From Halichondria panicea (taxonomy: Eukaryota > Porifera > Demospongiae > Suberitida > Halichondriidae): 64,000 nt of DNA. The translations under genes were made by a program, and so were the position numbers. Below the pieces are notes generated by a model. It was given only the letters and a program-made list of their open reading frames with translations. It was not told the DNA's origin and made no database searches. Of the stretch, positions 1 to 64,000 are shown in pieces; positions within the stretch are counted from its first letter, which is position 1, and each line of letters begins with the position of its first letter. The stretch lies in assembly GCF_963675165.1 (NCBI RefSeq), contig NC_087389.1, positions 5,306,120 through 5,370,119 on the forward strand, written 5' to 3'.

Positions 1-2
1 CC

Positions 3-452
3 CAATCTATCCACGAAAGGATTCACTTCTCTTTAAACGAATTCGAATCAAAAATGAAAGACGGTTGCAAACCAACTGTCAAAATCGCTCATGGCTACAA
101 TAGAATTGATATTCCTACACTACCAACTGTCAAGCAACATGGAAAACAGTGGCTTGTTGCTTTCTCCCCAGTAGTGGCAGGTTGTCACCTGATAACTGTC
201 ACCATAGATACAGAAATCACAGGAAACGTAGTTCAAAATGAGAGGATCATGATCGAAAACAGAGAATCGATTCAGCCGGGTAACAAAGTAGAACGAGGTC
301 CTGATTGGAATGATATAGATCAGCGGCACTGTGTTGGTGAGGTTTTGAGTGTGAGCGAGGACGATTCGGTGAGAGTTCAGTGGAGAGATGGGACAGAAGG
401 AGAATACAAGTGGGGGCAGGATGACTTATACGAGGTGCAGCTAAAAATGTGA
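3..452 (+). CDS. 3' end of a filamin-repeat plus MIB/HERC2-domain protein (5' part outside window)
   Basis: The reading frame is open from the window edge (first full codon at 3) to a stop at 450-452, so this is a C-terminal fragment of about 149 residues; the Met at 54 need not be the start. The first half has the beta-strand pattern of a filamin/ABP280-type Ig repeat (WLVAFSPVVAGCHLITV). The last 60 residues match a MIB/HERC2 domain: PGNKVERGPDW, then VRVQW, then YKWG and YEVQL. MIB/HERC2 domains occur in Mind-bomb and HERC2 ubiquitin ligases. A filamin repeat followed by MIB/HERC2 suggests a ligase-like relative of the neighbouring TRIM genes, but no RING or B-box is visible here because the 5' end is missing. 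Both domain calls are from motif recognition only. Confidence 0.65.
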   Translation, partial: QSIHERIHFSLNEFESKMKDGCKPTVKIAHGYNRIDIPTLPTVKQHGKQWLVAFSPVVAGCHLITVTIDTEITGNVVQNERIMIENRESIQPGNKVERGPDWNDIDQRHCVGEVLSVSEDDSVRVQWRDGTEGEYKWGQDDLYEVQLKM

Positions 453-1379
453 CTCGATCTATACAATTAGAAACAATAAAGTGCACGTAGTTAATACTCT
501 TTCAACTATAGTCTATAGTAATAATTACCTTGCGCACATGTAAAAGTTGAACACTTTAAAACTTGATTTTGAGCTCATAATTCTAAAACAACTTTCAAAT
601 TGTATGTCAAAAAAATCGATGTATATACGCAACATGCATAATTATAAAGAATGGGGGGAGGCCCTGCAACACAAGAGGGTTAGATATTCATAATTACCAC
701 AGGTATTCCAGGTATAGTGTAACTAATATCAGGCAGTATTAATTATAGTTTTAGCTGGCAGACAGCGTACAGGACGGGACATAAACACAATATGTACATG
801 TTACGATGTAGCACAACGGTGAATGTAATTTTATGTAGCCACAGGTACACTAAAAAAAACTTAACGTCCAAAGAATTCACATTATATACATGTACAACTG
901 AGTACAATCCCCATTTGTATACTCAAGCCATGTAACAGTATCATATCACAATTACACAAACAGCAAGCCACAAATACAAATTAGAACACACCACAGATAG
1001 AGCAATATGCACCTGCTATAGTCAGAATGCAACTGCACTGCCATGTTAAAATGATAACGTGCATGCACTGTACGTACAATTACCCAAGTTTGAACATTAT
1101 ACATATACCATGCATTAGTATACACGTTTACATTTACAATCCTGTTAACTATAATAAGCAACCTTAATATCAAGCCTATATATGAAAAGGTCAGTGGTGG
1201 TGTTGATGTGGTATGGTGGGGCTATGGGTCGAAGGCAACAGTGTTACCTTTTCTTAAGACTCATTTAGTAATGACCAATTCATAATATTTCTAAGATTGT
1301 ATAGTTCAGGGAATGAGCAAAGAAAACTTGATGCCATAATTTCACAGAATAGCAAGCCACTAATTATTGATAGAGTATA
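453..1379. other. intergenic region upstream of TRIM-1
   Basis: No convincing coding region. AT-rich sequence with short low-complexity stretches. From about 1340 it contains the block (AGCAAGCCACTAATTATTGA) that recurs upstream of several other TRIM loci in the window. Confidence 0.5.
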
Positions 1380-1393
1380 CACCACAGATAAGA
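1380..1393 (+). promoter_or_regulatory. conserved upstream motif of TRIM-1 (RUNX-like plus GATA-like)
   Basis: CACCACAGATAAGA lies about 150 bp upstream of the TRIM-1 start codon. ACCACA matches the RUNX core and AGATAAG matches WGATAR. The same string recurs upstream of other TRIM loci. The sites are seen in sequence; their function is inferred. Confidence 0.4.
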
Positions 1394-1538
1394 TTCGGAC
1401 TATATTGCAGAATTCCTAGCAAATACTCCACAACAAAGGCAGGGACACCACCATTATTTTAGGCAGCCTATTTAATAGGCAACGCATAAGGTCAGTATCA
1501 GATTAGTTCAGCAGATCCAGAGATCTAGAGAATGAGCA

Positions 1539-3159
1539 ATGGCGGAGAGTGCAGTGAAAGAAGAGCTGAAATGTTCCATTTGCTTGGATAATTTCAAGAA
1601 TCCCAAAGTGTTGCCGTGTTGTCACAGCTTCTGTCTCCATTGTCTGGAGGGAGCTCATGAGAGAACCAAGCACAAGAAAAACCTAACCTGTCCTCAGTGC
1701 AAGGCTAAACAGCAGGTGACAACTACACGCTATAATTATGTATACATGCATGCAAGACCTGTTTAAAGTGTGCAAACTATGCATGTACTGACATCACAGT
1801 ATACACACTTACTGTAAAGTTGGCTTATATTATAATTATATACAGGTTCCTATCAATGGTCCCTGTGGTTTCCCCGATGACTACACCCTTGCCAATGAAA
1901 AACAAGCTACTACAACCACACCAGTTTGTGAGCAATGTGACGATAGCAACAAACCAGTGGCGTACTGCCACACCTGCTCAGACTACCTGTGTGAAGAGTG
2001 CTTGAAAGATCACAAAAGAGTAAAAGCTCTTCGAGATCACAAGACAGTCAATATCACTCCTGGAAACGCTCTTGATATCGAGCCCCGGTCAAAGAAAAGC
2101 TATTCGTGTAGTATTCATCCCGAAAAACCACTAGAGCTTTACTGCAAGAGTTGTAAGAGCTTGGCCTGCCTCCTGTGCTTTGTGGGGCTACACAACGGCC
2201 ATGACATTGGAAGAATGAATGGTAAAGCAAGACAAGAAGTGGAAAAAACTATCAACAATCTTGTGAAAGAAACAGATTCCAAATTGACAGAATTCAAAGA
2301 CAATTTAAAATACGTCTCTGCCCTTGCAAAGGAAAAAACAGAAGTTTCAACTCCACTCAAAGTTGAAGTCGATAAGAAGGTTGACTTTCTCATCCAACAA
2401 CTTGAAGCAAGGCGTAAAGAACTACACAAGGAGATTGACGATGCTTGTACGGAAGTCCTCAAAGAGCTATGGGCGCAAAAAGAATACCATGAGACAGCCA
2501 TTACGAGCATGGAGGGTGCTTTGAGCTTTGCCAGAAGAGCTCTAGCCTGCAAGGAAGACACGGAACTACTGGCCCTCTGTGCACAAATCACCTCCAGACT
2601 GAAAGACCTGAGTCAGCTGAAATTTGACAGTCGAGCCATAGAGAAAATCGAAATAACAACCCTCGAATTCAAAGAAAGTAATGAACAAATGCCTGTATTT
2701 GCACAGCCTTTGGGGAAAGTTTCTAAAATGGGAAGGTCACCAGTCGGTGCTAAACTTGTTGGGAAATTACGATCAACAGCTGCTACGCCAACCATACAAG
2801 TCACCACCGATAAACAAGAAAATCGTGTCCTATGTCCTTTGGATGAAAACGCTTGCATTCAAGTTACAGCAAGAGTGAATATGAATGGAAACAATCCTGC
2901 TCTAAAAAACACAAAACTAACCATTTCAGTCGAATCAAATGTGGGTTTTGGTAATACTAGACGCCAACCAGCACTTTTATACGGTGCTGAACAATTGCAA
3001 ATAGATACTCAAGAGAATGCTCAACCCAATAGTTGGACAGTGATAGTCAAGCCTAAAAGTATCGGGGAATGCAGAGTAATATTTCGAGTACGTGGGAAAT
3101 ATGGAGACACACATCTGAATGGTAGTGCTGAACATATTGTTGAAGCATACAACATTTAA
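1539..3159 (+). CDS. TRIM-1: RING / B-box 1 / B-box 2 / coiled-coil / filamin-like protein (TRIM45-like)
   Basis: Two exons, 1539-1715 and 1846-3159, joined at a phase-0 GT-AG intron (CAG|GTGAC and TACAG|GTT), give 496 residues. The RING is a complete C3HC4: C12, C15, C27, H29, C32, C35, C51, C54. B-box 1 spans about 87-125 (C87, C90, C100, C103, C108, C111, H115, H124). B-box 2 spans 147-178 (C147, H150, C159, C162, C167, C170, H175, H178). A coiled coil follows at about 185-330, and the last 130 residues form a filamin/Ig-like domain (NSWTVIVKPK near its end). There is no NHL or SPRY domain. RING, two B-boxes, coiled coil and filamin is the TRIM45 architecture, so E3 ubiquitin-ligase activity in the cytoplasm is expected. 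Its C-terminal class (KLVGKLRSTAA) is shared with TRIM-10 and the 35-kb fragment, not with its neighbour TRIM-2. The gene lies outside the ALDH1L2 transcription unit. Confidence 0.88.
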
Positions 3160-3598
3160 CTTTGTTGAACTCCTAAACGCATTTGACAGAGAGTATAATT
3201 GTGCAATTAACTCAGTTTATATCGTGCACGTAATTATTAAACTACGCAACAATTATTATGCAGCACATAAATTATAATCAAGCAAAGACTGTGTGATACA
3301 TTATACTCACATCTTTGCTAAACATTGACTTTACGGTGGTGCATGGCCATTCTTAATAATTTATTATAACGTGTACGTGTACGTGTACTATATGCAAAGT
3401 ATAAGGGAGGCCGGGGTGTGGCTATTTAGTGTCCATGTATGAATGCACAAGAAGTTTACCTTGTGATTATATAAACACGGTTATAACAATGAACTATTAC
3501 TTTCATATTGCTTGTATAAAGCACCAGTTCAGAGAAGGGAGAAATATTAATATTGTTTCACAAAGTAGCAATTAAGCCACATTGGTAGACATGCAACA
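3160..3598. other. TRIM-1/TRIM-2 intergenic spacer
   Basis: No gene seen. AT-rich, with a short GTACGTGTAC-type repeat near 3370 and, at its right end, the upstream block shared with other TRIM loci. Confidence 0.4.
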
Positions 3599-3612
3599 CA
3601 CCACAGATAAGA
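3599..3612 (+). promoter_or_regulatory. conserved upstream motif of TRIM-2
   Basis: CACCACAGATAAGA, identical to the TRIM-1 copy, about 106 bp before the TRIM-2 start codon. Confidence 0.4.
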
Positions 3613-3717
3613 TTGGTTAGACTAGGGTTATCTTATCCAGGATTCCACAAAAAACCTTACAAAGGGGGAAAAGCGGGTCAGAATCACATGATTTCAGCAG
3701 ATCTAGAGAAACAAGCA

Positions 3718-5351
3718 ATGGCAGAGAGTGCAGTGAAAGAAAAGCTGAAATGTTCCATTTGCTTGGACAATTTCAAGAATCCCAAAGTGTTGCCATGTTG
3801 TCACAGCTTCTGTCTCCATTGTCTGGAGGAAGCTCACGAAAAAACCCAAGACAATAAAAACCTAACCTGCCCTGAATGCAAGGCTAATCATCAGGTAAAC
3901 TAAACTGTAGCATTTTTAAGAACTATCTGGTATCTGTTTACGTATAGCTACATGGCGTGTATACTAAAATTGGCTTCACAAAGCAGGTAGAAAACAAACA
4001 AACTATATACGTTATATGTACATGTATACAAAACCTGTTCAAAGTAAGCTATAGCTGGTTTATACATACATATAATTATGCATGATATTGTACTGACACA
4101 AAGTATATAAACACTAACATCAAAGTTGGCTTTATATTGCAGGTTTCTACCAATGGTCCCCGTGGTTTCCCTGACGACTACACACTAGCTAATCAAAAAC
4201 ACGCCCCAACAACCACACCAGTTTGTGAGCAATGCGGCGACAAGACCAAACCAGTGGAGTACAGTGACACCTGCTCAGAGTACCTATGTGAAGAGTGTTT
4301 GAGAGCCCCCAAAAAACATAAGGGTGATCAAAATCACGAGACAGTCATTAAAGACCAGTCAAAGAAGAGCTATTTGTGTAGTGTGCACCCCGAAGAACCA
4401 CTTAGGCTTTACTGCAAGAGTTGTAAGAGCTTGGCCTGCTTCCTGTGCTTTGTGGAGCTACACAACGGCCATGAAAATGAGATCATTGATAACAAAATAA
4501 AACAAGAAGTGGAACAAAGTATCAACAATCTGGTAAAAGTAACAGATTTGAAATTGAAGGAATTTGAAGAAAGCTTGAAATATGTTTCTGCCCTTGAAAC
4601 GGAAAAAGCAGAAGCTTCCATTACACTCAAAACTCAAGTCGATAAGGAAGTACATTTTCTCACCCAACAACTTGAAGCAAGGCGTAAAGAACTACACAAG
4701 GAGATTGACGATACTTGTACAAAGGACCTCAATAAATTGTGTGTACAGAAAGAATACCACGAGACAGCCATTACGAGCATGGAGGATGCTCTAAGCTTTG
4801 CTAGAAGAGCTCTAGCCTGCAAGGAAGACACGGAACTACTGGCTCTCTGCAAATTGAAAGAGCTGAGTCAGCTAAAATGGGATAGTCAAGAAACTGAGGA
4901 AATCGAAATTACAACCATCGAATTCAAATATCCTCAGGAGAGGGAAGCAGATACGGCAGTTGGGAAGATACAAACAGAAGTACATACGCCAGATATACAA
5001 ATTACCACAGAAGAGCTGCATAATCATGTTCAATTTTCTGATGGTTGTAGTATTACGTTTCAAGTAACGGCAGTAGTGAATTTTAAATGGAAATCGAAAA
5101 CCCCTAAACTAACCGCTTCAGCAACTTATAGATCCCAGCAGTACAAATTGTATGAAAATATAACTGAAGAAAATGCTACAGCAAACAGTTGGACAGTCAA
5201 GTTTACTCCTAAAGAACCAAGTATTTACACGATTACATTTCAAGTCAATGGGGACTATGGAGGCACATGCCTATACCAAAGTGCTGAATACCGAATCGAA
5301 GTATATAACACTATACAAAATCTGCCCAAGCATTTACGAGCACTAACTTAG
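3718..5351 (+). CDS. TRIM-2: TRIM45-like protein with a degenerate B-box 1
   Basis: Exons 3718-3894 and 4143-5351 (phase-0 intron, CAG|GTAAAC to GCAG|GTT) give 461 residues. The frame is open upstream to 3613, but the start at 3718 aligns with the MAESAV start of every sister locus. The RING is intact. B-box 1 is damaged: the usual YCHTC is YSDTC, losing a zinc-ligand Cys, and the stretch after CEECL reads RAPKKHKGDQ with the usual His replaced. B-box 2 keeps its ligands ([13 protein letters not shown], then CFVELHNGH). Coiled coil and filamin-like domain follow, with a slightly shorter coiled coil because the ALCAQVTSR stretch is reduced to ALC. The C-terminal domain is of the common class ([21 protein letters not shown]). 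The frame is intact, so it is probably a functional gene with a relaxed B-box 1. Confidence 0.87.
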
Positions 5352-5486
5352 TGTTGTAGAACTGCATCATGCAATGTCTGGTCATTATTATTAGCTATGT
5401 ATCAGATGCAAATAATTATTATAACTGCTTTTCTATACATAATTATTATTGTACACACATACACTGTTCATGTAACTCATTTTTGT

Positions 5487-6250
5487 ACGGTGGCCCTGAG
5501 GTACACACCTACTCCATTTTTCATTTGCGGTTCATTTCGCAGTTCAACTGCCCTTCTGCAGTTCACTTTGCAGTTCACTTTGCAGTTCACTTTTGCAGTT
5601 TGCTTCTGCAGTTCAGTTTTTTAGTTCTCTTCTGCACTTCACTTTTGCAGTTCGCTTTTGCAGTTCACTTCTATATTATAGGGGTATTCAATGTCTGCAT
5701 AGTTATTACATCCTATTCTATTAACCTATACCGTTGAGTTGTTGTGTATAGATAAATGTGCCATGATAAACACAGATACAGACAGACAGACACAGCAGAG
5801 ATAGATAATTATTAGACAATAGCCTTGTAGATCTATAGCCTCGATCCCAACCCCTCTCATGTCTTTCTCAACTGAGAGCGGCCTGGAATCGAGGCTAGTC
5901 GCTTTAACTGAAGCAGCTATATCAATGATCCAGACGCCTTCAGAGCAGCCCTAGCTGATGTGAGATCTGATGCCAGCCAGACTAATTGGTGAGTATTAGT
6001 GATGTCAGTGATTGAGTAAAAAGCGAACTGCAAAAGCAAATTGCAAAAGCAAACTGCAAAAGTGAACTGCAAAAGCGAACTGCAAAAGTGAACTGCAGAA
6101 GAGAACTGAAAAACTGAACTGCAGAAGCAAACTGCAAAAGTGAACTGCAAAGTGAACTGCAGAAGCGTAGTTGAACTGCAGAAGGGCAGTTGAACTGCGA
6201 AATGAACCGCAAATGAAAAATGGAGTAGGTGTGTACCTCAGGGCCACCGT
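5487..6250. repeat. foldback element: long inverted repeat with an internal 12-bp minisatellite
   Basis: The left arm (about 5487-5672) starts ACGGTGGCCCTGAGGTACAC and runs into repeated TTTGCAGTTCAC units. The right arm (about 6018-6250) is its reverse complement and ends GTGTACCTCAGGGCCACCGT. The arms enclose about 345 bp of unrelated sequence. Open frames across the element are by-products of the repeat units and not genes. Confidence 0.8.
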
Positions 6251-7448
6251 ATTTTTGTTTTCTTCTTCTTAGCACATGTATGCATGCCATCAAGTACAAG
6301 TATGTGTGTGTGTGTGTAGAATGTTACAGCTGCTCTTTTTTGGATTGCAATTAGTGGATTTACAAAACAATGCTTCGTTCTCGAGTTATATGGCTAGTTT
6401 GCTTACTTTGTTGCAGGCGGGAGGGGGTGAAATGATGGGGTGCTTGTAATGGCCGGTTTCTTGTATATGTATGTTACCAGCTGTCGGAGTAGTCTGTGCT
6501 AGTAGCTTGCTGCTATACATGTATACATGCACTAATTAAATGCCTATAGGGGGTTGAAAAACAGATGCCATGCATTGGCAGGGGCGAATCTAGAGAGTAG
6601 CAGAGAGTGCTCAATCACCCCCTTGACCTTTGAGAATTTAATCAGTTATCTGTATGTGTGTGTCTCACTCATTGACTGATTGAAGACTGAAGTCACTCCT
6701 AGACTTGGTACTAGCTGAGTACGAGTATAGCTGTAGACCTAAACATTTCATTTTAAAAATACGAAAAGGGTTGGACTAACTAATAGTGCAGATAACTGAC
6801 TAAAGATTCTGAAGAGACTGCAACAGCCTTCACTGTAAGTAAAAAATTAGCCATAACTGGAGAACAAAGCTTTAGTTGCATATATATCCACGAATCAAAA
6901 TCTAAGAGAATATGGCTAGAAGCCTACAGAAGCTGTTAGTTTATGTTGCATTGCAACCGTTGAGCAGACACAGTCAGCTTTACCATATCCCTTGCATGTG
7001 CGGCTACGCCTCACTACATGCATGCAGCTAGTTACTCACAATACAGCACTGCATGCACATGCAGTGTCACTCAAATACAGTTGTGCAACACTATATATAT
7101 ATATTAAGGATACGTGCCTCAGTAATAATATATAATTACTATAATATTATGGTTAAGCAACTCTATGGTATGACTGGAAAATGAGCCCCACCTATCCTCG
7201 GAATTCCCTTACATATAATAAACAACAAGCCTCAAGTTTGAGTTTCATGGTAAGCCCAGTAGTTAGACAAGCTAGAAAGTGAATGTGTCCATTGCTTAGC
7301 CAGTAGACATGCAGACACAATGAATGTGATATCCTTCACTGAACTAAGCCATAATTTTCTATCTTTTAGGTTGTTGCTGCTTTATCGTTAGAACGCCATC
7401 TGCTGTATTGCTGTAAAATATTGCCAATCAATATTCTAGTATTTATAA
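6251..7448. other. region before the NLR pseudogene, with dispersed repeat
   Basis: No gene seen. From about 6870 to 7130 there is a dispersed repeat (CCACGAATCAAA, GCAACCGTTGAGCAG, TTGTGCAACACTA, CTCAGTAATAATAT) that recurs at about 10340-10580 and in part near 52275. A possible splice acceptor (TATCTTTTAG) lies at about 7370, just before the NACHT frame. Confidence 0.55.
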
Positions 7449-10002
7449 AGAATCATTGCTAGAATTCGCCGAAAGTACAAAGGAAGACTCTTAAATCGTG
7501 AAGAGCAATGGCCACCAGTTAGAGGAGACAGGCTCATCAACTTACAGTTAGTGGAGGCTGACAAGAAAGAAGGATTTAGAGCCGGCTTGCCACAACATGG
7601 TGCACCTGATGATAATGTCAAGCGTACTCCAATTCTCCATGGCGACCTGTTCAAAATCGAAAAAAGCAAAAAACCAGCCAAGAAGCTCATTGTTGAAGGC
7701 AATGCTGGGATTGGTAAAACCACACTGTGTACCATGCTATGCTTGCTGAAGGGTGGGCAAAGGGCAAGATCCTAACACAATTTGACTGTGTTCTGTTGCT
7801 TCCACTGAGAGAACATGGAGTATCTTCAGCCGCAAGTCTTACTGAGCTGTTCAAACTTCTCCACTCCAGTGAGAGGATCCGCACATCTGTTATAGAAGAG
7901 TTGGAGGAGAGAGAGGGAGAAGGTGTCCTCATCATAGCTGATGGCTGGGATGAGCTTAGTTGCAGAAAATCGTTTGAAAATGTCCTTTCTTTACAAACTT
8001 TTCTTTGGTGATTTTCTTCCATTTGCTTCTATTCTTCTAACGTCCCGACCTTCTGCTTCAGCTCCTCTTCACAACCTTCCTTCTGTGAATCGCTTGGTTG
8101 AGGTAGTTGGTTTTAATGAGGAGAATATCAAGCAGTACATAGAATCAGAATTTGAGCAATTCCCAGAGAAAGCTTCTTCTCTTATCGAGCAACTTGAGAA
8201 CAACCCGGTCATTCAGAGTGTGTGTTCTGTACCCCTCAATTGCGCCATTGTTTGTAACTTGTGGCATAATTTAGACCAAGAGCTTCCTCGTATGCTAACT
8301 GAGCTGTACACTCAAATTGTTCTTAGTATTATCCTTCGCAATGTCAAAAAGAAGTTCCCTGATTGTCCAATTAGCCTCAATGGGTTTGATGAGATTCCAA
8401 ATGACCTGCAAGACGTATTTTGGTTGATTTGTAAGTTTGCCTACGAGTGCTTATTATTAGATCAGCTGGTTTTCTCAGAAGCTAAATTGTCCTCTCGGCT
8501 TACCCGAAGTTGGTGACAAGTTGCTGTGCTTTGGTCTGTTGCAGTCTGCACGATCACTTTTACCTGTTGGTCATGGCCTGTCTTTTCACTTTGCTCACCT
8601 GACCATCCAGGAGTTCTTGGCTGCCCTCCATCTTGCTACTCTGCCCAATGAGGAGAAACTGAAGGTGGTTAAGGCTCATTCTAAGAGTGGAAGTTTTGAC
8701 GTGGTGTGGAGATTTATGTTTGGTCTTGCTAGTAAGCACCATGGTAGTCGTAGCGATAAGGTGATCAGTTTAGATGATGGTTTGATGGATAAATGTCTTG
8801 TGGCTGAAAAGTTTTATCATGGTGTTTTGGCTTTATGTCATGCTGCTTTTGAAGCTTCAGACCCTAGCATCTCAATAGAAGGTATGGAAAATATCTATTA
8901 GACCGTAATTTCTACACTCCCTTTGACCGTGTAGCTAGCTTCTATGTTCTTCGTATGCTGAAATATGTGATGATTTGGTTATCAGAATGGGTGTTTGTGT
9001 AATAAATGATAAACTATTGAAGGAAATAACTGACATACTTTCTAATGCAAATGGTAAACTGCAAGTCGGCCAATTATATCTCCAACAGACTAATTTGACA
9101 AAGGTGTTGCTGAACTATTCAAGAGAGCCTCAGCTGCCTTTACAACTTTAGAACATCTCCTTCTGCATCACAACAACTTCACTGACATCATGTCATCATT
9201 CACGCAAACATCTTGTATGAGCCTCAGAAAACTGAACTTATCTCAAAATCCTTTTGAAGTTTCTGGTATACAGTCATTAGAGACAGCTGTACGGGCAGGA
9301 GTTCTTGTTAACATTAGGTCGCTGTTCTTGTCCAACATCGTCACTGATGATGCTGACGTCAATGGAGCTCTACTAACCACCCTCTTACAGTCCATTGCCT
9401 CTCACTGTGCTGAACTAAGACGCTTAGACCTTTCTCATAATAATCTTGGTTTACCTGGATTATGTTCAGTTGTTGAGAACATTCCGCTACGATTGGATGA
9501 CATTGAATTAAGAGCTACCCATCTCACCACTTCATTTCACTCACAGTCTCAATACACAGTCACCTGTGAGATGCTGAACATCAACGCAAACAGTTTAACG
9601 ATGATGGATCTGACTGGCTCTAATTTCAGTGGAGGTGCTGGAACTCTTTTACTGGCGAAGTTTCTTCAAGCATTTCAATCACTGAAACGTCTTTACTGTC
9701 TTGACTGTTCTCTCACCTCTGCCGACATCATAATGCTTATCCACCATCTCAAGTCTGCTAATGTGGTATGTATATATAAGACTTTAAATAGGTTGTATCT
9801 CAACAACAACTCCATTGATGATGAGGGAGTGATGGCTCTCACTGAGTGTCTACCAGAGCTGTTTCCTAGACTGAACAAGTTCGAGTTAAAATTCCAGGAT
9901 GGTGTTGTTCTCCGTGGTAATCCTGTGAGCAAGGAGTTGACACTCATGGAAACAGTAAATAATTGTTACAGTTTGTTGGTAAAATTGGTTATAATTATAT
10001 AG
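7449..10002 (+). pseudogene. NACHT-LRR (NLR-type) pseudogene
   Basis: Pieces of one NLR-like protein lie in order but in shifting frames. 7449-7775 has EEQWPPVRGD and the Walker A motif GNAGIGKTT. 7727-8011 has DCVLLLPLREH and the Walker B-like VLIIADGWDEL. 7941-8516 has the sensor-like ILLTSRPSA and the winged-helix region. 8521-8901 has FHFAHLTIQEFLAALH, typical of the end of NACHT modules. 9190-10002 is one open frame of leucine-rich repeats (LRRLDLSHNNLG, LNRLYLNNNSI). Frameshifts lie near 7740, 7990 and 8505, with more between 8890 and 9190. No intron signals explain them, so the gene is dead or badly assembled. Intact NLRs are cytoplasmic sensors that oligomerise through NACHT. No N-terminal CARD or death domain is visible upstream. 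Confidence 0.8.
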
Positions 10003-12300
10003 GGAGAGAAAAGGTCAATGGTTTCCGGCAAAGGTTTGGACTTTGTCACAACATCTATATGTATATGAAAGGTCGATGTTACACACATTTTTTTTTTACG
10101 ATCACCCCTATTTTCACCTAAAATGATTTTTCATTCACTGGTATATCAGCACAATTTCTTTCAATCTTGCATTACATTAAGTATACAACAACTCACCAAT
10201 AGGTATTCTACTCTCTAGACTGGATGCACTGTACATGTAAATGCACGCATGCACTAAAGGCCTATGGGTATACAGCTTTGCAGCTCTTTTCTGACTCTGT
10301 TATAGCTATAAAAGTGTGTGCAAAGAAAAGATTCTGCATATCCACGAATCAAATCCAAGAGAACGTGGCTATATATAGTTTTCGTTGCATCGCAACCGTT
10401 GAGCAGTTACAGTTGGAATACACACATTCACACACACACATGCAGTCAGCTTTACTGTATCCCTAGTTCGGCTACGCCTCTATAGTGCAGTAAAGCACAT
10501 GCAGTGTTAACATAATTATATAACTATAGCTCATACAAATACAGTTGTGCAACACTAGGATACGTACCTCAGTAATAATATTATAGCACGAGTAACCAAG
10601 CAGCAGTTGAAGGCAAATTCTTGTAAAGATAGCAAGGGGATGCATTGGCACCCATCCATGATCAAGTGGTGAATATATTTAAGGCATCTGTTCAGCCAAA
10701 TTCTAGAGAATTTGAGACAATTAGGCTGTATACATGCGTCTTCCAAGTCACCGCACATGCACTGCAAGATTATGCAAATGGCTAATTGCACGAGGCATAT
10801 TTGAATCTTTTTGTTTCGAGCTTATTACATAGCTTTACTAGTTAAGCTCGAAACAAAAAGTTCAACATATAGGGCTCTATAGGGGATAGCAACAAAGTTG
10901 CAGACTCCCTATTTATAATGCTACATACTATAAGTCTCCCCTGTCTAAAACTATACTATATATGTTATAGTTATAACACGGGCACAGGGATGTATGGAAT
11001 ATATTGCACTGAAGCACGAGGGCGTAAGCCCCGAGGGCTGAGTGCAATATATTCCATGCATCCCGAGTGCACGTGTAATAACTAGTTTATATCCCGAGGG
11101 CATAGCAACATAACACTGTCTTAGTAACACAATATAAACTGCACAAAAAGATGACAAAGACAACTCTAGACACAGCTCCATCTCTTCTCTCTCTCTCTCC
11201 TAGACGCCAGTATATGCAGCGTATAAGATTGGCATGACAGACGAATGGCTTGACACAAAGTTGGAGTTCCAACGCTGAAACCACTGCAAAACAGCCCCAC
11301 CCCACTTCTGGTGCTGCAAAACAGCCCCACCCCTCTACTGCTGCAAAGAAACATGACAGTTTATTCTTGGGAGGTGGGGGAGATCTTATGCCTTGAGGCG
11401 TAGCCGCACGAGGGATACGCCTGTCAGTCTGCATGCGTGTGTGTGTACATGTGTATTAACTGCTCAACGCATCGAAACCTAACGCTTTAATTTGGCTTCT
11501 AGCCATGTTTAAAATCTTGGATTTTTGATTCACCTCTTTCTCAAGTTATGGCTATAGTTTTACTCACAGTGCACGTGAAGCTAGGCTGTTGCAGTGCAGT
11601 CTCTTTTGTAGCATCATCTGTTAATAGCCATGCACTAAAGTGCTAGCTGTTGGTTAATAGCTAACTATAGTGTGAGACATGCACTGTGGACTATGATCAC
11701 AGCAAATTAAAGTCAGCAATTGCAAGGAAGCCTGGAAAATATGGCTCCTGGTACTCTGCATGCATATGGGGCAAACTGTTAATAGTCAATGTTCCTGGTA
11801 CGTACAGGATCATTTCAGCTGTAAATACGTGCCTTGAATAAACACCGCACGTAGCTCGGCCTCTAGTACAGCCATATCCTTTGCTTCGTTCAAAAATTAC
11901 AGCTCGGATAGTGATGTTGAATCTATCGCAGTAGAATAATTTCATAGTTTTGATGCTCTTCAATACAAAATAATTCTACGAACATTTCCACCATACGAAA
12001 AATTAATAACCCGCTATACGGTACTTAGTATTCCTTCTGACCCGGGCCTAAAGTGCGCAGAGTCGCCTTAATTAATTGCTGCCAGAAAATAATTATAACA
12101 GTTCAGGAACCATTATTTGGTATCATTATTATTGTCCGATAAGCGTGTATATATAAATAAGGCAGTAGATATAATTATAACGGGTTCAATCAAACTAACT
12201 ACCAGAGCACATTGCTATACAACTGTAATCTCCACAAATAGAACTGAATGTGACAAACAACAGGCAATTGAAAATTACTATAAAGTTCTCGATTGGAAAG
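10003..12300. repeat. repeat-rich spacer between the NLR pseudogene and the ALDH1L2 3' end
   Basis: No gene supported. It contains the second copy of the 6.87-kb dispersed repeat (about 10340-10580), a perfect hairpin at 10811-10861 (CTTTTTGTTTCGAGCTT and its complement), the palindromic repeat at 10966-11360, and an inverted partial copy of the first repeat at about 11390-11560 (GCGTAGCCGCACGAGGGATA). Open frames here run through repeats and are not conserved proteins. Confidence 0.6.
10966..11360 (+). repeat. palindromic dispersed repeat, left copy
   Basis: Begins GTTATAGTTATAACACGGGC, contains a palindromic core (ATGGAATATATTGCACT and its complement around GAGGGC), then TAACTAGTTTATATCCCGAG and a run of AAACAGCCCCACCCC units. 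A closely similar copy lies at 53805-54200 in the same orientation. Confidence 0.75.
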
Positions 12301-15300
12301 TTAGTACTCTACAGTGACGACCTTTGTCCTCAGGTACTCCCTCAAAGCCTCCTCACCTGAGATTACAGATTGAGGTAAAGACAAATTAATTTTTATTGAT
12401 ATAATTATAGTCAAACAGACAGTCATGGTGGTCTCTTAGTATAGTTATTGGAAGAATGGTTCACGATACCGTATAGTGCTTTATTTTTGAGGAACTAAAA
12501 TTTCGTAGTTAGAAGAGAGGTTCAAATGAACACACCCCTACAGTTGAGAGGTTTAGTAGACACATTTTCGAGGAACTAAAGTTTAAGGTCAATCAACGAA
12601 AAGTGTAAAATTTTAGTACCTCGAAAAAAGCGCTATAATTTGTTATTAACTCAATGGCTTCATGTATTAACTTATGTATTAACTTAGTTACGAGTGGCAA
12701 CTATACATACATTGTAAAGAGGTGGCCTGCTGAAACATACACATGTTATATGAATGGAGTCCAGGCTATAATAGCTTTGTGGATACTCAAGTTATCACGT
12801 AATAAAAGCAACCAGATGAAAAGGGAAAACTTAACTGTGAAACCACAGTGTGTGGCTGCTGTTTAAGTGCACTGCAAATCAACTGTACACATTATAATGT
12901 AGAGCTCTACTAAAACACAATACACGTGTAGACACTATATTCTTACCGAGGTCCTTTCCAAAGCCAGACTGTTTGAATCCTCCGAATGGAGCAGCCACGT
13001 CCGTCTTATTGTAGGTGTTCACAAAGACAGTACCAGCATCCAAATGCTCACTCACATACAGTGCCTGTGTGGAATTAACAAACACATGACATCACAGTCT
13101 ATCCACACAACATTGTGGTGCGGTGTATGCAGCTTGTGGGAGCATGAATACCACACTATGACAACAATACACACAATACTTGTAGCTACATGTACGTAGG
13201 ATAGAAGCAGCTTGTATAAGTCATGTAATACATGTATTTTTAATAACGCTACCTTGTGCTACAATAGTAAAGTCTGAGTTCTGAGTGTACATGTACATAC
13301 ACCTGTATGCATGTGGTTGACAAGTATGCCAGGGACTTTTACGCAAACTTTTAACTGGTTGAAGCTTATCAGCTCTAATAAAAGATATAGATAGAAGCGT
13401 TCTTTTAACAAGGAATCCAATATGGTACACTGTATACAAATTTCAGTCAAGTATGACAAAGTTAATTACAAATTTACGAGGGCCAAACTCAATACAAAAT
13501 TTAACACTACAACCCACTTTGTTGATGTCCTTGGTGAAGACTCCTGAGGCCAGTCCATACTCTGAGGCATTGGCTCGACGCAGGACACCATCAGTGTCTC
13601 TGTAAGCAGGGAGGGTGGGAGAGAGGGTGAAACACACAGCTAGTATACTGAGTGGAAAATAATGATTTACAACTACACTGTGTACTTCTTTACAGTGAAG
13701 TACCACATTACCTCACACTAGTTACGAGTTAACATGGCTTAATTCAGGCTTGTCTAATTTCTAGGGGGTACATACACATACAACTAGTATCAGATTTACC
13801 CGTTTTCAAAGATTGAGATGATCATGACGGGTCCAAAGGATTCCTCGCTGGCAATGGTCATGTGATCCTCGACATTAGTGAAAATGGTAGGCTCCATGAA
13901 AAACCCTTCAGAGAATAAAAATCGTGAGTTTTACTAGCTGACATTATAGGAAAGTGGCCAGACTGGTTTGGTGTTAGTGTACAAAAACGTACAATGTCCA
14001 TGTAAGCAAGCTCTTAGGCCACGTAATACGTAGGTTATTAAAATTGGGTGTTGAATTATACACCACTTGGGCACATCACTGTTAACAGACTTCATTGAGA
14101 TATTACATGTACATGCAGAGGCTATGAAGCTGGGACACACAAGTCACATGACCTACCAGTCCTGTCGACCCTCTTTCCTCCGTACACGAGAGTGGCTCCC
14201 TCGTCCACACCAATCTGACAGTACTCCAACAACTTGTCGAGATGGGCCCTATAAAATAAGAGTGCATTTCTCAGGGAAATTTGCCTCCTTACATGTATAA
14301 AAGTAAGCTACAAGCCAACGAGGTGGCTATTTTTGTCTAATAGAGGTGGTTAGTACCAACTACCACCGACCAGTGTGGGCACATCCCTGATTTCTATGAG
14401 GCTAGGTAATTGCTACTGCCTGCTGCATGAGCAGACATAATTATACGTACATGCATGTACAATGTGCAAGAAATCCTAACTCGTTATGATTGAAGAATTG
14501 CTATATACAGTCCCTCGGAGCTTTTATGATCTCATGCAGTCTCTATAATTATTAACCCACCCACACACCCTCACACATGCCCACTCACTTGTGGTTCTGT
14601 GGACCGTGAGACACCGATCGGTCGAGAGGATCCCCCACCTTCATCTTGGCCACCTCCTCCACCATCCGCTCTAGAAACTCCTGATGGGCGTAGCGTTCGA
14701 CAAACAGACGACCTGGAGAGGAGGAGGGGTGCGGTAATAATAATGGTGAAAGAAAGGGAGAGAATATGGTGGGGGGAATAGTGAGAAGAAAAGGAGAACT
14801 TTAAGGCACAGTTGAAGGGCTAGCCTACATGTATGATAGTATCAGCTGCAGGCATAGTACCCTGAAATACGTTATACATGTATGTACATAATTATTGCAG
14901 GCTATAATTATCTAGATACCCTGGTGCATAATTTGTACAGACTACGATACCCAGGCACGTCATGTATACGTACCTGCTGCAATACAGTTCTCTCCTTTGT
15001 TGAAGAACACTGATTGGGCACCCTGCACACAAGAGAGGGGAGAGTGCGTATAGTATCAACTGGTAGACTCACAGAACTAAAAGTGGCTTGTACAATCATA
15101 CCAGTGTACTATTGAGGGCGGCCACTAACCAGTCTGACAGCCTTGTCCATGTCACAGTCCCCGTAGATAATGAGAGGGGATTTCCCTCCGAGCTCTAGGG
15201 ACACCTTCTTGACGTTGCTCATAGCCGCACTCTTCATGATGGTCTGGCCCACACCCGTTGACCCCGTGAACCCTATCTTGGAAACGTCCATGTGGTCAGT

Positions 15301-18300
15301 CAGGGCCTGTCCCACTATACGACCTGTAGTGGTAGTGAGGGGGGAGGTTATATAGCGATAGTATACTTCTAAAACATGTAGTACCTTTTCCAGGCAGGAT
15401 GTTGATGACACCTGGAGGGATGCCTGCCCTTACCACAAGCTCGGCAAACTTGAGTGCCGTCAGTGGAGTTACCTGTGTGGAGTGTGTGGTGGGTGGGAAA
15501 AGTGATGGTGTGTGCGTGTGTGTGTGTGGGGGTGGGAGGTGTGTGTACAAGCATCAATAGCCTACAACGTACTTGTGAGCTAGCTAGGGAAAATCACTAA
15601 TAGCCTAATGCTCTTTCTTCCAGATTATAAGCAAACATTGATCTAATATTAGAAAGGCCTTTCAAAATGCATCTTTTACATGTAGCTGTGAAGATATACA
15701 ATCCTGTCACTCAAGTCATGAGCACCCCAACATTTCACAAAGCACTGACCTCAGCTGGTTTCAGGACCATGGTGTTTCCGGCAGCTAGACAGGCGGCCAT
15801 TTTCCATGCCAGCATCATAAGAGGGTAATTCCAGGGGACCACCAGACCGCACACTCTGTGGGGGGTACAACTTATAGACACTCAAACTTCTACAGCTACC
15901 ATTGTCTCCCTCCGTATAATGGCTCGGGACTCTTTCAATCGCCATAACGTGAGTCCCGTGGGTTTAATTTCAACGGTTTTGCGATATTCTGAACGCTTAT
16001 AGAGAGATCTTCCAAATGGTGCCATCAATGTTTTGAGATGACCAATTTTGGCCAAATATTACGGATTGCCTACGGTCCAAGGCCGAAAACTGAGAAATTA
16101 TGGCCTCAACCAATTGAAACACACACCACTTGAAAGGTCCCTTTCTCAGCTTTCGTAAAATCATCTAATTGTTGAAATGAAACCAAGGTTATGGCTGTTG
16201 AAAGATGCTCAACTATACTCCCCTCCTCCTCTACGTATAATCGGAGAGAGAGTGAAAGAGAAGGGTACTATACCCAACATTATCTAGACACGGTCTTTTG
16301 CTACATGTAGCTTTGCTAGAGCTAGGATGATTAATTATCACCTAGTCTTACCACAAATCTATCCTGTATGCAATTAGTACATAACGTGGTTTATAGATAT
16401 GGTCCACAATTTCAAACCAGCATACCAAGTTACATGGAGTTGCCTGTCAATGCACATTCAGCCAGGAATACATCGCTAATAGGCACCACAATATAGGGGG
16501 GTGTGGCGATCTGAAGTGGGTGTGATCTCAACTTTTTCGCGCTAACGCGCGTGGTTCCTTTCAAACTTCCCCCTAAACTTAAAATCCTGGATGAAACCCT
16601 GCTTGGCTATACTTCTAATCAGAGTCAATACAAACACTGCACAACAACAGAAGCCATATGAGTACATTATTGGGGTAATTCCCTCACCCGAGTGGCTCCT
16701 TCCTGGTGAAGCAGAGGTTGGAGTTGGGTCGAGCATTGTTGATGGGAATGGTGGAGCCGTGGATCTTATCACACCACCCCCCAAAGTAACGGAATGTGTC
16801 GATGGAGAAACCAACGTGAGTCTTGAGTGCCAGCGTGTACACCGCCCCCGAGTCTATGCTCTCTAGAGTGGCCAGCTCCTCCTTGTGGGCGTCCATCAGG
16901 TCCGCTAGTCTGTGTGAGGTGTGTATGTGTGAGTGGTGTGCAGTGTGGGTGCGATGTGTGTAGAGCTGGCTACGAGAATGTTACTACATGTATAATCATA
17001 AACAAGACAGAGATACTGCACGTACAATGTTCTACAAACGAGGCAATCATTAGATGGTTGCCAAAACACTGCAACAAATTGTTACAAACATTGTTGATCT
17101 ACAAACAAATTTACAATTAGTTACTGTATCATTAATGACCTCACCTGGTGATGAGCCTGCCCCTGTCCCGTGCATTCATTGTCCCCCAGGGTCCGTTCTC
17201 AAAGGCCTCCTGCAAAGAAACACAGCAGCTTAGCACTAGGGTACATACGTGTACAGTGATTATTTCTTCAATAGCCAGAATACAAGTTACAGTTTACCAA
17301 ATTAATGGAGTAATAGTTTACTGGTGTACAGTGAAGCATGTTTATAGTGGTCACCCTGGGGCAGACCAACTGAGGCTGTAATAGAGGTGGCCTGCTAACA
17401 CAGGTCCAAACACATGCTATGGAGACTTTGGGGTCCATTAACCTGGCTGTATTATAGAGGGTGACCTACGTACATGTAGCTGCTTAGAGTGACCACAATA
17501 AGTTTCACTGTATACCATTACTCACTTTAGCAGCGGCCACAGCTCTCTCCACCTCATCCACACCCGCGGCGGCAATGATTGCTATGGGTTCCTCCGTTGT
17601 CGGGTTGATTGTTGTGAAGGTATTGCCTTCAACTGTGTCAGAAAATTCGTTATTGATGAAGCACTGATAAGGGAACTTGATCTCCATGTTGTTAGATTTG
17701 ACGATTGCCTGTGCGTGTGCGTGTGTGTGTGTAGATTTTGTTCTTTTCAAGACACGTGCCAAAAGTGATCTCTGTCTCTATGCATTTCTCAAAATTAGCC
17801 TCCCCCTAGAGAAACTTTTTTCTCTGAAAAGTAGCTATCGGAAGTTACATGTATCTTTGATGGTTGAGACAACTTGGCAGTTACATGTACAAAACCAAAG
17901 GACGCACATGTATTCAATAGCTCTTTGAAAGGACTATCAAACAGTGAGTTTAAATTAGCGATTGCTTTTTCGGCCCAAATCTTTTGTTCGTGAACAAAGC
18001 GTAGGGTATGGCCTTGAGACCATTAAAATACAGCCCTGCTCACACACCCTCACACCACTCACCTCACAGCATCGTACTAGAGCACTCACATCACACCACA
18101 CACACCCCACCACCCACACTACTCACAGCATCGTACTCTAGCTCCACCTCCTCTCCCCATCACACCCACACCACCCACACCACTCACGGCATCGTACTCT
18201 AGCTCCACCTCCTCTCCCCCTCGGCTCTTGAGCACCACTGTATTGATGAAGCTCTCGAAGGTGGTGTTCATGTACACATCATCATTCTCCAGGGACACAC

Positions 18301-19707
18301 CTGCCCTCTCACGCACCTCCTCCACTAGCCTGCAACAATGGGACACTTATAACATGATTATGCACACTGAACAGACAAATGGTCGGTGGTGATGGTGGGT
18401 ATACTATTCACCATCAGAGGAGGTCCGACGAATCACTACAAGTTCAGTGCATTGTGGCGTAGACGTTATCACGTGACCGCAATGACATCAATACACTGAA
18501 CTTGTAGTGATCGTGCACGCATGTCGGACCTTCTCTGTTTACCACTAGACAAAATAGGTCTACAAAAATAGGTATAGTTACGAGGCAAAGTTGTGTGTGA
18601 TTATAAGGATTGAAAATAGCCACCACTTCTAAAATGCTGGGCACATCACTGTAACTAGGAGGTATGTATCTAGCCGCCCCCTCACCTGGTAACATCCATA
18701 GACCCCGCTCCACTTTTGAAGAAGTCAGTATGGTCTTCAATCACCATACCAGAGAGAATGCTGCTCCACACGACCTGTATGCTCTCCCTCATGGCCTCCT
18801 CTTCTGTAGAGAGCTCCAACTTCTCTAGTCTCATCTCAGTGCCCCACTTGGAGGCCGGGAACACTGGCCCATCGTCCATCTGCAGCTGTGTAACCAGCAC
18901 CTACAGTAACGGGTGGAGGGGGGGTGATGAATACAATTGAAGTTTAGAAATACTCGAACAAATGTTGTTCTTATTGTTCTAATTACCTGTAGAGTAATAT
19001 CAGAAAAAAGAAAGTGTTTACAAGTACATGTGTTTAAAATTAAATCCATTATTAAAAGGCGTGAGTAGATATCTGCCAAAATGGTGGGAGCTACATTTGT
19101 ACATGCTTGTACCTACAAATTAAATGGTGTACTAATTAACCTGATGTGCATGTACATTACAGATTTGGTACATTGGACAGTATTTACAGGTACAGTACAG
19201 ATAGCCTTAATTTGCAAATGCTGAATTTCTCTCAATCACAGAACAAGGTTCTAAGCACACTAGCTATTAGAACGATCATAATGAGAGCTACTGAATCCAA
19301 AATAGGACAATCTGAATTACCTAAACAGGAGATCGAATTGGACTCAAGTTTTGTTTATTGCAATTTATTACCTTCTTTCCGTCGCTGCCATAGAGATACA
19401 TGCCTTTGTTGTTGACGACAGCTGGTCTAGTGAGTCCCTCCACCGTCACCTCACGTCCCACCACTGGGAGGCGATCATCAACAAACTGACAACCAAAGAA
19501 AGACACCACCTGTGTGTGTGTGTGTGTGGTGTGTGAGGGTGGTGGGTGTGTGGTGTAGAGTGTGTGAGGGTGGTGGGTGGTGTGTGAGGGGAGCAGTAGG
19601 CACACAGGCTAACTGGGTTGGATGGGCCCGCTGAAACATAGCATAGAATTGACTCAAACAGAATGCACACGAAGGAATTTCAATAGTCTCTCCCGGTAAT
19701 CAGGGGA

Positions 19708-19749
<42 letters not shown>

Positions 19750-20027
19750 TGTGTGTGTGCGTGTGTGTGCGTGTGTGTGTGTGGGGGGGGGGGCTACGTC
19801 AAGGGAATTGAATGGATTTGATTTGAGAATGCTATAGCTACAATTAATGCATCTGTGTGTTGCTCAAGCAAACGCTATACAGGTACATAAACGCTGAAAC
19901 TATCTCTACACATAAGTCAATACACACACTTACGTACCTTCCCATCTATCTTGGACCATGCTCCCGGCAGCTTGTCACTACCTCTAATGAAGTTATGGAG
20001 GGCCAGAGCAGGTTGGGCCCATTTGAT
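12301..20027 (-). CDS. ALDH1L2: ALDH1L2 exons 6-22: linker, carrier-protein and aldehyde dehydrogenase domains
   Basis: Exons 6-7 (19938-20027, 19372-19509) encode the C-terminal part of the hydrolase domain ([14 protein letters not shown]). Exon 8 encodes the carrier domain with [12 protein letters not shown], where the Ser takes the 4'-phosphopantetheine arm. From exon 10 ([11 protein letters not shown]) the aldehyde dehydrogenase runs to the stop at 12301. Recognisable pieces are [22 protein letters not shown] (cofactor fold), [12 protein letters not shown] with the general-base Glu, [12 protein letters not shown] with the catalytic Cys, [10 protein letters not shown], and [12 protein letters not shown] followed by the last 18-residue exon ending VVTVEY. 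The final exon is only 56 nt; its phase (G|GT) joins correctly to exon 21. No frame damage was found. Confidence 0.93.
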
Positions 20028-23000
20028 CTGCACACAAGGATATAGAGATAAATAGTTAGCTGGCATTTATTAGAGCACGTGTACACACATGTACCCACTA
20101 TAACAAGAGGTTTCTATTGTCAAAACAAAGAAATACAAGACAGAGCATTTCGAAAACAGATCAATTATAGTTCCTATTATTAGCTCGAGTACACATGTAA
20201 TATGTATCCTCTTATAAGGCAGCAGCTGTATTGTAATGCCATACTAATCAGAATAGGCCACAAGGAATGATTGTAATATGATCAATGGCAATGATGTGAT
20301 AGTGGCGTATATAGACTCCAGGGAATAATAGTGTCAAAAGAGAATACATACGGTACAGTCAGCACAACAAGACACAGCTACGGAGTGTGTGTGCATGTAT
20401 TAGAGGAAGTACTATATAGCTCAAGTCAGTAGAGAGTTGATATCGCTACTTATATACCTATAGCTATCTATTTGTTTTGCAAGTACATCGTGAGTACATC
20501 ATTCCAATAGATCACTCTTGCTTAGCGACAGCGACATTCCAACCAATTATAGAGGAATTTTGAACAACAAATTGCCACTTAACAACCACAACTTCTATAA
20601 CAATGCCTGCAGCTGAACAATAGTTTAGAAGAACAGAACGTTGTACAAACAAAATTACTGCTGCAGTATTGAACATTAGAAATATGGCTGATAGTCAATT
20701 GCCAGTAGTAGCTGAGGAGTTGAGTTGTAGTGTGTGTCTGAGTGGTTTCAGAGAGCCTAAAGTGTTGCCGTGTTGTCACAGCTTCTGTCTCCATTGTCTG
20801 GAGGGAGCTCACGAGAAGACTAAAGACCACCTCACCTGTCCTCAGTGCAGGGCACAGCATCGGGTAAGGAGATAAAGTACTAGCATAGGCTAACTTAATT
20901 ATGAGCAATTGGACATAATTATAGCTAAACAATACAATTCAATACATTTCCAGAACTATGACAAAACACCTCACAAACAATAGTGTTCAATTACCCTTCC
21001 TCGCGTCCCCACCATATAGATTCCTGCTAGTGGCGTGTGTGGCTTCCTCACGGACTACACTCTCCTCAGCCCAAGGTTATGTGACAGGGACCACCCCCAG
21101 CAGCCCTGTGAGCAGTGTGAGGAGGGGGGCAGGGGAGTGGCCTACTGTGTCACATGCTCAGACTACCTCTGTACAGACTGTCTACAAGGACACAAGAAAT
21201 ACAAGCCGTTGAGACAACACGAGATAGTCGATCTACACGAGGAAGGAGGGGAGCCATTATCCAACAGAGGTGGATCGCGAGCTGTGTACACTTGTAGTAT
21301 TCATGTGAATGAGCCCCTGAGGCTATACTGTCAGACTTGCCAGGCACTAGTTTGTCTGCATTGCTTCGTACTGCTACACAATGGCCACGATATTGGAAAT
21401 ATCGACACTAAGAGAAGAAAAGGACTAGAAAAAACTATTAAAGAACTAGTCCGAGACACAAGACTTAGATTGAAAGAATTTGAAGGCAATTTGCAGTACA
21501 TAAAAGCCGTTGAAAAGGAAAAGACTAATGAAGCGGCACCAATTAAAGAAGAAATCAACAAAAAATTCGATTTCATTATTGCACAACTTGAAACAAGACG
21601 TCGGCAGCTGCTCAAAGATGCTGACGATGCACAGAGTAAAGATGTCAAAGAGTTGTGGGGACAGAGGGAATATCACGAGACAGCCATTACTCAAATGAGA
21701 GGTGCTCTGAGCTTTGCCAAGAGGTCGCTAGGGTGTGAGGAACATATACAGCTGTTTGCCGTTAGCCCGCAGGTTACAGCTCGGCTAAAACAGCTGAGTC
21801 AGCTGAAATGGGACTGCCAATCGACTGAAAGACTGGAAATGACAAGTTTACATTTCGGAAGCAGCAAAGTTGAAGATTTTCGCGCCCCAGTGATTGATTT
21901 CAAAGCCCTAGGGGCAGTACATCGAACCATTGCACCACCGGAACTGGATATAATGTCTAAAAACATCCCCAGCTCTGTACGAGTTGGTAGCTTGGTGGAG
22001 CTCCACATTAAAGCCACACTAAGATTGTATGGGAGAGAGCTACTAAAGAGAGCTCACGGTTACATACATGTGACAGCAGCAGCTACTGTACAGAGAAAGG
22101 AACAATCGGACAAGGCTAATGCTCAAGTATATCAAGACGGTGATGATCTATGGACTATACAGTTCACTCCACTACACAAGGGAACCTATTCTATTTGCAT
22201 TGAGGCCCGTGCTGCATACGGGCTGCAGGCCGTTAGCAACAAGTATAGATGTGACATGCTTGCACTATGATTATAATGATTACTAACAAATTAATAATAA
22301 CTCACAGCACAGGTTTTGTAAAATATAATAATGTTGCTATTCCTGCCATTGAGGATTCACTTGCATAAACTGTACGTGTACATAAAGGTCAATTCTTAAA
22401 TAAATGTCAATTCAGGATATAGGTATTAAATCAAAACGTAGAGGAGTTGTAATTAGTGATTGGCGTCCAAACTGCATACATGTACTTCCTGTTAGGGTCA
22501 AAGAAATGTTGCAGGTTCCAATTGGAGGATAAAAACTAATCGTCCATTCATTTTGACTTTTAGTAACTGTTTTAGTAACTGTTCGCCTGTCAGCTTCCTT
22601 TTTGAAGGACTTTTGGTGCTTTGAATAGTATCCACATTCAGTATATTCTTCTCTAGAGCCTGAACACATCGCTGATACATTGAGCTTCACATCATTGTCC
22701 TCTTCAAGCTGGAAATTTTTAAGAGTATTGGGAAAAGTTGCTGTCACTTTAAATGTCAACTCTTCCCCTGGTTTAAAGGTGGTCGGCATATCAATAGGTT
22801 CAATGTCAATAGTTGGGATAGAACGAGTAGAAATCTTCCCGACACGGTTACTAACATTGAAATATGTTGCAGGCTTCCATTCCACAGCAATTATTTCGAT
22901 TTTCTCAGTCTCATGAATGTCCCATTTTAGCTGACTCAGCTCTTTCAGTCTGGAGGTGACTTGTGCACAGAGGGCCAATAGTTCCGTGTCTTCCTTGCAG

Positions 23001-26000
23001 GCTAGAGCTCTTCTGGCAAAGCTCAGAGCACCCTCCATGCTCGTAATGGCTGTCTCGTGGTATTCTTTCTGTGCCCACAATTCTTTGAGGAGTTTCGTAC
23101 AAGTATCGTCAATCTTCTTGAGTAGTTCTTTACGCCTTGCTTCAAGTTGTTGGATGAGACCATCAACTTTCTTATCGACTTGAGCTTTAAGTGTAGTTAA
23201 AAGTTCTGATTTCTCCTTTTCAACAAACGAGATGTATTTCATATTATTACACGTAGCTTCAAATTCTTTCAACTTGGATTCAGTGGTCTCAACTAATTCA
23301 TTGATGGTCTCTTCTGCTTTAATTCTTGCTCCATCATTGCTCCTGATATCGTGACCATTGTGAGCGCTCACAAAACAGTGTACACACACCAACGTCATAC
23401 ACGAGTTGCAATACAGCTTGAGACCTTCCTCAGGGTGAATGGTACAGTAGTAGGACTTCTTCGGCAGAACAGTACTTTCGATTTCTTGGTCATCACTTTC
23501 GTAGCTCACAATTTCGTGCAAACGAAACAGTTTGAATTGCTTGTGAGCTGTTAAGCACTCGTTGCAGATGTGGGAGCAGGTGTTGCAATAAGCCACTGCA
23601 TTGTTGTTATCCTCGCACTGCTGACAAGTGGCCGGGGTGTGTGTGTCCTCCTTGCTTGGTATTAATGTGTAGTCATCCAGAAATCCCTTCACTCCATTAG
23701 GGGGCACCTACATGTACAGATAATCATAAGTTTATTATTCGACATGAACAAGCTAGTACGTACATGTACATCGCAATGTAACCACATAGGTGAAATACTC
23801 ACAAGGACCCGAAAAAAGCATGCACATGAAATGTGCAATAATTATATAAAGTACTGTCAATCAGGCTTGTACACAGTCGACGTATCCTTTACAAAGATTA
23901 AATACACATTCTAACCCAGGCTACAATATGTGCGGTCCCTTCCTTACCTGATGCTGTGTCCTGCACTGAGGACAGGTGAGGTGGTCTTTGGTCTTCTCGT
24001 GAATTCCCTCCAGACAATGGAGACAGAAGCTGTGACAACACGGCAACACTTTGGGCTCTCTGAAACCACTCAGACACACACTACAACTCAACTCCTCAGC
24101 TACTGGCAACTCTATACTGGCCATTTTTCAGTAGCACATGTTTTATGTGACATATGCATGACTAGTTTTTGCATGTGACGTGCATGCATGTACCACACTA
24201 ATCAGCTCGGGCCCATATATGGAAATGTAGTATTAACCACATGCATTACAGACATACACACATTTGTCAATGTTGCTGATATCCCACAACCTTTTCCGTT
24301 TCACCCATAATATTATGTATACTGGGGGTTCTAAGAAGCTCACATATCTATTCTATGCAAGCATGGCTACTGCAACAAGTATAGATGTGATGTGAGATGT
24401 GCTTGCACAATACAGGTTTTGAAATTCTGGGATTCACTAATGACAACCAACAAATGGTATAACACATCGTAAGAAATAAAGATAAAAGTCAAGTACATAA
24501 CACTACATAGCCTGGCATAAATAAACTTTAAGAGTAGCTGATACTGATTGATAACAATACTGCCCACTTGCTGTCAGGTTTAAAGTTATGCGTGTAGTTC
24601 CACTTGAAGGAAAAAAACTAACCGTCCATTCATTTTGACACTTCACAACATCCACGGCAACATTCTCTGTGAAATGTTGTGGTAGGTGTCGTCTTTGGGT
24701 AAAACTATACATATTTCTAGAGCCATCACACGATGCTGATCCACTGATTTTCAGATCATGATGCTCTCTAAGCTGGAAATTTTTAGGAGTATTGGCGAAA
24801 GCTACCATCAAATTATAAGCAACCCTTTCTCCTGATATGAAAGTATTCGACATTTCAATAGGTTCAATTTTAATAGTCGGAACAGAAGTATGAGCAACAA
24901 TTTTTCCGACACTAACTTCGTCAGATGTTTCAGGCGTCCAATTCACTAAACATGCTTCGATTTTCTCAGTCTCTTGAATGTCCCATTTTAGCTGACTCAG
25001 CTCTTTCAGTCTGGAGGTGACTTGTGCACAGAGGGCCAGTAGTTCCGTGTCTTCCTTGCGGGCTAGAGCTCTTCTGGCAAAGCTCAGAGCACCCTCCATG
25101 CTCGTAATGGCTGTCTCGTGGTATTCTTTCTGTGCCCACAATTCTTTGAGGTCTTTCGTACAAGCATCGTCAATCTCCTTGTGTAGTTCTTTACGCCTTA
25201 CTTCAAGTTGTTGGATGAGACAATCAACCTTCTTATCGACTTCAACTTTAAGTAGAGTTGAAATTTCTGCTTTCTCTTTTTCGACAGCAGAGATGTATTT
25301 CATATTATCGGTGAACTCTGTCAATTTCGAATCTGTTTCTTTCACTAGATCGTTGATACTTTGTTCCACTTCTTGTCTTATTTTGTCATCGATGCTTCCA
25401 ATGTCATGGCCGTTGTGATTATTCACAAAACAGTACACACATACCAACGATAGACAGGTTTTGCAGTAAAACTTGAGATTCTCCTGTGGGTGGACAGTAC
25501 AGTAGTAGGCCTTCCTCAGTTGAACAGTAATTTCGCTTTCACTTTCCTGGTTATCACTTTCGTAGCTCACAATTTCGTGCAAATGAAACACTTTGAATTC
25601 TTTGTGAGCTGTTAAGCACTTATCACAGATATGGGAGCAAGTGTTGCAATAAGCCACAGCATTGTTGTTATCCTCGCACTGCTGACAAGTGGCCGGGGTG
25701 TGTGTGTCCTCCTTGCTTGTTATTAATGTGTAGTCATTCAGAAACCCCTTCACTCCATTAGGGGGCACCTACATGGGAACAATTGAGGTATCTAACCAGA
25801 TAATCATGTAACTAGGCATGTACAAGTACATTGCAATGCATAAACTTACGTGTACAGTGTGCAACATACAGGGAAAAAAGCATATATGCAATAATCAATC
25901 AGGCTTGTACAGTGTCATTCACATGCGATTAACGCATTCTAAACCCAGGTATGATATGTACAGTCTCCTCTCCTTACCTGATGCTGTACTCTGCACTGAG

Positions 26001-29000
26001 GACAGGTGAGGCTTTTCTTGTCTTCGGTTTTCTCGTGAGCTTCTTCCAGACAATGGAGACAGAAGCTGTGACAACACGGCAACACTTTGGGCTCTCTAAA
26101 ACCACTCAGACACACACTACAACTCAACTCCTCAGCTACTGGTAACTCTATACCGGCAATTTTTCAGTAGCACGTGTTTTGTGGGGTGAATGACATGTGA
26201 CATGATGGACCTGTGCATGTGATAGGTTCCCTAGACTACACACGTTGCCCACTAATCAAGTTAAGCCAATGACATCTCACACACCAAATACAAAATAGTT
26301 ATGCTGCTGCCAAGGGCGTAGACAATCTGAGGTTGGGAAGGGTATACCGATAGTGTCATGAATCAGCCGCCCTTCCTAGGGGAGAGACCATCTGAGCACT
26401 TTAGTCTGAACTTTTTTGTCAGGTCGGAATTCCGACCTGAAAATAAAATGAAATAAAGAATGACAAGAACAATCTATAGCTTGTCTTAGCCAGTCTACAG
26501 TAAGTCGAGTTGACACTAGGCCTGTGCAACCCTTGTCTTGTTACGTTCTTGGAGCAAGCCAAACAAAAATTGATTACCGTATATGCTCGATCAGAGGCCG
26601 CTCTTGTATAAAGGCCGCACTCAAATAGTAGCCTCCCTTGCTAGCAAAATGAAACATTTAGTAGCCGCTCTCAAATAGTAGTCTAGTGAACTTTGACTCT
26701 AGTATTTCTGCACGTGGCAGCCAAAAAAATTATTACTAGCAGCTAGCTACATGTACGTAGCTACAAGTAGCAGCTTGTTAGTGCTTCACAAAGACTTTCT
26801 CATGGCAGAGTTCAAGTTTATGCAGGTGAAAACAACTTTTGATGACAAACTAAATTATCTGGAGCTAATAAACGCCGCTCTTGAACAGTGGCCTCTCTTG
26901 AATTGTAGCCTCCTCTTCCAGCAAAATGAAACATTTAGTAGCCGCGGCTCCTGATCAAGCATATACGGGTATTGTATTCTTCTGGTAGAGTACATACATG
27001 TACATGTAGCACATCACAGATAAGATACAGACTACATGACATTGTACAATTCCCACAGCAAGTACTGCACAACAAAGGCAGGGACACCATGCACCACTAG
27101 GTAACACCTATCATAGGTATCACATGATTAATTGCAGTAGATCTAGCTAGCTAGCTAGAGAACGAGCAATGGCAGAGAGTGCAGTGGTAGAAGAGCTTAA
27201 ATGTTCCATTTGCTTGGATAATTTCAAGAACCCCAAAGTACTGCCGTGTTGTCACAGCTTCTGTCTCCATTGTCTGGAGGGAGCTCACGAGAAAACTAAA
27301 GACAACAAAAGCCTAACCTGTCCTCAGTGCAAGGCTCAACATCAGGTAGAAACTACACGAGTGTCAATACATAACTGTATGCAAGTCTAGACAAACGCTT
27401 GTCTACAATCTATTTAAGTGATTGCACTAAGCTAGCTGTATCCAAACTATTCAACTATAAACTAGTCCATGTACTGACAAAGATAATTATGGCTTTTATT
27501 ATACAGGTTCCTACCAATGGCCTCCATGGTTTCACCGATGATTACACTCTTGCTAATCAGAAACAAGCTGCTACAATCACACCAGTTTGTGAGCAATGTG
27601 ATGATAGCAACAAACCAGTGGCGTACTGCCACACCTGCTCAGACTACCTGTGTGAAGAGTGTTTAAAGGATCACAAAAGAGTAAAAGCTATTCAAGATCA
27701 CAAGACAGTCAATATCACTCCTGATGGGAAGGCTCTTGATATCGAGCCCCAGGCAAAGAAGAGCTATTCGTGCAGTGTTCACCCCGAAGAACCACTAAAG
27801 CTTTACTGCAAGAGTTGTAAGAGCTTGGCCTGCCTCCTGTGCTTTGTGGGGCTACACAACGGCCATGACATTGGAAGCATCGATGGTAAAGCAAGACAAG
27901 AAGTGAAACAAAGTATCAACGATCTAGTGAAAGAGACAGATTTGAAATTGAAGGAATTTGAAGATAGCTTAAAATACGTTTCTGCAGTTGAAAAAGAAAA
28001 AACAGAAGCTCCGATTATACTCAAAGCTCAAGTTGATAAGAAAGTTGATTTTCTCATCCAACAACTTGAAGCAAGGCGTAAAGAACTACACAAGGAGATT
28101 GACGATGCTTGTACGAAAGACCTCAAAGAATTGTGGGCACAGAAAGAATACCACGAGACAGCCATTACGAGCATGGAGGGTGCTCTGAGCTTTGCCAGAA
28201 GAGCTCTAGCCTGCAAGGAAGACACGGAACTACTGGCCCTCTGTGCACAAGTTACCTCCAGACTGAAAGAGCTGAGTCAGCTAAAGTTGGCTAGTCAGTC
28301 CACAATGAAAATTGAAATGACAATTATCGAATTCAAACAGCCTCAGAGGAAGGAAACAGATACGACAGTTGGGGAGATAATTTCTACGCCAGATATACAA
28401 ATTACCACCACAGAGCTACAGAATCGAGTTCGATATTTTTATAACAGAAGTATTACGTTTCAAGTAACGGCAGTAATGAACTGTAAATGTAAATGGAAAC
28501 CTCCTAAACTAACTGCTTCAGCAACTTATACACAGGAAAACGAATATGATCAGAAGACATATAATTGTACGACCGATGAAAATGCTACAGCAAACAGTTG
28601 GACAGTCAAGTTCACTCCTAAACTATCGACTACTTACACAATTACATTTCAAATCAATGGAGACTATGGAGGTATAGAGCTACACAAAGCCTCTGAATAC
28701 CGTATCGAAGTATGTAATGAAGTCATTGACATCAGAAAATTCCATAAGTTTGGGCAAGTCGAGTAACTAGAACTGCACCAACAATGTCTGGTCATAAAAG
28801 TATCAGATTACACGTACTTTTGCTTTCTAATTATGTACATGAATAGCTACATAATTTAGTACACACGCACACACTCCACTATTGATCGTTACTAATTTTA
28901 GCGAATTTGTAATTAACGCTAAATTAAGTACGCGTTAAAGTAAAAAGATCATTCATTCTTGTCTTCACACAACAAGTTATTAGTGGCAGATTTTGATGTT

Positions 29001-32000
29001 AAAGCTTTGTTGTCAAATAAAAACGAGCAAAAGCTAAGAAGCTTGTGACTGAGTCTGCTTACCTGGATGCTATAGCACTGCGTTTACAGCATGGGTTGCC
29101 TCTTTCGATGTTAAAGCCTCGTTGTAGAATAAAAGCGAGCAAAAGCTATTCAGTGAAGAAACTTGAACTTGCACATTGGCCTCTACTAGCATACAGGTGT
29201 CCTTTATTCGAGGCCGGTACGTATTTATAGCTGAAGTGACCCTGTACCAGAAACAATGGAAAAGGGTCGCTAAAGTAGAAAGCTAGAATGATGATATAGA
29301 CTATAGGCTTCTTTGCTGTGATCAGTGCATCCATACCAAATCTCCATTTTCAAAAGTTTCAGCATGTCTCTGGAGTCTATAGAATTTCTTTGCTCATGTT
29401 ACTTGCTACTTAGCAAGCTTTCATGCTTTATATCATGTAAACAGCTGAGGGTTAGCACTTCAGTGCTCTAGTTATTGTGGTAATGCGCCAAAATTAGGTA
29501 CCCTAAAACACAGAGAAAAAGCTACCCATCTATAATAGTACGGTTAAGGTAGCACATCCACTGTTAACATTGTCAATACCAATAATGACTTTAGACTCAC
29601 CCCCCATTGTACTACACTGGTGGTGATTGACCAAGGCAACACAAAAGGTCAACAGCACATGACAAAGAAGAGCTAAATGGCAGAGAGTGCAGTGAAAGAG
29701 CTGAAATGTTCCATTTGCTTGGACAATTTCAAGAATCCCAAAGTGTTGCCGTGTTGTCACAGCTTCTGTCTCCATTGTCTGGAGGGAGCTCATGAGAGAA
29801 ACAAAGACAAGAAAAGCCTACCCTGTCCTCAGTGCAAAGCTCAACATCAGGTAATGTACATGTATAACGCTATGTAAATTATAATTATACACAAAATAAC
29901 TACTAAAGTATCCCTACGTATACATGTACTGAAAAAGATTACTATACAGTCGGCTTATTTATTACAGGTTCCTACCAATGGTCCCCGTGGTTTCCCCGAT
30001 GATTACACTCTTGCTAATCAGAAACACACTGCTACAACCACACCAGTTTGTGAGCAATGTGATGATAGCAACAAACCAGTGGCGTACTGCCACACCTGCT
30101 CAGACTACCTGTGTGAAGAGTGCTTGATAGCTCACAAGAGACTTAAGGCTTATCGAGATCACAAGACAGTCAATATCACTCCTGGGAAGGCTCTTGATTT
30201 CAAGCCCCGGTCAAAGAAGAGCTATTCGTGTAGTGTTCACCCTGAAGAACCACTAAAGCTTTACTGCAAGAGTTGTAAGAGCCTGGCCTGCCTCCTGTGC
30301 TTTGTGGGGCTACACAACGGCCATGACATTGGAAGCATTGATGGTAAAGCACGACAAGAAGTGGAACAAACTATCAACAATCTAGTGAAACAGACAGATT
30401 TGAAATTGACAGAATTTGAAGACGATTTAAAATATGTTTCTACAGTTGAAAAGGAAAAAGCAGAAGCTCCCATTCCATTCAAAGCTCAAGTTGATAAGAA
30501 AGTTGATTCTCTCATCCAACAACTTGAAGCAAGGCGTAAAGAACTACACAAGAAGATTAACGATGCTTGTACGAAAGACCTCAAAGAATTGTGGGCACAG
30601 AAAGAATACCACGAGACAGCCATTATGAGCATGGAGGGTGCTCTGAGCTTTGCCAGAAGAGCTCTAGCCTGCAAGGAAGACACGGAACTACTGGCCCTCG
30701 GTGCACAAGTTACCTCCAGACTGAAAGAGCTGAGTCAGCTAAAATGGGATAGTCAAGACACGGAGAAAATCGAAAGGAAAACCGTCGAATTCAAAGAAGC
30801 TAATAAACAAATAAATGCACAGGAAATAGAAACGGCAGTTGGGGAAATACATGTACAAACTGTTACGCCAGATATACAAATTACAACCACTGAGCTACAG
30901 AATGAGGTTCCATATTCTCATGGTTGTAGTATTACGCTTCAAGTAACGGCAACAGTGAATTTTAAATGTAAAACCCCTAAACTAACTGCTTCAGCAACTT
31001 GTACAGCCTTACCACATAATTCTGGATGGGATCTTGAGGAGGAATACTATGATTGTACAAGTGAGCAAAATACTACAGCGAACAGTTGGACAGTCAAGTT
31101 CACTCCTGAAGAACCAAATACTTTCACGATTACACTTCAAGTCAAAGGGAAGTATGGAGGCATAGAGCTACACAAAACTTCTACACACTACATCCGAAGT
31201 ATATTGCATTAATTGGTAGAACTATCACACAATATGACAATGTTTAGTTATACACGTTGTAAACATAAATAGTACGTAATTTATGAATCACGCAAATATG
31301 GTGCTAATGTCTTTGTGATAAGTTCATATCTTCTCATGCAGGGACGTATCTGTGAAGGGGTCTATAAACTACAGCGCATGCTGAACAAATAAAAAAAATG
31401 TGCATATACGTACATGTGGCACACATTTTTAGCACTTTTTCTCAATTTAAGCAAATTAGTGTCACAGCTAATATATACACCACAGACAAGAGCAAATACA
31501 CACATTCGCTAAAGTCTATTGGAGTGAGGAAGTTGTGTGGTCATTTATGGCTTCATTTATGTGGTTGACAAGTATGCCAGGACTTCTACAATGGAAATGT
31601 TAACTTTAGCTTCGAGCTATCACCTCTAGGAATATTTTAAAGGTAAACTCAACACAAATAATAATTATTCAGAACCATTCCAGGAAAGCAACACAAAAGG
31701 TTAATCACATGATTTCAAACAGCTAAAAACAAACAATAACAGAAAGTGCAGTAAAAGAAGAGCTGAACTTAAAGTGTTGCCGCTTCTGTCTCCATTGTAA
31801 AGCTTGTATACAAACTAACTATAGTATCCCTACGTACTTGCCATGAACTAGCTGTCAAAGATTAACTATACGGTTGGCTTATTTATGTACAGGTTCCTAC
31901 CAATGGTCCCCGTGGTTTCCCCGATGATTACACTCTTGCTAATCATAAAAACGATCCAACAACCACACCAGTTTGTGAGCAATGTGATGATAGCAACAAA

Positions 32001-35000
32001 CCAGTAGCGTACTGGTGCTCTGAGCTTTGCCAGAAGAGCTCTAGCCTGCATGCAAGGAAGACACGGAACTACTAGCCCAAGTCACCTCCAGACTAAAAGA
32101 GCTGAGTCAGTTGATATGGGATACCCAATCCACAATGAAATTGAACTATCGAATTCATAGAAGTGAACGAACAAACATATGCACAGTCTCTCATGGTTAG
32201 TGAAGGGGAAACAGATACGACAGTTGGGGAAATACATGGCAATTTATCATCACAGGGCTACGGGACTGTGTTCCATATAGCAGTACATGTACTGCATTAT
32301 AAATGGAAATGCATAAACTAACCGCTTCAACTAAATGTAGGTTCTCCTATATCCAATCCTCTATAATTATTCAGTCAAATTACAACTGAAGCACATGCTA
32401 CAGCAACAGTTGGACAGTCAAGTTTACTCCTAAACTATCGACTACTTACACGATTACATTTCAGATCAATGGTGACGGAGGCATAGAGCTACACAAAGCC
32501 TCAGAATACCGTATCGAAGTATGTAATGAAGTCATTGACATCAGAAAATTCCATAAGTTTGGGCAAGTCGAGTAACTAGAACTGCACCAATCATATTGTA
32601 ACAATGTCTGCATGCATAGAAGAATCAGATTACACGTTATGTATGTTGCTTTCTCTCTATGTACTTTATTAAAACTGTGCACAACACCATAATGCCATGA
32701 TTGAAACTAGAGCAACTCAAAGAGGTTTGTACACCTTGTAGAGTAACTGTACGCACTATTTATTTTGTGTACAGTCAATGGACTATAAGGATGGTGGTGT
32801 CAACAGGGTGGGGCTACGGGTTCCAAGGCAAAGGCTACATAACAGAGATATAATTATAGTTCTAACCTTAGTAGATTGCAGAGTCCATGCAGGGATTCAG
32901 GGAATTAGAAGAAACATCAAAACATCAAACCACTAATTATTGATAGAGTATAGAGCACCCACAGATAAAGATAATATTGCAACACACAACAACAAAAGGC
33001 AACATAAAAGGTCAACGATTTTAAAGAGCTAAAGACAAAAATGGCAGAGAGTGCAGTGAAAGAACAGCTGAAATGTTCCATTTGCTTGGACAATTTCAAG
33101 AAGCCCAAAGTGTTGCCGTGTTGTCACAGCTTCTGTCTCCATTGTCTGGAGGGAGCTCACGAGATAAACAAAGACAAGAAAAGCCTAACCTGTCCTCAGT
33201 GCAATGCTCCACATCAGGTAGAAACTATTAGCTATGTATACAAACTAACTAAGTATCATACGTACATGTACTGACAAAGATTAATTATACGGTTGGCCGG
33301 CTTTTATTACAGGTTCCTACCAATGGTCCCCGTGGTTTCCCTGATGACTACACTCTTGCTAATCAGAAACAAGCTGCTACAACCACACCAGTTTGTGAGC
33401 AATGTGATGATAGCAACAAACCAGTGGCGTACTGCCACACCTGCTCAGACTACTTGTGTGATGAGTGCTTGAAAGCTCACAAGAGACTTAAGGCTTATCG
33501 AGATCACAAGACAGTCAATATCACTCCTGGGAAGGCTCTTGATATCAAGCCTCAGGCAAAGAAGAGCTATTTGTGCAGTGTTCATCCTGAAAAACTACTA
33601 GAGCTTTACTGCAAGAGTTGTAAGAGCTTGGCCTGCCTCCTGTGCTTTGTGGGGCTACACAACGGCCATGACATTGGAAGCATTGATGACAAAACAAGAC
33701 AAGAAGTGGAACAAAGTATCAACGATATAGTGAAAGAAACAGATTCGAAATTGAAGCAATTTGAAGAGAGCTTAAAATACGTTTCTGCAGTTGAAAAAGA
33801 AAAAGCAGAAGCTCCCATTACACTCAAAGCTCAAGTTGATAAAAAAGTTGATTTTCTCATCCAAAAACTTGAAGCAAGGCGTAAAAAACTACACAAGGAG
33901 ATTGACGATGCTTGTACGAAAGTCCACAAGGAATTGTGGGCACAGAAAGAATACCACGAGACAGCCATTACAAACATGGAGGGTGCTCTGAGCTTTACCA
34001 GAAGAGCTCTGGCCTGCAAGGAAAACACGGAACTACTGGCTCTCGGTGCACAAGTCACCTCCAGACTGAAAGAGCTGAGTCAGCTAAAATGGGATACCCA
34101 GTCCACGGAGAAAATCGAAATGATAACAATCGAATTCAAAGAAGTGAACGAACAAACATATACACAGTCTCTCACGGTTAGTGAAGGGGAAACAGATACG
34201 ACAGTTGGGGAAATACATGTACAAACTTCTACGCCAGATATACAAATTACCGTGACAGAGCTAGAGAATTGTAGTGTTATGCTTCAAGTAACGGCAGTAA
34301 TGAAAGGGAAATGTAAACCTCCTAAACTAACTGCTTCAGCAACTTGTACACCCATGCACTGTGTACGTGGTCAAATTACAACAGAAGAAAATGCTGCAGT
34401 AAATAGTTGGACAGTGGAGTTTACTCCTATACAACCATGTACCTACACGATTACATTTGAAGTCAATGGGGAATATGGAGGCATAGACCTACACAAAGCT
34501 TATGACTATCGCATCAAACATTGCGAAAAATTTTCTCAAGTGCTTTATAAGAAGAGCAGGAAAAAAAAGGGCAAGAAAATGCCAGAAGTCGAGAATTAGA
34601 GCATCATGGTCATATGATGTAGATTGTGTAGCATAATTTAGTTTCAAGCACCTGTGGTGTAAAATGCCTTGGTCTAAGAAAGTTGATTACCCGAGGTGCG
34701 TGTGGGCGACCACAGGTATAGTAGTCTGTTGGTCTGTTTGTCTGTTGGTCTGTTTGTAATATTATTATCTGATTATCTGAGTCTACTCACCTGAATGCCA
34801 TAGCACTGCGTTTATACAGCATGGATAGCCTTCACACAACAAGTTATGAGTTTAAAAGTGGCAGATTTTAATGTTAAAGCTTTGTTGTCGTATAAAAGCT
34901 AAGAAGCTAAGAAACTTAGCACGTTGCCTAGCTCTACATGCACAGCTGAAGTGATCGTACAATTGTAGGTTGTTGCATGCTTTTTTACTCCTCTGGTTTT

Positions 35001-38000
35001 TATAGATCTATTTATTCATGTCAACAGCCGAGGGTTAGCACTTCAATGCTTTAAATTGTTTGTTTGAGCAAACATACATGTACGCACAGCATGTTGTGGT
35101 TCGTGTCAAAAAGGGGAAATACCATCCAGTCCTAAATTGTTGTGTGGTAATTACAATCAGCAGCTGCTAGGCCAGCCATACAAATCACCACAGATAAGCA
35201 AGAAAATCGTGCCGTATGTCCTTTAGGTGAAGACGCTCGCATTCAAGCTACATCAAGAGTGGTTATGAACAAAAAAAAATTAAAGCACAAAACGAACTAT
35301 TTCAGCCATTGATTCACATACACGTACATTTAGGGGCCACCCAGTACCTAATTGCTACGGTGCTGAACAACTTGATGTTCAAGAAAATGCTGAACCGAAC
35401 AGTTGGACAGTCAAGTTCAATCCTAAAACTGAAAGGAAGTACAGAATTCTAATTCAAGTATGAGGGAAATATGGCAACACAAGTCTGGAACAGTATTGAA
35501 CATGTCCTTATGGTATAGAGAGTCAAAAGTGAACCAAAAGTGTTTGCGTATTCATTGAGAGAACAGAATCGTACTATTAACCTGTAATTGACACAGTCAA
35601 GTTATGTACAACAATTAAATCCGCAAAACCTAATTATTACTAGTAAATACACACGATCCTTGCCAGAACGCAATAGTTAGATCGCAAAAGTGTCCAATTT
35701 TCTGCTGATTTGGCTCATTTGCAAAGTTTTTCACCTACAAAATATTCTAGTAATATGGTACGTACTGTGCACATGACCATAATAAACTCTCAAAACGTAC
35801 AATTTATATGTAAGTGCATGTAACCATGCAAACGAAATGCAAATTATATTTTACACTGTATACAAGGCCCACACAACAATCTTAATTCCCTACGTGTATC
35901 AGAAAATCATATGTAGAGCTACGTACTTAAAGCCTAGAGCAAGCATTCAGACAACTAAAATCTATTTAATGTTGTCATATAGCTATAGGATTCCTTGCTA
36001 AAAAGCGCTTCTACATGTAGCTAAAAGTCAGTATTTTCCACGTGCAACGTGCCACATAAAGCAAGTCATTAATTGGCCACAACTCTCGGGCCGAACTCAA
36101 CACAAATAGATTGTACACGGAGGTGTATGTATGTACTGGGGCTATACACAATTAATGAAAAAAGAAGACAAGAAGACATGCATATGTAGTTCAGGGTACA
36201 CATGCAGTTTCATAAACAGCAAGCCACTAATTAGTGATAGAGTGTACAGCACACCACAACACAGACAAAATACAATTAATACCCACATTAGGCAGCATCA
36301 CATGTCAGATTTCTTAGAAGAGCTATTAAAAATGGCAGAGAGTGCAGTGAAAGAAGAGCTCATTTGCTTGGACAACTTTAACAATCCCAAAGTGTTGCCT
36401 TGTTGTCACAGCTTCTGTCTCCATTGTCTGAAGGGAGCTCACGAGAGAACCAAAAACAAGAATGGCCTAACCTGTGCTGACATCAGGTACATGTAGAAAC
36501 AATTCTACATAGCTTACAAGACATGTGTTTTAAATTTGTATTAACAAACTAGCTAACAGGTATCCATAATTATTTGTATATATGAACACTTTATTACAGG
36601 TTCCTACCAATGGTCCCCATGGTTTCCCAGACAATTACACCCTTGCCAATCAGAAATACCCTGCTAAATCTACAACAGTTTGTGAGCAATGTGACGATAG
36701 CAACAAACCAGTGGCGTACTGCCACACCTGCTCAGACTACCTGTGTGAAGAGTGCTTGAAAGCTCACAAAAGAGTAAAAGTTGTTTGAGATCACAAGACA
36801 GTCAATATCACTCCTGGGAAGGCTCTTGATATCGAGCCCCAAGCAAACAAGAGCTATTCGTGTAGTGTTCACCCCGAAAAACCACTAGAGCTTTACTGCA
36901 AGGATTGTAAGAGCTTGGCCTGCCTCCTGTGTCTTGCGGGGCTACACAACCGTCATGACATTGGAAGCATCGATGGTAAAGCAAGACAAGAAGTGGAAGA
37001 AACCACCAAAGACCTAGTAAAAAAAACAGATTCGAAATTGACAGAATTCAAATACACTTTGAAATATGTTTCTGCAGTTGAAAAGGAAAAAGCAGAAGCT
37101 CCTATTCCACTCAAAGCTCAAGTCGATAAGAAAGTTGATGGTCTCATCCAACAACTTGAAGCAAGGCGTAAAGAACTACACAAGGAGATTGACGATGCTT
37201 GTACGAAGGACCTCAAAGAATTGTGTGCACAGAAAGAATATCACAAGAGAGCCATTACGAGCATGGAGGGTGCTCTGAGCTTTGCCAGAAGAGCTCTAGC
37301 CTGCAAGGAAGACACAGAACTACTGGCCCTCTGTGCACAAGTCACTATCAAAATGGAAATGCTGAGTCAGCTAAAATCGGACAGTCAAAATACAGAGAAA
37401 ATCGAAATGAAAAACGTCAAATTCAAAGAAACTAATGAACAGGAAACTGATACGGTTGGGGATATACATGTACAAACGTTTACGCCAGATATAAAAATTA
37501 GGACCACAGAGCTACAAAAACGCGTTCCATTTTCTGAGGGTTGTAGTATTTCCTTTCAAGTAACGGCAGCAGTGAATTTTAAATGTAAAACTCCTAAGCT
37601 AACTGCTTCAGCAACATATACAGCCCTGTACTATGACTATGAATACGGTCAAGACACATATAAATATAAATGTATAACTGAAGAAAATGCTACAGCAAAC
37701 AGTTGGACGGTCAAGTTCACTCCTAAAGAAACAAATACTTACACGATTACACTTCAAGTCAAAGGGCAGTATGGAGCCACATACCTACGCAAAACTTTGG
37801 ACTACCAGATCGAAGTACATGTACATTATAGTGCACTAGAGGAGGAGCAAATGGAAGTACATGAGAATAAATTGAGTTGGTAGAACTGCATCATACAATA
37901 ATTACATGACAATGTTTTGGTTACATAAATGTATAAGATCGCATGTTCTAAGTGTAACTATAATGAATGAAGCACATGTGGTGCAAAATTCCTTGGTCTA

Positions 38001-41000
38001 GGTTCATTTATTCTCATGCATGCGTATGGGGATGTAGCAAGCAAGTGCACAACTATGAGATAAAGAGGCGGATCGGTCAAATAAACTACAGTGCTGAACA
38101 AATAGTTCAACATAAATAAAAGTGTGCATATAGCTTTCAAAAAGTACCACGATTATAATATTTTTTCAACATCACAAACTTGTGTCACAGCTAATATATA
38201 CACCACAGACAAGAGCAATACACACATTCGCTGAAGTCTATTGGAGTTGAGGAAATTGTGTGGTCATTTATGGCTTCATTAATGCATACATGTATGCCTG
38301 GGACTTCTCATGAAACTGTTAGCTGGTTGGAGCTTATCGCCTCTAAAACATACAGACATAGAAGCACTTTTTAACAAGGAATCCAATGGTATATGACAAT
38401 TGGAATTTCAGTGAAATATGGAAGTTATGACAATAATTATTATGAAGGTCAACACAAAGAGACAGTGATATTCATAAGCATTCCAGGAAAGCAACATAAA
38501 AGGACAAAAGGTCAAACTGTTCATGCATCACATGATTTCCAAGAGCTAAAATCAAAACAATGGCAGAGAGTGCAGTGGTAGAAGAGCTGAAATGTTCTAT
38601 TTGCTTGTACAATTTCAAGAATCCCAAAGTGTTGCCGTGTTGTCACAGCTTCTGTCTCCATTGTCTAGAGGGAGCTCACGAGATAAACAAAGACAAGAAA
38701 AGCCTAACCTGTCCTCAGTGCAATGCTCCACATCAGGTAGAAACTATTAGCTATGTATACAAACTAACTAAGTATCTTACGTACATGTACTGACAAAGAT
38801 TAACTATACGGTCGGCTGGCTTTTATTACAGGTTCCTACCAATGGTCCCTGTGGTTTCCTCGATGACTACACTCTTGTTAATCAGAAACAAGCTGCTACA
38901 ACCACACCAGTTTGTGAGCAATGTGATATAGCAACAAACCAGTGGCGTACTGCCACACCTGCTCAGACTACCTGTGTGAAGAATGTTTAAAAGCTCACAA
39001 AAAAGTAAAAGCTCTTCGAGATCACAAGACAGTCACTATCACTCCAGGGAAGGCTCTTGATATCGAGCCCCAGTCAAAGAAGAGCTATTTGTGCAGTGTT
39101 CATCCCGAAGAACCACTAAAGCTTTACTGCAAGAGTTGTAAGAGCTTGGCCTGCCTCCTGTGCTTTGTGGGGCTACACAACGGCCATGACATTGGAAGCA
39201 TTGATGGCAAAACAAGACAAAAAGTGGAACAAAGTATCAACAATCTGGTGAAAGAAACAGATTCGAAATTGATAGAATTCGAAGACAACTTGAAATACGT
39301 TTCTACCCTTGAAAAAGAAAAAACAAAAGCTCACATTCCACTCAAAGCCCAAGTTGATAAGAAGGTTAATTTTCTCATCCAACAACTTGAAGCAAGGCGT
39401 AAGGAACTACACAAGGAGATTGACGATGCTTGTACGAAAGACCTCAAAGAATTGTGGGCACAGAAAGAATACCACGAGACAGCCATTACGAGCATGGAGG
39501 GTGCTCTGAGCTTTGCCAGAAGAGCTCTAGCCTGCAAGGAAGACGCGGAACTACTGGCCCTCTGTGCACAAGTCACCTCCAGACTGAAAGAGCTGAGTCA
39601 GCTAAAATGGGACAGTCAAGCCACAGAGAAAATCGAAATGACAACCCTTGAATTCAAAGAAACTAACGAGCAAACATACATGTATGCACATCCTGTAGTG
39701 GTTCGTTTAAAAAAGGGGGAAGTACCATCCAGTTTTAAACTTGTTGGGGAGTTACGATCAACAGCTGCTAGGCCAACCATACAAATCACCACCGATAAAC
39801 AAGAATATCGTGTCCTATATCCTTTAGGTGAAGACGCTCGCATTCAAGTTACAGCAAGAGTGAAAATTAATGGAAAGAATGCTCTAAACAACACAAAAAT
39901 AACTATTTCAGCCACTGATTCACGTAAAGGTTACCCAGCATCTTACTACGGTGCTGAACAATTTGATTTTCAAGAAAATGCTGAACCCAATAGTTGGACA
40001 GTCAAGTTCAATCCTAAAACTGAAAAGAAGTACAGAATTGTAATTCTAGCATGTGGGAAATATGGAGACACAATTCTGGAAGGCAGTACTGAACATATCG
40101 TTCAGGTAGAGAGAGTCAAAAGTGAACCACACGTGTATCCAGATTTTGTCAAAAGAAAAATTAGATTGTAATTGACACAGTCATGTAGTTATAAGTTATG
40201 TACATACTGTGCACATGACTGTAATGATCTCTTAAAACGTACAATTTATTAAGTGCGTGTAACCATGCATACGAAATGCAGATCATATTTTACACTGTAT
40301 ACAAGGCCCACAACAACAATCTACGTTTATCAACCTACATTTAAATCATCAATTTAGTGAATATCGCATGTAGAGCTACGTACTTACATTGTAAAGCCTC
40401 GAGCAAACATACAGACCATTAAATCTATTCGTGATGAGTTTGGCCCTCATAATGTTGTCATTCTGACTTTAGTTACCGTATAGCGCGATATTTTTGAGGC
40501 ACTTATATTTCGTGGATTGGCCTCTAAAAGCATTCGTTGCACAATGTTCGCGGAATGACTGCTTACCAGAAACCACGCCTTTAAATCTTTACACGTTATA
40601 GCAGATAATTCTAATTAAAGAACAATTTTCGTGGACTTAGTTTTCGTGTAGGATTGCTAACCCACGAAATCCGCGAAAATTTCGCGCTATACGGTATAAC
40701 TAAAGTCAGCACTTTCCATGTGCAACCACATAACACAATTAATCGGTTTTATTTGAGGCCTATACAATCCCTTATTGAAATTGTGGCGTATAATCAAGGA
40801 ATTATTTGAGACGCATAAAATAATGTCGCATTATGTTTTCGGAATCTTAAAATTGGCCAAAACACACCTAATTTTATGACTGAATGACATTGGTGGGCGG
40901 GTCTAGCCACAGTTTATGGCTTCTAGAATGCTAAAACAATTTGTACTAAGAACATAATTATGTGTACCGTATATGCTTTGATCAGAATTCTCAGTAGGGT

Positions 41001-44000
41001 GTGGCTATGAGTCTAGAAGGGTGTGGCTACACAATTAATGTAAAAAGAAGACAAGAAGACATGCATATGTAGTTCAGGGTACACATGCAGTTTCATAAAA
41101 CAGCAAGCCACTAATTAGTGATAGATACAGCCACACCACACTACAGACAGACAAAATGCAATTAGTACCACACATTAGGCAACATCACATGTCAGATTTC
41201 TTAGAAGAGCTATTAAAAATGGCAGAGAGTGCAGTGAAAGAAGAGCTCATTTGCTTGGACAACTTTAACAATCCCAAAGTGTTGCCCTGTTGTCACAGCT
41301 TCTGTCTCCATTGTCTGAAGGGAGCTCACGAGAGAACCAAAAACAAGAATGGCCTAACCTGTGCTGAATGCAAAGCTAAACATCAGGTACATGTAGAAAC
41401 AATTCTACATAGCTTACAAGACATGTTTTTTAAATTTGTATTAACAAACTAGCTAACAGGTATCCATAATTATTTGAACACTTTATTACAGGTTCCTACC
41501 AATGGTCCCCGTGGTTTCCCAGACAATTACACCCTTGCCAATCAGAAATGTAACCCTGCTACAACCACACCAGTTTGTGAGCAATGTGATGATAGCAACA
41601 AACCAGTGGCGTACTGCCACACCTGCTCAGACTACCTGTGTGATGAGTGCTTGAAAGCTCACAGAAGAGTAAAAGCTGTTCGAGATCACAAGACAGTCAA
41701 TATCACTCCTGGAAATGCTCTTGATATCGAGCCCCAAGCAAACAAGAGCTATTCGTGCAGTGTTCATCACGAAAAACCACTAGAGCTTTACTGCAAGGAT
41801 TGTAAGAGCTTGGCCTGCCTCCTGTGTCTTGCGGGGCTACACAACCGTCATGACATTGGAAGCATCGATGGTAAAGCAAGACAAGAAGTGGAAGAAACCA
41901 CCAAAGACCTAGTAAAAAAAACAGATTCGAAATTGACAGAATTCAAATACACTTTGAAATATGTTTCTGCAGTTGAAAAGGAAAAAGCAGAAGCTCCCAT
42001 TCCACTCAAAGCTCAAGTCGATAAGAAAGTTGATGGTCTCATCCAACAACTTGAAGCAAGGCGTAAAGAACTACACAAGGAGATAGACGATGCTTGTACG
42101 AAGGACCTCAAAGAATTGTGGGCACAGAAAGAATATCACAAGAGAGCCATTACGAGCATGGAGGGTGCTCTGAGCTTTGCCAGAAGAGCTCTAGCCTGCA
42201 AGGAAGACACAGAACTACTGGCCCTTTGTGCACAAGTCACTATCAAAATGGAAATGCTGAGTCAGCTAAAATCGGACAGTCAAAATACAGAGAAAATCGA
42301 AATGAAAAACGTCAAATTCAAAGAAACTAATGAACAGGAAACTGATACGGTTGGGGATATACATGTACAAACGTTTACGCCAGATATAAAAATTAGGACC
42401 ACAGAGCTACAAAAACGCGTTCCATTTTCTGAGGGTTGTAGTATTTCCTTTCAAGTAACGGCAGCAGTGAATTTTAAATGTAAAACTCCTAAGCTAACTG
42501 CTTCAGCAACATATACAGCCCTGTACTATGACTATGAATACGGTCAAGACACATATAAATGTATAACTGAAGAAAATGCTACAGCAAACAGTTGGACGGT
42601 CAAGTTCACTCCTAAAGAAACAAATACTTACACGATTACACTTCAAGTCAAAGGGCAGTATGGAGCCACATACCTACGCAAAACTTTGGACTACCAGATC
42701 GAAGTACATGTACATTATAGTGCACTAGAGGAGGAGCAAATGGAAGTACATGAGAATAAATTGAGTTGGTAGAACTGCATCATACAATAATTACATGACA
42801 ATGTTTTGGTTACATAAATGTATAAGATCGCATGTTCTAAGTGTAACTATAATGAATGAAGCACATGTGGTGCAAAATTCCTTGGTCTAGGTTCATTTAT
42901 TCTCATGCATGCGTATGGGGATGTAGCAAGCAAGTGCACAACTATGAGATAAAGAGGCGGATCGGTCAAATAAACTACAGTGCTGAACAAATAGTTCAAC
43001 ATAAATAAAAGTGTGCATATAGTTTTCAAAAAGTACCACGATTATAACATTTGTTCATTACGATTCAGCATCACAAACTTGTGTCACAGCTAATATATAC
43101 ACCACAGACAAGAACAATACACACATTTGCTAAAGTTTATTGGAGTGGAGGAAATTGTGTGGTCATTTATGGCTTCATTAATGCATACATGTATGCCTGA
43201 CAGAGACTTCTTGAAACTGTTAGTTGGTTGGAGCTTATCACCTCTAAAACATACAGACATTGAAGCACTTTTTAACAAGGAATCCAATGGGAATATGACA
43301 ATTTAAATTTCAGTGAAGTATGGAAGTTATGACAATATTATGAAGGTCAACACAAATAGACTTTAGTAAGCATTCCAGGAAAGCAACACAAAAGGACAAA
43401 AGGTCAAACTGTTCATGCATCACATGATTTCCAAGAGCTAAAATCAAAACAATGGCAGAGAGTGCAGTGGTAGAAGAGCTGAAATGTTCTATTTGCTTGT
43501 ACAATTTCAAGAATCCCAAAGTGTTGCCGTGTTGTCACAGCTTCTGTCTCCATTGTCTGGAGGGAGCTCACAAGAGAAACAAAGACAAGAAAAGCCTAAC
43601 CTGTCCTCAGTGCAAGGCTAATCATCAGGTAGTATAATTATAAGACCTGTTTAAAATGTTTGTAAAGATTGTATACACTAACTAGTATCCCTACGTATAT
43701 GTACTGACAACTAACTATATAAAAGTTGTTTTAAATTCTATTAATTTTATGTACAGGTTCCTACCAATGGTCCCCGCGGTTTCCCCGATGATTACACTAT
43801 TGCTAATCAGAAACAAGCCCCAACAACCACACCAGTTTGTGAGCAATGTGATGATAGCAACAAACCAGTGGCGTACTGCCACACCTGCTCAGACTACCTG
43901 TGTGAAGAGTGTTTGAAAGCTCACAAAAGAGTAAAAGCTATTCGACGAGATCACAAGACAGTAAATATCACTCCTGGAAAGGATATCGAGCCCCAGGCAA

Positions 44001-47000
44001 AGAAGAGCTATTTGTGCAGTGTTCACCCTGAAGAACCATTAAAGCTTTACTGCAAGAGTTGTAAGAGCTTGGCCTGCCTCCTGTGCTTTGTGGGGCTTCA
44101 CAACGGCCATGACATTGGAAGCATCGATGGCAAAACAAGACAAGAAGTAGAACAAATCATCAACAATCTAGTGAAAGATATCGATTTAAAATTGAAAGAA
44201 TTCGAAGATGATTTGAAATATGTTTCTGCTGTTGAAAAAGAGAAAGCAGAAGTTTCAACTCCACTCAAAGCTCAAGTTGATAAGAAGGTTGATATTCTCA
44301 TCCAACAACTTGAAGCAAGGCGTAAAAAGCTACACAAGGAGATTGACGATGCTTGTACGAAAGACCTCAAAGAATTGTGGGCACAGAAAGAATATCACGA
44401 GACAGCCATTACGAGCATGGAGGGTGCTCTGAGCTTTGCCAGAAGAGCTCTAGCCTGCAAGGAAGACACGGAACTACTGGCCCTCTGTGCACAAGTCACC
44501 TCCAGACTGGAAGAGCTGAGTCAGCTAAAATGGGATAGTCAGTCGACAGTGAAAATCGAAATGACAACTGTTGAATTCAAAGAAGCGAACGAACAAACAT
44601 ATGCACAGCCTCTCGTGGTTAGTCCAAAAAAGGTGGAAACAGATACGACAGTTGGAGAGATACAAACTTCTACACCAGATATACAAATTACAGTGACAGG
44701 GCTAGGTAAGCATGCTCCATTTTCTTACTTGCCTGATTATAGTATTACGTTTCAAGTAACGGCAGTAGTGAATTTTAAGTGGAAATGGAAACCTCCTAAA
44801 CTAACCGCTTCAGCAACTTATACATCCCAGAACTGCTATGAACGTGATCAAATTACAACAGAAGAAAATGCTACAGTAAACAGTTGGACAGTGAAGTTTA
44901 CTCCTACGCAACCAAGTGTCTACCTGATTACATTTGAAGTCAATGGGGATTATGCAGGCATAGACCTACACAAAGCTTATGACTATCGCATCGAACTGTA
45001 TTATAAACCAACAAGAAGAAAAACTCCGAGAATTTAAGTTATTGGAATTAGAACTGCATCATATACACTGGTCATAATTATACATGTATCAGATTGTGTA
45101 GTAAGGATTGTAATGTATGGCGCAAAATGCCTTGGTCTAAGAAAAATTTATTCTAGGAATGACAAATCTCATGCATGCATATGGGGGGTGTAGCACACAA
45201 GTCATTTGTATGACTATGAGAGGTGGATTTGTACAGAGGTCAAATTTCACAATTAGTTACTAGTAGCCCAGAATCCAGCAATCTGATTGGTCAGTACAGG
45301 GTTTATATTTCCCATATTAACCTGTAAATTCTCATATAAACCTGTAATTTTCATGTTCACAACAACCATTCATTATTAATTTTTGTGTTTTTCAAACATG
45401 TGTTTTGTATAATTATTGTATTATAAAAAACAATGAGAAGTAACTGTTTTGTTTTGGTAATGACAAAAAATTATAATGTTCAGTCGCTGTTAATACGTTG
45501 GTTGTTGGATGTAGGCATATAGAGAGATCGATGGTATAACGTTGCAGGCACTAAAGTTAAAGTTTGGAGGCATAAATTGACAGCAGTTGGTTTGTGAGTT
45601 TTGTTGCACTGCCATCTGTGAGTGATTAGTGTGTGCCAGTATATATGTTAATTGGCTTTACGTTGAGGATGTCTGAAACTGACTTCTTTTGACACTCAGA
45701 AGTTCTCTTGTAGCTGCGAACTCCTTCCAAGCTTCGGTGTCCAGTTGTTTCCATTATCATTTGTTCGTCCACTCCAGCGTTGTAGAGTCTAGTAGCAGCA
45801 GTTGCACGGAGTATGTATTAGAGGTTCAGCCTTCTTTTGTGACCCTAGTCCAGCTCTCTGCAAGCGCTTCATTTCGGAGTCTAGGCACACTCGAAAGTCA
45901 GCAAAACAAGCATCCTTGAACAGGTCAATCCCGGGATTTCCATTCTAATTATTCACCTTATGCAGATATCACTATCCAAACTGTACACTGCACCTGCCGT
46001 GATAAGAGGCCTGCAGACACTTTGCTTCATTCGCTTTGAGTTAGGTAGAGAAGATTGTGCAGGTTCTGTTGGCTTGTCCAGCTCCTCCTCCTTTCTTTGT
46101 TCTGTAGAAAGAGTAGCCAGCTCCGCCTCCACATTTAGAGGGCGGGGTCTATGGGCTCGGTCATTATTATGCCGAGTACTTCTTCAGAAAAGAGCTTGTC
46201 TAGGCCTAGGTCTTCGTCCGCGTCCATTCTTTAGGTTAGTTTTTGAAATGAACCTAGCAACTAAACTCGTTAGATACTGTTTAGTCGGTATCTATGGGAA
46301 TTATAAGCCCGCAGGCACTCGTAGTACCCTCGCTTCGCTCGGGATACTACAGCAGGCCTTTGGGCTTATAATTCCCATAGATACCTCCTAAACAGTATCT
46401 AACTATTAATAAACTACTGTAACAGTGCTGAACAAATATAAATAATTACATGAAAAATGTAGAGCACTCGGAACTACATGAACCTACTAGCTATTAAATG
46501 ATTATGAAGAAACTAGAGGAGGAGTGATATAATGCGCATGTAGTGATGTATGACTGAGCTGTCTAGCACAGCAACTCAGGAGCAGTAGAAACTAAACCAG
46601 ACTGGGAGGCATGCTGAAAGATTTGAGAACAGAGTTTAGTGCATGGTACATGAGACATGCACTGTGGCTATGATTACAGTGAAGAAGCCTGGAGTCTTAG
46701 AGTAGTATGGTCTTGGTGCTACGATCCAGAGCCAGCAAAGAAGCCTCCCGAAACAACAAACCAGTCACAATTCTAGCTTTCTACTCTAGTGATCCTTTTC
46801 CATTGTTATTGGTACAGGATCACTTCAGCTGTAAATACGTAATAGGCCTACCTCGAATAAAAGCCGGGGTGTATATAGCCAGAGTGTTAGTTCAGCTTCT
46901 TAGCTTTTATTCGACAACAAAGCTTTAATTAACATCAAAATCTGCCACTATTATGTAATGTGCTATTGAAAATTTTACACAACTGCTTACACCATAATTA

Positions 47001-50000
47001 TGTCATCACAATACAGACCTAAAAATTATCATGTGACTACCGTATATATGCTCGATCAGAGGCCGTGGCTACTGAATGTTTCATTTTGCTGGCAAAGGAG
47101 GTTATTCTTTGAGAGAGGCATTTATTGGGCCTACTAACACCCCAGCAAATTCAACCACCTTTAGTTTGAATTCAGGTTGCACATAAAAACTTATTTTCAC
47201 CTGTAACAACTCAAACTCTGCTATGAGAGAGTCTTTCAAAAGCACTAACAAACAGCTACCGTAGATACCAGTATCAATATGGCTGCCCACATGCAGGCCA
47301 ATAAAGTGTTGGTGTTTGCAGAGTGGGGCTATGGGTTTAGAAGGGCTATCAGTATGGGTTCAGGGGATACTTAATAAATAATAGTGAACATAATTATTAT
47401 ATTAGTAAGGGCCACTTCTACATGTATATAAGATTGCACTGTGCATGCCTGCATGGGCTGTATGCTAATATTCTGACCAATGAGATCAATTAGTGGTGAC
47501 GTAAGTGTGGTATAGGAGTATACATGCAGCCACTAGCAGTACCGATATTTCCAAGTACATTGTACTCCACAACAAAGGCCATTATAGGCAACCCATTATA
47601 TAAGACACAAAAGGTCAATATCACATGATTTCAAAGAATAGCTAAACGACGAAAATGGCAGAGAGTGCAGTAAAAGAAAAGCTGAAATGTTCCATTTGCT
47701 TAGATAACTTCAAGAATCCCAAAGTGTTGCCGTGTTGTCACAGCTTCTGTCTCCATTGTCTGGAAGGAGCTCATGAGAGAAACAAAGACAAGAAAAGCCT
47801 AACCTGTCCTCAGTGCAAAGCTAAACATCAGATAGAAACAAACTAACAGATATAATGAGTCGTTAATAAAAATTATATGTTTGTATCCTGTTTCTTAACT
47901 GGTATCCGTACGACATGCACTGCTAAGACAACATTCCATTACAGGTTCCTACCAGTGGTCTCCATGGTTCCACTGATGATTACACACTTGCTAATCAGAA
48001 TCAAGCTGCTACAACCACACCAGTTTGTGAGCAATGTGATGATAGCAACAAACCAGTGGCGTACTGCCACACCTGCTCAGACTACCTGTGTGAAGAGTGC
48101 TTGATAGCTCACAAGAGACTTAAGGCTTATCGAGATCACAAGACAGTCAATATCACTCCTGGGAAGGCTCTTGATTTCAAGCCCCGGTCAAAGAAGAACT
48201 ATTCGTGTAGTGTTCACCCTGAAGAACCGCTAAAGCTTTACTGCAAGAGTTGTAAAAGCTTGGCCTGCCTCCTGTGCTTTGTGGGGCTACACAACGGCCA
48301 TGACATTGGAAGCATTGATGGTAAAACAAGACAACAAGTGGAAAAAACTATCAACAATCTTGTGAAAGAAACAGATTCAAAATTGAGGGAATATAAAGAC
48401 AGCTTGAAATATGTTACTACCCTTGAAAAGGAAAAGATAGAAGCTCCCATTCCACTTAAAGCTCAAGTTGATAAGAAGGTTGATTTTCTCATCCAACAAC
48501 TTGAAGCAAGGCGTAAAGAACTACACAAGGAGATTGACGATGCTTGTACGAAAGACCTCAAAGAATTGTGGGCACAGAAAGAATACCACGAGACAGCCAT
48601 TACGAGCATGGAAGGTGCTCTGAGCTTTGCCAGAAGAGCTCTAGCCTGCAAGGAAGACACGGAACTACTGGCCCTCTGTGCACAAGTCACCTCCAGACTG
48701 AAAGAGCTGAGTCAGCTAGAATGGGATAGTCGGTCCACAAATAAAATCGAAATGAAAACCCTTGAATTTAAACAACCTCAGAGGAAGAGGGGAACAGATA
48801 CGACAGTTGGAGATATACAAATAGCAACTCCTACGCCTAATATAATTATCACCACAGAGCTACAGAATCGTGTTCCATATTCTCATGGTTGTAGTATTAC
48901 GTTTCAAGTAACAGCAGTAATGAACTATAAATGGAAACCTCCTAAACTAACTGCTTCAGCAACTTATGCACAAGAAGACAAATATGATCGAAGGATATAT
49001 TATGAATGTATAACTGAGGAAAATGCTACAGCAAACAGTTGGACAGTTAAGTTCACTCCTAAACTATCAACTACTTACACAATTACATTTCAAATCAATG
49101 GTGACTATGGAGGCATAGAGCTACACAAAGCCTCTGAATACCGTATCGAAGTATGTAGTATCCCTAGGTGAAACGTCAGACTACCACTCTATGGAATTAG
49201 AAACTAGAACTGCATCATCATATACAGTAACAAAGTTTTGCTTTCTAAACATAATCTACTACTTAACGTTGCTTATGGAAAACTGCACATCACTGTACAC
49301 CATATAATGTCATGACTGAAAGAACAGTGACCTAATTGCATACTGTAGTCCTGGATTGTACGTATACAAAATAATGCACTGTTAGTATAATCAAGAGTTC
49401 ATGAACTCTTGGTATAATTATTGTACATGTAATAAAGACACAAATTGCTTTACACAAAGACACTTACATGTGATAGTACTTCAATTGAACACCTTGAGCC
49501 AACGTTGAGTATGGACGTTGCATTACAATACACAGAGAATACACTTATATTATATAGAGTAACTGTACTCATAATTATAAAATTATATGTACAGTACCCA
49601 AGAGTACAGCACACATAATGTATGATTGTACTGTTCACCTTTTATTGTACATAATTATTACGAACATACAACTCAATGTTACTTATGGAAAACTGTGCAC
49701 AGCACATACACTATAATGTCATGGCTGAAATTACAGCAACCAAATACTAAACGAGGTTTGTTAAAGACTGAAGGTTAACATGAAGTCAAATAATTGCATA
49801 TCCATTCCTTGGGCACATCGTACATCACACATGTACTTAAATAAGAAACAAATTAAAATTCTACAAAAGCACCTGATCGTACTTTAACCATCAATTAAAG
49901 AACACTGTGAGCCAACGTTAAGTATAATATACACAGAGATTAGAGAATAACGTATAATTATTGTAGAGAAACTGTACGCACATTGGCTAAGAAAAAAAAT

Positions 50001-52760
50001 ATAATTATATGTACAGTACCCAAGAGTACAGCACATATAATTATAATGTACTGCTCACCTCGGCTACTTCCTTCTTTTGCCAGATGGGGTCATAGGTCGC
50101 CCCGCCCTCCCATTGGACCATCCGGGGGGCTTTCCCCTCCTGGATCAGACCAACCGCATCACCCTACAGTAACAGAGATAAGGGCAGTACTAACATACAC
50201 TGTACAAAAGTTTTCTGCACACGTATAGAGTTGTTTAATTCTCACAATCCTCCATCAAAGTTACGTATCCATACATGTCTTGCTCAACCCACCCCTCACC
50301 ATAGCCCTCACACACTCCACACACCTATCACGCCCACTCACACCCCTTCACCATAGCCCTTACACACTCTTGCACCTATCACGCCCACTCACCATAGCCC
50401 TCACGCCCTCAGGGTAGAGGAAGCGTGAGTAGACAGAGTCGACAGTGTCATTAATGTCCACGTCTGCTTCCCTCTGCAGTAGTAGTGGTCCAGTGTCCAG
50501 GCCGTCATCAGCCCAGAACACACTGAACCCAGCCTTGCGGTCTCCCTCCATCAGAGTCCTATAGGAAGAGGGGTGAAATAATGGGTACTGACTACTCAGT
50601 AATGGCCGAATTATTGCATATGTATGTACAGTCTTGCTTGTCAGACTGAACGCCTATGGAGGGGTGGAAAATAGATGCCATTGGCACTACAACTAAGGGA
50701 GTATGTACAGTCAGGAGCAAATTAGCTCCCAGTATGCAGTGTATGAATTATGTACATGTACAGTCTAGGAGTGGTGTGAAGAATAATTCGTGCTACAATA
50801 ATGGTGTAGGTGTGTGTACTGATGTACACACTGTATAAGCTGCTACATGTACATGTATATATGCAGAGTGAAAGCTAGCTTAAATAGGACTGTTTCAACA
50901 GATGTCAAGAGCAATCATCGTAAGTGTATTCACTATACGAAACATCGTAAGGTACATGTACCAACCAACAATGTAACTAAATTACTGTATAGCCTCCCAG
51001 CCACTATTAGGGAGAGGGATCCCAGGCTTGAGAATGGATACTCTATCCCTCGCATTTAACAGAAGCTACACTAGCTAATACTTCAATAGTCACATGACAA
51101 GCTCACCAGTTGATAGCGGAGGCCCCCCTGTGCTTGGGGAGTATGGAGGGATGGTATATGATGGAGCCATTCGTGGGAGAGTCGATGACGTCCATCGGAA
51201 TGAACTGAGTGCAGAATGGCATCACGTTCAGGTCCGCCCCCACACTCTGGTACTCACGTAGGATCTGTGAGGGGGCGTGTGTGGAGTGTGTGTGTGTGCG
51301 TGGGTGGGGTGGAGAGTTTAAACTATGAGAGGTAATCAAGACACAATAATTGCTTCTGTACATGTACTGAACAAGAATTGTAACAAGAAAAGTTAGAACC
51401 ATAATTATACTTATAGCGGGTAATTTTCGTAGGGTAAAAAATGTGTTCACCTTGAACACAGTATTATTCGTACGTAATTGATTTGTCATTACATACATTG
51501 ATTGATTACACACCATACTGGTACACACGCCTAGGTTTTCGTGGGGAATACTTTTATGGAGGTCAGCTTCGCCTTACCCACGAATTTTTTTTTACTACAT
51601 AAAAATTACCCACTATAAGTACGTTACTATGGACACTAAGTGCTTTATTTTAGAAACATGTAGTGCTACAGCCCACATTATTCTGACCTCTGGGATAACC
51701 TTTCCCTTGTTTCTCCATCGCTTGTACTTGAACACTGGGACTCCGTCATTTTCTGCAGCGTCAGCAAGAGGGTCTGCCCTCCCGTTGACATCAGGCACTG
51801 TGAACACACCCACCACATTGTGCCCCTGGGCTCGGAGCAAGTTGTACACCTGAGGCAAAACAAGGACAGTTACTTGTACACGTAAGAGAGGGGTGATAGT
51901 GGAGGATAGTCCACTACAGCAGAGTATTTAAAATGGGTGGATCACATAAACAGTGATGGATATAGCAATGTATTCAGTACATGTACAACAGCAAATAGCA
52001 TAACCTCTGCATTAAAAGTTCCTATTTCAAACAGTAAGGAATTGCATGCTACATGTACAAACTTATATCTAGTAGCCTAACCCTAACCCAGGCGGTCACC
52101 CAGTACTTGGCCCTACGTTGCTTCACTTCTACACGGTTAGTCCATAAATGCATGTGGCTGGCTATTAGCAGCTGCTATTAGGAGCATTGTCTGAGCAATG
52201 TCAGACACAATTTCTGAGCTCATTCTCAAACAATGGCTCTAGTTACTGTACACTGTTAATGACATGCACATATGACCCATACAAATACATGTACAGGTGT
52301 GCAACACTATGGGATACCTCAGTAATTAACTGCATTGCTTGCTTGGAACTATAAATAGTAGAAGGATTAACGGAAGCTCAAAACTAAAGGATCACATAGG
52401 GCTCTAGACAAGACCAACAGAGCTACTATTAAAAATATCCACTGTCTAAAATTAATTAACGCTACTATACAGCTCACGTACGTCTTTTCCAAACATAGAT
52501 TGTCCAATGATGGCTATCTTCAGCTTAGGCACAACGCCCCCTCCACTAGCCTCACTCCTCACAGCACTGGTGGTGGAGAGACCTCTCATACCCGCCCACA
52601 CATTCACACCCTCACACTCTCGTAGCTTCCCAGCCGAAACGGAAGTAGGGGCTAGTCGAGGTGTGTATGCTGATAGCCTAGTGGATAGAGGTCGTACAGC
52701 AATGGCCGAGGATAACCCTCGCCTCACTGCGAGACGAGCCAGTAAAGCAGCACCAGACAT
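12301..52760 (-). CDS. ALDH1L2: mitochondrial 10-formyltetrahydrofolate dehydrogenase, ALDH1L2-like (22 coding exons)
   Basis: The enzyme oxidises 10-formyl-THF to THF and CO2 with NADP+, using a formyltransferase-type hydrolase domain, a phosphopantetheine carrier domain and an aldehyde dehydrogenase domain. Exons in transcript order: 52760-52482, 51849-51688, 51264-51107, 50558-50393, 50163-50059, 20027-19938, 19509-19372, 18900-18686, 18329-18188, 17708-17526, 17209-17145, 16909-16688, 15855-15750, 15472-15385, 15323-15130, 15022-14974, 14712-14589, 14248-14157, 13905-13800, 13599-13518, 13064-12947, 12356-12301. They sum to 2940 nt (979 residues plus stop) and all junction phases agree. 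By my numbering the catalytic residues are H185 and D221 (hydrolase), S433 (carrier arm), E750 and C784 (dehydrogenase). An N-terminal extension of about 78 residues rich in Arg, Ser and Ala is a likely mitochondrial presequence, which favours ALDH1L2 over cytosolic ALDH1L1. Intron 5 is 30,031 bp and contains a TRIM array. A CAG just upstream of the ATG suggests a further 5' untranslated exon. Confidence 0.92.
18051..18221 (-). repeat. tandem duplication of the exon 9 splice-donor region
   Basis: The 3' end of ALDH1L2 exon 9 with its donor (GATGCC|GTGAGTG on the minus strand, at 18187/18188) is followed downstream in the intron by two partial copies of the same segment, at about 18122-18158 and 18062-18080. 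The spacing is near 62 bp. At least one copy retains an apparently usable donor (GATGCT|GTGAGT). Confidence 0.7.
18421..18533. repeat. small inverted-repeat (hairpin) element in an ALDH1L2 intron
   Basis: Left arm AGGTCCGACGAATCACTACA then AGTTCAGTG; right arm CACTGAACTTGTAGTGATCG, then ATGTCGGACCTT. The spacing and arms suggest a MITE-like element of about 110 bp. Confidence 0.65.
19706..19792. repeat. GT dinucleotide microsatellite
   Basis: A run of (GT)n with a few interruptions, ending in a poly-G tract, inside the intron between ALDH1L2 exons 6 and 7. A shorter related GT tract lies at 19511-19530 next to an exon. Confidence 0.9.
20684..22270 (+). CDS. TRIM-3: divergent TRIM45-like protein
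   Basis: Exons 20684-20863 and 21020-22270 (donor CGG|GTAAGG, acceptor ATATAG|ATT, phase 0) give 476 residues starting [13 protein letters not shown]. The RING is complete (C15, C18, C30, H32, C35, C38, C52, C55). B-box 1 ([22 protein letters not shown]) and B-box 2 ([23 protein letters not shown]) are intact. The coiled coil is followed by a C-terminal domain unlike the others ([20 protein letters not shown]). The RING exon belongs with the [14 protein letters not shown] subgroup otherwise found only on the minus strand (TRIM-4, -5, -14), but the C-terminal class is unique here. It is the first gene in the intron on the low-coordinate side and is convergent with TRIM-4. Confidence 0.86.
22412..24124 (-). 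CDS. TRIM-4: TRIM45-like protein, minus-strand subgroup
   Basis: Exons 24124-23948 and 23707-22412 (donor CAG|GTAAGG, acceptor TGTAG|GTG, phase 0) give 490 residues starting [16 protein letters not shown] ligands C14, C17, C29, H31, C34, C37, C51 and C54 are present. B-box 1 is [21 protein letters not shown] and B-box 2 is [13 protein letters not shown] to SAHNGHD. The coiled-coil core ([17 protein letters not shown]) is nearly identical to plus-strand paralogues. The C-terminal domain belongs to a third class shared with TRIM-5 and TRIM-14, starting [14 protein letters not shown] and ending with a cysteine-containing strand pattern. It lies on the same strand as the host gene ALDH1L2 and faces TRIM-3 with only 141 bp between stop codons. 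Confidence 0.87.
24125..24502. other. spacer between TRIM-4 and TRIM-5
   Basis: No gene seen; AT-rich, containing the TRIM-5 3' flank. Confidence 0.4.
24503..26160 (-). pseudogene. TRIM-5: TRIM45-like gene with a lost start codon
   Basis: Exons 26160-25978 and 25768-24503 are open throughout with a normal donor (CAG|GTAAGG) and acceptor, and would encode about 482 residues. The position of the initiator in TRIM-4 and TRIM-14 (ATGGCC) is ATTGCC here, a single change. The in-frame triplet two codons upstream is a stop, and exon 1 has no other ATG. RING, both B-boxes, coiled coil and the class-3 C-terminal domain are otherwise intact. Either translation starts at a non-AUG codon, or an upstream exon supplies a start, or the gene has recently died. 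The intact frame over 480 codons argues that the loss is recent or tolerated. Confidence 0.78.
26577..26971. repeat. terminal-inverted-repeat element (non-autonomous transposon remnant)
   Basis: Left end ACCGTATATGCTCGATCAGA with GGCCGC; right end GCCGCGGCTCCTGATCAAGC followed by ATATACGG. The interior repeats GTAGCC and AAATGAAACATTTAGTAG in direct and inverted form. Related ends occur near 40972 and 47040. Confidence 0.7.
27012..27025 (+). promoter_or_regulatory. conserved upstream motif of TRIM-6
   Basis: CATCACAGATAAGA, one mismatch from the TRIM-1/TRIM-2 motif, about 145 bp before the TRIM-6 start codon. Confidence 0.35.
27169..28766 (+). CDS. TRIM-6: TRIM45-like protein
   Basis: Exons 27169-27345 and 27507-28766 (CAG|GTAGAA to ATACAG|GTT, phase 0) give 478 residues. 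The RING ([21 protein letters not shown]), B-box 1 ([18 protein letters not shown]) and B-box 2 all keep their ligands. The coiled coil contains the near-invariant [17 protein letters not shown] core. The filamin-like domain is of the common class ([32 protein letters not shown]) and ends with an extra tail, [15 protein letters not shown]. The degraded 31.7-kb fragment has the same tail, so the two share a recent common source. Confidence 0.89.
28767..29676. other. spacer between TRIM-6 and TRIM-7 with a dispersed repeat
   Basis: No gene seen. About 28970-29230 carries a repeat (GTGGCAGATTTTGATGTTAA, GCTTTGTTGTC, AAAAGCTAAGAAGCT) that recurs at about 34790-34925 and, inverted, at about 46780-46960. 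Confidence 0.6.
29677..31212 (+). CDS. TRIM-7: TRIM45-like protein
   Basis: Exons 29677-29850 and 29968-31212 (CAG|GTAATG to TTACAG|GTT, phase 0) give 472 residues. Exon 1 is one codon shorter than usual (AVKELKC instead of AVKEELKC), an in-frame loss before the first RING Cys. All RING and B-box ligands are present; the RING reads SLPCPQC where sisters have SLTCPQC. The coiled coil has small changes ([18 protein letters not shown]). The filamin-like domain is of the common class with a longer loop ([20 protein letters not shown]) and ends THYIRSILH. Exon 2 is very close to that of TRIM-13 through the B-box region ([15 protein letters not shown] in both). Confidence 0.89.
31213..31730. other. 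spacer with an isolated TRIM-type upstream region
   Basis: No gene seen. It contains CACCACAGACAAGAG at 31478-31492 and an upstream block closely similar to those of TRIM-10 and TRIM-12. It is probably the old promoter region of the 31.7-kb pseudogene. Confidence 0.5.
31731..32574 (+). pseudogene. TRIM fragment, internally deleted
   Basis: A remnant of the same family. The start has decayed (AATAACAG where ATGGCAG is expected). Most of the RING is missing, leaving AAAGTGTTGCCGCTTCTGTC. The exon-2 start (CAGGTTCCTACCAATGGTCC at about 31890) runs through B-box 1 to GTAGCGTACT and then jumps straight to the coiled-coil core (GGTGCTCTGAGCTTTGCC), deleting B-box 2 and half the coiled coil. The C-terminal part has frameshifts, and the end matches the TRIM-6 tail (FHKFGQVE, stop at 32572-32574). 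It is non-functional. Confidence 0.85.
32956..32971 (+). promoter_or_regulatory. conserved upstream motif of TRIM-8
   Basis: CACCCACAGATAAAGA, a variant of the family motif, about 85 bp upstream of the TRIM-8 start. Confidence 0.3.
33041..34599 (+). CDS. TRIM-8: TRIM45-like protein with a basic C-terminal tail
   Basis: Exons 33041-33217 and 33313-34599 (CAG|GTAGAA to TTACAG|GTT, phase 0) give 487 residues. RING, B-box 1 and B-box 2 are complete. The filamin-like domain is of the common class ([28 protein letters not shown]) but lacks the segment after LENC, making it about 8 residues shorter there. The protein ends in a lysine-rich tail ([16 protein letters not shown]) that could act as a nuclear or nucleic-acid/membrane-contact signal; this is inference. 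The last part of exon 1 and the intron are almost identical to TRIM-10 ([18 protein letters not shown]), pointing to gene conversion. Confidence 0.89.
34600..35089. other. spacer between TRIM-8 and the 35-kb TRIM fragment
   Basis: No gene seen. It contains a second copy of the 28.97-kb dispersed repeat (about 34790-34925) and a short GTCTGTTGGTCTGTTT tandem repeat near 34725. Confidence 0.5.
35090..35575 (+). pseudogene. TRIM 3'-end fragment (filamin-like domain only)
   Basis: Matches the C-terminal region of TRIM-1 and TRIM-10: GTGGTTCGTGTCAAAAAGGG, CAGCTGCTAGGCCAGCCATA, then CAAATCACCACAGATAAGCA, and later GCTGAACCGAACAGTTGGAC. Several small insertions and deletions break the frame, and no RING, B-box or coiled-coil part lies upstream. 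Confidence 0.8.
35576..36140. other. spacer before TRIM-9
   Basis: No gene seen. 35755-35960 resembles the 3' flank of TRIM-10 (about 40200-40420), so the fragment and TRIM-10 were duplicated with their downstream sequence. Confidence 0.5.
36332..37883 (+). pseudogene. TRIM-9: dead tandem copy of TRIM-11
   Basis: Exon 1 (36332-36486) and exon 2 (36600-37883) align almost base for base with TRIM-11. A 13-nt deletion in exon 1 (GCTGACATCAG for GCTGAATGCAAAGC...CATCAG) removes the last RING Cys and shifts the frame into the splice junction. In exon 2, CGA has become TGA at 36786-36788, stopping the frame inside B-box 1. The downstream frame (36915-37883) is otherwise open. The first RING Cys is also missing, as in TRIM-11. 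Two independent lesions make this a pseudogene. Confidence 0.9.
37884..38559. other. spacer between TRIM-9 and TRIM-10 with conserved upstream motif
   Basis: No gene seen. Carries CACCACAGACAAGA at 38201-38214, about 350 bp before the TRIM-10 start. Confidence 0.45.
38560..40171 (+). pseudogene. TRIM-10: TRIM45-like gene with a one-base frameshift in B-box 1
   Basis: Exon 1 (38560-38736) is intact (59 codons, full RING, with CSICLYNF). Exon 2 begins at 38832 (TTACAG|GTT) in the right frame, but at about 38925 the family's GTGATGATAGC reads GTGATATAGC, one base short. The frame is lost inside B-box 1. The shifted frame is then open without a break to 40171 (409 codons), covering the rest of B-box 1, B-box 2, the coiled coil and a class-1 C-terminal domain ([15 protein letters not shown]). 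One base in otherwise perfect sequence may be a recent mutation or an assembly error. If corrected, the protein would be about 505 residues. The locus is also a mosaic: 5' flank as TRIM-12, exon 1 end and intron as TRIM-8, C-terminus as TRIM-1. Confidence 0.8.
40172..41023. other. spacer between TRIM-10 and TRIM-11
   Basis: No gene seen. Contains the 40472-40703 inverted-repeat element, and near 40972 an end sequence (ACCGTATATGCTTTGATCAG) of the 26.6-kb element family. Confidence 0.5.
40472..40703. repeat. inverted-repeat (MITE-like) element
   Basis: Ends are AGTTACCGTATAGCGCGA and, inverted, TTCGCGCTATACGGTATAAC. The outer bases GACTTTAGTTA / TAACTAAAGTC extend the palindrome. The interior has several TTTCGTGGA/CCACGAAA words. 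A related sequence lies at about 12465-12645. Confidence 0.7.
41219..42772 (+). CDS. TRIM-11: TRIM45-like protein with an incomplete RING
   Basis: Exons 41219-41386 and 41492-42772 (CAG|GTACAT to TTACAG|GTT, phase 0) give 482 residues. Exon 1 is nine nucleotides shorter than in sisters: KCSICLDNF is reduced to ICLDNF, so the first zinc-ligand Cys is missing and only seven of eight ligands remain. B-box 1 and B-box 2 are complete, although B-box 2 reads [10 protein letters not shown] where others have [10 protein letters not shown]. The coiled coil has [12 protein letters not shown] and [10 protein letters not shown] instead of the family sequence. The filamin-like domain is of the common class ([11 protein letters not shown]). 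The C-terminal tail ([16 protein letters not shown]) is shared only with TRIM-9. The frame could start upstream (41156), but 41219 matches the family start. Confidence 0.88.
42773..43451. other. spacer between TRIM-11 and TRIM-12 with conserved upstream motif
   Basis: No gene seen. Carries CACCACAGACAAGA at 43100-43113, about 350 bp before the TRIM-12 start; nearly identical to 37884-38559. Confidence 0.45.
43452..45037 (+). CDS. TRIM-12: TRIM45-like protein
   Basis: Exons 43452-43628 and 43757-45037 (CAG|GTAGTA to GTACAG|GTT, phase 0) give 485 residues. The RING (CSICLYNF, as in TRIM-10), B-box 1 and B-box 2 are complete. The interval between B-boxes is slightly altered: an extra Arg (AIRRDHK) and a two-residue loss ([10 protein letters not shown]). 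The filamin-like domain is of the common class ([28 protein letters not shown]) and most like that of TRIM-8, with which it shares the [13 protein letters not shown]-type linker and the final [10 protein letters not shown]. The basic end ([10 protein letters not shown]) is short. Confidence 0.89.
45038..47654. other. 2.6-kb gene-poor stretch between TRIM-12 and TRIM-13
   Basis: No supported gene. Open frames at 45689-45919 and 45960-46391 lack recognisable domains and overlap repeats. It contains the long hairpin at 46268-46407, an inverted copy of the 28.97-kb dispersed repeat (about 46780-46960), and an end of the 26.6-kb element family at 47040. Confidence 0.6.
46268..46407. repeat. long hairpin (inverted repeat)
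   Basis: Arms of about 48 bp: GTTAGATACTGTTTAGTCGG then TATCTATGGGAATTATAAGC, and the complement ending CCTAAACAGTATCTAAC. The centre is itself palindromic (GTAGTACCCTCGCTTCGCTC / GGGATACTAC). Confidence 0.8.
47655..49171 (+). pseudogene. TRIM-13: TRIM45-like gene with a lost splice donor
   Basis: Exon 1 (47655-47831) and exon 2 (47945-49171) each have intact frames and complete RING, B-box, coiled-coil and filamin-like domains; joined, they would give 467 residues. The donor expected after CATCAG is ATAGAA instead of GTAGAA, one base change from the sister sequence. Reading through gives only IETN before a stop at 47844-47846. Unless another donor is used, the mRNA would encode a RING-only peptide. 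Exon 2 is very like TRIM-7 ([15 protein letters not shown]) at its start and like TRIM-6 ([21 protein letters not shown]) at its end. Confidence 0.8.
49172..50058. other. TRIM-13 to ALDH1L2 exon 5 spacer
   Basis: No gene seen. Within it, the segments around 49250-49620 and 49680-50045 share an internal direct repeat (ACTTATGGAAAACTG, AATTATATGTACAGTACCCA, AGAGTACAGCACA), about 430 bp apart. Confidence 0.55.
50059..52760 (-). CDS. ALDH1L2: ALDH1L2 exons 1-5: presequence and formyltransferase/hydrolase domain
   Basis: Exon 1 (52482-52760) starts at an ATG shortly after a possible acceptor (TTTTGCAG) and encodes [20 protein letters not shown] and so on, an acidic-poor, Arg-rich leader, then [13 protein letters not shown], the start of the formyltransferase fold. 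Exon 2 (51688-51849) carries VVGVFTVPD. Exon 3 (51107-51264) carries PFCTQFIP and [20 protein letters not shown], with catalytic His185. Exon 4 (50393-50558) carries [14 protein letters not shown], with catalytic Asp221. Exon 5 (50059-50163) carries EGKAPRM and the link to exon 6. The His-Asp spacing of 36 residues equals that of methionyl-tRNA formyltransferases. Confidence 0.93.
50297..50404 (-). repeat. tandem copies of the exon 4 splice-donor region
   Basis: The donor end of exon 4 (GCTATG|GTGAGTGG on the minus strand) recurs downstream in the intron near 50345-50360 and 50297-50310, each inside a unit of about 47-50 bp containing CACCTATCACGCCCACT. The outermost copy keeps a good donor (ATG|GTGAGG). 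Confidence 0.6.
51411..51620. repeat. inverted-repeat element in an ALDH1L2 intron
   Basis: Ends CTTATAGCGGGTAATTTTCG and, inverted, AAAATTACCCACTATAAG flank about 165 bp, with a further inner pair TCGTAGGGTAA / TTACCCACGA. Confidence 0.65.
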
Positions 52761-53150
52761 CCTCTCCTGCAAAATAAATAATGATAAAACTTATCATTAA
52801 TTTTATTACAAGGGTGGAAATGCAAAGGTCTAACGTGTGCGGTGCATGATTACTGAGCTTATAACACTTACTTTTAGAGCACTGGTTGAATCTTTGGAGT
52901 GGAAATAGAGAGAGAACTGAAGCTTCTTTGATAGAGCCGGCTAGACCACACACGTGTTGCAAAGCTTTTAGGCTTTTGTAAAGGTCAAAGGTCAAGCATG
53001 TACACATAAAATAATAAAAAATTAATAAACAAAAACCACTGATTGATAATAATTATTGTTACCAAAGAAACCATGTACCTACATGTTGCGGTACATGGGG
53101 ATATTCCCTGAAACAAGAATGGGCATTAAAAAATGAACAATCTGCTAAAA

Positions 53151-53429
53151 ATGGCTGCAATTATTAGCCAGGAGCATCCTCAAGCACTGCAAGGACTTCA
53201 AATAGACCTAACTAGTGAGAGGCTGCTCTCAGGACAGCACCTGCTAGTGCACCCACTGGGGGAGGAAGCTATCGCTGGTGCCAGTGAGGGATGCAGTGGT
53301 AGATCCAAACCTCCGATAGACTCGCAAGCCAGCACTTTTGGGGTTTTTGCACGCAAAAAGTTCGCCGTCCCTGGGAACCAGCTTCCACTCTCGAGACAGA
53401 AGATGTACATGGAGAAAAGACAGAAAAAT
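53151..53429 (+). CDS. possible first exon of a divergent gene
   Basis: An ATG in good context (AAAATGGCT) opens a frame of 93 codons to a plausible donor (AAAAAT|GTGAGC). The peptide begins MAAIISQEHPQALQGLQ and ends with a basic stretch (GVFARKKFAVPGNQLPLSRQ). I do not recognise the family and could not find the following exon. It would be transcribed divergently from ALDH1L2, with about 390 bp between the two start codons. It could equally be chance; the frame and donor are the only evidence. Confidence 0.3.
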
Positions 53430-53804
53430 GTGAGCTGCTGTATGTACAGTACTAGTAATACAAATATAATTTTACGTAGTACATTTATGTACACCCTGTA
53501 GTGGTGGAGCCACTAAAGATCAACTGTTAAAATCCCAATGTATATAGTGTCAGCATTGTATGCATGACAGTATGTACTTGGAAACAATTTGTCTCTACTA
53601 TACCGTCTAGTTGCATTGAGTTCGACCCCGGAAGTTATGTGGTCAATTATGGCTTCATGTTATGCTTTTATTGTGTGGTTGAAAAGTATGCCAGGGACTG
53701 ACTCTACATGTACATAGAAAATGCTAACTTTTAGCTGGTTGAAGCTTTTAACAAGGAATTCAATGGTACTTGAAACTTTGAAGTATATATAATTATGACA
53801 ATAG

Positions 53805-54205
53805 GTTATAGTTATAACACGGGCACAAGGGATGTATGGAATATATTGCACTGAAGCACGAGGGCGCCAGCCCCGAGGGCTGAGTGCAATATATGCCATG
53901 CAGCCCGAGTGCACGTGTTATAACTAGTTTATATCCCGAGGGCATAGCAACATAACACTGTCCTAGTAACACAATATAAACAGCACAAAAAAAGACAGAG
54001 ACAACTCTAGACACAGCTCCATCTCTTCTCTCTTCTAGACGCCAGTATCTGCAGCGTATAAGATTGGCATGACCGACGAATGGCTTGACACAAAATTGTT
54101 GGAGTTGGAAATCTGCAAAACAGCCCCACCCCACTTCTGGTGCTGCAAAACAGCCCCGCCCCACTTACTGCTGCAAAGAAACAGCCCCACCCCACTACTC
54201 AGTGA
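53805..54205 (+). repeat. palindromic dispersed repeat, right copy
   Basis: Near copy of 10966-11360 in the same orientation, with the same order of parts: GTTATAGTTATAACACGGGC, the palindromic core, TTATATCCCGAGGGCATAGC, and AAACAGCCCC units. The two copies lie just outside the two ends of ALDH1L2, 42.8 kb apart. Confidence 0.75.
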
Positions 54206-55152
54206 ATACTAGCTGCTGGTCTACGCTCGGCCTCATAACCAAGCCAAGAAAGCTCGCTTCTACACTGCTGCAAAACAGCTCATGCCCCCAGCAAAAAGAG
54301 CCACTTCTAGTGCTACGGTGAAGCAGAATTGACATGCATCACGATGTCGAGGACTAGGTCGATCTAGGAACACAGAATCTTCCACAAAATAAATCTTGGA
54401 CAATTTTAAAACCTACACGGTTGCAAGAAGAAACTCCAGCAGTGCTGAACATTCATTCCTGCATGGCTGGACATACTTTGATACTTGTTATTTCTCATGC
54501 GTATTAATTTAATTTAAATTTAATTGTCTGTCTAAATGCCAGAGGGGCGTTTTGCGGTCAGTGCAATATGACTTTGCGGTCAGTGCAATATGACTTTCAG
54601 CAGTGCAATATGCTTCATATTGCACTTGGCAACAACGTAGCAACGGGATATAATAATTATTATGAAGGTCAACCTTAGACTTTAACTGTTCTACTGTCAA
54701 ATCTAAGTAAACCGACTAGAAAAACATTTTGCAATGTAAACGTTGCTAGGATTGGCTGCAAGAAACACCAAAAAGTGTGGAAGCAAGAAATCCGGCGAGA
54801 GTATACATGTAACTCCAATCCGTTAAAATGTCATTCCCATGACCATTTTTCAATTTAATTTTGTCACTGGTAGTTTTCCACGTTATTTGGTGGTTTTCCT
54901 GGCCAATACCCCATAGAACCTTAATGTACTGTGTCAGTTCCTGTTCATCATTTGCGGTGTAATTGTCTTTCTTACTGGGAGAACCCGGCCTGTACTGTGT
55001 CAGTTTCTGTTTATCATTTGTGGTGTAACTTACAAGGCTGCCTATATACATGTACATCCGGTTGACAGTATGTAAGATCGTATATGTATACCTGTGCTAA
55101 TATAAAAATAGTTCAGTTTCAGCAAAATTAGTCATCATATCAATTCTTCAAC
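54206..55152. other. intergenic, with small tandem repeats
   Basis: No gene seen. Has a short tandem of GACTTTGCGGTCAGTGCAAT near 54550-54615 and an internal duplication at 54930-55030 (GTGTCAGTTCCTGTTCATCA and GTGTCAGTTTCTGTTTATCA). Confidence 0.5.
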
Positions 55153-55589
55153 ATGGGCTATCTCCACTCGGCAATCCGTCTGCTCCTAGTTCTGGGAACA
55201 CTTAGAGCAATATCTGCTCTTCCAAGATGGACCCCTGTGACGAAAACTCAAATCGTCAGCATGAAGCTATCTCATCCTGGACCAGAACAGTCTCAAACGT
55301 GATCCCAACCTCAGCAAACGCTGTTCTTATCTATGGATACGTTCAATGTGGCTATGCCAACCGAGACGTCACCCAAGACATCACTATCTTCACGGAAGGA
55401 CCGAATGGATATCCACGCTACGAAAAGTACTTGTTTGTTCACAGCTATAATCAGAGGTCATGGAGCTTCAATTCTGAAAACATGTGGTTTCCAATGCCAA
55501 TCAATCGTCAACTTTACATCCAATACCCTAGGAGCTTAGTGGAAAGTACTGGATGCAATATTACACTCGCTGCCACTGGCTACTACTAA
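55153..55589 (+). CDS. short protein, possibly secreted, with a probable frame break
   Basis: An ATG at 55153 opens a typical signal peptide (MGYLHSAIRLLLVLGTLRAI, then SALPRW), but this frame stops soon after. An overlapping frame from 55227 continues to 55589 with a well-formed small domain (ANAVLIYGYVQCGYANRDV, then YEKYLFVHSYNQRSW, ending NITLAATGYY). A signal peptide followed directly by a domain in another frame suggests a one-base indel near 55225-55290 or an unseen intron; alternatively the 120-residue frame stands alone. I do not recognise the domain. Two Cys and a strand-rich pattern fit an extracellular beta domain. Confidence 0.4.
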
Positions 55590-58068
55590 CTTTCTACCAT
55601 GATTGAACTGCGTATGCATGCTTATACTATATACTATATAGCAGCCAGATTATACTAAATGAATGTTATAAAAGTATTACGAGACGCACCTCTTGTATGT
55701 GTGTTCCAAAAGATTTTCTATGAATATCGTTCTAAGGATAATATTGGTCAAACCATGCAACATAGATTTTACCTCTATACGCATCTGCATTTATTGGCCA
55801 CACATGCATCATACCAGGTACTCTTGATCATATAATTATATACAAATGAAAGAATATACGCGCAGAATATAATAATGCATGCGATTTTGGTTTTGTATAA
55901 GACAGGGGACTGGGCGGTATAGCATATGGGGCTTTAGTTTTGTGCCTTTCCATGCAGTATATATACGAGGAGCCAGTACTCTTGCAGGTTGACACAGTTA
56001 ACTACCAGTTACTCAACACTTTGCACCCACTTTTATATAATACTTTTGGATGAGATTAAAGTAATTTGTGTGCTTCGTATACATCTGCATGGCCAGGAAA
56101 TATTATACAAGTGTTCCTATAATTATTATAGTAATACCATAATCATAGCTTAATTCACATTATCCCCCCACACGCACCCCTCACAGGGCACTAATGGCGA
56201 TGCCCCACCCCTTACACCGGTGAACTGTGCCACAGCTCCCCATCTCACACATGCACCGTCCTCATATCACAGCCGACTCATTGTCGTGCATGCATGTGAC
56301 TGTGACCACCGTGAGGAGTGTGTACCGGGGGGAATGAAAGAGCTACCGGCCCTGTGCCGATGACAATGAAGTTCATCCCCTGGGTCAAGAATCCATGGTC
56401 CCCCCCCCCCCCCCCCAGAACAGACAGACCCGGCCCCTGATATTGTAAGTGACCATCATTCACATCGTACAATATAGCTGCATGTTCTTTAAACCATATA
56501 ACTTGACTTTGGAAGGCCCAAACTTAAACATGCATTAACTTCTCATAGGTGGCTATCTCAAAAATGTTTTGTGAACACATTAATTTTTGAACTCTTGGAC
56601 AGCCATGAGTTCTGGTGATCCAATGTCTATATGCTTTTGTGGTTTTCTGAAAGCTTAAGAAGAGCTCCTTCAGTTAATATAATTTGCATCAAATCAAGTT
56701 AATCATCCACATGACAAATTAAAGCTATTTTAGCTACAAAATAAGCCATCCAAACTAACGTTACAGATGTATGATCAATTCACTGCACTAGCTGATTAAT
56801 ACACAGCTTTAAATCCCCTCCTCTATACCTGCACACAGGTGAACCCGTTCCATATACTCCGTTTAGATTGGCCCGTCTCTCGTTGCTATATATAGGAAAC
56901 AAAGAAATCAAGCCTGCATGTCAATCCAGTTCTGTGTATGTGCCAGAGGGTTCTCAAAAGAATTGGACTGAACTTCCGGTTACTAGAGATCTATACATGC
57001 AACTCTGTAACAGCGTACTTTTCAATCAGAATTGATACTCTTATTAATTGTTTTTTGGATATAGCTAATAACTACATGTGTGTACGTAGCTCGTCAACTA
57101 TGACATGCATGCATGTAAGGGTACTGCAAACATGTGTACCCTGGTATATAATTATATTACACTTTAATTGGTATATGATTTATACTTCTTGCATGGTCAA
57201 TGCAAGTGATAATTATGACTATTTTCTTGAGCATGCCCATGTAGCTATAATTGTAATACATAACGGCATAACTCACATTTATCACAAAATTAATGTCAGG
57301 ATATAAAATGATAATAATAATTATCATGATCAGCTACTCTTGTGTTTAAATCTCTAAACTAATAAGTGTCTACTGGTTCATGATCAGTTGTCAGTAGCTG
57401 TAACTATAACCATAGAGAGTAGCTCCGCTATAGGAAGGGGGTTGTCAATAGCAACCAGCAACCCTGCACGACAAAGCAGTAAGGGTAACAGCTGCGTGTA
57501 GTCATCCACATCTTCCTGTGAGTGGGTGTGTGTACTTTACATTATTCCAGCGTTGAATGAACTTACTTGTTTTTTATAGCTCGATGACATTTGCCACAGT
57601 CTATAGACAGTACGCACCTGCAGCAAAACATGCAATGCAAGTAAGGTGCTCTATTAATTAAGACCTGGTGTTGCCAGCAATAGCTGCATGCTCAATGCAG
57701 CAACCCGAGGCCGTGCCGCGGCCAGAAGTAATGCCAACTAAACTAAGAAGATAATAATTGTTATGGTTAATATTTATACCACAAGTATATACCGTATCAA
57801 GAGTAGATAAGAGTAAGAGTGTTGAACTGCTGTAGTAATCGTGGAACCGCATTTGCCTTGACATGCGTCATCACTGTCGGCACTATTCAATTAATGAGTG
57901 CTGTTAAGTAAACTGTGGTCTGTGGTTTGTAGCACTGAACTGTGCAATCACAGCATGTGCGGTTTCTGGGAAGTGTTGCTAACATAACTAATCAGTACTG
58001 ATTACTATCAAGTGATGACGCAGGAGCAGGAAATTGCTGTTACTAGCAGTTCAACACTCTTACTCTTG
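55590..58068. other. gene-poor stretch
   Basis: No supported gene. Contains a 16-base poly-C tract at about 56400 and several AT-rich repeats. The open frame at 56938-57306 has no recognisable domain and ordinary intergenic composition. Confidence 0.5.
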
Positions 58069-58478
58069 ACCGTATTTACTTGATTAAACGCCCGTCTCGT
58101 TTAAACGCCCATGGTAAAAGCTGTCTTTGTCAATAAACGCCCCTCTTAAATAATCGCCCATGTATGGGGCGTGGCACTGTGGGTGGAGCTGAATTAGCAC
58201 GTGGAACCAGCTGAAACAAGGGAAGCATAGAATAATAGATACTATTTATGATGGCAGAGAGGATACAGAGGAAGAAACACCACTCTTACGACTTAAGATT
58301 GAAGCTGAGAGCTGTGGCAGCAGCCAAAAAGAGCATAATAACTGCTGATGAGCAAGAGTTTGAAGTAGACAAAACAATAAACGCCCGTTTCGAATAAGCG
58401 CCCATCTCGTTTAAACGCCCCCTCTACAGATGCTGCTAGGAAATAAACGCCCGGGCATTTAATCAAGTAAATACGGTA
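58069..58478. mobile_element. terminal-inverted-repeat DNA transposon remnant with AAACGCCC repeats
   Basis: Ends ACCGTATTTACTTGATTAAA(CGCCCG) and, inverted, ATTTAATCAAGTAAATACGG(T). Inside both ends the word AAACGCCC or a close variant recurs about eight times, probably as transposase-binding sites. The centre has a 51-codon frame from 58248 beginning MMAERIQRKKHHSYDLRLKL, which resembles the first helix-turn-helix of pogo/CENP-B-type transposases and then runs into the right-end repeats. It is likely a deletion derivative. Confidence 0.7.
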
Positions 58479-58541
58479 TGTAAAATCACCAACAGTAGAA
58501 TACACATGCTCTGAAGGCCGGGCCTCCCCCCACTCACTCAC

Positions 58542-59066
58542 CATTTTGGTGATCTTGATGTCTGAGATGCGGAGGACGAGCTGTAGCTTAACAAGTATCA
58601 TCTTGGGGCTGTATTTGATCTCAGACTTGATGCTAGTAATTGGATACCTAGGAATAATAAAGGGTGCATGTATAATAGATATAGCATGAAAGCGAGTAGG
58701 GACCGTATGACTTTTATTAAACGCTTGTAACATGGTATAAAGTACAATACAATTTGATCAAAATTGATATTAGTTGGCAACGTTTTTACAAGCTAGGCCT
58801 ATATATAGCTGAAGTTTGGTTTGTAGTTTCTCTATTATTATAGTCTATAGCTGAAATTGTAGTCAAGGCATTAAATAAAAACACAGCATATATACACATG
58901 TAGCTATACACACCACGACAATAACACTATAACATTTCAGAGAGACAGTTCACCAGCCAAGAGAGCGTACATATTTTATATGTTGAACACATTCACTCAC
59001 AGAGTAAAGAATCTCCGATTCATTGCATACGGCTCGTTCTCTAAATAGAAACCGTCAAAGTCCACT
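58542..59066 (-). CDS. two linked exons of an unidentified conserved gene
   Basis: Exon 59066-59001 (VDFDGFYLENEPYAMNRRFF, then T) and exon 58647-58542 (YPITSIKSEIKYSPKMILVK, then LQLVLRISDIKITKM) have good acceptors (GCAG and CCTAG) and donors (GTGAGTG). They join in phase (CT|G, giving L-Y-P). The peptide looks like a real, ordered protein, but I cannot name the family. Further possible exons of the same strand lie upstream: 59180-59125 (ESLCQGYVERAIDLLN), about 59493-59401 (SAQFVDLLEHLPISTLQVLE, then K) and 61522-61394. Their junctions are less certain. Confidence 0.5.
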
Positions 59067-59400
59067 CTGCAGCTATGAGTAGATGTGGGAGTTTTAGGGT
59101 GCATGGGTGGAGACTTGACTATTGAGGCTGTTAAGTAGGTCAATGGCTCTCTCTACATAGCCTTGGCATAGCGACTCCTGCATGGGGTTGAAATAAAGTC
59201 ATGTGATCATTACAGCTCAGATATTGAGTTACTTGTTTTCCTTGTGCGCAGTCATTATGCACCATGCGTACATATTAATTTTCATACCCTATAATTATAT
59301 ATACATACAGTGTGTTCAATCAGGAGCACATGGTACAATCCATACCCCACACCACATACCACAGAAAATGTGTACAGTCCATATACCCCCCACCACATAC

Positions 59401-59493
59401 CTTCTCCAGCACTTGCAGTGTGGAGATGGGCAGGTGCTCCAGGAGGTCCACGAACTGAGCTGACTTGCGGTCGTAAGTGGGCATCCAAGGCTA
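59401..59493 (-). CDS. probable exon of the unidentified minus-strand gene
   Basis: Encodes MPTYDRKSAQFVDLLEHLPI and STLQVLEK before a good donor (GAGAAG|GTATGTG). The acceptor is taken as TGTAG at about 59494 and is uncertain. Helical, leucine-rich; family not recognised. Confidence 0.4.
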
Positions 59494-60257
59494 CATCTCT
59501 CAGAGGGTCTCCACCTGCATGTCCACAGAGTAGAGATTATAATGCATGTATACCAGCTGCAGACACTTAAACGGGGGAGGAAGGGGGTCTAATACATGTA
59601 TCTCCCTTTTCCCTACTGCATAAGACAGCATTTAGCTACAATTCACTTATGCCACCTATGGTATACTGACTGCATGAGTATACAGTCTGTTTCAAGTAAT
59701 AATAAATTATTATATATTATAAGGGTTTTGTTTAGAGGGCCTCAAAGTGATTCAATATAGAAGCCCTGGGCCACAAATCGAGCGTGTATACGAACCTACT
59801 TGCTGTGGAATCTGACTGTACTGATAGAGGGTACGTGTGAGCAGTAACTTGTGTGCATACCAGCGCAAGGAGGTGGAGTTTTACTGGAGCAGAAATAGGA
59901 GATGAATAGAGAGAGAGAGGGTTCCTTAAAGGAGGACAGAAAGGTTTGGACTGGGGCACTGCAGGCCTCCTTGTCCGGCTCTGTGTGTGTGCGTGTGTGT
60001 GCGTGTGTGTGTGTGTTCAGGAAAATGCAGAATAGAGATTAATTGTACAAATTGTATAGGCTTCCATACGTAGACCTGACCAACTCTGTAGTATACGTAC
60101 CATAACTTATACGATAATGACAATGTATAGCTGTTATAATTATTCATACACGCATATAATTATATAACACACCGAAAAAGGAAGGCTTAACAATAATCAT
60201 ATAACAACATGTGACTTAGGCATAGAAGAATTAGTAAAAAAAAGGTACTTAACTATC

Positions 60258-61157
60258 ATGAATCGTGATCTGACTCACTACAACCGTTACGGACAACACT
60301 ACGGACAACAAAGTGATAGAGAGACTTTAGTACAAAGAGATAGAGAATACGGAGCAGTAGGGCAACAAGGGATTGACAGTGAATATGTAATAGAGGTAGC
60401 AGAAGAGGAGCCACTTCAACAAGACCAACCTGATCCAGCTGAGCAACAACTGTTACCAAGGATAGAACAATTAGAACGGCAACTACGTGTACATGAACAA
60501 AACTTACCGGCAAGAAGATACACAAACGTGTATACATGCGTATCAATTACAGTGGGTCTATTTGTACTGGCTATAGCTGGAATTGGAGCTGGAACTGGGC
60601 TAACAGCATACTACAACTTGAGCAGCAGTGAACATATGAAACATGCAACGTACGTGGTGATAGGCTCAAAATATTGCGGCATTAATGCAAGCCATATATA
60701 CGCTGGAATAACAGTAGGATTCAAAACTGATACAGGTACCAATTTTCAATGTATGCCAACTAACGAAAAACACGTGAGATACTACGGTGACCTTAAATCC
60801 AACTATACGAATTCAACTGAAATAGAGAAAGTAGTATACGGGAGAACTGTTAAGTATAAGACATTCCGTGAAGAGAACAATCTCATAGCTTCTTGTGCAT
60901 TGTGTAGAATCGATGGTCGCGAAGCCATAGAAACGCTGCCGGCTACCTATGTATGTGGTGACTCTTGGACAAAACAGCATGAAGGATATTTAATGACTGG
61001 TGGCATTTGTGTACATGCAGAGATGGAAGGGAAAATGGCCGACTCAAATCTTGAATATATAACACTGCATCATGAGGTACTGTCGGGGGACTCTACGCTA
61101 TTTCATTCTGTTTACAAGGATGATTATGTTTTAAGTTGTGTTGTGTGCTCTAAATAA
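60258..61157 (+). CDS. type II membrane protein with a spongin short-chain-collagen-like (C4/NC1-type) extracellular domain
   Basis: A single exon of 299 residues. The N-terminal 90 residues are hydrophilic and Gln/Glu-rich, with a short helix (LLPRIEQLERQLRVHEQNL) that could oligomerise. Residues 92-118 are one membrane helix (ITVGLFVLAIAGIGAGTGLT). The remaining 180 residues are extracellular, with N-glycosylation sites and Cys spaced as in the C-terminal domain of sponge short-chain (spongin/C4) collagens: TYVVIGSKYCG, then FQCMP, SCALCR, CGDSWTKQHEGYLM and the ending LSCVVCSK. There is no collagenous Gly-X-Y region, so the domain is carried by a membrane anchor instead. The motif match is from memory of the family. 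The gene may be nested among exons of the unidentified minus-strand gene. Confidence 0.68.
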   Translation: MNRDLTHYNRYGQHYGQQSDRETLVQRDREYGAVGQQGIDSEYVIEVAEEEPLQQDQPDPAEQQLLPRIEQLERQLRVHEQNLPARRYTNVYTCVSITVGLFVLAIAGIGAGTGLTAYYNLSSSEHMKHATYVVIGSKYCGINASHIYAGITVGFKTDTGTNFQCMPTNEKHVRYYGDLKSNYTNSTEIEKVVYGRTVKYKTFREENNLIASCALCRIDGREAIETLPATYVCGDSWTKQHEGYLMTGGICVHAEMEGKMADSNLEYITLHHEVLSGDSTLFHSVYKDDYVLSCVVCSK

Positions 61158-61393
61158 GATTGAATGTTACTCATAATTATACTACACAAGTACAGTGTAT
61201 GTCTCATCACCACTTGGCGAGAGCAACTTTCAAATCCACATGTACAGAGACACTAGAAATAAGGGACACTTCTTATGTAGTGATCTTAACATTGTAACAA
61301 ACATGCACAAACATACTGGACCACCCCAAACCTAACTACAGCCCCCCCCGGCCCCCTTGGGATCCAAGTCAGTACTGCACTATATATACACAC

Positions 61394-61522
61394 CTGGTTG
61401 CTTCCTTCTCTTTTGCTGCCTCCTTGTGTTTCTTGGATGACCCCTTTCTCTCTCTCTCCGCTGCATTAGTGTGTGTGGTCTTTGCAAGGGGTGGTACGTA
61501 CACCAGGGCCGCATGTAGGAGC
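61394..61522 (-). CDS. probable lysine-rich exon on the minus strand
   Basis: Acceptor GCTTAG and donor ACCAG|GTGTGT bound a 129-nt open segment (phase 2 in, 2 out) encoding LLHAALVYVPPLAKTTHTNA and then AERERKGSSKKHKEAAKEKE. It could be an upstream exon of the gene seen at 58.5-59.5 kb; family unknown. Confidence 0.4.
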
Positions 61523-61975
61523 CTAAGCATTAAAGGGACCCCTTGTTAAGGACTGCACTCACATGGAGGAGATACAGGAGAGTGTCTGGAGGGCAAAAAG
61601 TGAAATATGCTTAACACCCCCAAATATTATAGTGCTACTTAATTCGATGCAAGTCAATGATAGTGCAAGTATACTACAGTCTATTGTGGTCACCCAATAT
61701 GAAGCAGGTCACCCTCATTATAGTCGTTACATGTACTGATTACAGTCAAATTTTTCTTATCAAAAGTTAGACAATCAAGCCTTAACCGTAAGATCTTCTT
61801 CAAATTTCTCCTTAACCGAAACGGCACTAAAAACTAGCAATTTTGAGCACTGCGGAGGATATGTACATATTTAAGCAACATTGAACCTTTCATAAGATAG
61901 CAAAACTAATGATAAACAGTATACATGTATGTACATTAATTAATAATTATACGTAATCAAGGTTAAGCCGCCAAG
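61523..61975. other. spacer before the TRIM-14 3' end
   Basis: No gene supported, apart from a possible tiny exon at about 61565-61590 on the minus strand. Confidence 0.35.
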
Positions 61976-63654
61976 TCAAGGAAATTCAGAGTTATATAAA
62001 GACAACTTCAGCTCAGTTGTTACTGGTTCATATCCATACTGCCCACTGGCTGTCAAGCATAAAGTTATGCTGGTAGTTTCATAGGGAGGAGAAAAACTAA
62101 TTCTCCATTCATTTTGACTCTCTGTAACTTGCACGGCAACATTCTCTGTAAACGATTTTGTGAGCGTCGATTGATAGTACCCGGTATTACGTACTTCTAT
62201 AGAGCCTGAACACCTCGCTGATCCACTGAGCTCCAGATTATGGTTGTCTCCAAGCCGGAAAGTGTTAAGAGCATCGGCGAAAGATGTCATAACAATGAAC
62301 AACACACTATGTCCATGTGTGAAGGTGCTTGGCCTACAAGTAGGTTGAGTAGGGGCAGAAACGAGAGTAAAAATTGTTCCGACAAACACATTGTATGTTT
62401 CATCCCTCCATGTCACGGCATTTATTTCAATTTTTTCTGTGGCTTGACTGTCCCATTTTAGCTGACTCAATGACTTCAGTCTGGAGGTGACTTGTGCACA
62501 GAGGGCTAGTAGTTCCGTGTCTTCCTTGCAGGCTAGAGCTCTTCTGGCAAAGCTCAGAGCACTCTCCATGCTCGTAATGGCTGTCTCGTGGTATTCTTTC
62601 TGTGCCCACAATTCTTTGAGGTCTTTCGTACAAGCATCGTCAATCTCCTTGTGTAGTTCTGTACGCCTTGCTTCAAGTTGTTGGATGAGACAATCAACCC
62701 TCCCATCAATTTGAGCTTTGTGTAATGGGGGTTTCTACTTTCTCCTTTTCAATCAAAGATGTATTTCAAGTTAGCTTTAAATTCTTTCAACTTTGATTCA
62801 GTGGTGTCAGCTAATTTGTGGATTGTCTCTTTTGCTTTAATTCTTGCTCCGTCATTGCTTCTGATAAAATTATTGTGACCATTGTGAGCGCTCACAAAAC
62901 AGTGTACACACACCAACGTCATACACGAGTCACAATACAGCTTGAGACCCTCCTCTGGGTGGACACTACAATAGTAGGTCTTCTTTCGGTGAAGCTTGCT
63001 TTGGCTTTCCTCGTCACCACTGACAAATCACCACTGACAATTTCGTGCGAACTAAACGTCTTGTATCGTTTGTGAGCTGCTAGACACTCGTTGCAGATGT
63101 GGGAGCAAGTGTTGCAATAAGCCACTGCATTGTTGTTATCCTCGCACTGCTGACAAGTGGCCGGGGTGTGTGTGTCCTCCTTGCTTGGTATTAATGTGTA
63201 GTCATTCAGAAACCCCTTCACTCCATTAGGGGGCACCTACAAGGGAATAGTTGAGGTATCTAATCATGTAACCAGACATGTACAAGTACATTGCAATGCA
63301 TAAACCACGTGTACATGGTAGTGTGCAACATGAAATTCCTAACAGGGAAAAAGCATGCAAAGGAAATTCACAATAATTATCAATAAAATATAGTCAATCA
63401 GCATGCAGTGTTATTTACAAATGATGAACGCATTCTACAACCTAGGCTATACGATATAGTCTCCTCCTTACCTGATGCTGTGTTCTGCACTGAGGACAGG
63501 TTAGGCTTTTCTTGTCTTCGGCTTTCTCGTGAGCTCCCTCCAGACAATGGAGACAGAAGCTGTGATAACACGGCAACACTTTGGGCTCTCTGAAACCACT
63601 CAGACACACACTACAACTCAACTCCTCAGCTACTGGTAACTCTATGCTGGCCAT
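61976..63654 (-). pseudogene. TRIM-14: degraded minus-strand TRIM45-like gene
   Basis: Exon 1 (63654-63472) is intact: [12 protein letters not shown], a full RING (PCYHSFC, the change being at a non-ligand position) and donor CAG|GTAAGG. Exon 2 starts normally at 63236 ([15 protein letters not shown]) and keeps B-box 1, then loses its frame after HEIVS near 63030. B-box 2 and the first half of the coiled coil are present but broken by several indels (62620-63030). The frame recovers at 62611 ([18 protein letters not shown]) through a class-3 C-terminal domain to a stop at 61976. It is closest to TRIM-4 and TRIM-5. It lies outside the ALDH1L2 intron, so the subgroup spread by duplication across at least 40 kb. 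Confidence 0.85.
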
Positions 63655-64000
63655 TTTTTTTCAGTAGCACATGTTGTGTGTGTGCATGACATGTGACATG
63701 ATGGACTGATGGTTCCTACACACATTATCCCACTAATCAGGTTAGGCATGGAAACAACAGACCATGAACACAAATTAGTCATGCTGCTGGCCAAGGCATA
63801 GACCAGAGGAGGTTGGTCACGTTTCAACGGACGAATGTACTAGCTATCGATAGTTTTCTTATGTTACTTATAGAAAACTGTGCACATACACTATAATGTC
63901 TGACTGAAACTACTGTAGAAACTGGATTATTAGCACTTACTCGACTATAAGCGTATCTTTATTTTAAGTGCATGCTCAACTGCATTGTTGGTTTTTTATA
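63655..64000. other. upstream flank of TRIM-14
   Basis: No gene seen. 63660-63790 matches the upstream flank of TRIM-5 (about 26160-26300), showing that the flank was duplicated with the gene. Confidence 0.5.

Follow-up and report, generated by a model that had tools for sequence, protein, structure and literature searches.

In its fifth intron, an intact ALDH1L (10-formyltetrahydrofolate dehydrogenase) gene carries eleven two-exon TRIM loci and two TRIM fragments, nine of the loci lying antisense to the host gene (+ strand) and two on the host's own strand (-). The initial annotation, which called the host ALDH1L2, had described such an intron, with nine TRIM45-like loci on the opposite strand, and the locus count bears out that arrangement. 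We consider it quite likely that this interval (positions 20028–50058) forms the nested central part of a compound cluster in which TRIM, NLR, and ALDH1L sequences are arranged in tandem and which owes its shape to gene conversion and unequal exchange. The TRIM array spans approximately 128 kb, with copies in the window (the whole stretch of 64,000 nucleotides analyzed here, C13:5306120–5370119) on either side of the host gene (1539–5351, +; 61976–63654, -) and further copies past its edges. The features of the window are collected in Table 1.

Table 1. Coordinates of the ALDH1L gene and the TRIM loci in the window
Feature	Position	Strand	Remarks
ALDH1L (10-formyl-THF dehydrogenase)	12301–52760	-	22 coding exons, 979 aa; GT-AG joins, consistent phase, intact ORF
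ALDH1L E1	52760–52482	-	
ALDH1L E2	51849–51688	-	
ALDH1L E3	51264–51107	-	
ALDH1L E4	50558–50393	-	
ALDH1L E5	50163–50059	-	
ALDH1L intron 5	20028–50058	-	30,031 bp, phase 0
ALDH1L E6	20027–19938	-	
ALDH1L E7	19509–19372	-	
ALDH1L E8	18900–18686	-	
ALDH1L E9	18329–18188	-	
ALDH1L E10	17708–17526	-	
ALDH1L E11	17209–17145	-	
ALDH1L E12	16909–16688	-	
ALDH1L E13	15855–15750	-	
ALDH1L E14	15472–15385	-	
ALDH1L E15	15323–15130	-	
ALDH1L E16	15022–14974	-	
ALDH1L E17	14712–14589	-	
ALDH1L E18	14248–14157	-	
ALDH1L E19	13905–13800	-	
ALDH1L E20	13599–13518	-	
ALDH1L E21	13064–12947	-	
ALDH1L E22	12356–12301	-	
TRIM L6	1539–3159	+	outside host gene
TRIM L7	3688–5351	+	outside host gene
TRIM I1	20684–22270	+	intact; most diverged copy
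TRIM I2	22412–24124	-	intact; host's strand
TRIM I3	24503–26157	-	exon 2 frame open, no ATG in RING exon; host's strand
TRIM I4	27169–28766	+	intact; RING and B-boxes matched
TRIM I5	29677–31212	+	intact
TRIM fragment	31890–32572	+	
TRIM I6	33041–34599	+	intact
Short TRIM fragment	35383–35493	+	
TRIM I7	36332–37883	+	damaged: RING-exon frameshift, exon 2 stop
TRIM I8	38560–40171	+	exon 2 frameshift; filamin domain of L3/L6 type found outside host gene
TRIM I9	41189–42772	+	open; first RING Cys absent; near-copy of I7
TRIM I10	43452–45037	+	intact
TRIM I11	47655–49171	+	splice donor GT to AT; adjoins host exon 5
TRIM R1	61976–63654	-	outside host gene; several stops

Results

The host gene and its fifth intron

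Exons of the ALDH1L model were built from exon anchors linked via GT-AG sites of consistent phase, and the resulting frame is open over 979 codons, with a terminal stop and no internal ones. The protein matches the cytosolic 10-formyltetrahydrofolate dehydrogenase of PDB entries 7rlu and 7rlt over its full length (E about 1e-266; 7rlu residues 1–886 align in four stretches), carrying the N-terminal formyltransferase/hydrolase, the carrier, and the C-terminal aldehyde dehydrogenase on one chain. Exon 16 encodes FFNKGENCI, the ALDH2-type active-site region, whose Cys we take to be catalytic, and an extension of about 78 residues lies ahead of the conserved start. When the genome (a 131,455,214-base assembly of 39 contigs) was searched with exons 1 to 9, all 10 matches fell at the C13 locus, two of them from a second partial copy. 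Exons 11 to 22 (exons 16 and 22 being without rows of their own in this search) matched elsewhere at no more than 48% identity, to other aldehyde dehydrogenases; exon 10 was compared with the 144-kb neighborhood only.

Intron 5 stands apart in size from the remaining 20 ALDH1L introns, which measure 61 to 832 bp. It has GT-AG edges in phase 0 (donor GAG/GTGAGC; acceptor GTGTGCAG/AT), and the exons on either side of it encode adjacent stretches of the enzyme, the joined protein aligning to 7rlu across the junction with one extra residue, eight residues ahead of the junction. These observations uphold the initial proposal that the host exons join in phase over this interval, and splicing of exon 5 to exon 6 across 30 kb would follow from them. 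Intron 5 contains 21 AATAAA hexamers when read on the host's strand and 25 on the opposite one, no notable asymmetry.

TRIM loci within the intron

The TRIM loci take up 17,499 of the 30,031 bp of intron 5. Seven of the eleven (I1, I2, I4, I5, I6, I9, and I10) have an open frame and usable splice sites, with I9 counted among them despite its missing first RING Cys; I3, I7, I8, and I11 are damaged. The blocks containing I7 and I9 are 95.2% identical over 2,394 bp, a likeness that is due to a young tandem duplication or to conversion, so that the array, earlier described as expanding, can be said to be still changing.

The order of parts encoded at the TRIM loci is RING, B-box, B-box, coiled coil, and a putative filamin-fold domain. 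RING and B-box Pfam models scored above cut-off in the loci scanned, in the order of the TRIM/RBCC family, and the B-box and coiled coil were matched by TRIM28 and TRIM3 structures in the PDB. The Pfam Filamin model was below cut-off in all five TRIM proteins scanned. Structure prediction was confident only in the C-terminal domain (residues about 293–405; mean pLDDT 53.4 and pTM 0.31 for the model), and this domain resembled the filamin domains of TRIM3, LIN-41, and TRIM45 (Z of 10.7, 10.1, and 9.0, respectively), although unrelated Ig-like folds scored alike in the same comparison (top row 4kh9_A, Z 11.1) and TRIM45 ranked 49th in the plain Foldseek list. The filamin-fold domain is presumably the target-binding part. 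By their domains the loci would encode E3 ligases, and family knowledge together with the NLR neighbors suggests a role in innate immunity. In the account of TRIM classes given in PMC3503706, TRIM45 is class X and is placed in subfamily C. The proteins here share with TRIM45, as outlined there, a RING, two B-boxes, a coiled coil, a putative filamin-type domain, and a lack of NHL repeats in frame; they differ from it in that their filamin likeness is by fold only and in forming a local multigene family versus one gene.

The array on both flanks of the host

When the genome was searched with a TRIM exon 2 (146 of 224 candidates scored), the 23 best matches comprised 22 at C13:5251879–5380138, flanking ALDH1L on both sides, and one on C9; the next match dropped to 27% identity. 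Outside the intron there are twelve family loci or large pieces, seven on the + strand and five on the - strand. The earlier view that the array belongs to the ALDH1L intron is thus not supported, since it occupies both flanks and sequence passes between its members over the host exons. Nor is antisense orientation peculiar to the intron: the excess there (9 of 11 loci, versus 7 of 12 outside) is not significant (Fisher p = 0.37), and TRIM strand follows TRIM clade. We accordingly dropped the idea that selection lies behind the strand bias, the whole array sharing the same mix.

The lone family copy on another chromosome (G000:C9:2648008–2648795) is 77% identical. In the same scored set of 146 of 224 candidates, other TRIM-like genes, whose open reading frames are about 740 aa long and 21 to 33% identical to the query, were seen in large clusters on C3, C5, C11, and C17 of G000. 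Another TRIM-like type, diverged to 26% identity, occurs at 3–449 (+) of the window and at C13:5255350, 5262394, and 5303179, and ends in a MIB_HERC2-like stretch that is below the Pfam cut-off. Pieces of NLR (NACHT-LRR) genes lie beside the ALDH1L 3' end at 7449–10002 (+), with others at C13:5271572–5274717, 5280447–5282507, and 5290197–5293399; the leftward tandem duplication of these pieces also took in TRIM blocks and relics of ALDH1L exon 1. Upstream of ALDH1L are two open reading frames on the + strand with no Pfam match, 60168–61157 (329 aa, with a hydrophobic stretch as judged by eye) and 55206–55589 (127 aa).

Relics of ALDH1L duplication

A second ALDH1L 5' part, C13:5381529–5382777, comprises exons 1, 4, and 5, with exons 2 and 3 absent. 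Its identities to the intact gene are 93% in exon 1, 98.2% in exon 4', 92.6% in intron 4' (gaps left out), and 96.2% in exon 5'; the global alignment was used from exon 4 onward, its rows for exons 1 to 3 (38 to 45%) being misaligned where exons 2 and 3 are missing. About 0.9 kb separates TRIM R4 from exon 5', a spacing like that between I11 and exon 5, and the intervening sequence is alignable. The presence of a TRIM gene beside both copies of exon 5 indicates that one probably adjoined exon 5 prior to that duplication; the tree link to I11 is weak, R4 joining I4 and I11 at 65% support. Purifying selection on exons 4' and 5' and alternative 5' halves of the UGT1 kind, which exon identities of 96 to 98% might bring to mind, were dropped in view of the 92.6% identity of intron 4' and the absence of exons 2 and 3.

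Further relics are an exon 22 at C13:5249927–5250099 (77%) and exons 1 at C13:5277670–5277828 and 5287173–5287314. Exon 1 and exon 22 DNA matched the genome around the ALDH1L locus in five of five and two of two cases, the gene itself counted. To the left of ALDH1L, TRIM and NLR blocks are duplicated at 90 to 93% identity, C13:5251409–5256788 with 5299213–5304622 and C13:5262383–5274717 with 5303168–5316067, and the pieces closest to I1 are at C13:5256906 (94%) and 5259715 (72%). Taken with the relics, the block duplicates indicate that ALDH1L traveled in compound TRIM and NLR duplications, one intact copy of it being found. A 383-bp match between 10960–11353 and 53801–54183 was dropped as part of any duplication; it is a dispersed repeat on many contigs, with many copies at 97 to 98% (40 of 373 candidates scored), and probably a recent mobile element.

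In a neutral-decay simulation of 2,000 runs, the share of runs that kept the host reading frame free of stops was 3.4% for a change of 3.7% and 16% for a change of 2%. Because neutral decay leaves that many runs stop-free, the intactness of the frame is by itself moderate evidence for selection on host splicing since the duplication.

Exchange between copies and divergence by domain

Trees and an AU test were computed without R1, R3, L2, and L4, which are broken or partial, and with I7 kept, its stop entered as X. Forcing the eight intronic + copies into one clade was rejected (delta lnL 182; p-AU 0.000143), and in the tree of the filamin part the intronic I8 grouped at 98% support with L3 and L6, from the left of ALDH1L. 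The partner of I11 was I5 in the tree of the 5' part (95%) and I4 in that of the C-terminal part (100%), a conflict that is a sign of mosaic genes.

Silent divergence between the + and - clades fell from about 0.8 in the B-boxes to 0.12 in the coiled-coil core and was back at 0.67 in the C-terminal part. In four + versus - pairs, 59 to 61 of 61 third positions in the core were equal, whereas the 5' part had 54 to 72 equal out of about 150 (p of 2e-13 to 2e-19 by Fisher's test). The control copy I1 had no drop in silent divergence in the core (31 of 61 equal; p = 0.54), and the core is therefore not merely constrained at silent sites. A shorter tract in the RING had third-position identity of 0.93 to 0.94 versus 0.40 to 0.45 immediately upstream. 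These are short tracts of low silent divergence between diverged paralogues, the pattern by which ectopic gene conversion is recognized, and the coiled-coil and RING tracts are homogenized between inverted copies within and outside ALDH1L.

The C-terminal filamin part behaves differently. In five pairs chosen among the possible ones, its pN/pS was 0.55 to 0.99, versus 0.03 to 0.45 in the stretch of the B-boxes and the first coiled coil; when the counts from two block-duplicate pairs were pooled, the C-terminal versus B-box/coiled-coil comparison gave p = 0.00018 (Fisher), and the mean over 55 pairs of + copies was 0.65 in the C-terminal part versus 0.19 to 0.34. The I7-I9 pair had zero C-terminal change and a value of 0.83 in B-box 1. 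No value exceeded 1, and relaxed constraint thus fits the filamin domain equally well as diversifying selection. Variation in the domain is greatest in the C-D segment, EF loop, strand G, and tail and least in strand E; limitation of the variation to the C-D segment was not supported, the other three regions being equally variable.

Discussion

A model of the locus is proposed in which a TRIM gene would first have come to lie in intron 5, beside exon 5, and a segment running from that TRIM gene through exons 5 to 1 would then have been tandemly duplicated rightward, with intron 5 subsequently growing by unequal exchange. ALDH1L would have been co-duplicated with the cluster, every copy found except one having decayed, and the middle third of the approximately 128-kb TRIM cluster would now fill intron 5 of the intact gene. 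The host may tolerate the array because splicing removes it. Ectopic gene conversion may hold the RING core and coiled coil alike, preserving the E3 scaffold and its pairing, with the filamin domain diverging.

The reverse history, in which the TRIM genes first lay outside ALDH1L and an intergenic array became an intron when a segment of exons 5 to 1 plus TRIM genes was tandemly duplicated and the proximal exons 5 to 1 were lost, would agree with the TRIM genes on both flanks and with the second 5' part and further exon 1 relics, which attest repeated duplication of the ALDH1L 5' end. We nevertheless regard it as unlikely, given that no relic of exons 1 to 5 turned up between exon 6 and I1 or anywhere else in the intron and that a TRIM gene stands on the intron-5 side of both exon 5 copies. 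Retention of the array because antisense TRIM transcription regulates ALDH1L is improbable: strand follows clade and the strand mix is similar outside the host, even if 9 of the 11 intronic loci are antisense and antiparallel nesting is commoner and better conserved in the human-mouse comparison as presented in PMC2330155. The disproportionate size of intron 5 could also mean that the two halves of ALDH1L are no longer one gene, with exons 1 to 5 and 6 to 22 expressed apart, or that ALDH1L is dead. This is very unlikely, as the intron edges are clean and in phase, all 979 codons are open, the first Met from exon 6 onward does not come before residue 67, and the broken copy nearby has already lost exons 2 and 3. 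Mis-assembly or merged haplotypes might be suspected in a repeated region where some copies are 95% alike; however, no N occurs in the window or in eight 10-kb pieces flanking it, each ALDH1L exon fits once, and most copies differ at 15 to 35% of silent sites, and we give this explanation hardly any credence.

A bolder extension of the nested-cluster model would treat host and array as one unit. The intron would then be an enduring nursery in which conversion between inverted copies, acting across host exons, rebuilds a family of immune E3 ligases, and I2 and I3 could give in-frame chimeras. The TRIM junctions and the ALDH1L exon 5-exon 6 junction are all phase 0, as are the exon 2 acceptors of I2 and I3, and hypothetical chimeras of ALDH1L with either locus would thus stay in frame. 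Examples, if the idea were true, would be ALDH1L exons 1 to 5 joined to B-box, coiled coil, and filamin domain or a RING joined to ALDH1L exons 6 to 22. We hold this extension to be a long shot.

Gene nesting itself is common in animals, sponges included: according to the figures quoted from PMC10282587, nested genes make up 12.4% of Aphrocallistes vastus genes, with 5 to 10% typical, values that depend strongly on annotation. The present locus resembles those cases in having genes placed within the predicted intron of another gene and differs from them, as they are described there, in holding eleven members of a tandem family in one intron, with the array continuing outside the host. The earlier description of the arrangement as unusual therefore fails for nesting as such and may stand for the nested tandem array, of which no report was found in open-licence PMC papers, weak evidence of novelty. 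As in the Synapsin-Timp case outlined in PMC2330155, host and nested gene were probably duplicated here as a unit, with losses later; that case has one nested gene per host and is old and conserved, unlike the multigene array with one intact host copy seen here. The zebrafish NLR-B30.2 family, in the part of PMC4852459 concerned with it, is likewise a tandem immune family in which conversion differs by domain and the recognition domain diverges. There, the recognition module is B30.2 and positive selection was demonstrated, whereas here the diverging domain has a putative filamin fold, pN/pS is at most 0.99, and a host gene lies inside the cluster.

In sum, this array is an example of domain-wise evolution in an early-style TRIM family, in which the RING and coiled coil are conserved and the filamin domain is diverging. 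It also bears on the origin of nested arrays, with segments holding host exons and array genes together and dated relics of both left behind. The locus makes testable the effects on a host gene of array growth, conversion between inverted copies, and same-strand splice and polyadenylation signals, and it offers a natural case of a metabolic gene forced to keep splicing out a fast-turning array of immune-type genes.
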